Source: Arenicola marina (taxonomy: Eukaryota > Annelida > Polychaeta > Arenicolidae). Taken from it: a stretch of DNA of 64,000 bases. Under the pieces are notes generated by a model that was not told where the DNA came from, made no database searches, and was given only the letters and a program-made list of their open reading frames with translations. The stretch lies in the NCBI GenBank assembly GCA_964019135.1, contig OZ025249.1:5258039-5322038 (forward strand). The letters are read 5' to 3'. Positions 1 to 64,000 of this stretch are shown here, in pieces. Within the stretch, counting starts at the first letter, position 1; the number at the start of each line of letters is the position of its first letter. Made by a program: the position numbers and the translations under genes.

Positions 1-1955
1 ACTGTTGGTTGCCATCTTTACCAGCGTTGTAGGCGTCCTGGAACGTGTTATATACTGCCTGTTACCATAGTTACCACCGTTGTAGGCCTCAAACCTGTGC
101 ATTACAGAAGTTACCATCGTAACCAACGAGGCTTTCAAGGGAGACCCAGCGAACAAGAAGTGATTGTGGCGTATCTACTGAAGGAGGACCTGACTAACTC
201 TGTGCCACCCTTAGGTTTACACTTAAGTCGTTTTTTGGATGGTACATTAATCATGGGCCGACGTCTGTGAGACTCCGGAAAGCTAAAGCACTCCCGCACA
301 TCTCTCTGCACGTCCCAGTAAAACTTTCAATGGCGTACTATTGCGTTTACGATAGCAGACTTGAGTTATTTCATGGCTTCGTGGTGAGACTGCGCAACTG
401 CAAGAGGTCGCATCTCTTGGGGAGATGGTGGGTGGCGGGGAGGTGGGTGAGTGAGGGAGAGGGTGGGGGGCCGCTGGGTTGTGCGGATTGAGCCGTACGT
501 CGGCAAGAGTTGGTTGGAGATGTGTCTCAAGGGGTAGAGGGCGGACCTTGGTGGCTGTAATCTCGAAGGACTCGATGGAAATGGCGATGGTCCCCTAGCG
601 GTGGCGGGAGAAAGCTTGGGAGCGCCCTGTCGGAAGTGCCTGGAAACGAGGCTGAGATGAGACATGGGAGGGTCATCGCGGCGGGGTGGGGGTGGTAGGG
701 GGGTAACTCTCGGGTTTATGGTGCCCTTAAGCGTTTGTGGGGTCAGGGAGAGGCAATGCAGTCGAGAGCTTGTGGCGTACAATAAACATGACAATGGCGC
801 CCTGTAGTATATATATATGTGTGTGTGGGATACAACAGGTTTCCGCGTTCACGACCACATCGTCGACTGCTGTTGCAGACAGAGCAGGCGTTGCTCGACT
901 TTCATGGTCGGTTTCAATAAGGAACGAAAGAGAGTCACAGACACAGAGAAAAGAAAGAAAGAAAATAAGAGATAATATCTGTTCGACCTTGAGGTGGTGT
1001 GGATTGCTGCCCCACCCCACCCCACCCCACCTCGGGGGTTCCGCCGAGAACCTAGGTTTCGAGGAAAGTAGGGACTGGTAACAGGTTGGCCTGGTTTTAC
1101 TTTATCCCCTGGGCGCCTTGACCTGAAGAAATACAGACACACGATGCCGACATGAGACAACAACGAAAAATAACAAAATCTGAGAAGGCAAGATCTTGCT
1201 TTGTAGAATAACAACCCCCAAGTCGCTGGTGCATACGGATCGGCGCGTGTTTGTACGAAACTGCGGCGTTATCTTTATCGGTGCGAAAATAAAACAGGAA
1301 AAATATCCCAAAATACAACAGGAAAAAACACTGGAACGTGAAGTATAAAATGGTTGGGGAACAGATTGCTGCAAGCCCCGGTTATGAGGGAAGTTATGGA
1401 GCAACCGGTGGTAAAGAATATTCGGTCGTTATGTTGGAACGGGGCCGTTTTGTCTGGTTCAGTATGGAGATTCCATCACAGTTCACAACAGTGCGAGCAT
1501 TGTGAGCTGACCACCCAGGCTACAAGATGCCAAAGATGGTTTCACTAACATAGATGAATGCCATCTCGATGAAATTTCTGTATACCTAATAGTGTTTACA
1601 TGGAATTCTATTCTATCTAACATGGGACTTAACCTGACCTAACCTGACCTGAACTGACCTGACCTGATTGCGATTTATATCTATATTTATATACTATGTT
1701 ACACACTTCTGGCTTGTTGTACATTGAGTGGTTGGGGGGTGAACCAGTTACGGTGAGGCCATATCACCTACCAATCTGAAAATTCGTATACACATATACA
1801 AACTCGTAAGTATATATTAAGATTTAAATATTACCCAACATGTTTGTCTATTTTACCAACAACACCTAAATGTTTACATGCAGAATCCATTTTGAAGCGA
1901 TCTTTTTTTGGGTGGCGAAACCATTGATTACTTATTTTTTCGTTGTTGTCTTCAG
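1..1955. other. Intergenic or upstream intron, no gene recognised
   Basis: No protein family could be recognised here. Reading frames on both strands are short and low-complexity. A short degenerate tract of ACCTG pentamers lies at about 1627-1668. The 3' end (about 1920-1955) is a pyrimidine-rich stretch ending in TTCAG that serves as splice acceptor for the following exon, so at least the right part is probably intron of the Ly6 gene. Its signal-peptide exon was not found. Confidence 0.5.
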
Positions 1956-3292
1956 GCGACCGAGGAGCGATGGCACAGCAATACCCGGATGACCAGAACC
2001 CCAACCAGCCTGACCAGAATTACGCCAACCAAAACCCGCCCAATTATGGCTATAACAACGGCTACAACGGGGTGGAGTACGGTGGTGAGGATTATGGTGG
2101 CGGCGAACCTATCGACTACGGTGGCGGTGGCGTTGGCGGAGCGTCGCCCCCCATCAGCTACATCCAGTGCTTCGCCTGTGTCTACCAGGTCCGGGCCGGA
2201 CACAAGTCGGGCATGGAGAACTGTAACGATCCCTTCGTCGTCACCGACATTCCTTCAGTGGACTGCAAGGGACCATGTGGGGTAAGTGGGTGCGACGGGG
2301 TCAACGATGGGTGGAGGCGTTGGGATCGGGGTCTGGGTCGGGATCTAAGGGGATAAAGGATGTGTTTAGGGGTTGGGATCAGGATCAAGGGGGTAAAGGA
2401 TGACTGTGGGGATTGGGATGGGGGTCTAGGGGGGTAACGGATGGCAGTGGGGCTGGGATGGGGATCCACTAGGGTGAAGGATGTGTTTAGGGGTTGGGAT
2501 CAGGATCTAAGGGGGTTAAAGGATGTGTTTAGGGGTTAGGTTCGGGGTCTAAGGGGGTTAAGGATGTGTTTAGGGGTTAGGTTCGGGGTCTAAAGGGGTT
2601 AAGGATGTGTTTGGGTGTTGGGATGGAGATCTAAGAGGGTTAAAGGATGTGTTTAGGGGTTAGGTTCGGGATCTAACGGGGTAAAGGATATGTTTAGGGG
2701 TTGGGATCAGGATCAAGGGGGTAAAGGATGTCTGTGGGGATTGGGATGGGTGTCTAGGGGGGTAACGGATGGCAGTGGGGCTGGGATGGGGATCCACTAG
2801 GGTGAAGGATGTGTTTAGGGGTTAGGTTTCGGGATCTAACGGGGTAAAGGATGTGTTTTTGTACTGTGTTGGATGCCAACTATTGCCACCGTAGCAATGT
2901 AGTGTGCATGTTGATATAATCACTTACATTTAATGCCCTAGCATACTAGTGCGCACATCATGCTATCATAATAGTTTTGCAGCAGCGGGACTTTCCCCAG
3001 GAAAGCTATTGCCTAATACCTGTTCCGCACATGCCGGACTGCTCGATAACAATTTTGTTTTCTGTCTGTTTCTTTCTCGCAGAAAATGTACCACCAGCTA
3101 AGTGAAGGCGACTACTCGGTGAGCCGCGCGTGCATTCCCAACTGCAAGGAACACCGCGACGCCAACTCGTACACACAATGCTGCAGCCTGAGCCAGTGCA
3201 ACACTGCCACTTCGTACCACGTTCCCCGCGGCCACACCTTACTGCTCAGCCTTATCACAGTCAGCGCTCTCAGTCTATGGTTAACGCGGTAG
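1956..3292 (+). CDS. Ly6/uPAR (quiver/sleepless-like) GPI-anchored three-finger protein, last two exons
   Basis: Two exons are visible: 1956-2281 (acceptor TTCAG, donor GGG|GTAAGT, phase 0) and 3083-3292 (acceptor CTCGCAG, stop TAG). An in-frame ATG lies at 1970, but the frame is open from the acceptor, and a secreted Ly6 protein needs a signal peptide, so the true start is probably in an upstream exon. Order of parts: a Q/N/P/Y/G-rich stretch of about 55 residues; a ten-cysteine domain beginning CFAC and including a C-x-DPF motif (NCNDPF) and the closing CCSLSQCN, typical of Ly6/quiver folds; then a hydrophobic tail (LLLSLITVSALSLWL) with no cytoplasmic residues beyond TR, as in GPI-anchor signals. 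Family members sit on the outer membrane leaflet and modulate channels or receptors. The particular role here is unknown. The Gly/Tyr-rich N-terminal extension is unusual for the family. Confidence 0.8.
2300..2860. repeat. Intronic ~40-bp minisatellite
   Basis: The intron of the Ly6 gene is filled by about 13 imperfect units of roughly 40 bp with the core GGATGTGTTTAGGGGTTGGG followed by ATCAGGATCTAAGGGGGTAAA-like sequence. Units vary between a GTTAGGTTCGGGGTCTAA form and a GTTGGGATCAGGATC form. It is non-coding: the splice sites lie outside the array. Confidence 0.85.
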
Positions 3293-4100
3293 CACAGAGA
3301 GAACACCTGGTTCAACTGCGACTGCAGTAGTGCTTTTTAAAAAAGAAATATTCCGTGCTCTGTCCCGTTGTTTGCAGATGTTCATTATTAGAGCTGGTGG
3401 AAACCGATTCCGTTTACATTTAACGCAAAATCAAATCATTGGCTTGTATTTACGCCGAGGAAGACCAGAGGTGTGGTTTACCCGAGATATCTGACCGACC
3501 AGGGGGGAGAGGACCAGGACCAGCTAAAGGACCAGACTTTACACACATTCCTTGCCTCGTTGTGAAACATCCAGTCACGTGACACGTTATACGTGTCACG
3601 GGTGGCGTCATCTCAGTGACCTCTACCCTGAAGGTCATGCATGCGGCGTCCTGAGCCATCGACTGCCCCCCCCCCCTGTGGTCACTATATATGCATACTG
3701 TTATGTATAGTAACATACGAGACAGTGACGGTAAGATATAATGTTTAACTTGACGCGCCGCCACGTGGGGAGCCGACACATTATTTCTCAAGGATGTCGA
3801 CCAGCTTCGGGATATCACCGCCCTCTTGGAGATCCCGAGAACTGTCAGCGCAGAGAGATTAGTCTGGAGCTGGTGGGATGTATCCGCGGGGTGAGCGGAG
3901 ATGCAAAGCGGGGTCTGGATGTCTCCTGGACCCGCTTCACACATATCAAAGCCGGAAGTCTGGCGTATGCATGGACAGAATTGTAGCGGCGTATTCAACA
4001 GGAGTCCCCCCTCTGACACAGCTGCGTCCGGCCATGCGAGACCTTGTGACATGGTCGAACGACATTGGTTGACCAAATGTCACTGTCCTAAGCACTGCCT
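3293..4100. other. 3' flank of Ly6 gene, no gene recognised
   Basis: Contains the presumed 3' UTR of the Ly6 gene (no clear AATAAA seen) and a near-perfect inverted repeat at 3578-3600 (arms CGTGACACGT and ACGTGTCACG around TAT). No coding potential was recognised. Confidence 0.5.
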
Positions 4101-4403
4101 TGGGATGGAGGTCACTGACCATGGATGGAGGTCACTGACCTGGGATGGAGGTCACTGACCAAGGATGGAGGTCACTGACCTGGGATAGAGGTCACTGACC
4201 TGGGATAGAGGTCCCTGACCAAGGATGGAGGTCCCTGACCTGGGATGGAGGTCACTGACCTGGGATAGAGGTCACTGACCTGGGATGGAGGTCACTGACC
4301 AAGGATGGAGGTCACTGACCTGGGATAGAGGTCCCTGACCTGGGATGGAGGTCACTGACCAAGGATGGAGGTCACTGACCTGGGATAGAGGTCACTGACC
4401 AAG
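4101..4403. repeat. 20-bp minisatellite (GGATGGAGGTCACTGACCTG)
   Basis: About 15 tandem units of 20 bp with variants CTGGGATAGAGG and CAAGGATGGAGG. It decays rightward into scattered GAAGGTCATNTAAGGTCA-like copies up to about 4710, which suggests an older, longer array. Confidence 0.9.
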
Positions 4404-5251
4404 GATGAATGTCATGTAAGGTCGTTAACCTGAAGGGATGAAGGTCATCTAAAGTAATGACCTCAGAGGAAGGTCCTTTAAAATCACTGGCCTTTGGTTG
4501 AAGGTTATGTAAGGTCATTAACCTAGGACGAAGGTCATCTAAACTTTCTGACCTGAGAGGAAGATAATGTAAAATTATTGACCTAGGTTAAAGTTTATGT
4601 GAGGTACCTGAGTTTACCTGGGATGAAGGTTACGTAAGGTCACTGACCTGGAGTGGTGTTCATGTATAGTTACTGACTTGAAGTAAAAGTCGTGTATAGT
4701 CACTGACCGGGTCGAAGGTTGCGTGTCCATGTACTAAAAAGTTGAACCCTGCGCCCGTCACTCGCAGTGAATGATAAGCGACCCATCAGGGAAGGTCGTT
4801 CGAGTATGATCTGAATTTGAAGGTCAACTTCTGTAATCATGTATATCTAAGCCTTGCCTGACGATCACATGTCTCAAAAGCTAACGTGAAGGCAATTTAG
4901 AGCCGACCTCAATATGCATGTAACTAAAGTACAGACCCTGAAGAATGGGCCTCGGACGGAGAGTTGGTATGTGTAAGCATCCTCGCTTGAGGGTGGCCAC
5001 CCAGCAGAAATTGTCTGAGCGCGCGGAGAGGTCAAACGGTCACGAGATCAGAGGTCAGAGGTCAGTTGTGGGGAGGAGGTCTTGGAGGTCGATAATCCAC
5101 GTAAGTGTCGCTTGGTTGCTGCTTCGAACGTTTTGTGATTCATACATTCCCTATCTGTGTGCGCATGTTGGTGTATGTGAGAGGCATTTGGCTATGAGTG
5201 CGGTACCATGTTTATCAATGTCACTAATGATTGCAATACCCTTGTGACTTT

Positions 5252-5256
<5 letters not shown>

Positions 5257-5283
<27 letters not shown>
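5257..5283. repeat. (AT)n microsatellite
   Basis: Uninterrupted AT dinucleotides, about 13 units. Confidence 0.9.
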
Positions 5284-6659
5284 CAGCATCCCGGCACTGG
5301 ACGATAATAGGCGACCTTACCATTCAGATCAGTAGTCCCAGACGTTACAAATGTCGACCTGCGCTAAGGGTAGTTCGAAGATGTGGCCTTGTACGTAGAT
5401 AAATATATCTATATAAATAGATATAAATATAACACACGTAAATATATGGACTACGATGTACACTGGTGTTTACGATGCAAAGATCAAGCAAGTGGCGATT
5501 CTATTAAGTAATTTGACAGCCTGACATCCGATTAAAGGTCTGCTGTATGTAATGGCCACGTGTCTGTATGGATCAACGCAAAACGCGCGGAATTGTCGCA
5601 TAGACGGGGAAGCGAGAGCGCTTTTCAGTTTTCAGATTGCCTGTGATATAGTTCTCTGTCGTAGTGATTGACAATTCACACGTTCATCTTGGTATCTACG
5701 ATCATATGTAATTTGAGTATATTTATTATTATTATATATAATCTTTGATTATCTCGTTGCAAACATTTCTCCTTATAGATGTCATTGACATGTAGATTAC
5801 TCACTTTCCGATTTCGATATTATAATGAATGATATTTGCCAATGGTTCTGATTCCATTTCAAATGCGTGTAAATAGATAGAACATTGTTTGCTCTTCCTT
5901 GTACTCTTACGCGCTGAAGTTTAATTAAGATTTATATTACAATAGTCTATCTGCACATTTCATGATGTAACTCGGGTTTCTGCTACATATTTATTCTGGA
6001 AGCAAGATCCAGATTTGTCCGAGGATAAGCTCACAGAGGACGTGTGAGAACAGTTTCCAAGTGTTCTTAGCACAGTCTGGCAAACGCGGCAACCGACTCG
6101 GGTGGAATGATTCACTATCGGTATCGTAACCTATGCTTAATGCGATAGCTATTAGGAAATAATTAATATATACTATTGATGCATCAGTGTCGATCGACCA
6201 AGCTATCGCTGCTGTCCATTAATCGTGTTAGCCATCAGGGGCTTGTAAGGATGTGTCGTCTGCTCGCATGGAGCGATAGCCATGGCTGGGGAAACTGTTT
6301 CCCCAGACACCAGAACATTTAAACAACAAATAACATTTAACTTTTTTTTAATAAGATAACATTTAAAATATTCAAGCAACAAACTGATGTCTGTGTCTGA
6401 CATTAGTGGAGCCAGACAACCAAGGACCACGCTGTACACGGTTAAGTTTATCATTGCATGTTATATATCCTAGATTTAACCGCCGTGGCGTAACATTGGC
6501 GCGCCTAGCATGGTGATACTGGTCCTGAGATGTGAAGAGACGTGAGGTATCATAGGCAACAAGGTCATGTAGATGGTGTGTACAGTTTAAAGGTAGCTGC
6601 CGCCATATATCCTATTTAGCAGGCATATAACCAGACCATGACGGTTATTTCCCGGTTAG

Positions 6660-6860
6660 CCCCCCCCCCCCTCTAATCCATCTACAATCCCATCAGGTGA
6701 CCAGGACTTTACATACCGTCCCATACGCCGTTGTGTTAGACCCCACACCCCCCCCCCCATACGCCTGTGTTTAAACCCACCCCCCAGCCCCATACATCCC
6801 TGTGTCAGACCCACCCCCACCCTCATACGCCCCTGTGTTAGACCCCACACCCTACCCAGC
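6660..6860. repeat. Degenerate C-rich tandem repeat
   Basis: Several imperfect copies of a CATACGCC...TGTGTTAGACCCCACACCC module separated by poly-C runs. The borders are diffuse. Confidence 0.5.
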
Positions 6861-8375
6861 TCGTTCCCAATTTGGGCATTTTATTTGCCAATGCTCTTGG
6901 TCTGCAGGCCACGGCGACCTTTGGGTGGCACCGTGGGGCCCTGGCAGTGCCATGGTGACCTTTGGATGGTGCCCTGGCCTTGATTCTGCACGTGGGTTCC
7001 TCAGGGAGCTCAGACCGGCGGCGTGGTCACCTCCTAAAAGACGGACCAAATACTGCACAGGCTGGAAATTTGTGCAGATTGGCACAAGTATTGATCTAGA
7101 GGACGTGCGTCACAGAGACATGTCACCCTCCTCCCGCCCCCAGCCATCCCCCAGCACTCAGTGTGAATTGTCATACCACCCCCGCCCCCTCATTCTAACT
7201 ATCCTCCAGACCCCCAGTGACTGATGTCACCCACCTGCCCCACATATCCCTCCACACTACAGAGCGGCGCCCCCCTCCCCTCCCAGACCCGCATGCCCTC
7301 AGTTCACCACGAATTGTCACCCAAATCGCCTCACACACACCCCCATACCTCCAGCGAGAAATGTCATCCATCGCCCCCCCCCCTACCCTCCACCCCCACC
7401 CTCCACCCCCACTGTAACCCATCGTCCGCGCAGCATTGCCCTTACCCACCACCACCAGCACCAGCACCGACCCCCCCTTCTCTCTCCCTCCCCCTTTCAT
7501 TCCACGTGTCACCATATGGTTTATATGCGAGACCCCCCCCCCTCCCTCCCATCCCATCCCCCATCACCCCTCGCAGGTCATCTCATTGTGGAATATTCAT
7601 CTCGGCTGCAATTGGCAGATATTAGACAGGACGGAGACCGCATGATGGCGGAGTGGGTATAAGATTGGCCGCTAGGGGCTGTCAATCCGCAATGAGCCGG
7701 AGACAGACCAGCCACCGATCCCGGCATGCCCCTGAGGACTGCAGCGCCCCACGGCGATTAGGTCGAACACTAACCGTTGTCATGGCACCATATGCTGAAT
7801 ATCAACTCGTCTTCAGTGGCGCTTCGACTGTCAACCCCGGCTCTGTCTTGGGCAGTTTTGCATGGCCATGTCTACTAAAGGAAAAAAACACATTGTTAGC
7901 AGTATCTCACGATTCCTTCGGTCTGGTCTAGATCTTCCACCACTGGTATCTCAGGCACTGTGACCTTCACGCGCTCAAGTTAAAAAAGCCCACCCATTCT
8001 GGTTACAACATACGGGGTTTATAAGTATAGCTGAACTAACAAGCCTGAAGCCAGCGGTCGAGGCCTGTGATGCATGCAGACGGCGACAGTTATCTCTAGC
8101 AATATGTCTATTGCTGTTTTGTTTCGTTATTTGCTTAACTATCTTTCGCACTCTGTATGAGTAATTGTTTGTTACGGTATGTAAGGGACGTAGTGTGTAG
8201 GTTGTTTCAATTGTCACATGATTCGATTCGCCTCTTGTTCCTGAGCGTACTGGCCTTTGATTTTTACAAGAAGTATTGTGATCTAAGAGATAATTTATGA
8301 ATTCACGACACTTGAGTGCGTGAAGCAGTCACTGGTTTAGCACAGGCGCTGTACAGCATGTGCAATGTGCTTCTA

Positions 8376-8453
8376 AAACGCGTCCCAAACGCGTCCAATA
8401 CGCGTCCAATACGCGTCCAAAACGCGTCCAAAACGCGTCCAACACGCGTCCAC
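8376..8453. repeat. 11-bp minisatellite (ACGCGTCCAAT)
   Basis: Seven tandem units, each with an ACGCGT palindrome, with single-base variants (ACGCGTCCAAA, ACGCGTCCAAC). Confidence 0.85.
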
Positions 8454-9276
8454 AACGTCATAAAGACGTCCGTCATAAAGGCCGCACATATAGCGGTTGG
8501 TTGAACAGACGATGAAATGTACGTATCAAGTAATATATTGTTCATGATTTCTGTACACACGTCGCGTCATACACTGCGTGGAGCTGCGTCTATTTGTTGT
8601 TTGTTTTTGTTTCCTTTCTCGTGGTGTCCAGGTGCCAGCTATGCAAAACCTGACTGACTGGCCTGTTTGTTAATGGCATGATTCTTTCTTAAATGGCGGA
8701 GTGGTAAGGTGCTTCATTCACTGGCTGAGTGTGTGTACATATACTTCGAATGTTGTACGGTTGAGGAATAAATCAAACCTTTTTTAAATCAAGAAACAGA
8801 ATGCTCAAGTGTGTTTGAATTGTTGTTTCTCCGATATCATGTTCATCTGTTGTGAGTGTCGCTAAATCTGTATATGCGACTTGTGCTTCCAAAGCAAGTT
8901 TCTTACTTAGTGTTCTAATTACCTAAAAACACATCTGGCTCCACACTTGTTGACACGATACTCCGAATTGTTGACACGGTCGGCTAATTTCCTTCGTCTG
9001 TTCCAAAGCTGTAACTGCGATCCCCTGGACATCCTTTTGCTAATCCATACAAGTAAAGTGTGACTTTCGTGTGGATATCGTCTACTCTTATATTTTTGGG
9101 GATAAGTTATATTCAATAGTGATTTAAGGCGGATTGCGAATGGAGCATCCACGTAGCGTAACTGTGGATTCACATTATCTGGTGAATACACTTGGTATTA
9201 ACTATTCATTGATGTTTGTTCATTTTAAACGTGTTAAATAAACGAGAGGTTTGTCCATATCAAACAGACATACAGG

Positions 9277-10515
9277 GTCCCGGGACCCTCTGCCCGGGAC
9301 CCCCGGCCCGGGATCCCCTGCCCGGGACCCCCTGCCCGGGACCCCCTGCCCGGGACCCCCTGCCCAGGACCCCCTGCGCGGGACCCCCTGCCCGGGACCC
9401 CCTGCCCGGGACCCCCTGCCCGGGACCCCCTGCCCCGGACCCCCTGCCCGGGACCCTGCCAAGGACCTCCTGCCCGGGACCCCTGCCTGGGACCCCCTAC
9501 CCGGGACCCCCTGCCCCGGACCCCCTGCCCGGGACCCTGCCAAGGACCTCTTGCCCAGAACCCACTGCCCGGGACCCCCTGCCCGGGACCACCGGCTAGG
9601 GACCCCCTGCCCGGGACCCCCTGCCCATGACCCCCTGCCCGGGACCCCCTGCCCGGGACCCCCTGCCCATGACCCCCTGCCCCGGACCCCCTGCCCGGGA
9701 CCCTGCCAAGGACCTCCTGCCCGGGACCCCTGCCCGGGACCTCCTGCCCCGGACCCTCTGCCCGGGACCCCCTGCCCGGGACCCCCTGCCCCGGACCCCC
9801 TGCCCGGGATCCCGCCAAGGACCTCCTGCCCGGGACCCCTGCCCGGGACCCCCTACCCGGGACCCCCTGCCCCGGACCCCCTGCCCGGGACCCTGCCAAG
9901 GACCTCTTGCCCAGAACCCACTGCCCGGGACCCCCTGCCCGGGACCACCGGCTAGGGACCCCCTGCCCGGGACCCCCTGCCCATGACCCCGTGCCCGGGA
10001 CCCCCTGCCCGGGACCCCCTGCCCATGACCCCCTGCCCGGGACCCCCTGCCCGGGACCTCCTGCCCCGGACCCTCTGCCCGGGACCCCCTGCCCGGGACC
10101 CCCTGCCCGGGACCCCCTGCCCGGGACCCCCTGCCCGGGACCCCCTGCCCGGGACCCCCTGCTCGGTACCCTGCCAAGGACCTCCTGCCCAGAACCCACT
10201 GCCCGGGACCCCCTGCCCCGGGCCCCCCTGCCCGGGACCCTGCCAAGGACCTCCTGCCCAGAACCCACTGCCCGGGACCCCCTGCCCGGGACCACCGGCT
10301 AGGGACCCCCTGCCCCGGGCCCCCCTGCCCGGGACCCTGCCAAGGACCTCCTGCCCAGAACCCACTGCCCGGGACCCTCTGCCCGGGACCCCCTGCCCGG
10401 GACCCCCTACCCGGAACCCCCTGCCCATGACCCCCTGCCCGGGACCCCCTGCCCGGGACCCCCTGCCCATGACCCCCTGCCCGGGACCCCCCGCCCGGGA
10501 CCCCCCGCCCGAGCC
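9277..10515. repeat. 15-bp CCCGGG-rich minisatellite
   Basis: About 82 units of 15 bp (CCCCTGCCCGGGACC). Larger blocks recur inside it, such as the module with TGCCAAGGACCTC and CCACCGGCTAGGG seen near 9540, 9900, 10180, 10240 and 10340, so there is a higher-order pattern. Because the unit is a multiple of three and has no stops, long frames stay open on both strands (up to 353 codons). These are by-products of the repeat and not genes. Confidence 0.95.
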
Positions 10516-13500
10516 CGGGGCTGCATGCGGTGGGGCTGCATGTTTCGCCCCATGAAAGCCGGTCCAGGGCCAACCCTTCAGTCCAAATGACGCAGCCAAT
10601 GAGATGACAGCTTAAGTACACCGGACACATAATCCAATAGGACCCAACGTCATATCTCTATACTTATCCCGAAGTTGAGGAGCCCAGCGGCAAACTGAAA
10701 TAGGCGCCAAGAGAAGGTATATACGGGCGGCGGGGGCAGTGTGGGCTACGTGCAGGATTCTTTGTGGGGCATTCACATAGTGATGGCTGCCAAATGACAA
10801 CCAAGGTCAGATTCAGCCCCCGAGACACCACTTCCGGCGTCCAATCACGTAGCAGCAGATTGAATCACGTGATGATTGATTGACCAATCACAGCTCGGTT
10901 GGCGTTAGGGACTGTCAGGGACCTTCTCGGGGTAACCTAGCTGGCAGCACCAAACCCCTGAAATATTGTCCATGTGTCGAAGTACTTACAAAAAGACCAT
11001 AGTATTGGAATATTTCTTTTACAAGTAACCCCTTTGTACGAAGTGGCGTCGGAAAGTGGTTGTAAGGCAAGGTCTGGCATGCACAAGCACAGCTTCTTCT
11101 TAACGGTAAAGCGGGCGGTTAACTTCGGGGCAAGTGAAGGTTATTAAAACAGATGCATAATGACGCATAGATGGGTCAATGCATTTGCGGTTTCTTGGGT
11201 TTATCTAATGTATTCCGCAGATAATAGACAGCAGTGACATCAGCGAAATCAAACCTCATTAATCCTAACTGTAAAAAGCCAATCGCATCACAGGATGAGT
11301 TTATAACTATTCATTGGCATAAGGTGCATGTGGTAAACGGTAATTTGGTGAAAGGTATATTTTAGTGAAAGGTATTTTGGTGAAAGGTATTTCGTGGAAA
11401 GGTATTGAGGTAAAAGGTGTATTTACGTAAATTGTTTTGTGTGAAGTGGGAGCAGGAAGTGTGTAAACATAGGGCCAAGGAAACGTTGCGTAACTGAAAG
11501 ATAAAGATTCGATAGGCGATACAACACTTAGGTGAACGATTTGGACCAAATGCGTTCCATCTTCCAATGGTATATTAATAAACCAAGCAGATAACATTTC
11601 AATATGACTATCAGGTTGCCTGTATCATGGAAAGCTCATCTATTGTCGGCCACTTACACCATTGGTTAAGAGCTCACAACGGGGACCAGCCACAGCGCCT
11701 GAAGTCAATTAATAATTATGTTCGACTGTCTAACAAATCCCAATAAGCCAACAAAAGACAAGCCACACCTACTAAAAACCGAACTCCCTATCTAGCCCGA
11801 TCTATATCTGCTGTGGCACGTGTCTATTTCCAGTGGACTTATCATTAAGCTCTGTTGGTGGCAGATGATACATAGGGAACAAATTACATTTGGGTGGAGT
11901 AGTTTGTAAGTGACACTGGTCTGTCTGCCCGCCTTGACCATCCATCACGGCTGGCCGGGTCTGCTGCCAGGGGCACTGGGGAGGAGAGCCAGGGTGGTGG
12001 GGTCCCTGGGTTATCACACAAGCCCGATAACACAACTTATAGGCATATGCCTTGGGCAGAATTGATGGGCTTTAGACGGGAAGCCGTGGGAGTGCCCCTG
12101 GGGCGGTCTCAACGGAAGACGAAGCGGGTTGATGCAGCAGAAGCCAAGCCACGCATGCGGTAGTTAGGGTATGGTACCCCGGTCTTGTCTTTTCTCAATC
12201 TAGTTTATGTTGAGTTAGGAGACTCGCTGGCTGTGGCCGGTGAACATAAGGTACCAAACGACACGACTCGGCTAATATATGTATCGAAGTTTATTCCTCA
12301 CACTCGTTCCGTCCTCCTAATCTTCGTCTCCTTCCGGGCGTGTCTCTCTGGGTCCCAAGAATCTCCCCGTGTCCAAAAGTCTGTCAAGCAATCTCTCGAG
12401 TCAAGGTCGTCAGTTGGGTTTGTTCGGTCATTGTCATTTCCCATTGGCTGTCAGAGTCCAGCCGATGGTCAGCCGTGTCAATGAAGCGTGAAGATGACCG
12501 CGGCCCAGGTCGGGCGTACAGTGGGTTTTTAGGCCGTTAGGGCGGCCAGCCTCAGGCTTAGTCAGGTGTCGAGACAAATAGTAGGTAAGACACGCCTCTA
12601 TAATGGGCGGTCGACGGTCGTTATATAAATAGAGCTTAATCTGGGTGTTGGGGTGGGAATTTAGATACAGCTCAAAGCGGTCTAATATGAGATGCGAGAT
12701 ACGAATTAACCACTATAACAGGTGCCGTGAACACGGCGCTAGAGCCAGGACTATACGGGAAATGCCTAATACTACTTAATACTATTAATTAACAATCATG
12801 TTACAGGCTAATAGTGTATATGATACCATGTGCTAATAAGTAATTGCGATGGAATTGCCAAACCGTGAATAAGCAACTTGATTTGTGTAACTTTAAAAAG
12901 TTTATTGGTGGTAAATGGCACAAAAAAGCCAAGTTACTGTTGAGCTTCTGCAGGCATAAAATAGATCAATCCCTGTGAACTCGAATCACAGCACGACCAG
13001 TGGGCTAAAAATAGACATGGGCGCCGCCCTTGTAACGGCTTGCGACGCGATGTGCTTGCGTCACGTCTGCTCGGGTGCTTTTTCTCATCGCAACTACTGC
13101 GCGTTTTTTGGCGTCGTAACAACCGCGCGTGTTTTTTTACGCCGCAACCAGTGCGCGTCGCACACAAAGCTGGGCACACGCGATTGCGAGCGGCTTTGTG
13201 AAGCCCCTGGTCTGGTAACTGGGGCGAGGCTTCGTCTGTGCGTCCACCGTTCTCTGGCCCTGGCGTCTTCCCTCCACTTGTTATTTCAATTGATTTCGTT
13301 TCATTTCGCTATCGTCGCTATTTCTTCTCGCGAAGTATCGTTACATTTAACGACTTTGCCGGCAAGGACGACCCGGAAGACGGCTACAGCCTCTTCCCTC
13401 CCTGGCCTTTCATACTGCCCCCCCCCCCTTCGCCACACCCTCCCCCTGCCCCTTTAATGCGCCCACCACCACCGTCGACCCCTGCCCACCACCACTATGG

Positions 13501-13616
13501 CACCGCCGACCGCCGACCCCTACTACTGTGGCTTCCCCAGACCCCACCCAACCCCCTAAACAATCCACCCACACAGCGGCCAGGTTTTCCTGACCAACAC
13601 CCTGCCTTGTGATAGA
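10516..13616. other. Intergenic, no gene recognised
   Basis: Mixed unique DNA. It includes a short run of about 16-18-bp GGTGAAAGGTATTT-type repeats at 11341-11420 and a CpG-rich patch at 13060-13200 with repeated CGCAAC...GCGCGTTTTTT motifs. A frame at about 13330-13612 begins with plausible coding composition (FNDFAGKDDPEDGY) but runs into a proline-rich, C-run tract. No family was recognised and no gene is called. Confidence 0.45.
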
Positions 13617-14370
13617 TCACGTACAGGGGGGGGGGGGGTATGTTGGCCGAGGTTCAGGGGGGGATAACATGGGGGTAAGTTTGGTGGGGTGACTTGGATT
13701 AATGATGAGAGGCGCCGGATGGGGAGGGTGGGGAGTGGGTGAGGAGGTTAGGTACGGGGCAGGGTAGGGCGGGATGGGGTGCGGCGGTGGGGAGGGTGGG
13801 GAGTGGGTGAGGAGGTTAGGTACGGGGCAGGGTAGGGCGGGATGAGAGGCGCCGGATGGGGAGGGTGGGGAGTGGGTGAGGAGGTTAGGTACGGGGCAGG
13901 GTAGGGCGGGATGGGGTGCGGCGGTGGGGGTGTATGAGGGGATTATGGTAAAGGCCGTGGGAGTCACAGAATAGGGCTGGAGGGTGGCAGGAGGGGGTGG
14001 CGGTGGTGGTGAGGAGTTTAGAGTTAAAGGATGGGGTGGGGTACAAGTGTGTTGGAGGAGGGGAGGGGGTATGGGAGGCCAGATGGGGGCGGGTGAGTGG
14101 GATGGGGACTGACAGGGTGGGGTGGGTGGCAGGGTGGGGTCGGGTGGGGTGGGGTGGGGTGGATGGCATGGTGGGGTGGGGTGGGGTGGATGGCATGGTA
14201 GGGTGGGGTGGGGTAAGTGGAAGAATGACGGGATGGGGTGGGTGGCTGGGTGGGGTGGGTGGAAGGATGACGGGGTGGGGTGGGTGGCAGGATGGGTGGG
14301 CTGGGTCAGGGGCTGACATGGTGGGGGGAGGGAAAGAATGACCGGGTGGGGTGGGTGGCAGGGCGGCGCC
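13617..14370. repeat. G-rich minisatellites
   Basis: The left part (about 13709-13925) has three copies of a 60-75-bp block containing GGGGAGTGGGTGAGGAGGTT and GGTACGGGGCAGGGTAGGGC. The right part (about 14110-14360) has imperfect GGGTGGGGTGGGTGGCAGG units. Proline-rich frames on the - strand are artefacts of base composition. Confidence 0.8.
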
Positions 14371-15504
14371 GACACCACTGGTGCGCGCCGTTCCCGATTG
14401 CGACCTGATGTGGTGCGAAGAAAGATCGTTCAAGCAGAAAGCCCCCGCCTGGGATTATCCAGAGGAGAATATTTCTGATACAGCCGTCGATCGGTCTGGC
14501 TGGCTGGTCGGGCGGATAGGACCTTGAGAGTGTCTAGCGGTGGGATCGGTGAGGGAGGGGTACGGTCTGTGACTACCAGAAGGACGGGTGGAACGTCGGG
14601 GTTGGGGAGGGGGGGGGGGAGGGAGGGGGTGATGAGGGAGGGAGGGGTGGCATGGCGGCTACGGCTCGGCGAAAGTGGCAAAAGAAATTATTTTAGGCTA
14701 CTCCGTTCAGCGTTGGGGAGGAAAAGGCGTTATATGGAAAGTGCCAAGACAGAAGGCTGATTCCAGAGGGTGGAAGGGCTTTCGGGGGAAGTCTGGAGTG
14801 ATGTCTCTCAGTGGTGTGCCACCGCCCCCTTCACCCCCACGCAGCACCCCCACCCTACCTCCACCCCCACTCCTTTACCCCTACTTCCACCCGTCCACCC
14901 CAATAGCATTGTTGGTGGTGCTGAGGTATTGACGCGAGCTCCTTCCGCCTGCGCGGAGAAGCGAAGGCCGTCAGGAGGGAAGTCAAGTGCAACCTTGGCG
15001 CAATGGGCTCCCCCCCCCCGCTCCATAGCACCACCCCCCCCCACCCCAGGCCCCACCCCAGCCACCATCACCTCGCTAGCCGCACCCCACAACGTCTTTC
15101 ACACGTGGTATCACTTTCAATTCACTCCAATGCCACTGGTACTACACCACCGCCGTCGCCGCCCACCCCCCCACACACTCCAACCCCGCCTCGATCCCCA
15201 CCTTGATGCAGTCCAGTTGATGCGCCAGTTGATTTTCCGGTAAGCCAGAAGAAACTGAGATCAGCAAGCGTTGGTCATTGGTGATAGGACGGCAGGAGGC
15301 ACACTGGCATGTGTTTGCCGGCATAATGTGTGGGCAGGTGGAGGTGGGGGAGTCTGGGGGAGGGTGAAGGGGGGTGGGGGTGATTACTAGAAGCATTCGA
15401 ACCTTGTTATGCGATTTTAATCTCGAGTGAGACTGCCGACAGTTCGCCTCGGAGAATCTGGGCCAAGAAACACGAATGAATCTAAGCCCCCTTTCCCCCT
15501 TTCA
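14371..15504. other. Intergenic, no gene recognised
   Basis: A + frame of about 50 codons at 14370-14524 has balanced composition (includes PDCDLMWCEE and KAPAWDYPEE) and could be an exon fragment, but there is no convincing splice donor and no family match. The remainder is C-rich with a G-rich end. No gene called. Confidence 0.4.
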
Positions 15505-17540
15505 CAAGGGCCGAGTTCCCTTTCCCATATCACAGGGGCCGAGTTCCCTTTCCCATATCACAGGGGCCGAGTTCCCTTTCCCATATCACAGGGGCCGAGT
15601 TCCCTTTCCCATATCACAGGGGCCGAGTTCCCTTTCCCATATCACAGGGGCCGAGTTCCCTTTCCCACATCACAGGGGCCGAGTCCCCTTTCCCATATCA
15701 CAGGGGCCGAGTTCCCTTTCCCATATCACAGGGGCCGAGTTCCCTTTCCCATATCACAGGGGCCGAGTTCCCTTTCCCATATCACAGGGGCCGAGTTCCC
15801 TTTCCCACATCACAGGGGCCGAGTCCCCTTTCCCATATCACAGGGGCCGAGTTCCCTTTCCCATATCACAGGGGCCGAGTTCCCTTTCCCATATCACAGG
15901 GGCCGAGTTCCCTTTCCCATATCACAGGGGCCGAGTTCCCTTTCCCATATCACAGGGGCCGAGTTCCCTTTCCCACATCACAGGGGCCGAGTCCCCTTTC
16001 CCATATCACAGGGGCCGAGTTCCCTTTCCCATATCACAGGGGCCGAGTTCCCTTTCCCATATCACAGGGGCCGAGTTCCCTTTCCCATATCACAGGGGCC
16101 GAGTTCCCTTTCCCACATCACAGGGGCCGAGTCCCCTTTCCCATATCACAGGGGCCGAGTTCCCTTTCCCATATCACAGGGGCCGAGTTCCCTTTCCCAT
16201 ATCACAGGGGCCGAGTTCCCTTTCCCATATCACAGGGGCCGAGTTCCCTTTCCCATATCACAGGGGCCGAGTTCCCTTTCCCATATCACAGGGGCCGAGT
16301 TCCCTTTCCCATATCACAGGGGCCGAGTTCCCTTTCCCATATCACAGGGGCCGAGTTCCCTTTCCCACATCACAGGGGCCGAGTCCCCTTTCCCATATCA
16401 CAGGGGCCGAGTTCCCTTTCCCATATCACAGGGGCCGAGTTCCCTTTCCCACATCACAGGGGCCGAGTCCCCTTTCCCATATCACAGGGATCGAGTCTCC
16501 TTTTCCATATCACAGGGACCGAGTCCCCTTTCCCATATCACAGGGGCCGAGTTCCCTTTCCCATATCACAGGGGCCGAGTTCCCTTTCCCATATCACAGG
16601 GGCCGAGTTCCCTTTCCCATATCACAGGGGCCGAGTTCCCTTTCCCATATCACAGGGGCCGAGTTCCCTTTCCCATATCACAGGGGCCGAGTTCCCTTTC
16701 CCATATCACAGGGGCCGAGTTCCCTTTCCCATATCACCGGGGCCGAGTCCCCTTTCCCATATCACCGGAACTGAGTCCCCTTTCCCATATCACAGGGATC
16801 GAGTCTCCTTTTCCATATCACAGGGACCGAGTCCCCTTTCCCATATCACAGAGACCGAGTCCTCTTTCCCATATCACAGAAGCCGAATCCCCTTTCCCAT
16901 ATCACAGGAAGCAAGTCCCATGTCCCATATCACAGGAATCTAGTCCCCTTTTTCATATCACAGGGGCCGAGTCCCCTTTCCCATGTCACAGAAGCCGAGT
17001 CCCCTTTTCCATATCACAGGGGCCGAGTCCTCTTTCCCATATCACAGAAGCCGAATCCCCTTTTCCATATCACAGGGGCCGAGTCCCCGTTCCCATATCA
17101 CAGGGGCCGAGTCCTCTTTCCCATATCACAGGGGCGGAGTGCCCTTTCCCATATCACAGGGGCGGAGTCCCCTTTCCCATATCACAGAAGCCGAATCCCC
17201 TTTCCCATATCACAGGAGGCAAGTCCCATTTCCCATATCACAGGAATCTAGTCCCCTTTCCCATATCACAGGGGCCGAGTCCCCTTTTTCACATCACAAG
17301 AGCCGAGTCCCCTTTCCCATGTCACAGAAGCCGAGTCCCCTTTCCCATGTCACAGAAGCCGAGTCCCCTTTCCCATATCACAGGGGCCGAGTCCCCTTTC
17401 TCACATTACAGGAACCGAGTCCCCTTTCTCACATCACAGAGGCCGAGTCCCCTTTTCCATATCACAGGGACCGAGTCCCCTTTCCCATATCACAGGGACC
17501 GAGTCCCCTTTCCCATATCACAGGAGCCGAGTCCCCTTTC
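15505..17540. repeat. 28-bp satellite, block A
   Basis: About 73 tandem 28-bp monomers (CCGAGTTCCCTTTCCC then ATATCACAGGGG). The first 1 kb is nearly identical from unit to unit, and every 5-6 units a variant with CACATCAC and GAGTCCCC appears (about 15666, 15806, 15974, 16114), giving a higher-order period of 140-168 bp. The right third is more diverged. A monomer of 28 bp lacks stops in all three + frames, so a 743-codon frame is open across it by arithmetic alone. Confidence 0.95.
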
Positions 17541-18011
17541 CAACCTCTCGCTCGTTTCCATGTGGTTGCTTTTCCTAAATATTTGCAGTGGGCGGTGGAC
17601 AAACACATGTTGGTTCCGCGGTCCCTCCTCGGCGGGCCAACGATTGATCTTGGGGTGATGTGTGAGGGAGGGGGAGCCGGGGCTCAGGATGTTGGTCGAT
17701 GAGGAGAACACAAGTTCACCACATGCAATTAGTTAAAACAATAAGGCGACATATATTCATTTAAAAATAACCTTCTCCAACACAACGGTTCTGATTTGTT
17801 CAAATAATTTCCCAACCATACCAGCGATTTCAGGTTGAAAATGAAAACAATGTCAAACAATACCTCGTTGGCGTTAGGTGTAAGCCAAGTAAAGTCAAAT
17901 ATCACGCATAAAACCAGGGTTTGGAGACCCTAAATCGAAACCCCACATCTTTATTGATGCTTGCTGGTTTTTGTAAGTCACTTGTGCAGCTTGTCACACT
18001 GGAAATCAAAA
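17541..18011. other. Spacer right of satellite block A
   Basis: Unique DNA shared with the right flanks of the other 28-bp blocks (29011-29574, 48089-48614, 55707-56030). It contains a short + frame conserved in most copies (FPKYLQWAVDKHMLVPRS), AT-rich DNA, and at the right the GTAAGTCACTTGTGCAGC module that always precedes the next minisatellite. Confidence 0.6.
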
Positions 18012-18354
18012 GCCACCCCGGGCCCGCCACCGCCACCCCGGGTCCACCACAGCCACCCCGGGCCCACCACAGCCACCCCAGGCCCGCCACAGCGACCCCG
18101 GGCCCGCCACAGCCACCCCTGGCCCACCACAGCCACCCCGGGCCCGCCACAGCCACCCCGGGCCCGCCACAGCCACCCTGGGCCCGCCACATCCACCCCG
18201 GGCCCACCACAGCCACCCCGGGACCGCCACAGCCACTCCGGGCCCGCCACAGCCACCCCGGACCCGCCACAGCCACCCCGGGCCCGCCACAGCCACCCCG
18301 GGCCCGCCACAGCCATCCTGGGCCCACCACAGCCACCCCGGGCCCGCCACCGCA
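18012..18354. repeat. 20-bp GC-rich minisatellite (CCACCCCGGGCCCGCCACAG)
   Basis: About 17 units of 20 bp. The same repeat with the same left border (TGGAAATCAAAAGCC) occurs at 48615-49037 in the same orientation and at 58582-58977 inverted. The right border is CGCAGCAATAATTGTAT. Confidence 0.95.
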
Positions 18355-18502
18355 GCAATAATTGTATGCTTTAAAGCAAATGTGACAGGATAATAATAAG
18401 GATATAATATGCAATTTCGCCATAATTTCTCTACTTATTATATAATAAGCTCCAAACCATTGCACACAGTGGGTAGAATAATGTTGAATGCTACAAACAT
18501 CA

Positions 18503-18765
18503 GGGGCCTGAAATGCCGTGGGGGGGTCAATTTTGCCAATTTTTCAGTGTCGCATGTCGATTTTTCACGAGGTTCCTTGGCTAAGGTTAATGTCGCCTTT
18601 CCTGAAATGCCGCTATCTGCGTCGATGTCGCCTTTCCTGAAATGCCGCTATCTGCGTCGATGTCGCTTTGTCAGACTCTTGCTGTCGGAATTTAGGGGTC
18701 ATTGTCTAATGTCGATTTTTCAAATATGCCTGTGTCGTGTGTCGCCATTTACCCATTTCAGACAC
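18503..18765. mobile_element. Small TIR element (MITE), diverged copy
   Basis: Imperfect terminal inverted repeats (GGGGCCTGAAATG at left, CATTTCAGACAC at right). The interior is rich in TGTCGA/TGTCGC words, as in the related copies at 30102-30440 and, in opposite orientation, 25995-26171, 37543-37809 and 60816-61102. No coding capacity. Confidence 0.65.
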
Positions 18766-19375
18766 TTATTATCTCTTGCTGCACTTAGCCACCTTACCAG
18801 GACACAGAATACGTCAGCGCGCCCCCATGCATGGTTTACAGAATACGTCAGCGCGCCCCCATGCATGGTTTACAGAGGAAGATAATGGCGTGGCTCCCAC
18901 CTGCTCCCTCCCCTTCAATATGATTATTTAGAGGGGGGGCGGGGGGCACCCCCGTTAATATGTGACCCAGTCCTCAGAGACCCCTTCCTCCCCCGGTTGT
19001 CAGTTATAGCCCTCACCCTCACCCTAGACATCATAGCAGTGCTTGGTCAGTCTCCTTCATGATCTTGGCACAATAACAGTTAGGATTGTAGTGCCTTTGG
19101 TAGGGGATTTCCATAACATTTGTATCAGTAAAATCAGAAATGTCCGTTGATTTAAAGTGCATAATAATTGGTCCACTATAATATGGTCATTCCGCTGACT
19201 TGCGCCTTCTTAAGCACATCTTTTCCTACCCCAAGAAAATCACTCTTTGTGAACTTGTTGTTGACACAAAATGCACTGACACACAACGGGGGCAATATGG
19301 AAACACAAGGGGGCACTTTGGATTGTGAGCATGACAACAAGGCAGAGAGGAGGGGGGGGGGAGAGATAACAGAGA
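18766..19375. other. Spacer shared with unit B
   Basis: Matches about 30441-30970 in unit B, including the ACGTCAGCGCGCCCCCATGC module, which is tandemly doubled here (about 18820-18876). No gene seen. Confidence 0.5.
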
Positions 19376-19795
19376 TAGCTAGGTGTGTATAACAGAGATA
19401 TTCGGGTGTGTATAGCAGATATCCAGGGGTGTATAACAGAGATAGCTAGGTGTGTATAACAGAGATATTGGGGTGTGTATAGCAGATATCCAGGGGTGTA
19501 TAACAGAGATAGTCGGGTGTGTATAACAGATATCCAGGGGTGTATAACAGAGATAGCTGGGTGTGTATAACAGAGATAGTCGGGTGTGTATAACAGATAT
19601 CCAGGGGTGTATAACAGAGATAGCTGGGTGTGTATGACAGAGATAGACGGCTGTGTATAACAGATATCCAGGGGTGTATAACAGAGATGGCTAGGTTTGT
19701 ATAACAGAGATATTCGGGTGTCTGTAGCAGATATCCAGGGGTGTATAACAGAGATAGCCGGGTGTGTATAACACATATCCCGGTATGTATAACAC
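19376..19795. repeat. 21-23-bp minisatellite near OAS-A 3' end
   Basis: About 19 units of 21-23 bp built on GTGTATAACAGAGATAGC, alternating with a TATAGCAGATATCCAGGG variant. Homologous arrays lie at 31600-31945 and 56031-56350, each just beyond the poly(A) signal of an OAS copy. Confidence 0.9.
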
Positions 19796-19963
19796 ACTGG
19801 TCGGGTGGTATATTTCTCTAGCGATACTTGGCGTTTTCCTACAGTTTTCCATCTTTACGAGTCACGAAGACGTTATTTCTGCTCCAAACACTTTCTTTGC
19901 CGTCACACACCTAGCGAGGCGCATTCAACAACAAACCACAAGGAAATCATTTCAACATTGGTA

Positions 19964-19969
19964 TTTATT
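19964..19969 (-). terminator. Poly(A) signal of OAS-A
   Basis: On the - strand this reads AATAAA, and about 20-35 nt downstream is a GT-rich stretch (CCTTGTGGTTTGTTGTTG), the usual layout of a cleavage/polyadenylation site. It lies about 820 nt after the OAS-A stop codon. The same arrangement is conserved at the other two copies. Confidence 0.65.
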
Positions 19970-20317
19970 CGACTGCATTGTGCTTACATTCGCTGTTCGC
20001 GTCCAAACAAATAAGTTTGAATTATTGACGAACGTCAAATCACTATCGTAAAGCTGATCCCTCAGAACAAATCAAGCAAACAATTATGTTAATATTGGCC
20101 CATGTCTAACTTATGGCATCTTATTACATGTAGATTGCTGTACCCGGAAGGATCTTCAATAACGCATCATTGGTGCATGCTTAGAAAGAATTAACATCAG
20201 TAATATAACCTAATAATAACCTAATAATCATCAAACTGCTGCAGACCAATTAACAATTTTTTTTCCAATCTTGCTGGATATATGGATGCCGTGACGTCAC
20301 TAATAGCGTGCATACTG

Positions 20318-20816
20318 ACGTCATGTGTGCTGTGAAGCCTACCATCCAGCTGTGACAGAGGTCAGTGACGTCATGTGTGTTGTGAATTATACCATCCAGC
20401 TGTGACAGAGGTCAGTGACGTCATGTGTGCTCTGACGCCTACCAGCCAGCTGTGACAGAGGTCAGTGACGTCATGTGTGCTGTGACGCCTACCAGCCAGC
20501 TGTGACAGAGGTCAGTGACGTCATGTGTGCTGTGAAGCCTACCAGCCAGCTCTGACAGAGGTCAGTGACGTCATGTGTGCTGTGACGCCTACCAGCCAGC
20601 TGTGACAGAGGTCAGTGACGTCATGTGTGCTGTGACGCCTACCAGCCAGCTGTGACAGAGGTCAGTGACGTCATGTGTGCTGTGACGCCTACCAGCCAGC
20701 TCTGACAGAGGTCAGTGACGTCATGTGTGCTGCGACGCCTACCAGCCAGCTGTGACAGAGGTCAGTGACGTCATGTGTGCTGCGACGCCTACCAGCCAGC
20801 TCTGACAGAGGTCAGT
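20318..20816. repeat. 50-bp minisatellite in OAS-A 3' UTR
   Basis: About ten 50-bp units, each with the palindrome TGACGTCA and the module ACCAGCCAGCTGTGACAGAG. The last unit overlaps the end of OAS-A exon 6: on the - strand the first unit encodes the final residues (ALTSVRAGW) and the TAG stop. The rest lies between stop codon and poly(A) signal, so it should be transcribed as 3' UTR. Confidence 0.9.
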
Positions 20817-23800
20817 GCGGGGCTTCCCAGCGCCTTTCTCGCTACCTCGGCTACTTCCGGCCAAGCCTTGAATCCGGCCGCGACGTCGTTGAAGGGGTTC
20901 GCGGGATCCAGCACAAAAGGCCTAAGGATTGTAAAGAGGATGTGCAGATGAAGTTTATTGAACCAGCTAAAGGAGCTTTTACATTTCGACGTAACTATTG
21001 ATTAGTGTTAGTGCCTCGGTTGTTTTACGTCAAAGTTAGCGTTGTTTATAGTAGATAAACAAAAATAAGTTTACAGTTTTTTTACTCCACTAAATGACTA
21101 TAAACGCGTTTGTCAAATTAACAAATAAAGTAAGGTCTGACGGGTTTATTTGTTGAATTATTGTATCTGAGCGTTATTTCGGAATTCTCCAATGATGTCA
21201 CGACATTGACAGATGAGCTTGGATGCAGGGCATCTGTCGTCGAGGACGTGTATTTTTCTCCTGGTTAATTGCTTTTCGTTGAGTTCTAGCCAGTGAGCAG
21301 AGAGAATCTGCCTCAATGCAAGAGCCCATGCGTCTGTAGTCCCCTTTGACGTCACCTCACTCTCAGAATTTCAATTGGCAAGTGCGAAACTAAATGGGAA
21401 AGGTATTACCTTATACTTTTTGGAGCGTTATAACTCAAACATATCAGGGAGTAAACACAGAAAAATAATATGAGCTAAAGTTGTTTTGGGGTGGCACCAA
21501 CTATTTAAATAATAAATGACTGAATTGTTCATACGTACAATGAGGTAAAATATTTTTTCATATTTACAGAATCTATATTCGAATTTCGTGTTTCCTTAAA
21601 AACACGACAAATAAACACGTGTGGGCGTAGGGATTTACCTGCGGTTTCTCCTTTGAGACTCCTTGAGGCGGCTGATTTCGCCGGCAAACTCGTGTGCCTG
21701 GTAATTCTCGGTCCACTGAACGTCCAGAGTGTGGTTGTTCGCCAGTGCCTCCATCACGGCCTTGAAGGCACGGGGCAGCTTGAAGGCTCGGTCCAGCTTG
21801 AAGGATTTCAGCTCTCCAGCCTTCTCCCACAGGTGGATGACGATCAGTTCTAACGGATAGGACGTCGGCAGTATGCCTTTTTCTGATCTCCCCTGAAGGT
21901 TAAAGTAAATAATAATGTTAACACTACAGGCGCAGATCCAAGATTTTGAAAATGTCAGGGGTGGATGAGGGGTGGGGGGGGGGGGGGGCGGAGCTCCACT
22001 ATGAGTAGGTTCGAAAATCAGACGACCGGAGCTGAGGAGAGGTGGGGAGTGGGGGGACCCGAAAAAGTTTACGCACAGTTTGCTTGAACAAGGTCGTCGT
22101 CACTCGTGGTCATGTGGTGTTAAGTGCAATATGTTTACAGGAAACCTGGTTATCCGATGATGATGATACTGGCCTGTATGAACTCAATGACTATGTATTA
22201 ATATCACAGGGTAAATACTGTAGTGCGCGTGGAGGCCTGTTGACATATCTCCACAAATCATATGGGTTTACTTACAAAGCAAACCCTGTAAAACCGGACA
22301 TATGGGAAGCGCAATTTATTGAAGGGTCTGGACAGGAAAATGTTGGGAGGTAACATATATTGATGTATCCATGTGACATAAATGAAAATTATGCGACGTT
22401 TTCTCAAGAATTAACTGATGTTATACTTTCATTTGAGAGAAGTAAACCACATAGAGAATGCATTCTAGCAGGTGATTTTAACATAGACCTTTTAAAGATT
22501 TGTGAAAAATCAGCAATTAGCGATTACTTTGATACCATTGTAGCTTGTAGTTTTCTTCCAAAAATCACATTGCCGACTAGACTGTCGCGTAATAGGGGTA
22601 CGTTGATTGATAATTGTCTATATAAGTTAACACCCAGCTCATTAAATACAACAGCTGGCATTATATTGAAAGCTATCTCAGACCATCTCCCGTATTACTT
22701 ATCTTTAGGCATTGGTGTGCGACGCTCAAACAACACGCCCACATATATTAATATAAAAACCAATGATGCACAATCAGTAGAGAAATACAAAACACAAATT
22801 GCCAACGCAGACGCATTAGGTAAAATAGACAGAGACCTATGTGCCGATCCTAACAGTAACTATGAGATCATTGAGGATATAATTACACATGCCAGGGATA
22901 TATGTTTACCAAGCAAGACAGTAAAATTTAATAAGAGAAAACACAAAAAGCCAAACTGGATCACCGCTGGTATTAGCATTTAAGAACAAACTTTATAAAA
23001 AGCTTATAATTGACAGCACCAAACTCCTGTCAATACGATACTCTCAAAACCAATTTTAGGACGTATGAAACCCTACTAAAAAATAGTATTCGATTGGCCA
23101 AAAGATCATGCTTTCGCAAAATGTAAAGGGGACATCCAGACAACTTGGAATGCAATAAGATCCGTCATTAATAGGTCAAACCGAAAGGACAATTTCCCTG
23201 AGCTCTTTAATATTAATGGGAAGCCAACATCTGACCTTTCGGCTATAGCAAATGGCTTTAATGATTTGTTTGGCACCATTGGTACTAAAAGTGCCAGTAA
23301 ATACAATCAGGACCCAAACCAAAATTATACTAGCTATCTAGGCCATCCCTGTAAAAACAAACTGGTGTTTACTTTAATTGACCATAATGTCACTAATAAA
23401 ATAATTGATGAGCTGAAACCTAAGGCTAGTTCTGGGCATGATGACATGTCGATGAAAATGCTAAAACTATTAAAAGCAGATTTAAGTAAGCCAAGTACTC
23501 ACATCATTAGCCAATCAATTTCTACTGGTATATTTCCGGATAAATGAAAACTTGCAAAAGTAGTGCCAGTTTTTAAAAAGGGGGACAAATCTAATATGGA
23601 TAACTATGGGCCAATTTCAATTTTGCCAGCCATATCCAAGGTTTTTGACAAAGTAATCTATAATCAGATGTATGGACACTTTGATCACGAAACCCTGTTT
23701 AATAGTGGTCAGTATGGTTTCCGGAATAAAACGTTTAACCCAATTAGCTACACTAAAATTAATTGATAGAACCATACATAAAATAGATAAAGGGGAGATC

Positions 23801-26800
23801 CTATTAGCTAAGCTAAGACACTATGGGGTTTCCGGGCTGGCTTCTACAAAATTATCTTCACAATCGCAAACACTATGTAAGCATAGATAATGTTCAATCA
23901 CAACAAGTACTGATCTCCCGAGGAGTACCGCAGGGGTCAATACTTGGCTCTTTTCTATTTATAATATATATAAACGACATATCAAGAGCGAGTTCAATAT
24001 TTAGTGGAATTGTTTACGCTGACGATACAACCCTTTCTAGCACACTAAGTACATTAGCGCCAAAAAGTAATGTACGCCGAAGTAGTGAAGTGTTAAACCA
24101 CGAACTGTCTCTAGTAAGCAATTGGCTTAAACTTAACCAACTATCTCTAAACATTAAAAAGACCAAATTTATGTTATTTTATATGCCACAAAAGCGGGTA
24201 ACGATACCGGAACTTTGTATTGAAAATACCAAGCTGGAATGCGTTGACGACTTTGATTTTCTTGGATTGACCCTACATAAACATCTGAAATGGTCCAATC
24301 AGGTTGATAAAAATTGCTTTTAAAATATCTAAGGTAGTTGGAGTCATGCAGCATCTAAAATATACCCTTCCGCAACAGATTCTTCTAACATTTATAACTC
24401 GCTCATTTTATCTCACTTGCACTACTGCATATTAGCCTGGGGATACAAAAGTGACCGGTTGAACCAAATCCAGAAAAAAGTTATTCGCATCATCACTAGA
24501 TTGCGCACACTGAGCCCTTATTTAAGCCTCTTTCCATCTTCCCCGTATATTAGACCAACATGAGTGTAACACCAGATGTGAGCATAATATAATTATACCC
24601 AGAACCAAGCACACATTTGCCGAACATTGCATCCGCTATTACTTGGCCCATTTAATAAACCGAACTTCAAAATACATTTTAACGAAGATATTTACCCATT
24701 CAATAGAGGGATAATCTACATATGTAAAAAATAGAGTTATTGATAGATACTGTGTTGACTGTTTTAAAGTTAATTGTTATGTCTGCCACAAAGAATTATC
24801 CCCCAAATTATTATTTGTATATCATATGTACTATTGAATTGTAATGGTGTCTATCGGTAATTGCTTACCCAATTTGTCCTTATAGAAGTCTTGTTCTCCG
24901 TATTTTTTAGTTGTTTTTTTATCCTTTTTTCTTTCTTTTGAGGTAGCCACCATGCCAGCGACTGCGTCATAATGGTGGTCTCCTCGGCCAGGGCTTATAT
25001 TTTGTTTTTTTGCTGTATGTTGTATTGTAATTGTTCCTGGTTGAAATAAATTATGATTCTCTCTCTCAAGGAGAAATAAAACCAAGATAATCTAGAAAAA
25101 AAATATAAGCTTATAGGACATGAGGTGGATGGGGGGGGGGGAGATGGAGGGGGTGGGGGTGTGGGACCGGGCGCGGCTGAGATATTGTATCTCTTAAGTA
25201 AGTGTGAAGCTACCCCCATTGTTTTGGTCACTCACGGTAAAGTAGGTCTTCCTCCAGTGCTTCACGAGTCGGATCAAGTTCTTCACCAGCGCCGGCTGCT
25301 TGCTAACGAACTCGATCTGCAGCGAGGCCAATGAGGCTGAATAGTCCTGCCGCTTGGAGGCGCTAGCAGCAGCCATCTCGGCATAAGTGGCCCGTTTACC
25401 TAATAGTACATAGTGTGTAAAGGACAACTTGAAGATGAGTGGTACCGGTGGAGAATGGGGCTGCCAAGGTATTTCTCTAAATATATAACCTTTTGATACA
25501 TATATTACGTTTACCACAATACATAAAACCATGAAAGCCGATTACGAGACACGTTAGACGTCTAGAAGAACACAAAGCACAGCCGAATTGAGTGGCAATG
25601 ACCTTTGTCTCTAAGATGGTCCTGAGTGGGCAGGATGTCTACGTCGGTGAAGGGGTCCCCAGTCCGGATGCGGTATTTGATCTGGGCAGCATGTGGCGTT
25701 GGGCGTTCCACCTGCACTAGTTGTGGGAACTTCCAGTCCTTCAAATCGTTGTTCAACTGCTCAACAGTGGCCTTCGTATTCACATAACCCTCAATGAAGA
25801 CGACCAGGTCCAAATCAGACTTGTCCCTAATCTGGGTGCCCTTTCCGAAACTACCGCCCTTGAGAAAGAGGGTTAATGAGAATGAGACATCTTATATCAA
25901 TGATGTTATAGGGCGCCAATCCATATATATATATTACAATGAGAATTACCCATTTATCCATTATTGTATATAACAGTTAACATTTATACATCGACATTTG
26001 ACATTTGACATTGACCCCCAAATTCCGAAATGGAGGATCTGAAAAAGCGACATCGACACAGATGGCGGCATTTAAAAAAAAACGACATTCCACATCGAGA
26101 ATTTTGGAAAATCGACACTGGATACTGGCCCTGTCTTCAGGACCCCTACTGAACCCGCCCTTCCAGACCCCTACGTATCATTGTTCAAACACGGGTCTGC
26201 GAATTAGTCCGATTGTTCCATGCTATAAATGGATATTTCTGTCTCATGGTCAATTAACGATTCTATGAATAACAGGCTGGAGGTAACGTTTCTAATGGTT
26301 ATACTGCATTATATATGGCACCAACAATGGCAGAACTTAATATCTTTTGGAATAACCATGGAATTAATGGTCAGTTATTGCCACTCACTTCCTAATTCAA
26401 TGTCCAGTATCAGTATTTGACCGTATATCCTATAAATCCATGACCAATATCGGACTGACCCGTGACCAACCTTCACAACCTTGGACACTGGAAATGAGGT
26501 TTTCTCCTTGAGGAATGTGGCTAAGCCATCCACCAGTTCGCCAGCCTTCTTGTTGGCCTCAGCTGTCGGCTGAAGGTTCTTGGTGACATAATCAGTGAAA
26601 TCCAAAGATCCAATTTGAAGGAACACTGGAAATGTTAATAGTACTCTAGACCACAATGACATACAATACATAGGCCAACGACCACTGATAGATTAGCTAG
26701 CTATGCCATGCATACATTTTTAAACAAATCATTAATGAAATTCATTTTATTGACGTTCATCTTATATTGCAAAAAATATATGCCATCAGCGCGCATCAAT

Positions 26801-27136
26801 TATTCATTACAGGCAAGGGCAGTGCGCTTGATCAGGAGTTGTTTTCAGAAATGTTAATATCGTATTAATGACATCTCTACTAAATACTGAAGTAATTATC
26901 GCATATTCAGTTGATACTTTGACTGACGGCAGTCCGTCCGTTTGTACTGTCAGTGTCTGATCGTTAAGTGACAGTACTTTGGAATTCTCAACTGTTTAAA
27001 ATCTAGTACTAAATTAAGCAGTTTAAACTGGTTGCGTACAAATAATTTAAGTACGAAAGGAATTTCAAATTTTTGCCATAGACCGACCGACATCATTTGG
27101 CAGTGAAAACTCACGTTGAGAGTCGGAAGCCGCCAT
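20789..27136 (-). CDS. OAS: 2'-5'-oligoadenylate synthetase, copy A (six exons)
   Basis: Exons in transcript order: 27136-27115, 26625-26471, 25858-25603, 25399-25236, 21892-21639, 20921-20789. All junctions are GT/AG and phases join to give 327 residues starting MAASDSQ. OAS enzymes polymerise ATP into 2'-5'-linked oligoadenylates, in vertebrates on sensing dsRNA. Visible signatures are the nucleotidyltransferase motif GGSFGKGT (60-67), catalytic aspartates in SDLDLVVF (D74, D76) and VDILPT (D133), the helix KNLIRLVKHWRK, YPLELIVIHLWEKAG, and the C-terminal RPFVLDPANPFND. Length fits a single-domain OAS. Exon 5 has six extra residues (KLPRAF duplication) compared with B and C. The donor after exon 3 is the weak GTCATT. 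Intron 4 carries a LINE and intron 2 a MITE. Vertebrate enzymes need dsRNA, and whether this one does cannot be told from sequence. RNase L was not seen in the window. Confidence 0.92.
22105..25067 (+). mobile_element. LINE (Jockey/CR1-L2-like), 5'-truncated, in OAS-A intron 4
   Basis: Antisense to OAS-A. Coding remnants read left to right: endonuclease domain (CLQETWLSDDD; ILAGDFNIDLL; LPTRLSRNRGTLIDNC; SDHLPYY), then reverse transcriptase (YGPISILPAISKVFDKVI; RGVPQGSILG; YADDTTL). ORF1 and the endonuclease N-terminus are missing. The frame is broken by several stops and frameshifts. The 3' end has AATAAA and a (TC)n tail. The borders are defined by OAS-C, where the flanks CGTCGTCACT and CAAGAGAAATAAAACC are adjacent with no LINE between them. 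Confidence 0.9.
25995..26171. mobile_element. TIR MITE in OAS-A intron 2, left end lost
   Basis: Right end CCTTCCAGACCCC|TA is present and the left terminal repeat is missing. The interior matches the complete copies in intron 2 of OAS-B and OAS-C, at the same position. Confidence 0.75.
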
Positions 27137-27212
27137 CACTAGTGGAGTCACGCCTGTGGTGTGAGCTGAACGAGATCTGCCTGCTCACTGCGGCACTCTG
27201 GGGGGTAAGCTG

Positions 27213-27222
27213 CCTTATATAC
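27213..27222 (-). promoter_or_regulatory. TATA box of OAS-A
   Basis: The - strand reads GTATATAAGG, about 77 nt upstream of the ATG. The same position is TATA-like in OAS-B (CCATATAAGG) and OAS-C (CTATATAAGG). A CGGAAAGAC motif further upstream is shared by all three copies. Confidence 0.6.
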
Positions 27223-28007
27223 GAAGATCAGGCGAATAGATAGGCGGAGTCTTTCCGAAAAACATCCCTTGGTAACCTACCTAAATCAATATACCTTATC
27301 TACCTATACATCTCTTCCTGCCCACGAAAGCATGCATGCATGCCGCTCACGTATGCCCCTCCCTTTACCCTAACACTTCCCTACGCCACCAGGAAGTGCT
27401 TCAGTGGCAACCATACTATTTATTAGTCTATTAAGACTGGGATAGCGGTATAGTTATCCAGGAGGGATAACTGGCCAAGCTCTTTCTGCAAAGCACAGAG
27501 GTTCCTGTCCGGACATGTCACACAGAGCCAGAAAAACATTTATATTGCATAAACTTCAGGATATGTCAAAGGTCCTTCGCGCGATACGACTTTTAGTTTT
27601 AATATGCAGGGGCGTGTGCAGGAATTCTTGAAAGGGGCGGGGGGTCCACAAAAACATAACAAATGTGTGTAAAAGCCTCAGACGTAGGTACCCGTGGTGC
27701 ACAGAATTTGAAAAGGTGGGGGGTTGGGGGATAAGGTATATCTTAGGGTCTTAAAGGGTGGGGAGGGAGCACGTGTCCCCTGTGCCCCCTCACCCCTGGC
27801 CTGGGGGTACATAATTGAATAGGGCACAGACATATCCTAGGTTCTTAAAGGGGCACGTGCTCCCTGTGTGACTCTTCCAGTGTGACCGTACGGTAGGCGG
27901 TTAGATATGATGTGAGGCACGAACTCCTCTGCTGGGGGAGTGGGACCCCCTCCCCCTCTCCCCACCCCCGCGACTCGCCCTGCGGGTTCGGCGAGAGCGA
28001 TGACCTA
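27223..28007. other. OAS-A upstream region
   Basis: Promoter-distal DNA alignable to the OAS-B and OAS-C upstream regions up to the GCATGCATGCATGC tract (about 27331). A block starting CAGGGGCGTGTGCAGG at 27608 and containing CCCCCTCACCCCTGG-like sequence near 27790 resembles a decayed hAT-type non-autonomous element and has no counterpart upstream of B or C. No gene seen. Confidence 0.4.
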
Positions 28008-28480
28008 CGTTGTCCTGCAGTTTTCCACATTTATCAGTGGTTTCTACTGGACTTGCTACAACGGACCTTGGGCGTTCAAAAACAGAGACGAGAAACCATT
28101 TAAATATTAATCTTTATTTGACTCATCAACTTACGATACTTACATAACTGATGAAATTGGGTAGCAAGAAAATAAGGCTGAATCATTATCGAAATGCAAA
28201 TTGCTAATGACCGACAAAAGTGAACCACTGGATGGCTAAGTTATTTTAATATATGTTCAACTTATTGAATTCTACCACAGATAGACAGATGTATTCCTGC
28301 GGGAAAGATCGTTTCATAGCGCATCTTTGGTGCAAGCTTAGGTAGAATAACCCACTATTAAATCGCTGCAGACCCATTAAAGCAACCTTCTTCATACTTC
28401 TGCAGCAAGGATATCGTGACGTAACTAAAGGCGTGCACAGTGACGTCATGTAGACCGTGACGTGACGTGTGGACCTGAAA
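28008..28480. pseudogene. Relic of an OAS 3' region
   Basis: Diverged copy of the OAS 3' flank/UTR (compare 19825-20340): the CAGTTTTCCA module, AATAAA on the - strand (28113-28118), CTGCAGACC, and the GTGACGT...GCGTGCACNNTGACGTCATGT block that begins the 50-bp minisatellite in the intact genes. No exon 6 follows. It looks like the left-over 3' end of an older duplicate. Confidence 0.6.
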
Positions 28481-28848
28481 CTACTCAATGTGTTATGTTA
28501 TATATAATGACATGCACTGTAGACCAGTGGGAATACGCTAAATGAATTGTTCTATAGGTTGCTGTTGACTATGGGATTTCTCGTGATGGCACAAGGACGC
28601 CATTTGGATGACGTAGGTAGTGTGCAACGAGACAGCTGTGACGACAATGGCTAGTATTCTTACGTGACAGCTGCGACAACAATTGATTTAATATGCCGTT
28701 AGTGTTACTCTAACGGTGGTCAACACTCACTACTTTGGTCAACACTCACTACTTTGGTCAACACTCACCAATTTGGTCAACTTTGGGGCTGCAGGGAGGT
28801 TACATGCTTCTATTACGGATAAAGAGGGACGTCGAGTGGGGGTGTCCC
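28481..28848. other. Left flank of satellite block B
   Basis: Contains diverged copies of the GTGACAGCTGTGACGACAATGG module (the 35-bp repeat at 42360-42597) and three copies of CACTACTTTGGTCAACACTC, then GGGAGGTTACATGCTTCTAT leading into the 28-bp repeats. Matches 42540-42756 and 45331-45529. Confidence 0.55.
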
Positions 28849-29010
28849 ACAGGAGCCGGGTCCCCTTTCCCATATCACAGGAGCCAAGTCCCCTTTCCCA
28901 CAGTACAAGAACCGAGTCCCCTTTTTCCGTATCACAGGAGCCGAGTTCCCTTTCCCACATCACAGGAGCCGAGTTTAATTTTCAACGTCACAGGAACCGG
29001 GGCCCCCTTT
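28849..29010. repeat. 28-bp satellite, block B (short)
   Basis: About six diverged 28-bp monomers (CCGAGTCCCCTTTCCC then ATATCACAGGA) at the position homologous to the long blocks of units A and C. Confidence 0.85.
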
Positions 29011-29574
29011 CCAACCTCTCGCTCCTTTCGATGTGCTTGATTTTCCTAAATATTTGCAGTTGTCCGTGGACAAACACATGTTGGTTCTACGGTCCCGCCT
29101 CGGCGGGCCAACGATTGGTCTTGGGGTACACTCGGGTGATGCGTGAGGGTGGGGGCGTCAGGATGTTGGCGGAGAACACAAGTTCACCACATGCGATTAG
29201 TTAAAACATTAACGCGACATATATTCATTTAAGAATAACCTTCCAACGAACACCACGGTTCGGATGTTCAAATCATTTTCCAACCATATGAAGGATGTCT
29301 GGCTGGAAATGAGAACCTGGTCAAAGAATTCCTCGTTGGTGTAATGTGTAAATCAAGTCAAGTCAAATATGATTTACATGTATTTAAATTAAGTGCACAA
29401 AAACCAAGCAATAGTTGATATGCATCAAACCAGGGTTTGGAGACCCTAAATGGAAACTCCACATCTTTATTGAGGCTTACTGGTTTTTGTAATTCACCGG
29501 GGGATACAAAGCTACAGATTGTCACACAGGAAATCAGGAAAACCCAACATCGGCCGCAGCAATAATTGTATCCC
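29011..29574. other. Spacer right of satellite block B
   Basis: Homologous to 17541-18011 and 48089-48614, with the same CCTAAATATTTGCAGT and CGGCGGGCCAACGATTG words. No gene recognised. Confidence 0.55.
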
Positions 29575-30100
29575 AACATGGGCCCATCACCTCCACAATA
29601 ATTGTATCCCAATATGGGCCCATCACCTCTACAATAATTGTATCCCAACATGGGCCCATCACCTCCACAATAATTGTATCCCAACATGGGCCCATCACCT
29701 CAACAATAATTGTATCCCAATATGGGCCCATCACCTCAACAATAATTGTATCCCAACATGGGCCCATCACCTCCACAATAATTGTATCCCAACATGGGCC
29801 CATCACCTCCACAATAATTGTATCCCAACATGGGCCCATCACCTCCACAATAATTGTATCCCAACATGGGCCCATCACCTCAACAATAATTGTATCCCAA
29901 TATGGGCCCATCACCTCAACAATAATTGTATCCCGACATGGGCCCTTTACCTCAACAATAATTGTATCCCAACATGGGCCCATCACCTCCACAATAATTG
30001 TATCCCAACATGGGCCCTTCACTTCCACAATAATTGTATCCCGACATGGGCCCGTCACCTCAACAATAATTGTATCCCAACATGGGCCCATCACTTTATC
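29575..30100. repeat. 36-bp minisatellite
   Basis: About 14 units of 36 bp (ATCACCTCCACAATAATTG then TATCCCAACATGGGCCC), with alternate CCTCAAC and CAATATG variants. It occupies the slot held by the 20-bp GC repeat in units A and C and appears to have grown from that element's right border (GCAGCAATAATTGTAT). The unit is 12 codons long, so frames stay open on both strands; not coding. Confidence 0.95.
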
Positions 30101-30101
30101 A

Positions 30102-30440
30102 GGGGTCTGGAATGGAGGGTCAAAAATATCCAGTCTCGATTTTAAGAAATGTTCAGTGTCGAATGTCGATTTTTCCAGGTGTTCTGTGTCGCTTTTGGGC
30201 TAAGTTTAGTGTCGCCTTTCCTAAAATGCTATTATCTATGTCGATTTCGCTTTTTCAGACTCTCAGGGTCGGAATTTGGGGGATGGATGGATGGATTGAT
30301 GGATTCGTTTATTCAAAAAAGTGTTACATAATAAGACTAACCGAACGATGTTTGTATAAGTGATGAGTGGGGGTCATTGTCTAATGTCGATTTTTAAAAT
30401 ATGCCTGTGTCGTGTGTCGCCATTTACCCATTTCAGACCC
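30102..30440. mobile_element. TIR MITE, unit B left copy, with nested LINE/SINE tail
   Basis: Ends GGGGTCTGGAATGG and CCATTTCAGACCC|TTA with TGTCGA-rich interior. It is interrupted at about 30282-30369 by a segment whose - strand ends in GAATAAACGAATCCATCAA plus ATCC repeats, as in the 3' tails of L2/CR1-type elements. Confidence 0.7.
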
Positions 30441-31599
30441 TTATTATCTCTTGCTGCACTTAGCCACCTTACCAGGACACAGAATACGTCAGCGCGCCCC
30501 CATGCATAGTTTACAGAGGGAGGAGAAGAAAGCATAATGGCGTGGCTCCCACCTGCCCCCCTCCTCCCCCACACACTCCAATATGATTATTTAGAGGGGG
30601 GGGGGGGCACCCCCATTAATATGTGACCCAGTCCTCAGAGACCCCCTCCGGCCCCGGTTGTCAGTTATAGCCCTAACCCTAACCCTAGACATCATAGCAG
30701 TGCTTGGTCAGTCTCCTTCATGACCTTGGCACAATAACAGTTAGGATTGTGGTGCCTTTGGTAGCGGATTTCCATAACGTTTGTATCAATAAAATTATAA
30801 ATGTCCGTTGATTTAAAGTGCACAACCATTGGTGCACTATAATATGGTCATTCCGCTGACTTACACCTTCTTAAGCACATCTTTTCCTACCCCATGAAAA
30901 TCACTCTTTGTGAACTTTTTGTTGACACAAAATGCACTGACACACAACGGGAGCAATATGGAAACACAACACTGAGTTATGCGTTTCTTGGCCAAGATAA
31001 CTTTCCTGCTCGCATTCAAAGGTTGCCAAGAACACCAATATATCATACCAACCCGCCGCTGTCCCTGTCTAGGATAGGTGGGTCAGTGATGGTTGACGGA
31101 ATGGGAGAGGGTAGGGGGCACTGATCGGTACATGAACTTGTGGGATCGGAGACTGTACGTCTTTGGAATTACATACCCGGCGAGAGTATCCCTGTAGAGT
31201 ATCCAAAGTGTGTCAATTGCTTGGCTGGTTTAATTTAAAGATGCTTGTCGATCTTTTCCCGCCAAATCTAAGCCCAGGCGACATATATATCATAATTTGC
31301 AGAAAACTCCACTGTTTTATTCTATAAATTCCGAGACCTACTAAACATCGCCGTTTCGGCTGTGATATGGCAAACGTATCTATCCCAGGACACCACAAAA
31401 CCGCTACTTATAACAAAGCATCGCGAAGCGCATAAACTGATGTCGTTTACCACTAAGTGGAAAACCTGAGGTAAATTGATACAACGGGCAAGGCTAAGAG
31501 ACTCCATTTGGCAGTCTGGCATGCGTGGAATATAGACAACAATATAGACATAGTAGATCATGTCGCACCCAGGTGATCAGCCCCCCCACCACCACCCAT
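30441..31599. other. Spacer in unit B
   Basis: The left part matches 18766-19310 in unit A. About 30970-31570 is present only in unit B and shows no recognisable gene or element. Confidence 0.5.
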
Positions 31600-31945
31600 A
31601 TCCGGGTGTACATAACACAGAAATCCGAAATGTGTAACGGACATCCGGGTGTGTATAACAGAGATAACTGGGTGTGTATAACAGAGATAGCTGGGTGTGT
31701 ATAACAGAGATAGCCGTTTGTGTATAACAGACATCCGGGTGTATATAACAGAGATACCTGGGTGTGTGACAGAGATAGATGTCTGTGTATAACAGAGATA
31801 GTCGGGTGTGTATGACAGAGATAACCGGGTGTGTATAACAGAGATACTTGCGTGTATATAACAGAGATAGTCGGGTTTGTGTAGCAGATATCCAGGGGTG
31901 TATAACAGAGATAGCCGGGTGTGTATAACACATATCCCGGTATGT
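31600..31945. repeat. 21-23-bp minisatellite near OAS-B 3' end
   Basis: About 15 units built on GTGTATAACAGAGATAGC, homologous to 19376-19795. Confidence 0.9.
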
Positions 31946-32120
31946 ATAACACACTGGTCGGGTGGTATATTTCTCTGGCGATACTTGGCGTTTTCCTACA
32001 GTTTTCCATCTTTACGAGTCATCAAGACGTTATTTCTGCTCCAAACACTTTCTTTGACGTCACACACCTAGCGAGGCGCATTCAACAACAAACCACAAGG
32101 AAATCATTTCAACATTGGTA

Positions 32121-32126
32121 TTTATT
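32121..32126 (-). terminator. Poly(A) signal of OAS-B
   Basis: AATAAA on the - strand with the same GT-rich downstream element as OAS-A, about 1 kb after the stop codon. Confidence 0.65.
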
Positions 32127-32467
32127 CGACTGCATTGTGCCTACATTCGCTGTTCGCGTCCAAACAAATAAGGTGGAATTATTGACGAACGTCAAATCAC
32201 TATCGTAAAGCTGACCACTCGGAACAAATCACGCAGCAAGTCATGTTAATATTGGCCTATGTCTAATTTATTGCATTACATGTAGACTGCTGTACCCCGA
32301 AGGATCTTCAATAACGCATCATTGGTGCTTGCTTAGAACTAATCAACATCAGTAATATAACCTAAAAATAACCTAATAACCACTAAACTGCTGCAGACCA
32401 ATTAACAATTTTTTTTCCAATGTAGCTGTATATATGGATGCCGTGACGTCACTAATAGCGTGCATAC

Positions 32468-33168
32468 TGACGTCATGTGTGCTGTGAAGCCTGCCAGCCC
32501 GCTGTGACAGAGGTCAGTGACGTCATGTGTGCTGTGACGCCTACCAGCCAGCTATGACAGAGGTCAGTGACGTCATGTGTGCTGTGACGCCTACCAGCCA
32601 GCTATGACAGAGGTCAGTGACGTCATGTGTGCCGTGACGCCTACCAGCCAGCTGTGACAGAGGTCAGTGACGTCATGTGTGCTGTGAAGCCTACCAGCCA
32701 GCTGTGACAGAGGTCAGTGACGTCATGTGTGCTGTGACGCCTACCAGCCAGCTGTGACAGAGGTCAGTGACGTCATGTGTGCTGCGACGCCTACCAGCCC
32801 GATGTGACAGAGGTCAGTGACGTCACGTGTGCTCTGACGCCTACCAGCCAGCTGTAACAGAGGTCAGTGACGTAATGTGTGCTCTGACGCCTACCAGCCA
32901 GCTGTGACAGAGGTCAGTGACGTCATGTGTGCTGTGATGCCTACCAGCCAGCTGTGACAGAGGTCAGTGACGTCATGTGTGCTGTGACGCCTACCAGCCA
33001 GCTGTGACAGAGGTCAGTGACGTCATGTGTGCTGTGAAGCCTACCAGCCAGCTGTGACAGAGGTCAGTGACGTCATGTGTGCTGTGACGCCTACCAGCCA
33101 GCTGTGACAGAGGTCAGTGACGTCATGTGTGCTGTGACGCCTACCAGCCAGCTCTGACAGAGGTCAGT
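32468..33168. repeat. 50-bp minisatellite in OAS-B 3' UTR
   Basis: About 14 units of the TGACGTCA-bearing 50-bp repeat. The first unit (right end) encodes the last residues and stop of OAS-B. Confidence 0.9.
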
Positions 33169-36100
33169 GCGGGGCTTCCCAGCGCCTTTCTCGCTACCTC
33201 GGCTACTTCCGGCCAAGCCTTGAATCCGGCCGCGACGTCGTTGAAGGGGTTCGCGGGATCCAGCACAAAAGGCCTAAGGATTGTAAAGAGGATGTGCAGA
33301 TAAAGTTTATTGAACCAGCTAAAGGAGCTCTTACATTTCGACGTAACTATTGATTAGTGTTACTGCCACGGTTGTTTTACGTCAAAGTTAGCGTTGTTTA
33401 TAGTAGATAAACAAAAATAAGTTTACAGTTTTATTATTCCACTAAATGACTATAAACGCGTTCGTCAAATTAACAAATAAAGTAAGGTCTGACGGGTTTA
33501 TTTGTTGGATTATTGTATCTGAGCGTTATTTCGAAATTCTCCAATGATGTCACGACATTGTGCGAAAGTACGAAAGTAAGTGGGAAAAGTATTCCCTTAT
33601 ACTTTTTGGAACGTTATAATTCAAACATATCAGGGAGTAAACACAGAAGAATAATATGAGCTGAAGTTGTTTTGGCGTGGCACTAACTATATAAGTAAAA
33701 AATGACTGAATTGTTCATACATACAATGAGGTAAATTATATTTTCATATCTACAGAACATATATGCGAATTTCGTGTTTCCTTACAAAACACGATAAATA
33801 AACACGTATGGGCGTACGGATTTACCTGCGGTTTCTCCTTTGAGACTCCTGGAGGCGACGGATTTCGCCGGCAAACTCGCGTTCCTGGTAATTCTCGGTC
33901 CACTGAACGTCCAGGGTGTGGTTGTTCGCCAGTGCCTCCATCACGGTCTTGAAGGCTCGGTCCAGCTTGAAGGAGGCCGGCCGACCAGCCTTCTCCCACA
34001 GGTGTATGACGATCAGTTCTAACGGATAGGACGTCGGCAGTATGCCTTTTTCTGATCTCCCCTGAAGGTTAAAGTAAATAATAACGTTAACACTACAGGC
34101 GCAGATCCAAGATTTTGAAAATGTCAGGGGTGGATGAGGGGTGGGGGGGGGGGGGGCGGAGCTCCACTATGTGTAGGTTCGAAAATCAGACGACCGGAGC
34201 TGGGGAGAGGTGGGGGGCGGGGGGACCCGAAAAAGTGTACGCACAGTTTGCTTGAAAAAGGTCGTCGTCACTCGTGGTCATGTGGTGTTAAGTACAATAT
34301 GTTTACAGGAAACCTGGTTATCCGATGATGATGATACTGGCCTGTATGAACTCAATGACTATGTATTAATATCACAGGATAAATACTGTAGTGAGCGTGG
34401 ATGCCTGTTGATATATCTCCACAAATCATATGGGTTTACCTGCATAGAAAACCCTGTAAAATCGGACATATGGGAAGCGCAATTTACTGAAGTGGCTGGA
34501 CGGCCCACTCACAGGAAAATGGTGATACGTAACATATATCGACCTCCATGTGACATAAATGAAAATTACGCGACGTTTTCTCAAGAATTAACTAAGGTTA
34601 TATTTTCATTTGAGAGAAGTAAACCACATAGAGAATGCATTCTAGCAGGTGATGTTAACATAGACCTTTTAAAGATTTGTGAAAAATCAGCAATTAACGG
34701 TTACTTTGATTCCATTGTAGCTTGTAGTTTTCTTCCAAAAATCACATTGCCGACTAGACTGTCGCGTAATAGGGGTACGTTGATTGATAATTGTCTAAAA
34801 AAATTAACATCCAGCTCATTAAATACAACTGCTGGAATTTTATTGAGGGCTATCTCAGACCATCCCCCGTATTACTTATCTTTAGACATTGATGTGCGAC
34901 GCTCAAACAAAACGCCCACATATATTAATATAAAAACCAATGATGCACAATCAGTAGAGAAATTCACACAACACAAATTGCCAAGGCAGACGCATTAGGT
35001 AAACTAGACAGAGACCTATGTGCCGATCCTAACAGTAACTATGAGATCCTTGAGGATATAATTACACATTCCAGGGATATATGTTTACAAAGCAAGACAG
35101 TAAAATTTAATAAGAGAAAACACAAAAAGGCAAACTGGATCACCACTGGTATTATTAAGTCAATAGCATTTAAGGACAAACTTTATAAAAAGCTTAAAAT
35201 GACAGCGCCAAACTCCTGTCAATACCATACTCTCAAACCCAATTTTAGGACGTATGAAACCCTACTAAAAAATATTATTCGGTTGGCCAAAGGATCGTAT
35301 TATTATCATGCTTTCGAAAAATGTAAAGGGGACATCCAGGCAACTTGGAAAGCAATAAGATCCGTCATTAATAGGTCAACCCGAAAGGACAAATTCCCTG
35401 AGCTCTTTAATATGAATGAGAAGCCAACATCTGACCTTTCGGCTATAGCAAATGGCTCTAATTATTTTTTTGGCACCATTGGTACTAAAAGTGCCAGTAA
35501 AATCAATCAGGACCCAAACCAAAATTATACTAGCTATTTAGGCGATTCATGTAAAAACAAACTGGTGTTTACTTTAATTGACCATAATGTCACTAATAAA
35601 ATAATTGATGAGCTGAAACCTAAAGCTAGTTCTGGGCATGATGACATGTCAATGATAATGCTGAAACTATTAAAATTAGATTTAAGTAAGAAAATTACTC
35701 ACACCATTAACCAATCAATTTCTACTGGTATATTTTCGGATAAATTAAAACTTGCAAAAGCAGTGCCAGTTTTAAAAAAGGGGGAAAAATCTAATATGGA
35801 TAACTATAGGCCAATTTCAATTTTGCCAGCCATATCTAACGTTTTTGAAAAAGTAATCTATAATCAGATGTATGGAAACTTTGATCACGAATAGTGGTCC
35901 GGAAAAAACATTCAACCCAATTAGCTACACTAAAATTAATTGATAGAACCATACATAAACTGTGTTATTATAGGCTGCTGCATGATGATCTCCCTCCATA
36001 TTTTATTACCTTTTTCCATTTTTCCGTATATTAGACCAACATGAGTGTAACACCAAATTTATTAGCAAGCATAATATCATTATACCAAGAACCAAGCACA

Positions 36101-38743
36101 AATTTGCCGAACATTGCATCAGCTATTATTTGACCCATTTAATAAACCGAACTTCAAAGAACATTTTTACGAAGATGTTTACCCATTCAATAGCGGGATA
36201 ATATACACATATAAAAAATAGAGTTATTGATAGATACTGTGTTGACTGTTTAAAAGTTAATTGTAGTGTCTGCCACAAAGAATTATAAAGATACTACGTT
36301 TTATCTAATCCCCCGAATTATTATTTGTATATCATATGTACTATTGAATTGTAATGGTGTCTATCGATAATTGCTTACCCAATTTGTCCTTATAGAAGTC
36401 TTGTTCTCCGTTTTTTTAGTTGTTTTTTTATCCTATTTTCTTTCTTTTGAAGTGGCCACCATGCCAGCGACTATGTCATAATGGTGGTCTCCTCGGCCAG
36501 GGATTATATTTTGTTTTAGCTGTATGCTGTATTGTATTGTTCCTGGTCGAAATAAATGATGATTCTCTCTCTCAACGAGAAATAAAACCACGATAATCTA
36601 GAAAAATATATATATATAGGACATGAGGGAGGGGACTGGGCGCGGCTGAGATATTGTATCTCTCAAGTAAGTGTGAAGCTACCCCAATTGTTTTGGACAC
36701 TCACAGTGAAGTAGGTCTTCTTCCAGTGCTTCACGAGTCGGATCAAGTTCTTCACCGGCGCCGGCTGCTTGCTAACGAAATCGATCTGCAGCGTGGTCAA
36801 TGAGGCTGAATAGCCCTGCCGCTCGGAGGCGCTAGCAGCAGCCATCTCGGCATAAGTGGCCCGTTTACCTAATAGTACATAGTGTGTAAAGGACAACTTG
36901 AATATGAGTGGTACCGGTGGATCATGGGTCTGCCAAGGTATTTCTCTAAATATATAACCTTTTGATACATATATTACGTTTACTACAATACATAAGATCA
37001 TGAAAGCCGATTACGAGACACGTTAGAAGATTAGAAGAACAAAAAGCACAGCCGAATGGAGTGGCAATGACCTTTGTCTCTAAGGTGGTCCTGAGTGGGA
37101 AGGATGTCTATGTCGGTGAAGGGGTCCCCAGTCCCGATGCGGTATTTGATCTGGGCAGCATGCGGCGTTGGGCGTTCCACCTGCACGTATTGTGGGAACT
37201 TCCAGCCCTTCAAATCGTTGTTCAACTGCTCAACAGTGGCCTTCGTATTCACATAACCCTCAATGAAGACGACCAGGTCCAAATCAGACTTGTCCCTAAT
37301 CTGGGTGCCCTTTCCGAAACTACCGCCCTTGAGAAAGAAGGTTAATGAGAATGAGACATCTTATATCAATGATATTATAGGGCGCCAACCCACATATAAC
37401 AATGAGAATTACCCATTTATCCATTATTGTATATACCAGTTAACATTTATCCATCATTGTATATAACAATCACCCATTTATCATAACAATATCATTGTAT
37501 ATAACAGTTAACCATTTATTCATTTTATATTAATTATTTATAGGGTTCAGGAAGGGGTAAATGGCGACACGCGATACAGGCATATTGAAAAATCGACATT
37601 TGACATTGACCCCCAAATTCCGAAACGGAGGATCTGAAAAAGCGACATCGACGCAGATAGCGGCAAACGACACTAAACGACAAAAATCAACATTCCACAT
37701 CGAGAATTTTGGAAAATCGACACTGGATACTGGACCTGTCTGCAAGACCCCTACTGAACCCGCCCTTCCAGACCCCTACTCTAGCCCCCCCCCCACCCTT
37801 CCAGACCCCTATTTATCATTATCATTGGTCAGCGAATTAGTCCGAGTGTTCCATGCTATACATGGATATTTCAAATGGTCAATTAACGATCTTATGAATA
37901 AGAGGCTGGAGGTAACGTTTCTAATGTGTATACTGCATTATATATGGCACCAACAATGGCAGAACTTAATATCTTTCGGGATAACCATGGAATTAATGGT
38001 CCGTTATTGCCACTCACTTCCTAATTCAATGACCAGTATCAGTATTTGCTTGTATATCTCATAAATCCATGACCAATATCCGACTGACAAGTGACTAACC
38101 TTCACAACCTTGGACACTCGAAATGAGGTTTTTTGCTGGAGGAATGTGACTAAGCCATCCACGAGTTCGCCAGCCTTTCTGTTGGCCTCAGCTGTTGGCT
38201 GAAGGTTCTTGGTGACATAATCAGTGAAATCCAAAGATCCAGTTTGAAGGAACACTGGAAATGTTAATAGTACTCTAGAGCACAATGATATACAATACAT
38301 AGGCCAACGATCACTGATAGATTAGATAGCTATGCCATGCATGAATTTTCAATCAAATCATTAATGGAATTCACTTAATCGACGTTCACCTTATATTGTA
38401 AACAAATATGCCATCAGTGCGTATCAAGTCTTCATTAGAGGCAAGGGCAATGCGCTTGGTCAGGAGTTTGATCAGTATACATAATTTCAGAAATGTTCGT
38501 ATTGATGACATATTTACTAAATACTGAAGTAAATACTGAAGTAATTATCGCATATACAGTTTATACTTTGACTGACGATAGACAATGGCAGTCCGTCACC
38601 ATTTGTACTGTCAGTGTCTCATCGTTGAGCGACATTACTTACGTAGAAATCATTTAAATACGAAATGGATTTCAAACTTTTGCCATAGATTGGCCGACAT
38701 TATTTGGCAATGAAAACTCACGTTTAGAGTTGGAAGCCGCCAT
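33141..38743 (-). CDS. OAS: 2'-5'-oligoadenylate synthetase, copy B (six exons)
   Basis: Exons: 38743-38722, 38254-38100, 37327-37072, 36868-36705, 34061-33826, 33273-33141. Splice phases match OAS-A exactly, giving 321 residues starting MAASNSK. GGSFGKGT, SDLDLVVF and IDILPT (catalytic aspartates), KNLIRLVKHW, YPLELIVIHLWEKAG and FVLDPANPFND are intact. The donor after exon 2 is a better GTTAGT than in A. Exon 5 lacks the six-residue insertion of A. Intron 4 holds the same LINE as A, further deleted, and intron 2 holds the MITE. Most differences from A in exon 3 are conservative or at few positions (for example FPQYVQ, YRIGTG, FTDIDIL). Enzyme role as for copy A. No obvious disabling change is visible. 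Confidence 0.92.
34273..36572 (+). mobile_element. LINE (Jockey/CR1-L2-like) in OAS-B intron 4
   Basis: Same insertion site, orientation, 5' truncation and 3' tail as the LINE in OAS-A intron 4. The endonuclease and N-terminal reverse transcriptase regions remain (LPTRLSRNRGTLIDNC; RPISILPAISNVFEKVI). The segment with the YADD catalytic box is deleted just after about 35893. Frames are broken, with different lesions from copy A, so both decayed independently after duplication. Confidence 0.9.
37543..37809. mobile_element. TIR MITE in OAS-B intron 2
   Basis: TA|GGGTTCAGGAAGGGG at left and CCCTTCCAGACCCC|TA at right; interior rich in CGACA words. It is flanked by TA on both sides, as expected for a TA target-site duplication (Tc1/mariner-type). 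Non-coding. Confidence 0.8.
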
Positions 38744-38818
38744 GTTTGGTGGAGTCTCGCCTGTGGTGTGAGCTGCACGAGATCTGCCAACTCACTGCGG
38801 CAATCTCAGGGTACGCTG

Positions 38819-38828
38819 CCTTATATGG
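38819..38828 (-). promoter_or_regulatory. TATA-like box of OAS-B
   Basis: The - strand reads CCATATAAGG, about 77 nt upstream of the ATG at 38743; weaker than in A and C. CGGAAAGAC lies about 80 nt further upstream. Confidence 0.5.
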
Positions 38829-39036
38829 GAAGACCAAGCAAGGCGGAGCGGCTCGAAACTGAAAGTCAAATTTCCATCTGCTCTAAAGCCCGTCGTGATC
38901 GGCATGGTCTTTCCGGGAGACATCCCGTGCTAGCCTACCTAAGTCAGCCTACCCTTTCTACCTGTGCATCTCCTCCTGCCCACGCACCGCCAACGACATT
39001 CTGGAATTTCTCGGGTTACGAAGTAGGTCTATTTCC

Positions 39037-39278
39037 TATCTGTGAATGCCCAGAATACCAGGAGCTCAGAAGTCAATACCTTCCTAATGTAAACGTGACG
39101 AAGTCATATTTCGTAAATCTAATGAAAACAAAAAATCAAGATACATAAATTAAGTTGTTAAAATATACCATGCTCTGCTTCTGCTTGTGACTGATGTACA
39201 TACTTAACTCGTTATTGTTCTTTTTGTTTTGTACCTTGGGCCTGAGGCCATTTGGTTATTAATAGACTAAACCTAAAC
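39037..39278 (+). mobile_element. LINE 3'-end fragment upstream of OAS-B
   Basis: About 240 bp. It encodes the tail of an RT-type ORF2 (ICECPEYQELRSQYLP ... FVNLMKTKNQDT, stop at 39148) followed by a 3' UTR ending in AATAGACTAAACCTAAAC. It is flanked by 8-bp repeats CTATTTCC (39029-39036 and 39279-39286), consistent with a target-site duplication. Severely 5'-truncated. Confidence 0.7.
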
Positions 39279-39286
39279 CTATTTCC

Positions 39287-39714
39287 CTCTTATCGTGACA
39301 CGTGTTACGTGTCACGTGTCACGTAGGCATGCATGCATGCCGCTCACTTACGACCCTACCTTTACCCAAACACTTCACTACGCTACCATGAAGAACTTCA
39401 GTGGCAACCATATTTTGACAACTTTGGTAACTTGCCAAGCTCTGGTGTTCCTGTTCTCGTGACAGTCCCAGCCATGCACGGCTGTCACCTGTAGATTGGG
39501 GTCACGTGGCCACGTGGCCACGTGGCTTATCATGTATTCATTAAGCACAAGCGGCGGGGTGAGTTTTTGAGGAAGGACATATTCCGCACCTGAAAGTGAA
39601 CCTGGGCCTATAAACCTCCCACGTGATCAAACATGCCTCAGATGGGTGTTCGCACTCCCCGCTTGCACCCTACCTGCAGCCCGGCTTAAAAAAATGTGTG
39701 ACCTTATGACCACA
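39287..39714. other. OAS-B upstream region
   Basis: Contains a self-complementary GTGACACGTGTTACGTGTCAC-type stretch (about 39295-39325), the GCATGCATGCATGC tract shared with the other copies, and no gene. Confidence 0.45.
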
Positions 39715-39910
39715 AATAGACTGATCTATTCCCGAGGGAAAGATCGTTTCGTAACGCATCTTTGGTGCAAGCTTAGGTAGAATATCCCACCCACTCTTAA
39801 ACCGCTGCAGACCCATTAAAGCAACCTTCTTCATACTTCTGCAGCAAGGATATCGTGACGTCACTAAAGGCGTGCACACTGACGTCATGTAGGCCGTGGC
39901 TTGACTTGTG
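39715..39910. pseudogene. Relic of an OAS 3' region
   Basis: Second copy of the relic at 28300-28480: GGAAAGATCGTTTCGTAACGC, CTGCAGACCC, then GTGACGTCACTAAAGGCGTG and TGACGTCATGTAGG. Homologous to the DNA next to the 50-bp arrays of the intact genes. No exon 6 is present. Confidence 0.55.
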
Positions 39911-40098
39911 GACCTGAAACTACTCAATGTGTTATGTTATATATAATGACATGCACTGTAGACCAGTGGGGATATACTAAATCAATTGTTCGATAGGGTT
40001 GCTGTTGACTATGTGATTTCGCGCGATGGCACAAAGGCGCCATTTGAATGACTCAGGTAGTATGCAACGTGACAGCTGTGACAACAATGGGTAGTAAG

Positions 40099-42355
40099 CT
40101 ATGCGGCGCCATTAGGGTCAAAAGTCGACGTTTGAACGCGTTCAATATCGAACGTGAAGGTAGACCTACGCGTTCAATATCGAACGTGAAGGTAGACCGA
40201 CGCGTTCAATAGCGAACGTGAAGGTCGACCTACGCGTTCAATATTGAACGTGTCAGTGCGACTTACGCGTTCAATATCGAACGTGAAGGTCGACCTACGC
40301 GTTCAATATCGAACGTGAAGGTAGACCGACGCGTTCAATAGCGAACGTGAAGGTCGACCTACGCGTTCAATATTGAACGTGTCAGTGCGACTTACGCGTT
40401 CAATATCGAACCTGAAGGTCGACCTACGCGTTGAATATCGAACGTGAAGGTCGACCTACGCGTTTAATATCGAACGTGAAGGTCGACCTACGCGTTTAAT
40501 ATCGAACGTGAAGGTTGACCTACGCGCTCAATATCGAACGTGAAGGTCGACCTACGCGTTTAATATCGAACGTGTCAGTGCGACTTACGCGTTTAATATC
40601 GAACGTGAAAGTCGACATACGCGTTTAATATCGAACGTGAAGGTCGACCTACGCGCTCAATATCGAACGTGAAAGCCGGTTACGGTGACCTACGCGTAAC
40701 CTGGTCATCCAATCAGAATCACGCTTTCATTTTTCCCGCTAAATATATTTCGGTAAATGCTTAACAGTTTACGTTGAAAAAAGATGGCCACCCAATTCGG
40801 AATTGATTTGAGAGCTGCCTGCGCGATGTGTTGTATTCTTCAAACGTCAGCGAAGCAACGATGTCGGCTGTTATTTCCAGATTCGTACCGTCATCAAGTG
40901 CTGGGGGGGGGTGGGGGGTGCACATAACCCGTAATCGGACGTTTTATTATAGGGTAAATCCAAATGATGAGAAAGTCTATTTATTGCATAATATTAGATC
41001 TACATATTGTAAATTCGTTGCACCAAAGAAGACTTGTATGGTTTAAACCATAAAATGTATGACAACCGAATAAATTTGAGGTGAAAAAACCTTTTTTTTT
41101 CTTTTAGGGGGGTCAACGTGTCAGAAGACAAGATATAGTCCATCTGGCTCAAGTTGCTCAGAAGCCAAGATACAGGCATTTATATCGCATAGGGCGGCTC
41201 TCTGCAATGTCCAAATGACCCCTTTATGGTAAAATGATGTAATGCCAAGAGTGATATTCATTCAGTCTCCATGAAACTGAATATATATGTGCTTATTGGC
41301 AGCCTCTAACACCTCCTGAAGCGATTTCTCCGCGAGACTAATTGGTATAAAGGATTAAAGCGATATACATTTTTTAAAGGCTTGTCTATTTATCCAATAT
41401 TTTTTGTCCAATGATGAAATCGATAAATTAACATAAATTGAATGGTTCAACTGAGATATATAACCAAGGGGAATCAGAGGGAAAAAATAGGAATAAATTA
41501 TAAAAATAAAATATATAAGCTTATATATAAAATGCATCAAAACATTTTCAAAACCCAAAAATTTCTTTCTTGATTGCTGGCTGGCGTAAATTAGAGCAAA
41601 AATCACCTATGCTGTGCAATGCCTACGGTATTGGGTCTTTGGTCTACCCGCTTCTCTGCCAGTGATTTCTGTTAATTAAGCTTACTTCAGGTTGACCTCT
41701 GTATACATATAAAAAGTTATATGGGCCAAGAGTTTTAGTTGCTATGTAAAGCAGTAATGCTTGCACTTGCCCGGCTTCAACAAAACACCGAAAAATAGTT
41801 TTGCAACCTAAATGCTGATTGGTCAGCCGCTTACTTCAGTTAGTCAGCCTTCGTGTAAGTCAGGGTACGCGTAAATCAGGGTACGCGTAAGTCAGGGTAC
41901 GCGTAAGTCAGGGTACGCGTAAGTCAGCCTTACCTACGCGTCGGTCAGGGTACGTGACGTAAGGGGACTGACGCGTTCAATATTGGACGCGTAGGTCAGG
42001 GTGCGTGAAGGCCAGCAGTTACGCACGAAAGTGGCATTGACACGTTCGATATTGAACGCGTAAGTCGCCTTTTACGTTCGATATTGAACGTGTAAGTGGC
42101 ACTGACACGTTCAATATTGAACGCGTAAGTGGGATTTCACGTTCGATATTAAACGCGTTAGTGGCACTGACACGTTCAATATTCAACGCGTAGGTCGACC
42201 TTCACGTTCGCTATTGAACGCGTAGGTCTACCTTCACGTTCGATATTGAACGCGTAGGTCTACCTTCACGTTCGATATTGAACGCGTAGGTCTACCTTCA
42301 CATTCGATATTGAACGCGTTCAAACGTAGATTTTGACCCTAATGGCGCCTCATAG
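40099..42355. mobile_element. Foldback-type element with 32-bp palindromic subrepeats
   Basis: Termini CTATGCGGCGCCATTAGGG and CCCTAATGGCGCCTCATAG are inverted repeats, flanked on both sides by TAAG (40095-40098, 42356-42359). The interrupted host sequence, GTAG-TAAG-CCTACG, exists uninterrupted in the adjacent 35-bp array. The left arm (about 600 bp) is a run of roughly 18 subrepeats of 32 bp (ACGCGTTCAATATCGAACGT then GAAGGTCGACCT), and the right arm carries the inverse plus ACGCGTAAGTCAGGGT units. Each subrepeat contains a near or perfect palindrome (CGTTCAATATTGAACG). The centre (about 40720-41815) has only short frames (a 72-codon one at 40828-41046), no transposase seen. Foldback elements have this layout. 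The superfamily is undetermined. Confidence 0.8.
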
Positions 42356-42359
42356 TAAG

Positions 42360-42597
42360 CCTACGTGACAGCTGTGACGACAATGGGTAGTAAGCCTACG
42401 TGACAGCTGTGACGACAATGGGTAGTAAGCCTACGTGACAGCTGTGACGACAATGGGTAGTAAGCCTACGTGACAGCTGTGACGACAATGGGTAGTAAGC
42501 CTACGTGACAGCTGTGACGACAATGGGTAGTAAGCCTACGTGACAGCTGTGACGACAATGGGTAGTAAGCCTACGTGACAGCTGTGACGACAATTGA
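42360..42597. repeat. 35-bp minisatellite
   Basis: Seven near-identical 35-bp units (TAGTAAGCCTACGTGACAGC then TGTGACGACAATGGG). Only one unit follows the second foldback copy (45331-45360). Confidence 0.9.
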
Positions 42598-42756
42598 TCT
42601 AATACCGTTAGTGTGGTCTAGCGGTGGTCAACTCTCACTACTTTGGTCAACCCTCACGACACAAGATGGGGAGGGGAGGAGGGGGCGGGGGCGGGGGGCT
42701 GCAGGGAGGTTACATGCTTCTATTACGGATGAAGAGGGACGTCGGGTGGGATGTCT

Positions 42757-44497
42757 CACATGAGCCGAGTCCCCTTTCCCCCATCACAGGGGCCGAGTCC
42801 CCTTTCCCACATCCCAGGAGCCGAGACCCCTTTCTCATATCACAGGAGCCGAGTCCCCTTTCCCATATCACAAGAGCCGAGTCCCCTTATCCACATCCCA
42901 GGAGCCGAGTCCCCTTTCTCAAATCACAGGAGCCGAGTCCCCTTTCTCATATCAAGCCGAGTCCTCTTTTCCACATCACAGGAACCGAGTCCCCTTTCGA
43001 ATATCACAGGAACCGAGTCTCCTTTCTCGTATCACAGGAGCCGAGTCCCCTTTCCCATATCAAGCCGAGTCCTCTTTTCCACATCACAGGAACCGAGTCC
43101 CCTTTCGAATATCACAGGAACCGAGTCTCCTTTCTCGTATCACAGGAGCCGAGTCCCCTTTCCCACATCACAGAAACCGAGCCCCCTTTCCCACATCACA
43201 GGGGCCGAGTCCCCTTTCCCCCATCACAGGAGCCGAGTCCCCTTTCTCATATCACAGGAGCCGAGTCCCCTTTCCCATATCAAGCCGAGCCCCCTTTCCC
43301 ACATCACAGGGGCCGAGTCCCCTTTCCCCCATCACAGGAGCCGAGTCCCCTTTTCCACATCACAGGAACCGAGTCCCCTTTCGAATATCACAGGAACCGA
43401 GTCCCCTTTCTCGTATCACAGGAGCCGAGCCCCTTTTCCACATCACAGGAACCGAGCCCCCTTTCCCACATCACAGGGGCCGAATCCCCTTTCCCACAGC
43501 ACAGGAACCGAGTCCCCTTTCCCACATCACAGGGGCCGAATCCCCTTTCCCACATCACAGGAACCGAGTCCCCTTTCCCACATCACAGGAGCCGAGTCCC
43601 CTTTCCCACATCACAGGAGCCGAGTCCCATTTCCAACATCACAGGAACCGAGTCCCCTTTCCCACATCACAGGAGCCGAGTCCCCTTTCCCACATCACAG
43701 GAGCAGAGTCGCCTTTCCCATATCACAGTAGCCGAGTCCCCCTTCCCACAACACAAATCGAGTCCCCTTTCCCACATCACAGAAACCGAGCCCCTTTCCC
43801 ACATCACAGAAACCGAGCCCCTTTCCCACATCACAGGAACCGAGTCCCCTTTCCCACATCACAGGAACCGAGTCCCCTTTCCCATATCACAGAAATTGAG
43901 TCCCCTTTCCCATATCACAGGGGCTGAATCCCCTTTCCCACATCACAGAAACCGAGCCCCTTTCCCACATCACAGGAACCGAGTCCCCTTTCCCACATCA
44001 CAGAAACCGAGTCCCCTTTCCCACATCACAGAAGCCGAGTCCCCTTTCCCATATCACAGAAATCGAGTCCCCTTTCCCATATCACAGGGGCTGAATCCCC
44101 TTTCCCACATCACAGAAACCGAGCCCCTTTCCCACATCACAGGAACCGAGTCTCCTTTCCCACATCACAGAAGCCGAGTCCCCTTTCCCATATCACAGAA
44201 ATCGAGTCCCCTTTCCCATATCACAGGGGCTGAATCCCCTTTCCCACATCACAGAAACCGAGCCCCTTTCCCACATCACAGGAACCGAGTCCTCGTTCCC
44301 ACATCACAGGAACCGAGTCCCCTTTCCCACATCACAGGGACCGAGTCCTCTTTCCCACATCACAGGAACCGAGTCCCCTTTCCCACATCACAGAAACCGA
44401 GTCCCCTTTCCCACATCACAGGAACCGAGTCCCCTTTCCCACATCACAGGGACCGAGTCACCTTTCCCATATCACAGAAGCCGAGTTCCCTTTCCCA
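42757..44497. repeat. 28-bp satellite, block C1
   Basis: About 62 monomers (CCGAGTCCCCTTTCCC then ACATCACAGGA), interrupted by units shortened to ATCAAGCCGAG. The block runs into the assembly gap. Confidence 0.95.
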
Positions 44498-44697
44498 NNN
44501 NNNNNNNNNNNNNNNNNNNNNNNNNNNNNNNNNNNNNNNNNNNNNNNNNNNNNNNNNNNNNNNNNNNNNNNNNNNNNNNNNNNNNNNNNNNNNNNNNNNN
44601 NNNNNNNNNNNNNNNNNNNNNNNNNNNNNNNNNNNNNNNNNNNNNNNNNNNNNNNNNNNNNNNNNNNNNNNNNNNNNNNNNNNNNNNNNNNNNNNNN
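44498..44697. other. Assembly gap (200 N)
   Basis: Exactly 200 N, probably a placeholder of unknown true size, inside the satellite/foldback repeat region. Confidence 0.95.
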
Positions 44698-45330
44698 ATA
44701 AAAAGTTATATGGGCCAAGAGTTTTAGTTGCTATGTAAAGCAGTAATGCTTGCACTTGCCCGGCTTCAACAAAACACCGAAAAATTATTTTGCAACCTAA
44801 ATGCTGATTGGTCAGCCGCTTACTTCAGTTAGTCAGCCTTCGTGTAAGTCAGGGTACGCATAAATCAGGGTACGCGTAAGTCAGCCTTACCTACGCGTCG
44901 GTCAGGGTGCGTGACGTAAGGGGACTGACGCGTTCAATATTGGACGCGTAGGGCAGGGGGCGTGAAGGCCAGCAGTTACGCACGTAAGTGGCATTGACAC
45001 GTTCGATATTGAACGCGTAAGTCGCCTTTTACGTTCGATATTGAACGTGTAAGTGGCACTGACACGTTCAATATTGAACGCGTCAATGCCACTTACGTGC
45101 GTAACTGCTGGCCTTCACGCACCCTGAGCTACGCGTGGGATTTCACGTTCGATATTAAACGCGTAAGTGGCACTGACACGTTCAATATTGAACGCGTAGG
45201 TCGACCTTCACGTTCGCTATTGAACGCGTAGGTCTACCTTCACGTTCGATATTGAACGCGTAGGTCAACCTTCACCTTCGATATTGAACGCGTTCAAACG
45301 TCGACTTTTGACACTAATGGCGCCTCATAG
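44698..45330. mobile_element. Foldback-type element, right half of second copy
   Basis: Matches 41709-42355 and ends with the same CCTCATAG|TAAG border. It starts at the gap, so the left half is missing or unassembled. It contains a local inversion (about 45080-45130) in which the GCATTGACACG...GGCCAGCAG segment is repeated in reverse complement. Confidence 0.8.
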
Positions 45331-45529
45331 TAAGCCTACGTGACAGCTGTGACGACAATTGATCTAATACCGTTAGTGTGGTCTAGCGGTGGTCAACTCT
45401 CACTACTTTGGTCAACCCTCACCGACACAAGATAGGGAGGGGAGGAGGGGGCGGGGGCGGCGGGCTGCAGGGAGGTTACATGCTTCTATTACGGATGAAG
45501 AGGGACGTCGGGTGGGGTGTCTCACATGA
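45331..45529. other. Left flank of satellite block C2
   Basis: Near-identical to 42555-42756: one 35-bp unit, TGGTCTAGCGGTGGTCAACT, a G-rich stretch and GGGAGGTTACATGCTTCTAT. Non-coding. Confidence 0.6.
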
Positions 45530-48088
45530 GCCGAGTCTCCTTTCCCCCATCCCAGGAGCCGAGTCCCCTTTCTCATATCACAGGAGCCGAGTCTCCTTTC
45601 CCATATCACAGGAGCCGAGTCCACTTTTCCACATCACAGGACCCGAGACCCCTTTCCCATATCACAGGAACCGAGTCTCCTTTCCCATATCACAGGAGCC
45701 GAGTCCCCTTTCTCATATCACAGGAGCCGAGTCCCCTTTCCCATATCACAGGAGCCGAGTCCCCTTATCCACATCACAGGAGCCGAGTCCCCTTTCCCAT
45801 ATCAAGCCGAGACCCCTTTTCCACATCACAGAAACCGTATCCTTTTTCCCATATCACAGGACCCGAGTCCCCTTTCCCATATCACAGAAACCGTATCCTT
45901 TTTCCCATATCACAGGAACCGAGTCCCCTTTCTCGTATCACAAGAGCCGAGTCCCCTTTCCCATATCACAGAGGCGGAGTCCCTTTTTCCATATCACAGA
46001 GGCCGAGTCCCCTTTCCCATATCACAGAGACCGAGTCCCCTTTCCCACATCACAGGGGCCGAGTCCACTTTCCCACATCACAGGAGCCGAGTCCCCTTTC
46101 CCACATCACAGGAGCCGAGTCCCCTTTCCGACATCACAGGAACCGAGTCCCCTTTCCCACATCACAGGAGCCGATTCCCCTTTCCCATGTCACAGGGACC
46201 GAGTCCCCTTTCCCACATCACAGGAGCCCAGTCCCCTTTCCCACATCACAGGAGCAGAGTCGCCTTTCCCATATCACAGAAGCCGAGTCCCCTTTCCCAT
46301 ATCACAGAAATCGAGTCCCCTTTCCCATATCACAGAGGCCGAGTCCCCTTTCCCATATCACAGGGACCGAGTCCCCTTTCCCACATCACAGAAACCGAGC
46401 CCCTTTCCCACATCACAGGGGCCGAGTCCCCTTTCCCACATCACAGGAACCGAGTCCCCTTTCCCACATCGCAGGAGCCGAGTCCCCTTTCCCACATCAC
46501 AGGAACCGAGTCCCCTTTCCAACAACACAGGAACCGAGTCCCCTTTCCCACATCACAGGAGCCGAGTCCCCTTTCCCATGTCACAGGGACCGAGTCCCCT
46601 TTCCCACATCACAGGAGCCGAGTCCCCTTTCCCACATCACAGGAGCAGAGTCGCCTTTCCCATATCACAGAAGCCGAGTCCCCTTTCCCATATCACAGAA
46701 ATCGAGTCCCCTTTCCCATATCACAGGGGCTGAATCCCCTTTCCCACATCACAGAAACCGAGCCCTTTTCCCACATCACAGGAACCGAATCCCCTTTCCC
46801 ACATCACAGAAACCGAGCCCCTTTTCCACATCACAGAAACCGAGCCCCTTTCCCACATCACAGGAACCGAGTCCTTCTTCCCACATCACAGGAACCGAGT
46901 CCCCTTTCCCACATCACAGGAACCGAGTCCCCTTTCCCACATCACAGGGACCGAGTCCCCTTTCCCACATCACAGGGGCCGAGTCCTCTTTCCCACATCA
47001 CAGGGGCCGAGTCCTCTTTCCCACATCACAGGGACCGAGTCCCCTTTCCTACATCACAGGGACCGAGTCCCCTTTCCCACATCACACGAACCGAGTCCCC
47101 TTTCCCACATCACAGGGACCGAGTCCCCTTTCCCACATCACAGGAACCGAGTCCCCTTTCCCACATCACAGGAGCAGAGTCGCCTTTCCCATATCACAGA
47201 AGCCGAGTCCCCTTTCCCATATCACAGAAATCGAGTCCCCTTTCCCATATCACAGGGGCTGAATCCTCTTTCCCACATCACAGAAACCGAGCCCCTTTCC
47301 CACATCACAGGAACCGAGTCCCCTTTCCAACATCACAGGAACCGAGTCCCCTTTCCCACATCACAGGGACCGAGTCCTCTTTCCCACATCACAGGGACCG
47401 AGTCCCCTTTCCCACATCACAGGGACCGAGTCCCCTTTCCCACATCACAGGGACCGAGTCCCCTTTCCCACATCACAGGAACCGAGTCCCCTTTCCCACA
47501 TCACAGGAACCGAGTCCCCTTTCGCACATCACAGAGACCGAGCCCCCTTTCCCACATCACAGGGACCGAGTCCCCTTTCTCACATCACAGGCACCGAGTC
47601 CTCTTTCCAACATCACAGGAACCGAGTCCCCTTTCCACATCACAGGAACCGAGTCCCCTTTCCCACATCACAGGGACCGAGTCCCCTTTCCCACATCACA
47701 GGAACCGAGTCCTCTTTCCCACATCACAGGAACCGAGTCCCCTTTCCCACATCACAGGAACCGAGTCCCCTTTCCCACATCACATGGACCGAGTCCCCTT
47801 TCCCACATCACAGGGACCGAGTCCCCTTTCCCACATCAAAGGAGCCGAGTCCCCTTTCCCACATCACAGGGACCGAGTCCCCTTTCCCACATCACAGGGA
47901 CCGAGTCCCCTTTCCCACATCAAAGGAGCCGAGTCCCCTTTCCCACATCACAGGGACCGAGTCCCCTTTCCCACATCACAGGGACCGAGTCCCCTTTCCC
48001 ACATCACAGGGACCGAGTCCCCTTTCCCACATCAAAGGAGCCGAGTCCCCTTTCCCACATCACAGGAACCGAGTCCCCTTTTCCATAT
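45530..48088. repeat. 28-bp satellite, block C2
   Basis: About 91 monomers. Frames up to 677 codons are open because 28 is not a multiple of three and the monomer has no stop in any + frame. Frames close mostly where a GGGGCTGAATCC variant brings TGA into frame. Confidence 0.95.
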
Positions 48089-48614
48089 CACGCTCGTTTC
48101 AATTTGGTTGATTTTCCTAAATATTTGCAGTGGGCGGTGGACAAACACATGTTGGTTCCACGGTCCCGCCTCGGCGGGCCAACGATTGATCTTGATGGGG
48201 TATACTGGGGTGATGTGTGAGGGGGGTGGGGGGTGGTCAGGATGTTGGTGGAGGAGGAGAACACAAGCTCACTACATGCAATTAGTTATAACAATAACGC
48301 GACACATATCCATTTATAAACAACTTTCTCCAACACCACGGTTCTGATTTGTTCAAATAATTTCCCAACCATACCAGCGATTTCAGGTTGGAAATGAAAA
48401 CAATGTCAAACAATACCTCGTTAGCGTAATGTGTAAGTCAAGTAAAGTCAAATATCATTCCCATGTAGTAACATTTAGTGCACTAAAACCAAGCAATTGT
48501 TCATACACGCATAAAACCAGGGTTTGGAGACCCTAAATCGGAACCCCACATCTTTATTGATGCTTGCTGGTTTTTGTAAGTCACTTGTGCATCTTGTCAC
48601 ACTGGAAATCAAAA
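48089..48614. other. Spacer right of satellite block C2
   Basis: Homologous to 17541-18011. Includes CCTAAATATTTGCAGTGGGC and the GTAAGTCACTTGTGCATC module before the GC minisatellite. No gene recognised. Confidence 0.6.
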
Positions 48615-49037
48615 GCCACCCCGGGCCCACCACAGCCACCCGGGCCCGCCACAGCCACCCGGGCCCGCCACAGCCACCCCGGGCCCACCACAGCCACCCG
48701 GGCCCGCCACAGCCACCCCGGGCCCGCCACAGCCACCCCGGGCCCGCCACAGCCACCCCGGGCCCGCCACAGTCACCCCGGGTCCGCCACAGCCACCCCG
48801 GGCCCGTCACAGCCACCCCGGGCCCGCCACCGCCACCCCAGGCCCACCACCGCCACCCCGGGCCCGCCAAAGCCACCCCGGGCCCGCCACAGCCACCCCG
48901 GGCCCGCCACAGCCACCCCGGGCCCGCCACAGCCACCCCGGGCCCGCCACAGCCACCCCGGGCCCGCCACCGCCACCTCGGGCCCACTACAGCCACCCCG
49001 GGCCCGCCACAGCCACCCCGGGCCCGCCACCGCAGCA
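48615..49037. repeat. 20-bp GC-rich minisatellite
   Basis: About 21 units of CCACCCCGGGCCCGCCACAG. The right border CCGCAGCAAT joins directly to the interior of a 28-bp monomer (TCACAGAAATCGAG), unlike unit A where AATTGTATGC follows. Confidence 0.95.
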
Positions 49038-52000
49038 ATCACAGAAATCGAGTCCCCTTTCCCATATCACAGGGACTGAATCCTCTTTCCCACATCACAG
49101 AAACCGAGCCCCTTTCCCACATCACAGGAACCGAGTCCCCTTTCCCACATCACAGAAACCGAGCCCCTTTCCCACATCACAGAAACCGAGCCCCTTTCCC
49201 ACATCACAGGAACCGAGTCCCCTTTCCAACATCACAGGAACCGAGTCCCCTTTCTCACATCACAGGGACCGAGTCCCCTTTCCCACATCACAGGGGCCGA
49301 GTCCCCTTTCCCACATCACAGGGACCGAGTCCTCTTTCCCATATCACAGGGATCGAGTCCTCGTTCCCACATCACAGGGGCCGAGTCCTCTTTCCCATAT
49401 CACCGGGACCGAGTCCCCTTTCCCACATCACAGGAACCGAGTCCCCTTTCCCACATCACAGGAGCAGAGTCGCCTTTCCCATATCACAGAAGCCGAGTTC
49501 CCTTTCCCATATCACAGAAATCGAGTCCCCTTTCCCATATCACAGGGGCTGAATCCCCTTTCCCAAATCACAGAAACCGAGCCCCTTTCCCACATCACAG
49601 GAACCGCGTCCCCTTTCCAACATCACAGAAACCGAGCCCCTTTCCCACATCATAGAAACCGAGCACCTTTCCCACATCACAGGAACCGAGTTCCCTTTCC
49701 CACATCACAGGAACCGAGTCCCCTTTCCCACATCACAGGGACCGAGTCCCCTTTCCCACATCACAGGGGCCGAGTCCCCTTGCCCACATCACAGGGACCG
49801 AGTCCTCTTTCCCATATCACAGGGACCGAGTCCTCTTTCCCACATCACAGGGACCGAGTCCTTTTTCCCATATCACAGGGACCGAGTCCTTTTTCCCGCA
49901 TCACAGGGACCGAGTCCTCTTTCCCACATCACAGGGACCGAGTCCCCTTTCCCACATCACAGGAACCGAGTCCCCTTTCCCACATCACAGGGACCGAGTC
50001 CCCTTTCCCACATCACAGGAACCGAGTCCCCTTTCCCACATCACAGGAACCGAGTTCCCTTTCGCACATCACAGAGACCGAGTCCCCTTTCCCACATCAC
50101 AGGAACCGAGTCCCCTTTCCACATCACAGGAACCGAGTCCCCTTTCCCACATCACAGGGACCGAGTCCCCTTTCCAACATCACAGGAACCGAGTCCCCTT
50201 TCTCACATCACAGGGACCGAGTCCCCTTTCCCACATCACAGGGGCCGAGTCCCCTTTCCCACATCACAGGGACCGAGTCCTCTTTCCTATATCACAGGGA
50301 TCGAGTCCTCGTTCCCACATCACAGGGGCCGAGTCCTCTTTCCCATATCACAGGGACCGAGTCCCCTTTCCCACATCACAGGAGCAGAGTCGCCTTTCCC
50401 ATATCACAGAAGCCGAGTTCCCTTTCCCATATCACAGAAATCGAGTCCCCTTTCCCATATCACAGGGGCTGAATCCCCTTTCCCACATCACAGAAACCGA
50501 GCCCCTTTTCCACATCACAGGAACCGAGTCCCCTTTCCCACATCACAGAAACCGAGCCCCTTTCCCACATCACAGAAACCGAGCACCTTTCCCACATCAC
50601 AGGAACCGAGTTCCCTTTCCCACATCACAGGAACCGAGTCCCCTTTCCCACATCACAGGGACCGAGTCGCCTTTCCCACATCACAGGGGCCGAGTTCCCT
50701 TTCCCATATCACAGGAACCGAGTCCCCTTTCTCACATCACAGGAACCGAGTCCCCTTTCCCACATCACAGGAACCGAGTCCCCTTTCCCACATCACAGGA
50801 GCAGAGTCGCCTTTCCCATATCACAGAAGCCGAGTTCCCTTTCCCATATCACAGAAATCGAGTCCCCTTTCCCATATCACAGGGGCTGAATCCCCTTTCC
50901 CACATCACAGAAACCGAGCCCCTTTCCCACATCACAGGAACCGAGTCCCCTTTCCCACATCACAGAAACCGAGCCCCTTTCCCACATCACAGAAACCGAG
51001 CACCTTTCCCACATCACAGGAACCGAGTTCCCTTTCCCACATCACAGGAACCGAGTCCCCTTTCCCACATCACAGGGACCGAGTCCCCTTTCCCACATCA
51101 CAGGAGCAGAGTCGCCTTTCCCATATCACAGAAGCCGAGTTCGCTTTCCCATATCACAGAAATCGAGTCCCCTTTCCCATATCACAGGGGCTGAATCCCC
51201 TTTCCCAAATCACAGAAACCGAGCCCCTTTCCCACATCACAGGAACCGCGTCCCCTTTCCAACATCACAGAAACCGAGCCCTTTTCCCACATCATAGAAA
51301 CCGAGCACCTTTCCCACATCACAGGAACCGAGTTCCCTTTCCCACATCACAGGAACCGAGTCCCCTTTCCCACATCACAGGGACCGAGTCCCCTTTCCCA
51401 CATCACAGGGGCCGAGTCCCCTTGCCCACATCACAGGGACCGAGTCCCCTTTCCCACATCACAGGAACCGAGTCCCCTCTTCCCACATCACAGGGACCGA
51501 GTCCCCTTTCCCACATCACAGGAACCGAGTCCCCTTTCCCACATCACAGGAACCGAGTCCCCTTTCGCACATCACAGAGACCGAGTCCCCTTTCCCACAT
51601 CACAGGAACCGAGTCCCCTTTCCACATCACAGGAACCGAGTCCCCTTTCCCACATCACAGGGACAGAGTCCCCTTTCCCACATCACAGGAACCGAGTCCT
51701 CTTTCCCACATCACAGGAACCGAGTCCCCTTTCCCACATCACAGGGGCCGAGTCCCCTTTCCCACATCACAGGGACCGAGTCCTCTTTCCTATATCACAG
51801 GGATCGAGTCCTCGTTCCCACATCACAGGGGCCGAGTCCTCTTTCCCATATCACAGGGACCGAGTCCCCTTTCCCACATCACAGGAACCGAGTCCCCTTT
51901 CCCACATCACAGGAGCAGAGTCGCCTTTCCCATATCACAGAAGCCGAGTTCCCTTTCCCATATCACAGAAATCGAGTCCCCTTTCCCATATCACAGGGGC

Positions 52001-55000
52001 TGAATCCCCTTTCCCACATCACAGAAACCGAGCCCCTTTTCCACATCACAGGAACCGAGTCCCCTTTCCCACATCACAGAAACCGAGCCCCTTTCCCACA
52101 TCACAGAAACCGAGCACCTTTCCCACATCACAGGAACCGAGTTCCCTTTCCCACATCACAGGAACCGAGTCCCCTTTCCCACATCACAGGGACCGAGTCG
52201 CCTTTCCCACATCACAGGGGCCGAGTTCCCTTTTCCATATCACAGGAACCGAGTCCCCTTTCTCACATCACAGGAACCGAGTCCCCTTTCCCACATCACA
52301 GGAACCGAGTCCCCTTTCCCACATCACAGGAGCAGAGTCGCCTTTCCCATATCACAGAAGCCGAGTTCCCTTTCCCATATCACAGAAATCGAGTCCCCTT
52401 TCCCATATCACAGGGGCTGAATCCCCTTTCCCACATCACAGAAACCGAGCCCCTTTCCCACATCACAGGAACCGAGTCCCCTTTCCCACATCACAGAAAC
52501 CGAGCCCCTTTCCCACATCACAGAAACCGAGCACCTTTCCCACATCACAGGAACCGAGTTCCCTTTCCCACATCACAGGAACCGAGTCCCCTTTCCCACA
52601 TCACAGGGACCGAGTCGCCTTTCCCACATCACAGGGGCCGAGTTCCCTTTCCCATATCACAGGAACCGAGTCCCCTTTCTCACATCACAGGGGCCGAGTC
52701 CCCTTGCCCACATCACAGGGACCGAGTCCTCTTTCCCATATCACAGGGACCGAGTCTTCTTTCCCACATCACAGGGACCGAGTCCTTTTTCCCATATCAC
52801 AGGGACCGAATCCTCTTTCCCACATCACAGGGACCGAGTCCTCTTTCCCACATCACAGGGACCGAGTCCCCTTTCCCACATCACAGGAACCGAGTCCCCT
52901 TTCCCACATCACAGGGACCGAGTCCCCTTTCCCACATCACAGGAACCGAGTCCCCTTTCCCACATCACAGGAACCGAGTCCCCTTTCGCACATCACAGAG
53001 ACCGAGTCCCCTTTCCCACATCACAGGAACCGAGTCCCCTTTCCACATCACAGGAACCGAGTCCCCTTTCCCACATCACAGGGACAGAGTCCCCTTTCCC
53101 ACATCACAGGAACCGAGTCCTCTTTCCCACATCACAGGAACCGAGTCCCCTTTCCCACATCACAGGAACCGAGTCCCCTTTCCCACATCACAGGGACCGA
53201 GTCCCCTTTCCCACATCACAGGGGCCGAGTCCCGTTGCCCACATCACAGGGACCGAGTCCTCTTTCCCATATCACAGGGACCGGGTCTTCTTTCCCACAT
53301 CACAGGGACCGAGTCCTTTTTCCCATATCACAGGGACCGAATCCTCTTTCCCACATCACAGGGACCGAGTCCTCTTTCCCACATCACAGGGACCGAGTCC
53401 CCTTTCCCACATCACAGGAACCGAGTCCCCTTTCCCACATCACAGGGACCGAGTCCCCTTTCCCACATCACAGGAACCGAGTCCCCTTTCCCACATCACA
53501 GGAACCGAGTCCCCTTTCGCACATCACAGAGACCGAGTCCCCTTTCCCACATCACAGGAACCGAGTCCCCTTTCCACATCACAGGAACCGAGTCCCCTTT
53601 CCCACATCACAGGGACCGAGTCCCCTGTCCCACATCACAGGAACCGAGTCCTCTTTCCCACATCACAGGAACCGAGTCCCCTTTCCCACATCACAGGAAC
53701 CGAGTCCCCTTTCCCACATCACAGGGACCGAGTCCCCTTTCCCACATCACAGGGACCGAGTCCCCTTTCCCACATCAAAGGAGCCGAGTCCCCTTTCCCA
53801 CATCACAGGGACCGAGTCCCCTTTCCCACATCACAGGGACCGAGTCCCCTTTCCCACATCACAGGGGCCGAGTCCCCTTGCCCACATCACAGGGACCGAG
53901 TCCTCTTTCCCATATCACAGGGACCGAGTCTTCTTTCCCACATCACAGGGACCGAGTCCTTTTTCCCATATCACAGGGACCGAATCCTCTTTCCCACATC
54001 ACAGGGACCGAGTCCTCTTTCCCACATCACAGGGACCGAGTCCCCTTTCCCACATCACAGGAACCGAGTCCCCTTTCCCACATCACAGGGACCGAGTCCC
54101 CTTTCCCACATCACAGGAACCGAGTCCCCTTTCCCACATCACAGGAACCGAGTCCCCTTTCGCACATCACAGAGACCGAGTCCCCTTTCCCACATCACAG
54201 GAACCGAGTCCCCTTTCCACATCACAGGAACCGAGTCCCCTTTCCCACATCACAGGGACCGAGTCCCCTGTCCCACATCACAGGAACCGAGTCCTCTTTC
54301 CCACATCACAGGAACCGAGTCCCCTTTCCCACATCACAGGAACCGAGTCCCCTTTCCCACATCACAGGGACCGAGTCCCCTTTCCCACATCACAGGGACC
54401 GAGTCCCCTTTCCCACATCAAAGGAGCCGAGTCCCCTTTCCCACATCACAGGGACCGAGTCCCCTTTCCCACATCACAGGAACCGAGTCCCCTTTCCCAC
54501 ATCACAGGAACCGAGTCCCCTTTCCCACATCACAGGGACCGAGTCCCCTTTCCCACATCACAGGGACCGAGTCCCCTTTCCCACATCAAAGGAGCCGAGT
54601 CCCCTTTCCCACATCACAGGGACCGAGTCCCCTTTCCCACATCACAGGGACCGAGTCCCCTTTCCCACATCACAGGGGCCGAGTCCCCTTGCCCACATCA
54701 CAGGGACCGAGTCCTCTTTCCCATATCACAGGGACCGAGTCTTCTTTCCCACATCACAGGGACCGAGTCCTTTTTCCCATATCACAGGGACCGAATCCTC
54801 TTTCCCACATCACAGGGACCGAGTCCTCTTTCCCACATCACAGGGACCGAGTCCCCTTTCCCACATCACAGGAACCGAGTCCCCTTTCCCACATCACAGG
54901 GACCGAGTCCCCTTTCCCACATCACAGGAACCGAGTCCCCTTTCCCACATCACAGGAACCGAGTCCCCTTTCGCACATCACAGAGACAGAGTCCCCTTTC

Positions 55001-55706
55001 CCACATCACAGGAACCGAGTCCCCTTTCCACATCACAGGAACCGAGTCCCCTTTCCCACATCACAGGGACCGAGTCCCCTGTCCCACATCACAGGAACCG
55101 AGTCCTCTTTCCCACATCACAGGAACCGAGTCCCCTTTCCCACATCACAGGAACCGAGTCCCCTTTCCCACATCACAGGGACCGAGTCCCCTTTCCCACA
55201 TCACAGGGACCGAGTCCCCTTTCCCACATCAAAGGAGCCGAGTCCCCTTTCCCACATCACAGGGACCGAGTCCCCTTTCCCACATCACAGGAACCGAGTC
55301 CCCTTTCCCACATCACAGGAACCGAGTCCCCTTTCCCACATCACAGGGACCGAGTCCCCTTTCCCACATCACAGGGACCGAGTCCCCTTTCCCACATCAC
55401 AGGAACCGAGTCCCCTTTCCCACATCACAGGAACCGAGTCCTCTTTCCCACATCACAGGGACCGAGTCCCCTTTCCACATCACAGGAACCGAGTCCCCTT
55501 TCCCACATCACAGGGACCGAGTCCCCTTTCCCACATCACAGGAACCGAGTCCTCTTTCCCACATCACAGGGACCGAGTCCCCTTTCCACATCAAAGGAGC
55601 CGAGTCCCCTTTCCCACATCACAGGGACCGAGTCCCCTTTCCCACATCACAGGAATCGAGTCCCCTTTCCCACATCACAGGAACCGAGTCCCCTTTTCCA
55701 TATCAC
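49038..55706. repeat. 28-bp satellite, block C3 with higher-order repeats
   Basis: About 238 monomers. A marker variant (CCCCTTGCCCACATC and one CCGTTGCCC) recurs near 49780, 51422, 52704, 53235, 53878 and 54689. The last intervals are 531, 643 and 811 bp, each one base short of a multiple of 28, because each carries one 27-bp monomer (CTTTCCACATC). The 1043-codon open frame here is a repeat artefact. Confidence 0.95.
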
Positions 55707-56030
55707 GCTCGTTTCAATTTGGTTGATTTTCCTAAATATTTGCAGTGGGCGGTGGAGAAACACATGTTGGTTCCACGGTCCCGCCTCGGCGGGCCAACGA
55801 TTGATCTTGATGGGGTATACTGGGGTGATGTGTGAGGGGGGGGGGTGGTCAGGATGTTGGTGGAGGAGGAGAACACAAGCTCACTACATGCAATTAGTTA
55901 TAACAATAACGCGACATATATCCATTTATAAATAACTTTCTCCAACACCACGTTCTGATTTGTTCAAATAATTTCCCAACCATACCAGCGATTTCAGGTT
56001 GGAAATGAAAACAATGTCAAACAATACCTC
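55707..56030. other. Spacer right of satellite block C3
   Basis: Near-copy of 48089-48415, then an abrupt junction: AACAATACCTC is followed directly by the 21-23-bp array, so the GC minisatellite, MITE and unique spacer of unit A are absent here. Confidence 0.6.
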
Positions 56031-56350
56031 TGTATAACAGAGATACCTGGGTGTGTATGGCCGAGATAGCCGTGTGTGTATCACAGACATATTCGGGTGT
56101 GTAGAACAGGTATCCAGGGGTGTATACCAAAGATAGCTGGGTGTGTATAACAGACATAGTCGTGTGTGTATAACAGAGATTTTCGGGTGTGTATAACATA
56201 TATCAATGGGTGTATAACAGAGATAGCCAGGTGTGTATAGCAGATATAGGCAGGTGTGCATAACAGAGATATTGGGGTGTGTATAGCAGATATCCAGGGG
56301 TGTATAACAGAGATAGCCGGGTGTGTATAACACATATTCCGGTATGTATA
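56031..56350. repeat. 21-23-bp minisatellite near OAS-C 3' end
   Basis: About 14 units built on GTGTATAACAGAGATA, more diverged than in unit A. Confidence 0.85.
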
Positions 56351-56522
56351 ACACACTGGTCGGGTGGTATATTTCTCTGGCGATACTTGGCGTTTTCCTA
56401 CAGTTTTCCATCTTTACGAGTCATGAAGACGTTATTTCTGCTCCAAACCCTTTCTTTGCCGTCACACACCTAGCGAGGCGCATTCAACAACAAACCACAA
56501 GGAAATCATTTCAACATTGGTA

Positions 56523-56528
56523 TTTATT
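56523..56528 (-). terminator. Poly(A) signal of OAS-C
   Basis: AATAAA on the - strand with the conserved GT-rich downstream element, about 670 nt after the stop codon. Confidence 0.65.
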
Positions 56529-56869
56529 CGACTGCATTGTGCTTACATTCGCTGTTCGCGTCCAAACAAATAAGGTGGAATTATTGACGAACGTCAAATC
56601 ACTATCGTAAAGCCGATCACTCAGAACAAACCAGGCAGCAAGTCTTATTAATATTTGCCCATGTCTAATTTATTGCATTAAATGTATATAGCTGTACCCC
56701 GAAGGATTATCAATAACGCATCATTGGTGTATGCTTAGAAATAATTAACATCAGTATTATAACCTAATAATAACGTATAATCATTAAACTGCTGCAGACC
56801 AATTAAAACTCTTTTTTTTCAATATTGCTGTATATATGGATGCCGTGACGTCATTACTGGCGTGCATAC

Positions 56870-57220
56870 TGACGTCATGTATGCTGTGAAGCCTACCAGC
56901 CAGCTGTGACAGAGGTCAGTGACGTCATGTGTGCTGTGACGCCTACCAGCCAGCTGTGACAGAGGTCAGTGACGTCATGTGTGCTATGAAGGCTGCCAGC
57001 CAGCTGTGACAGGGGTCAGTGACGTCATGTGTGCTCTGACGCCTACCAGCCAGCTGTGACAGAGGTCAGTGACGTCATGTGTGCTGTGACGCCTACCAGC
57101 CAGCTGTGACAGAGGTCAGTGACGTCATGTGTGCTGTGACGCCTACCAGCCAGCTGTGACAGAGGTCAGTGACGTCATGTGTGCTGTGATGCCTACCAGC
57201 CAGCTCTGACAGAGGTCAGT
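56870..57220. repeat. 50-bp minisatellite in OAS-C 3' UTR
   Basis: About seven units with TGACGTCA palindromes, the shortest of the three arrays. The first unit encodes the end of OAS-C. Confidence 0.9.
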
Positions 57221-60200
57221 GCGGGGCTTCCCAGCGCCTTTCTCGCTACCTCGGCTACTTCCGGCCAAGCCTTGAATCCGGCCGCGACGTCGTTGAACGG
57301 GTTCGCGGGATCCAGCACAAAAGGCCTAAGGATTGTAAAGAGAATGTGCAGATAAAGTTTATTGAACCAGCTAAAGGTGCTCTTACATTTCGACGTATAT
57401 AATATCCATTGATTATAGTGTCCACCATTGTTTTAGGTCAAAGTTAACTTTGTTTATAGAAGATAAACAAAAATAATAATGTGTTTCAATAGAGTTTACA
57501 GTTGTTTTATTCCACAAAAGCGCTCTTTGAGGTCACTTTCCCCGCTCTCTGAATTTCAAATGGCAAGTGCGCAAATAAGTGGAAAAGTATTCCCCCGTAC
57601 TATTTGGGGCGTTATAGCTCAAAAATACACAATAAACACAGAAGCAGAATATGAGCTGAAGTTGTTTTGGCGTGGCAAGAACTATTTAAATTAAAAAAAT
57701 TACTGAAATATTCACACCAACTATTTAAATTCAAAAATGACTGAAATATTCACCAACTATTTAACTAAAAAAAGTACTTAAATGTTCACACATACAATGA
57801 GATAATTTTTTTTTTCATATTTACAGAACTTATATCCGAATATCGTGTTTCCTTACAAAACACAATAAATAAACACGTGTGGGTGTACGGATTTACCTGT
57901 TATTTTTCTCAGCTTTGAGGCGACGGATTTCGCCGGCAAACTCGCGTTCCTGGTAATTGTCGGTCCACTGAACGTCCAGGGTGTGGTTGTTCGCCAGTGC
58001 CTCCATCACGGCCTTGAAGGCTCGGTCCAGCTTGAAGGAGGCCGGCCGACCAGCCTTCTCCCACAGGTGGATGACGATCAGTTCTAACGGATAGGACGTC
58101 GGCGGTATGATGCCTCTTCCGGGTCTCCTCTGAACGTTAGTAAAAGTAATTAATAGTGTTAAGGTAAGCCACCCATAATAGCAAGGTAAAAGAACTCTGT
58201 ATTTGTAATTATTTTATAAAAGTGTACCCAATTACACACCTTCTGGTGAATTTTTAGGATACTTTACTGTCCCGTTAAAAAAATATGCTCCATTTTCCAA
58301 GTATACCCCCATTTTACAAAATGACCAAGACTTGACACCTACCACGAATATGTAATTTTGCTACAATTCAGCTCAATATTAAGCCATTATAATCAGTAAT
58401 AGCTCTTTAGAAAGCTTAAATCTAGTGCAATACGAGAATGATATTCAACAATGTAAATAGTAGCCACAAAAAATAACAGAATGGCAATAATAAAGTGCAG
58501 TTATGCAAAAACAGGACCGTTTTTGCCAAAATTCGAAATCACAACCTTCACAAAATTGCCTTTTTTGCTGCCTTTTGTTGCCGGGGTGGCTGTGGTGGGC
58601 CCGGGGTGGCTGTGGCGGGCCCGGGGTGGCTGTGGCGGGCCCGGGGTGGCTGTGGTGGGCCCGGGTCGGCTGTGGCGGGCCCGGGGTGGCTGTGGTGGGC
58701 CCGGGGTAGCTGTGGCGGGCCTGGGGTGGCTGTGGCGGGCCCGGGTCGGCTGTGGCAGGCCTGGGGTGGCTGTGGCGGGCCCGGGTCGGCTGTGGCGGGC
58801 CCGGGGTGGCTGTGGCGGGCCTGGGGTGGCTGTGGCGGGCCCGGGTCGGCTGTGGCGGGCCCGGGGTGGCTGTGGCGGGCCCGGGGTGGCTGTGGTGGGC
58901 CCGGGGTGGCTGTGGCGGCGGGCCCGGGGTGGCGGTGGCGGTGGCGGCGGCGGTGGCGGCGGCGGGCCCGGGGTGGCTTTTGATTTCCAGTGTGACAAGA
59001 TGCACAAGTGACTTACAAAAACCAGCAATTAATTTGATCAAAAATGAAAATCTTGACACCAAACCACGTTTAAAAACTTCTAAAAACATATAGGTAGCCG
59101 TGCAAATTTCCCGAGAAACACGTCCTGAAACTTGAAAATGTTATTTCAGAAATATTTTTTGGAGCAGCTTATTTCACACCAATTATCAGTAATTTACGCT
59201 TTGTGCTCACATTTTAATAAATCTGGTTATATATAATGGTCTCCGATAGAATTATGATCTACACGAATGTTTTCTGAACTATTTACACGTTTTCTCCATG
59301 TTTTTTTCTTGAATATTCGGAATTTATCACGAAGAGCCATTCTCGGGGAAATACCCTGTGAATGACGTCACGAATTGGGGATTCCCTGTGAATGACGTAA
59401 CGAGTTAGGGATTCCCCTTTCACTGACACCCGCCGATGTTTGTCGATGTTTACCGAGGTCTTCTCTAAATCGCCGAAACTTATTATACGATGTTCTAATT
59501 ATTTTACCTATGTCACCACTTCTTTTGCAGTGTTTTATTCGCGCTTTGTTTCATTAAGACTGCTTAAAATATCAGGGCTACAGCCCGCCGATGTTTGCCG
59601 ATGTTTACCGAGGTCTGTTCAAAATCGCCGAGGCTCATTATGGGTGGCTTACCTTAATACAACAGGCGCAGATCCAATATTTTGGATAAATGTCAGGGGT
59701 GGATGAGGGGGTGGAGAAGAGCTCCACTATGAGTATGTTCGAAAATCTAAAGACTGGACCTGGGGGGGGGGGGGCTGAAAAAGCTTTTGCACAGTTTGCT
59801 TGACAAAGGTCGTCGTCACTCCAAGAGAAATAAAACCAAGATAATCAAGAGAAAATATATATGGGACATGAGGGGGGAGGGGCGGGCGCGGCAAAGATCG
59901 TGTATCTCTTAAGTAAGTGTGAGGCTAACCCCCTTGTTTTGGTTACTCACGGTGAAGTAGGTCTTCTTCCAGTGCTTCACGAGTCGGATCAAGTTCTTCA
60001 CCAGCGCCGGCTGCTTGCTAACGAACTCGATCTGCAGGGTGGTCAATGAGGCTGAATAGTCCTGCCGCTCGGAGGCGCTAGCAGCAGCCATCTCGGCATA
60101 AGTGGCCCGTTTACCTAATAGTATATAGTGTGTACAGGACAACTTGAATATGAGTGGTACCGGTGGATCATGGGGCTGCCAAGGTATTTCTCTAAATCTA

Positions 60201-62043
60201 TAACCTTTCGATATATATATTACGTTTATGACAATACATAAAACCATGAAAGCCGATTACGAGACACGTTAGAAGATTAGAAGAACACAAAGCACAGCCG
60301 AATTGCGTGGCAATGACCTTTGTCTCTAAGGTGGTCCTGAGTGGGCAGGATGTCTACGTCGGTGAAGGGGTCCCCAGTCAGGATGCGGTATTTGATCTGG
60401 GCAGCATGCGGCGTTGGGCGTTCCACCTGCATTAGTTGTGGGAACTTCCAGTCCTTCAAATCTTTGATCAACTGCTCAACAGTGGCCTTCGTATTCACAT
60501 AACCCTCAATGAAGACGACCAGGTCCAAATCAGACTTGTCTCTAATCTGGGTGCCCTTTCCGAAACTACCGCCCTTGAGAAAGAAGGTTAATGAGAAAGA
60601 GACACCTTATATCAATGATATTATAGGGCGCCAACCCATATATATTACAATGAGAATTACCCATTTATCCATTATTGTATATAACAGTTAACATTTATAC
60701 ATCATTGTATATAACAGTTAACATTTATCCATCATTGTATATAACAATCTCCCATTTATCATAACAATATCATTGTATATAACAGTTAACCATCATTGTA
60801 TATTAATTATTTATAGGGGTCTGGAAGGGGTGAATGGCGACACGCGACACAGGCATATTGAAAAATCGACATTTGACATTGACTCCCAAATTCCGAAACG
60901 GAGGATCTAAAAATCGACATCGACACAGATAGCAGCATTTGAAAAAAAAAAAACGACACTAATCTTAGCAAAAATATCGACGTTCCACATCGAGAATTTT
61001 GGAAAATCGACACTGGATACTGGACCTGTCTTCACGACCCCTACTGAACCCGCCCTTCCAGACCCCTACTCTAGCCCCCCCCCCCCCACCCTTCCAGACC
61101 CCTACGTATCATTGTTCAAACACGGGTCTGCGAATTAGTCCGATTGTTCCATGCTATACATGGATATTTCTGTCTCATGGTCAAATGGCCAATTAACGAT
61201 CCTATGAATAACAGGCTGGAGGTAACGTTTCTAATGTGTATACTGCATTATATATGGCACCAACAATGGCAGAACTTAATATCTTTTGGAATAACCATGG
61301 AATTGATGGTCCGTTAATTCCACTCACTTCCTAATTGAATGTCCAGTATCAGTATTTGACTGTATATCCTATACATCAATGACCAATATCCGACTGACCC
61401 GTGACTAACCTTCACAACCTTGGACACTCGAAATGAGGTTTTGTGCTGGAGGAATGTGACTAAGCCAGCCACCAGTTCGCCAGCCTTCTTGTTGGCATCA
61501 TCTGTCGGCTGAAGGTTCTTGGTGACATAATCAGTGAAATCCAAAGATCCATTTTGAAGGAACACTGGAAATGTTAATAGTACTCTAGAGCACAATGATA
61601 TACAATACATAGGCCAACGATCACTGATAGATTAGATAGCTATGACATGCATAAATGTTCAAACAAATCATTAATGGAATTAATTTCATTGACATTCATC
61701 TTATATTGCAAAAAATATATGCCATCAGCGCGCATCAAGTCTTCATTACTGGCAAGGGCAGTGCGCTTGATCAGGAGTTGTTTTCAGAAATGTTAATATC
61801 GTATTAATGATATACAGTTGATATTTTGACTGACGGCAGTCCGTCCGTTTGTACTGTCAGTGTCTGATCGTTAAGTGACAGTACTTTGGAATTCTCAACT
61901 GTTTAAAATCTAGTACTAAATTAAACAGTTTAAACTGGCTGCGTACAAATAATTTAAATACGAAATGAATTTCAAATTTTTGCCATAGACCGGCCGACAT
62001 TATTTGGCAGTGAAAACTCACGTTGAGAGTCGGAAGTCGCCAT
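57193..62043 (-). CDS. OAS: 2'-5'-oligoadenylate synthetase, copy C (six exons)
   Basis: Exons: 62043-62022, 61564-61410, 60573-60318, 60114-59951, 58129-57897, 57325-57193, giving 320 residues starting MATSDSQ. Catalytic motifs GGSFGKGT, SDLDLVVF and VDILPT, the KNLIRLVKHW helix, YPLELIVIHLWEKAG and FVLDPANPFND are intact. It is the most distinct copy: exon 5 begins RRPGRGIIPP instead of GRSEKGILP and ends RLKAEKNNR, and exon 2 has TDDANKKAGELVAG. Intron 4 lacks the LINE found in A and B and instead has a TTAA-flanked element. TATA box and a STAT-like site lie upstream. Same predicted enzymatic role. The distinct exon 5 could alter product or activator specificity, which is inference only. 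Confidence 0.92.
58163..59653. mobile_element. piggyBac-like non-autonomous element in OAS-C intron 4
   Basis: Seventeen-base perfect terminal inverted repeats (GGTAAGCCACCCATAAT) directly inside TTAA duplications (58159-58162 and 59654-59657). OAS-A and OAS-B carry single TTAA empty sites at the homologous intron position (21918-21921, 34087-34090). The interior has no transposase frame but contains an inverted copy of the GC minisatellite module and a doubled GCCGATGTTT...ACCGAGGTCT segment (59428-59478, 59586-59635). TTAA duplication and TIRs fit the piggyBac superfamily. Confidence 0.8.
58582..58977. repeat. 20-bp GC-rich minisatellite, inverted, inside the TTAA element
   Basis: Units GGCTGTGGCGGGCCCGGGGT are the reverse complement of the arrays at 18012 and 48615, with the same border (GGCTTTTGATTTCCAGTGTG). 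It ends at the right with extra GGCGGT triplets. Confidence 0.9.
60816..61102. mobile_element. TIR MITE in OAS-C intron 2
   Basis: Best-preserved copy: TA|GGGGTCTGGAAGGGG at left, CCCTTCCAGACCCC|TA at right, 287 bp, CGACA-rich interior, and a second right-end-like sequence just inside (about 61045-61070). Same intron position as in OAS-A and OAS-B. Confidence 0.85.
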
Positions 62044-62118
62044 GTTTGGTGGAGTCTCGCCTGTGGTGTGAGGTGAACGAGATCTTCCGCTCAGTGCCGC
62101 ACTCTGGGTGGTAAGCTG

Positions 62119-62128
62119 CCTTATATAG
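62119..62128 (-). promoter_or_regulatory. TATA box of OAS-C
   Basis: The - strand reads CTATATAAGG, about 76 nt upstream of the ATG. TTCCGAGAA at 62159-62167 matches the STAT/GAS consensus TTCNNNGAA. The same position reads TTCCGAAAA in A and TTCCGGGAG in B. Confidence 0.6.
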
Positions 62129-62254
62129 GAAGATCAGGCGAATAGATAGGCGGAGTCTTTCCGAGAAAAATCCTTTGGTTACCAACCTAAATCAATATAC
62201 CTTATCTACCTATACATCTCCTCCTGCCCACGCACCGTGTTACTAAGTAGGCCT

Positions 62255-62525
62255 GGTTGGCATCCGTCCGTCTGCGAAAGACAATGGATTTGCAGCTTTG
62301 TTTGGTGTAAGTTATACGATTCGTAACGAGGCATTTACGCTGATGACTGAGTAAGCCTATCGGTGATCGACAGAACTTTCCGCAGTCATCGCAACGGTGA
62401 CCTGTCGATAGATCTTGGTTTGTGCTCGCTGGTGGACGCCTAGATTGGCGTTTCAAGCCCAGTTTCACAAACCATAGCGAGTCGTGGTGGGCCATTCCGT
62501 CACGTGCCCATCCCCTCTCAAAAAG
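62255..62525 (-). mobile_element. LINE 3'-end fragment upstream of OAS-C
   Basis: 271 bp flanked by 11-bp direct repeats TAAGTAGGCCT (62244-62254, 62526-62536). The - frame encodes a C2H2/C2HC-type finger (CDDCGKFC ... GLLSHQRKC) like the C-terminus of many marine-invertebrate LINE ORF2 proteins. The finger is followed by a short tail ending near CAGACGGACGGATGCC. Severely 5'-truncated. Confidence 0.65.
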
Positions 62526-62536
62526 TAAGTAGGCCT

Positions 62537-63000
62537 ATTTCCTCCTTATCGTGACACGTGTGACGTGTCACGTAGGCATGCATGCATGCCGCTCACGTAT
62601 TTACGACTTTATTAATCTACTAAGACTGGGATAGAGGAGGGATAACTGGCCCAGCAGGCATTGCTAGGTGAAATTTAGTCGCCTTGTGGTCGCAACTTGA
62701 TCGCGACGTCGGGCGACGCAATCGCGACATAAAAACGACGTCACTTTCACAACGCAATTTCGACCATCACAGCCCGACGTCGATACGACGCATATTTACG
62801 CGAAGTTAGTAAAAACACTGGTGGTGCGGGGGGGGGGGGGGGGGTTACGCGGGTGCCCCTTGATGCCTGAGGAAGCGGACATTTGTGATGAAGAAGATAC
62901 CCCTATAGAGCGGATATTTGAAAACTTTGGACCGGGGGGGGGGGGGGCAAACCCAGCAATGTATTACGTCCCGCGCCCCGCGGCCTGAACACTGCAAAAT
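62537..63000. other. Intergenic, no gene recognised
   Basis: GCATGCATGCATGC tract shared with the other OAS upstream regions, a CpG-rich patch with repeated GTCGCGAC/CGACGTCG words (about 62680-62810), and two poly-G runs. No coding potential recognised. Confidence 0.5.
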
Positions 63001-63075
63001 TGACGTCATTTAATGTGCGTTGTCTCCATGGCAACGAATTCGCCAACTGCCACCACGACAGTTGGCGCGACCAAT
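63001..63075. promoter_or_regulatory. Candidate promoter: CRE, RFX X-box, CCAAT
   Basis: TGACGTCA at 63001-63008 (CRE), GTCTCCATGGCAAC at 63022-63035 (perfect match to the RFX X-box consensus GYYNCCATRGNAAC), and CCAAT at 63071-63075 (NF-Y). In animals the X-box marks promoters of cilia genes and, combined with CRE and CCAAT, MHC-type promoters. A start codon follows at 63139. Confidence 0.5.
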
Positions 63076-63138
63076 GTTGATCTTTGATAGTAGGCAAGAG
63101 ACACTTCTGAAGTTCTAGTTTCCTGCGGACGATACTCC

Positions 63139-63212
63139 ATGAATTTGTTACTCAATATGGATACAGAGCACCTTGCGAGAATTCCGGAGCACATGGGAAT
63201 CATAGACATAGG
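63139..63212 (+). CDS. Possible first exon of an unrecognised gene
   Basis: An ATG about 65 nt after the CCAAT box opens a short frame (starts MNLLLNMDTEHLARIPEHM, about 25 residues) that could be spliced at GG|GTAGAG before the in-frame TAG. The support is position after a promoter-like cluster and balanced composition only. No family was recognised, and it may be spurious. Confidence 0.3.
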
Positions 63213-63218
63213 GTAGAG

Positions 63219-63674
63219 TGGGGCAAAACGCCTACCTTAAGCAATATGCGCCATATTTATTTTCAATACGATACTAGAAAATCTAGATAACGTCCTTCAT
63301 CACGCACGGTTCTACTTTAATGATACACGGATTTCTTTGTAAATATTAACCGTAATGCGTGGAAAACGAAAAGATAAAATTCCATTTGGGGGTGTTTTGC
63401 CCCCGGTGTGGGGCAAAACGCCGTTTTTAAAGTCATGATATAGGTGAATAATATATGTATGAGCAGCTTTAATAATTTCCATTATGTTCTATTATGATGA
63501 ACATTAATAAAGTAGACGATTTTTTTCGATCTAGATCTATGTGTTAAACAAGAAATATATTTTTCATGAGAGAATTGATAATGAAGCAAAACGCCTACCA
63601 ATGGAGTAAATCAATCGCCTACCCAATAATCTGGTAGGCGTTTTGCCCCAAAATGAAGTGGGCGTTTTACCCCA
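63219..63674. mobile_element. Inverted-repeat (MITE-like) element
   Basis: TGGGGCAAAACGCCTACC at 63219-63236 is mirrored by GGTAGGCGTTTTGCCCCA at 63633-63650, followed by a second, diverged copy (GGGCGTTTTACCCCA) to 63674. A further inverted pair sits centrally (TGTTTTGCCCCC...GGGGCAAAACGCC, about 63393-63423). AT-rich and non-coding between. Target duplication is not clear. Confidence 0.55.
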
Positions 63675-63708
63675 TCAGACAACAGTAATGTTAGTTTAGC
63701 CTAGTCTC

Positions 63709-64000
63709 TCACACAGCCGCCGAGAGTATGACGACAATATATTCGTCCTTGACCTGCGGATACTCCTTTGACACTGTTTCCTTATCTGTCAGATATTCCG
63801 ACTTTGCTGCAATGTCTAACGCCAAACGCAGAGTCAGTCTCGTTTGGAAAGCGGCATCCATTTCACAATCCTTCTGTACAATAGAGTTCACTGCTCTAAA
63901 ATACTGTAACAAGGATGACACTATTTTTTCTTCCACATTTTTGTCGTGTGCGGGAGGCTGTGCCGATGCAGTTGTTTCTTCTACGTGGCACCGACACATT
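63709..64000 (-). CDS. Unrecognised reading frame at right edge (terminal exon?)
   Basis: A - frame of about 96 codons runs from the window edge to a TGA at 63709. Composition is balanced and helix-like (for example KIVSSLLQYFRAVNSIVQ, TRLTLRLALDIAAKSEYL), unlike the repeat-derived frames elsewhere. It may be the last exon of a gene whose body lies beyond the window. No family was recognised, and the true start is unknown. Confidence 0.4.
   Translation of the reverse strand, partial: MCRCHVEETTASAQPPAHDKNVEEKIVSSLLQYFRAVNSIVQKDCEMDAAFQTRLTLRLALDIAAKSEYLTDKETVSKEYPQVKDEYIVVILSAAV

Follow-up and report, generated by a model that had tools for sequence, protein, structure and literature searches.

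A tandem array of OAS-family nucleotidyltransferase genes with a mosaic history in the annelid Arenicola marina

The stretch of DNA analysed here, a window of 64,000 nucleotides from the annelid Arenicola marina, carries three intact tandem genes assigned to the OAS family, and a fourth, broken copy starts just outside it. In mammals, the OAS enzyme contributes to the detection of viral RNA. The mitochondrial genes of the worm are arranged in the order of a clitellate annelid. On present evidence, the locus is probably a tandem array, specific to its lineage, of genes for OAS-family nucleotidyltransferases, with three working copies and one broken. The frames, splice sites and catalytic residues of the three copies carry this reading, together with the preservation of the frames over time, and the sequences of the copies show a mosaic history.

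Gene models and family membership

The three complete genes, here called A, B and C, lie on the same strand:

27136-20789, minus strand, OAS gene A: six exons (27136-27115, 26625-26471, 25858-25603, 25399-25236, 21892-21639, 20921-20789), 327 aa
38743-33141, minus strand, OAS gene B: six exons (38743-38722, 38254-38100, 37327-37072, 36868-36705, 34061-33826, 33273-33141), 321 aa
62043-57193, minus strand, OAS gene C: six exons (62043-62022, 61564-61410, 60573-60318, 60114-59951, 58129-57897, 57325-57193), 320 aa

In the spliced models, whose junctions are read from the sequence alone, GT-AG borders are present at 15/15 introns, internal stops are absent and the intron phases (1,0,1,0,2) are the same in A, B and C; the intron 3 donor, GTCATT in each of them, fits the consensus weakly. 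The models bear out the original prediction of three six-exon minus-strand genes with the same phases, and the limits given for the cluster, 20789-62043, are exact, since they coincide with the last base of the A stop codon (20789) and the first base of the C start codon, ATG (62043). Exon 5 had been singled out as most divergent in copy C, in agreement with the nucleotide counts, in which A and C differ at 28/230 aligned positions and B and C at 19/230, against 15/236 for A and B; an 18-nt insertion is present in exon 5 of A and missing from B and C.

By their sequence, the three genes are members of the OAS family. The Pfam domain OAS1_C (cut-off 19.9 bits) is matched by A, B and C at 114.6, 125.1 and 116.2 bits, respectively, too strongly for a chance resemblance. 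In a comparison of protein C, the only copy searched, with the PDB, seven of the eight sequences at E <= 1.3e-6 were OAS or OASL (OAS2, OAS1, OAS3 and OASL match at E 4.5e-48 to 1.1e-26) and the eighth was bacterial CdnC, while the other 19 matches listed all had E >= 0.83. The positions D75, D77, D148, S56, K60, K66, R210, K213 and Y230 of human OAS1 are kept in 3/3 copies, the GGSFGKGTQIRDKSDLDLVVF stretch is the same in all of them, and the third catalytic Asp is found in FTDVDILP, which reads FTDIDILP in B. The nucleotidyltransferase motif and the three catalytic aspartates had been correctly ascribed to every copy, and the OAS1_C scores, the spliced models and the aligned catalytic residues together confirm family membership, local duplication and intact frames.

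The worm proteins resemble vertebrate OAS1 (PDB 4IG8, 4RWN, 1PX5) in being two-domain nucleotidyltransferases with OAS1_C, a GGS..GKGT P-loop-like motif and three Asp. cGAS, the cGLRs and the bacterial CD-NTases belong to the same enzyme superfamily, and C matches CdnC (6P80) weakly (E 1.3e-6); unlike cGAS and the cGLRs, the worm proteins carry OAS1_C, and none of the three matches the Mab-21 family domain, the criterion for a cGLR, at E <= 0.01. The SMODS domain match of the OAS copies is below its cut-off.

According to PMC6307210 (Table 1 and section 12), OAS is already known from sponges, cnidarians, oyster, limpet, Lingula, springtail and acorn worm, occurs in genomes without interferon or RNase L and is 23-33% identical to human OAS1 in invertebrates; human OAS1 and protein C share 84 of 256 aligned residues (33% over the aligned part). 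This annelid differs in its tandem array of near-identical copies, and no annelid is listed in these passages. The same text reports twelve OAS genes in mouse and describes six OAS1 copies as deviating in activity, and the rodent Oas1 clusters are comparable as local OAS expansions in which some copies lose function; they are, however, a separate event, and the worm's three complete copies all retain the catalytic Asp. A literature search, which reached few subscription journals, found no publication on OAS duplication in annelids. A 2014 paper in Biochimie reportedly deals with protostome OAS.

Ligand groove, pathway and product

The differences from vertebrate OAS1 concern the dsRNA groove and the acceptor pocket. 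In the alignment to human OAS1, the groove positions S56, K60 and K66 are kept, whereas R195, K199, T203 and K204 are not: R195 is replaced by Ile and K199 by Ser in 3/3 copies, with a Lys, aligned to Q200, adjoining the latter position. In the acceptor pocket S187 and Q194 are kept, T188 is replaced by Ala, and T191 is replaced by Ala only in copy A.

As applied to these genes, the terms "dsRNA sensor" and "antiviral" are borrowed from vertebrates, and a role as RNA-triggered antiviral sensors in the worm is possible. We regard as rather doubtful the stronger proposal that A, B and C, as a cluster much resembling the OAS locus of vertebrates, sense dsRNA in antiviral defence and owe their diversity to pressure from viruses. 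It is consistent with the three retained groove positions, with an amino-acid divergence high for its age (dN/dS 0.60-0.79; 44/319 residues variable) and with the presence in the genome of six IRF matches, all above cut-off, and of STING matches, 10/12 above cut-off; it is difficult to reconcile with the replacement of R195 and K199 in every copy, even with the neighbouring Lys, and dN/dS > 1 was likewise not found. RNase L was not recognised in the genome by exon-by-exon domain searches, and GAAANNGAAA (IRF/ISRE-like) is absent from the sense strand of all four promoters, occurring antisense once each in B and D, which also weighs against such a cluster, as does the argument of PMC6307210 that invertebrate OAS need no dsRNA to act and operate outside interferon pathways.

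Pathway genes were judged absent from the same exon-by-exon searches. For type I interferon (PF00143) the genome gave one match, at 20.9 bits under the Pfam cut-off of 26.8, in keeping with the original prediction of an animal without classical interferon. The search for RNase L through PF06479 gave three matches at one C4 locus and one on C7. The former was read by eye as IRE1 from a membrane segment and a kinase-like exon (RNase domain 59.5 bits, above the Pfam cut-off; kinase exon 12.4 bits, not above), and the latter was rejected as part of a repeat with many copies (1250 candidates, from which 150 matches were scored). Interferon-response motifs consistent across copies were not found in the four promoters (A-D), and TATAWAAG is present in those of A and C only. 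RNA families searched for within the window gave no match.

The encoded proteins would polymerise ATP into short 2'-5' (perhaps also 3'-5') linked oligonucleotides. Because neither RNase L nor interferon is recognised, this product may act via a receptor other than RNase L, or may have a regulatory role of the kind suggested for the OAS of other invertebrates.

Constraint and possible exchange among the copies

Constraint on the three genes is visible in the preservation of the frames and in invariant motif stretches, not in dN/dS. Coding indels, all multiples of three, number 1 for AB, 3 for AC and 2 for BC, against 7.6, 8.2 and 11.5 predicted from intron rates, and a neutral simulation, based on intron indel rates possibly inflated by alignment, left the frame intact in 0/4000 runs per pair. 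Residues vary at 0/41 positions in the P-loop/DxD stretch and at 0/43 at the C-terminal end, compared with 44/319 overall (hypergeometric P 0.0014 and 0.0010, respectively). Selection would have maintained the reading frames and the catalytic stretch. The dN/dS values are 0.60 for AB (bootstrap interval 0.35-1.15), 0.79 for AC (0.46-1.58) and 0.76 for BC (0.44-1.42); the original prediction had named values well below 1 as support for three functional genes, and all the intervals include 1, therefore this support is lacking. That all copies are apparently functional draws its support from the conserved frames and motifs, not from dN/dS. The core exons 3+6 give 0.44 (AB), 0.30 (AC) and 0.77 (BC) and the remaining exons 0.66, 0.96 and 0.77, so there is no contrast for the BC pair.

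The history of the copies is mosaic, A being C-like at its 5' end and B-like at its 3' end. In intron 1 the difference is 5.0% between A and C and 11.9% between A and B, whereas in intron 5 it is 6.5% between A and B and 20.0% between A and C; site-pattern runs number 141 against a mean of 215.5, and 0/5000 shuffles were equally low. Unequal exchange or gene conversion among the copies may have mixed their sequences, and the pattern could stem in part from intron 5 of C having changed at an unusual speed. Intron 4 adds a further difference among the copies:

22354..24323, plus strand, non-LTR-type retrotransposon remnant lying antisense within intron 4 of A (RVT_1 53.3 bits, above cut-off; Exo_endo_phos 19.9 bits, below cut-off)
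34177..35894, plus strand, remnant in common with A in intron 4 of B (DNA match to A; Exo_endo_phos 17.0 bits, below cut-off)

Intron 4 of A and B shows 185 mismatches in 2579 aligned bases, and the remnant was not found in intron 4 of C.

Exchange among the copies also bears on a less probable alternative, in which one or two copies are functional and the others are young, unbroken pseudogenes whose frames were kept by recent gene conversion. The mosaic history would fit it, as would the dN/dS intervals taking in 1, the nearly alike exon 6 (0, 1 and 1 pairwise differences per 133 nt) and the fact that D is broken already; yet splice sites are kept in 15/15 introns, the catalytic stretch shows no amino-acid change and no neutral run remained intact, a point that gene conversion would weaken. 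We consider it unlikely and prefer three working copies.

Layout of the array and the minisatellite

The "triplication" originally proposed holds for the three intact tandem copies, but the array is at least fourfold, with one copy, D, broken and starting 14.7 kb past the C start codon. The start codons are unevenly spaced, by 11,607 (A-B), 23,300 (B-C) and 14,720 (C-D) bases. A full-length OAS search of the genome gave 17 matches, all within C2:5278830-5334283, and a Pfam search 10, nine of them in the cluster, although the search scores only the best candidates and distant paralogues may therefore escape. The tenth Pfam match (C3, 21.1 bits) was rejected as a further OAS, being low-complexity, with two stops and without any tblastn match below E 1.2. 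Besides the genes, the array includes the following features:

20316..20817, no strand, 50-bp minisatellite at the 3' end of A, over the last codons, 10.0 units (TRF), with TGACGTCA in the units
32468..33169, no strand, the same minisatellite at the 3' end of B, 14.0 units (TRF)
56870..57221, no strand, the same minisatellite at the 3' end of C, 7.0 units (TRF)
44498..44697, no strand, 200-N assembly gap in the B-C interval

All three genes terminate within this minisatellite, and genome-wide the TGACGTCA minisatellite is found at these three loci only. It is quite improbable, though conceivable, that the element is a shared regulatory or exchange element keeping the array evolving and that the paralogues diverged in ligand and product, with different triggers, different oligonucleotide signals and a non-RNase L receptor; such a divergence is suggested by the two replaced groove residues and by the acceptor-pocket Thr replaced in copy A only.

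That some copies are false duplications, alternative haplotypes set side by side by the assembler, is very improbable, since the 200-N gaps between B and C and within D are outweighed by an A-B interval free of N, an intron divergence of 5-20%, a retrotransposon common to A and B and absent from C, and minisatellite arrays of unequal length (10, 14 and 7 units).

The array locally expands a family known from many invertebrates, and as gene-family expansions go, it looks genuine but rather ordinary. Its mosaic history is an example of arrays changing through exchange among copies. If all three genes are active, this annelid would supply naturally occurring OAS paralogues in an animal in which interferon and RNase L were not recognised, and the role of 2-5A outside vertebrates would therefore become directly testable.

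Gene models and genomic context

Three six-exon genes, A, B and C, are arranged head to tail:

27136-20789, minus strand: OAS gene A, spliced model, 984 nt coding
38743-33141, minus strand: OAS gene B, spliced model, 966 nt coding
62043-57193, minus strand: OAS gene C, spliced model, 963 nt coding

The original prediction of three six-exon genes with identical phases is borne out: the intron phases are 1,0,1,0,2 in each copy, 15/15 introns are GT-AG in these models built from sequence, and the exons measure 22, 155, 256, 164, 254/236/233 (A/B/C) and 133 nt. The predicted proteins, identical at 92% (294/321; AB), 90% (286/319; AC) and 90% (288/319; BC) of positions, are assigned to OAS by Pfam, and protein C also by comparison to solved structures.

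The window occupies C2:5258039-5322038 in the genome (867 Mb, 762 contigs). When the genome was searched with the spliced C protein, all 17 exon matches fell within the cluster, with three matches apiece for four of the six exon types. Two matches outside the window, one to exon 2 and one to exon 3, were assigned to a fourth copy, D, past the start codon of C. Exons 1 and 2 of D are open. Its exon 3 lacks 1 base at the acceptor junction relative to A-C and is cut off by a 200-N gap, and a search of 30 kb past the window did not find exons 4-6. D is thus broken as assembled, although it may extend further than the gap lets one see. Further features past the window are exons of a DEAD-box helicase and a frame for a DDE_Tnp_4 transposase (assembly stretches L005 5770-7136; L006 7687-8760).

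A 50-bp array starts inside the last exon of each OAS gene, and the final codons (LTSVRAGW, then TAG) make up its first unit. The window minisatellites are:

20316-20817: 50-bp minisatellite, TGACGTCA in units, 3' end of A, 10.0 units
32468-33169: 50-bp minisatellite, TGACGTCA in units, 3' end of B, 14.0 units
56870-57221: 50-bp minisatellite, TGACGTCA in units, 3' end of C, 7.0 units
45522-55706 (364 units) and 42756-44497 (63 units): very long 28-bp minisatellite (TRF)

The window contains 40 TGACGTCA sites, 30 of them in the three 50-bp arrays, about one being expected per 64 kb from base composition, and a genome search with two 50-bp units, skipping very common words, gave 16 matches, only at the three gene ends. 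CREB/ATF factors have TGACGTCA as their consensus. The arrays might have a regulatory role; that they are a by-product of slippage where each gene ends is equally probable. A long spurious open reading frame crosses the 28-bp minisatellite, whose shorter array ends at an assembly gap. Elsewhere, open frames 1928-2356 (without a Pfam match) and 3050-3292, judged by eye, look like exons encoding a secreted protein of Ly6/quiver type.

In the host mitochondrial record of 15,942 bases, TGA is read as Trp in COX1, where it occurs 13 times. Read by eye, its genes follow the order nad4L, nad4, rRNAs, nad1, nad3, nad2, cox1, cox2, cox3, nad6, cob, atp6, a long non-coding stretch and nad5, all on a single strand, with tRNAs interspersed (25 predictions, some spurious); we take this to be the order of clitellate annelids, e.g. 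earthworms.

Signs of constraint and mosaic history

Pairwise dN/dS was estimated by Nei-Gojobori with bootstrap intervals, giving 0.60 for AB (0.35-1.15; 5% of replicates reach 1), 0.79 for AC (0.46-1.58; 22%) and 0.76 for BC (0.44-1.42; 19%). Values well below 1 had been proposed as the sign of three functional genes; since the intervals at 0.60-0.79 include 1 and replicates reach it, these ratios do not provide that sign. The contrast in dN/dS between core and other exons is seen in AB and AC and is absent in BC. Coding indels number 1 (AB), 3 (AC) and 2 (BC), each a multiple of three, and intron rates predict 7.6, 8.2 and 11.5, respectively. Simulated runs escaped frameshifting indels in 0.5%, 0.6% and 0.03% of cases and stops in 4.9%, 2.3% and 2.2% (AB, AC, BC), and 0/4000 for each pair escaped both. 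Variable residues amount to 0/41 in the P-loop/DxD stretch, 0/43 in the C-terminal stretch and 44/319 overall. Their distribution and the indel pattern point to constraint on A, B and C.

The relationships among the copies change along the gene. Divergence is lowest for A-C in intron 1 (5.0% vs 11.9% and 10.3% for the other pairs) and for A-B in intron 5 (6.5% vs 20.0% and 19.1%), and an intron 4 retrotransposon is common to A and B and missing from C. The 327 informative sites form 141 runs vs a shuffled mean of 215.5, and the 255 non-coding sites alone form 110; in both cases 0/5000 shuffles were as low. This mosaic pattern is most simply explained by exchange between copies, with quicker evolution of intron 5 in C as a possible contributor.

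Predicted enzyme function and pathway partners

In the alignment to human OAS1 (84/256 identical), the positions of the three catalytic aspartates (D75, D77, D148) are kept in 3/3 copies, as anticipated, together with those of S56, K60, K66, R210, K213 and Y230. All copies replace R195 by Ile, K199 by Ser, T203 by Ala, Q158 by Asp, R130 by His and T188 by Ala, while K204 is Leu, Pro and Leu in A, B and C, and T191 is Ala in copy A only. In OAS1, R195 and K199 contact dsRNA. The OASL groove, R196 and K200 included, is required for the dsRNA-dependent function of that protein (PMC4446440), and loss of the acceptor positions corresponding to pig T187 and T190 is reported to accompany the making of additional 3'-5' products by sponge enzymes (PMC6307210). 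Taken with these comparisons, the kept and replaced residues make catalysis by A, B and C likely and their dsRNA dependence doubtful; their products may carry 2'-5' and perhaps also 3'-5' linkages.

A genome profile search gave no interferon match above cut-off. IRF had 6 matches, all over cut-off, and STING 12, of which 10 were over cut-off; the STING ligand-binding domain looks expanded, and most of its exon matches on contigs C6 and C7 (L039, L040) lie on C6. The RNase domain of RNase L/IRE1 was matched by one locus on contig C4, read by eye as probable IRE1, and by a high-copy repeat. An open frame in this repeat (L038 7994-8281; G000:C7:17952993-17953280) exceeds the ribonuclease cut-off (25.4 vs 23.3 bits), a score that may reflect chance or a captured domain. 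OAS is patchy among lophotrochozoans, because Aplysia is described as having neither OAS nor RNase L (PMC9334734).

The presence of OAS in animals lacking interferon is already established, and rodents carry tandem OAS arrays (PMC6307210). The literature searches, which reached few subscription journals, turned up no paper describing an OAS cluster in an annelid. The annelid OAS cluster is a further case of a family known from interferon-less animals.
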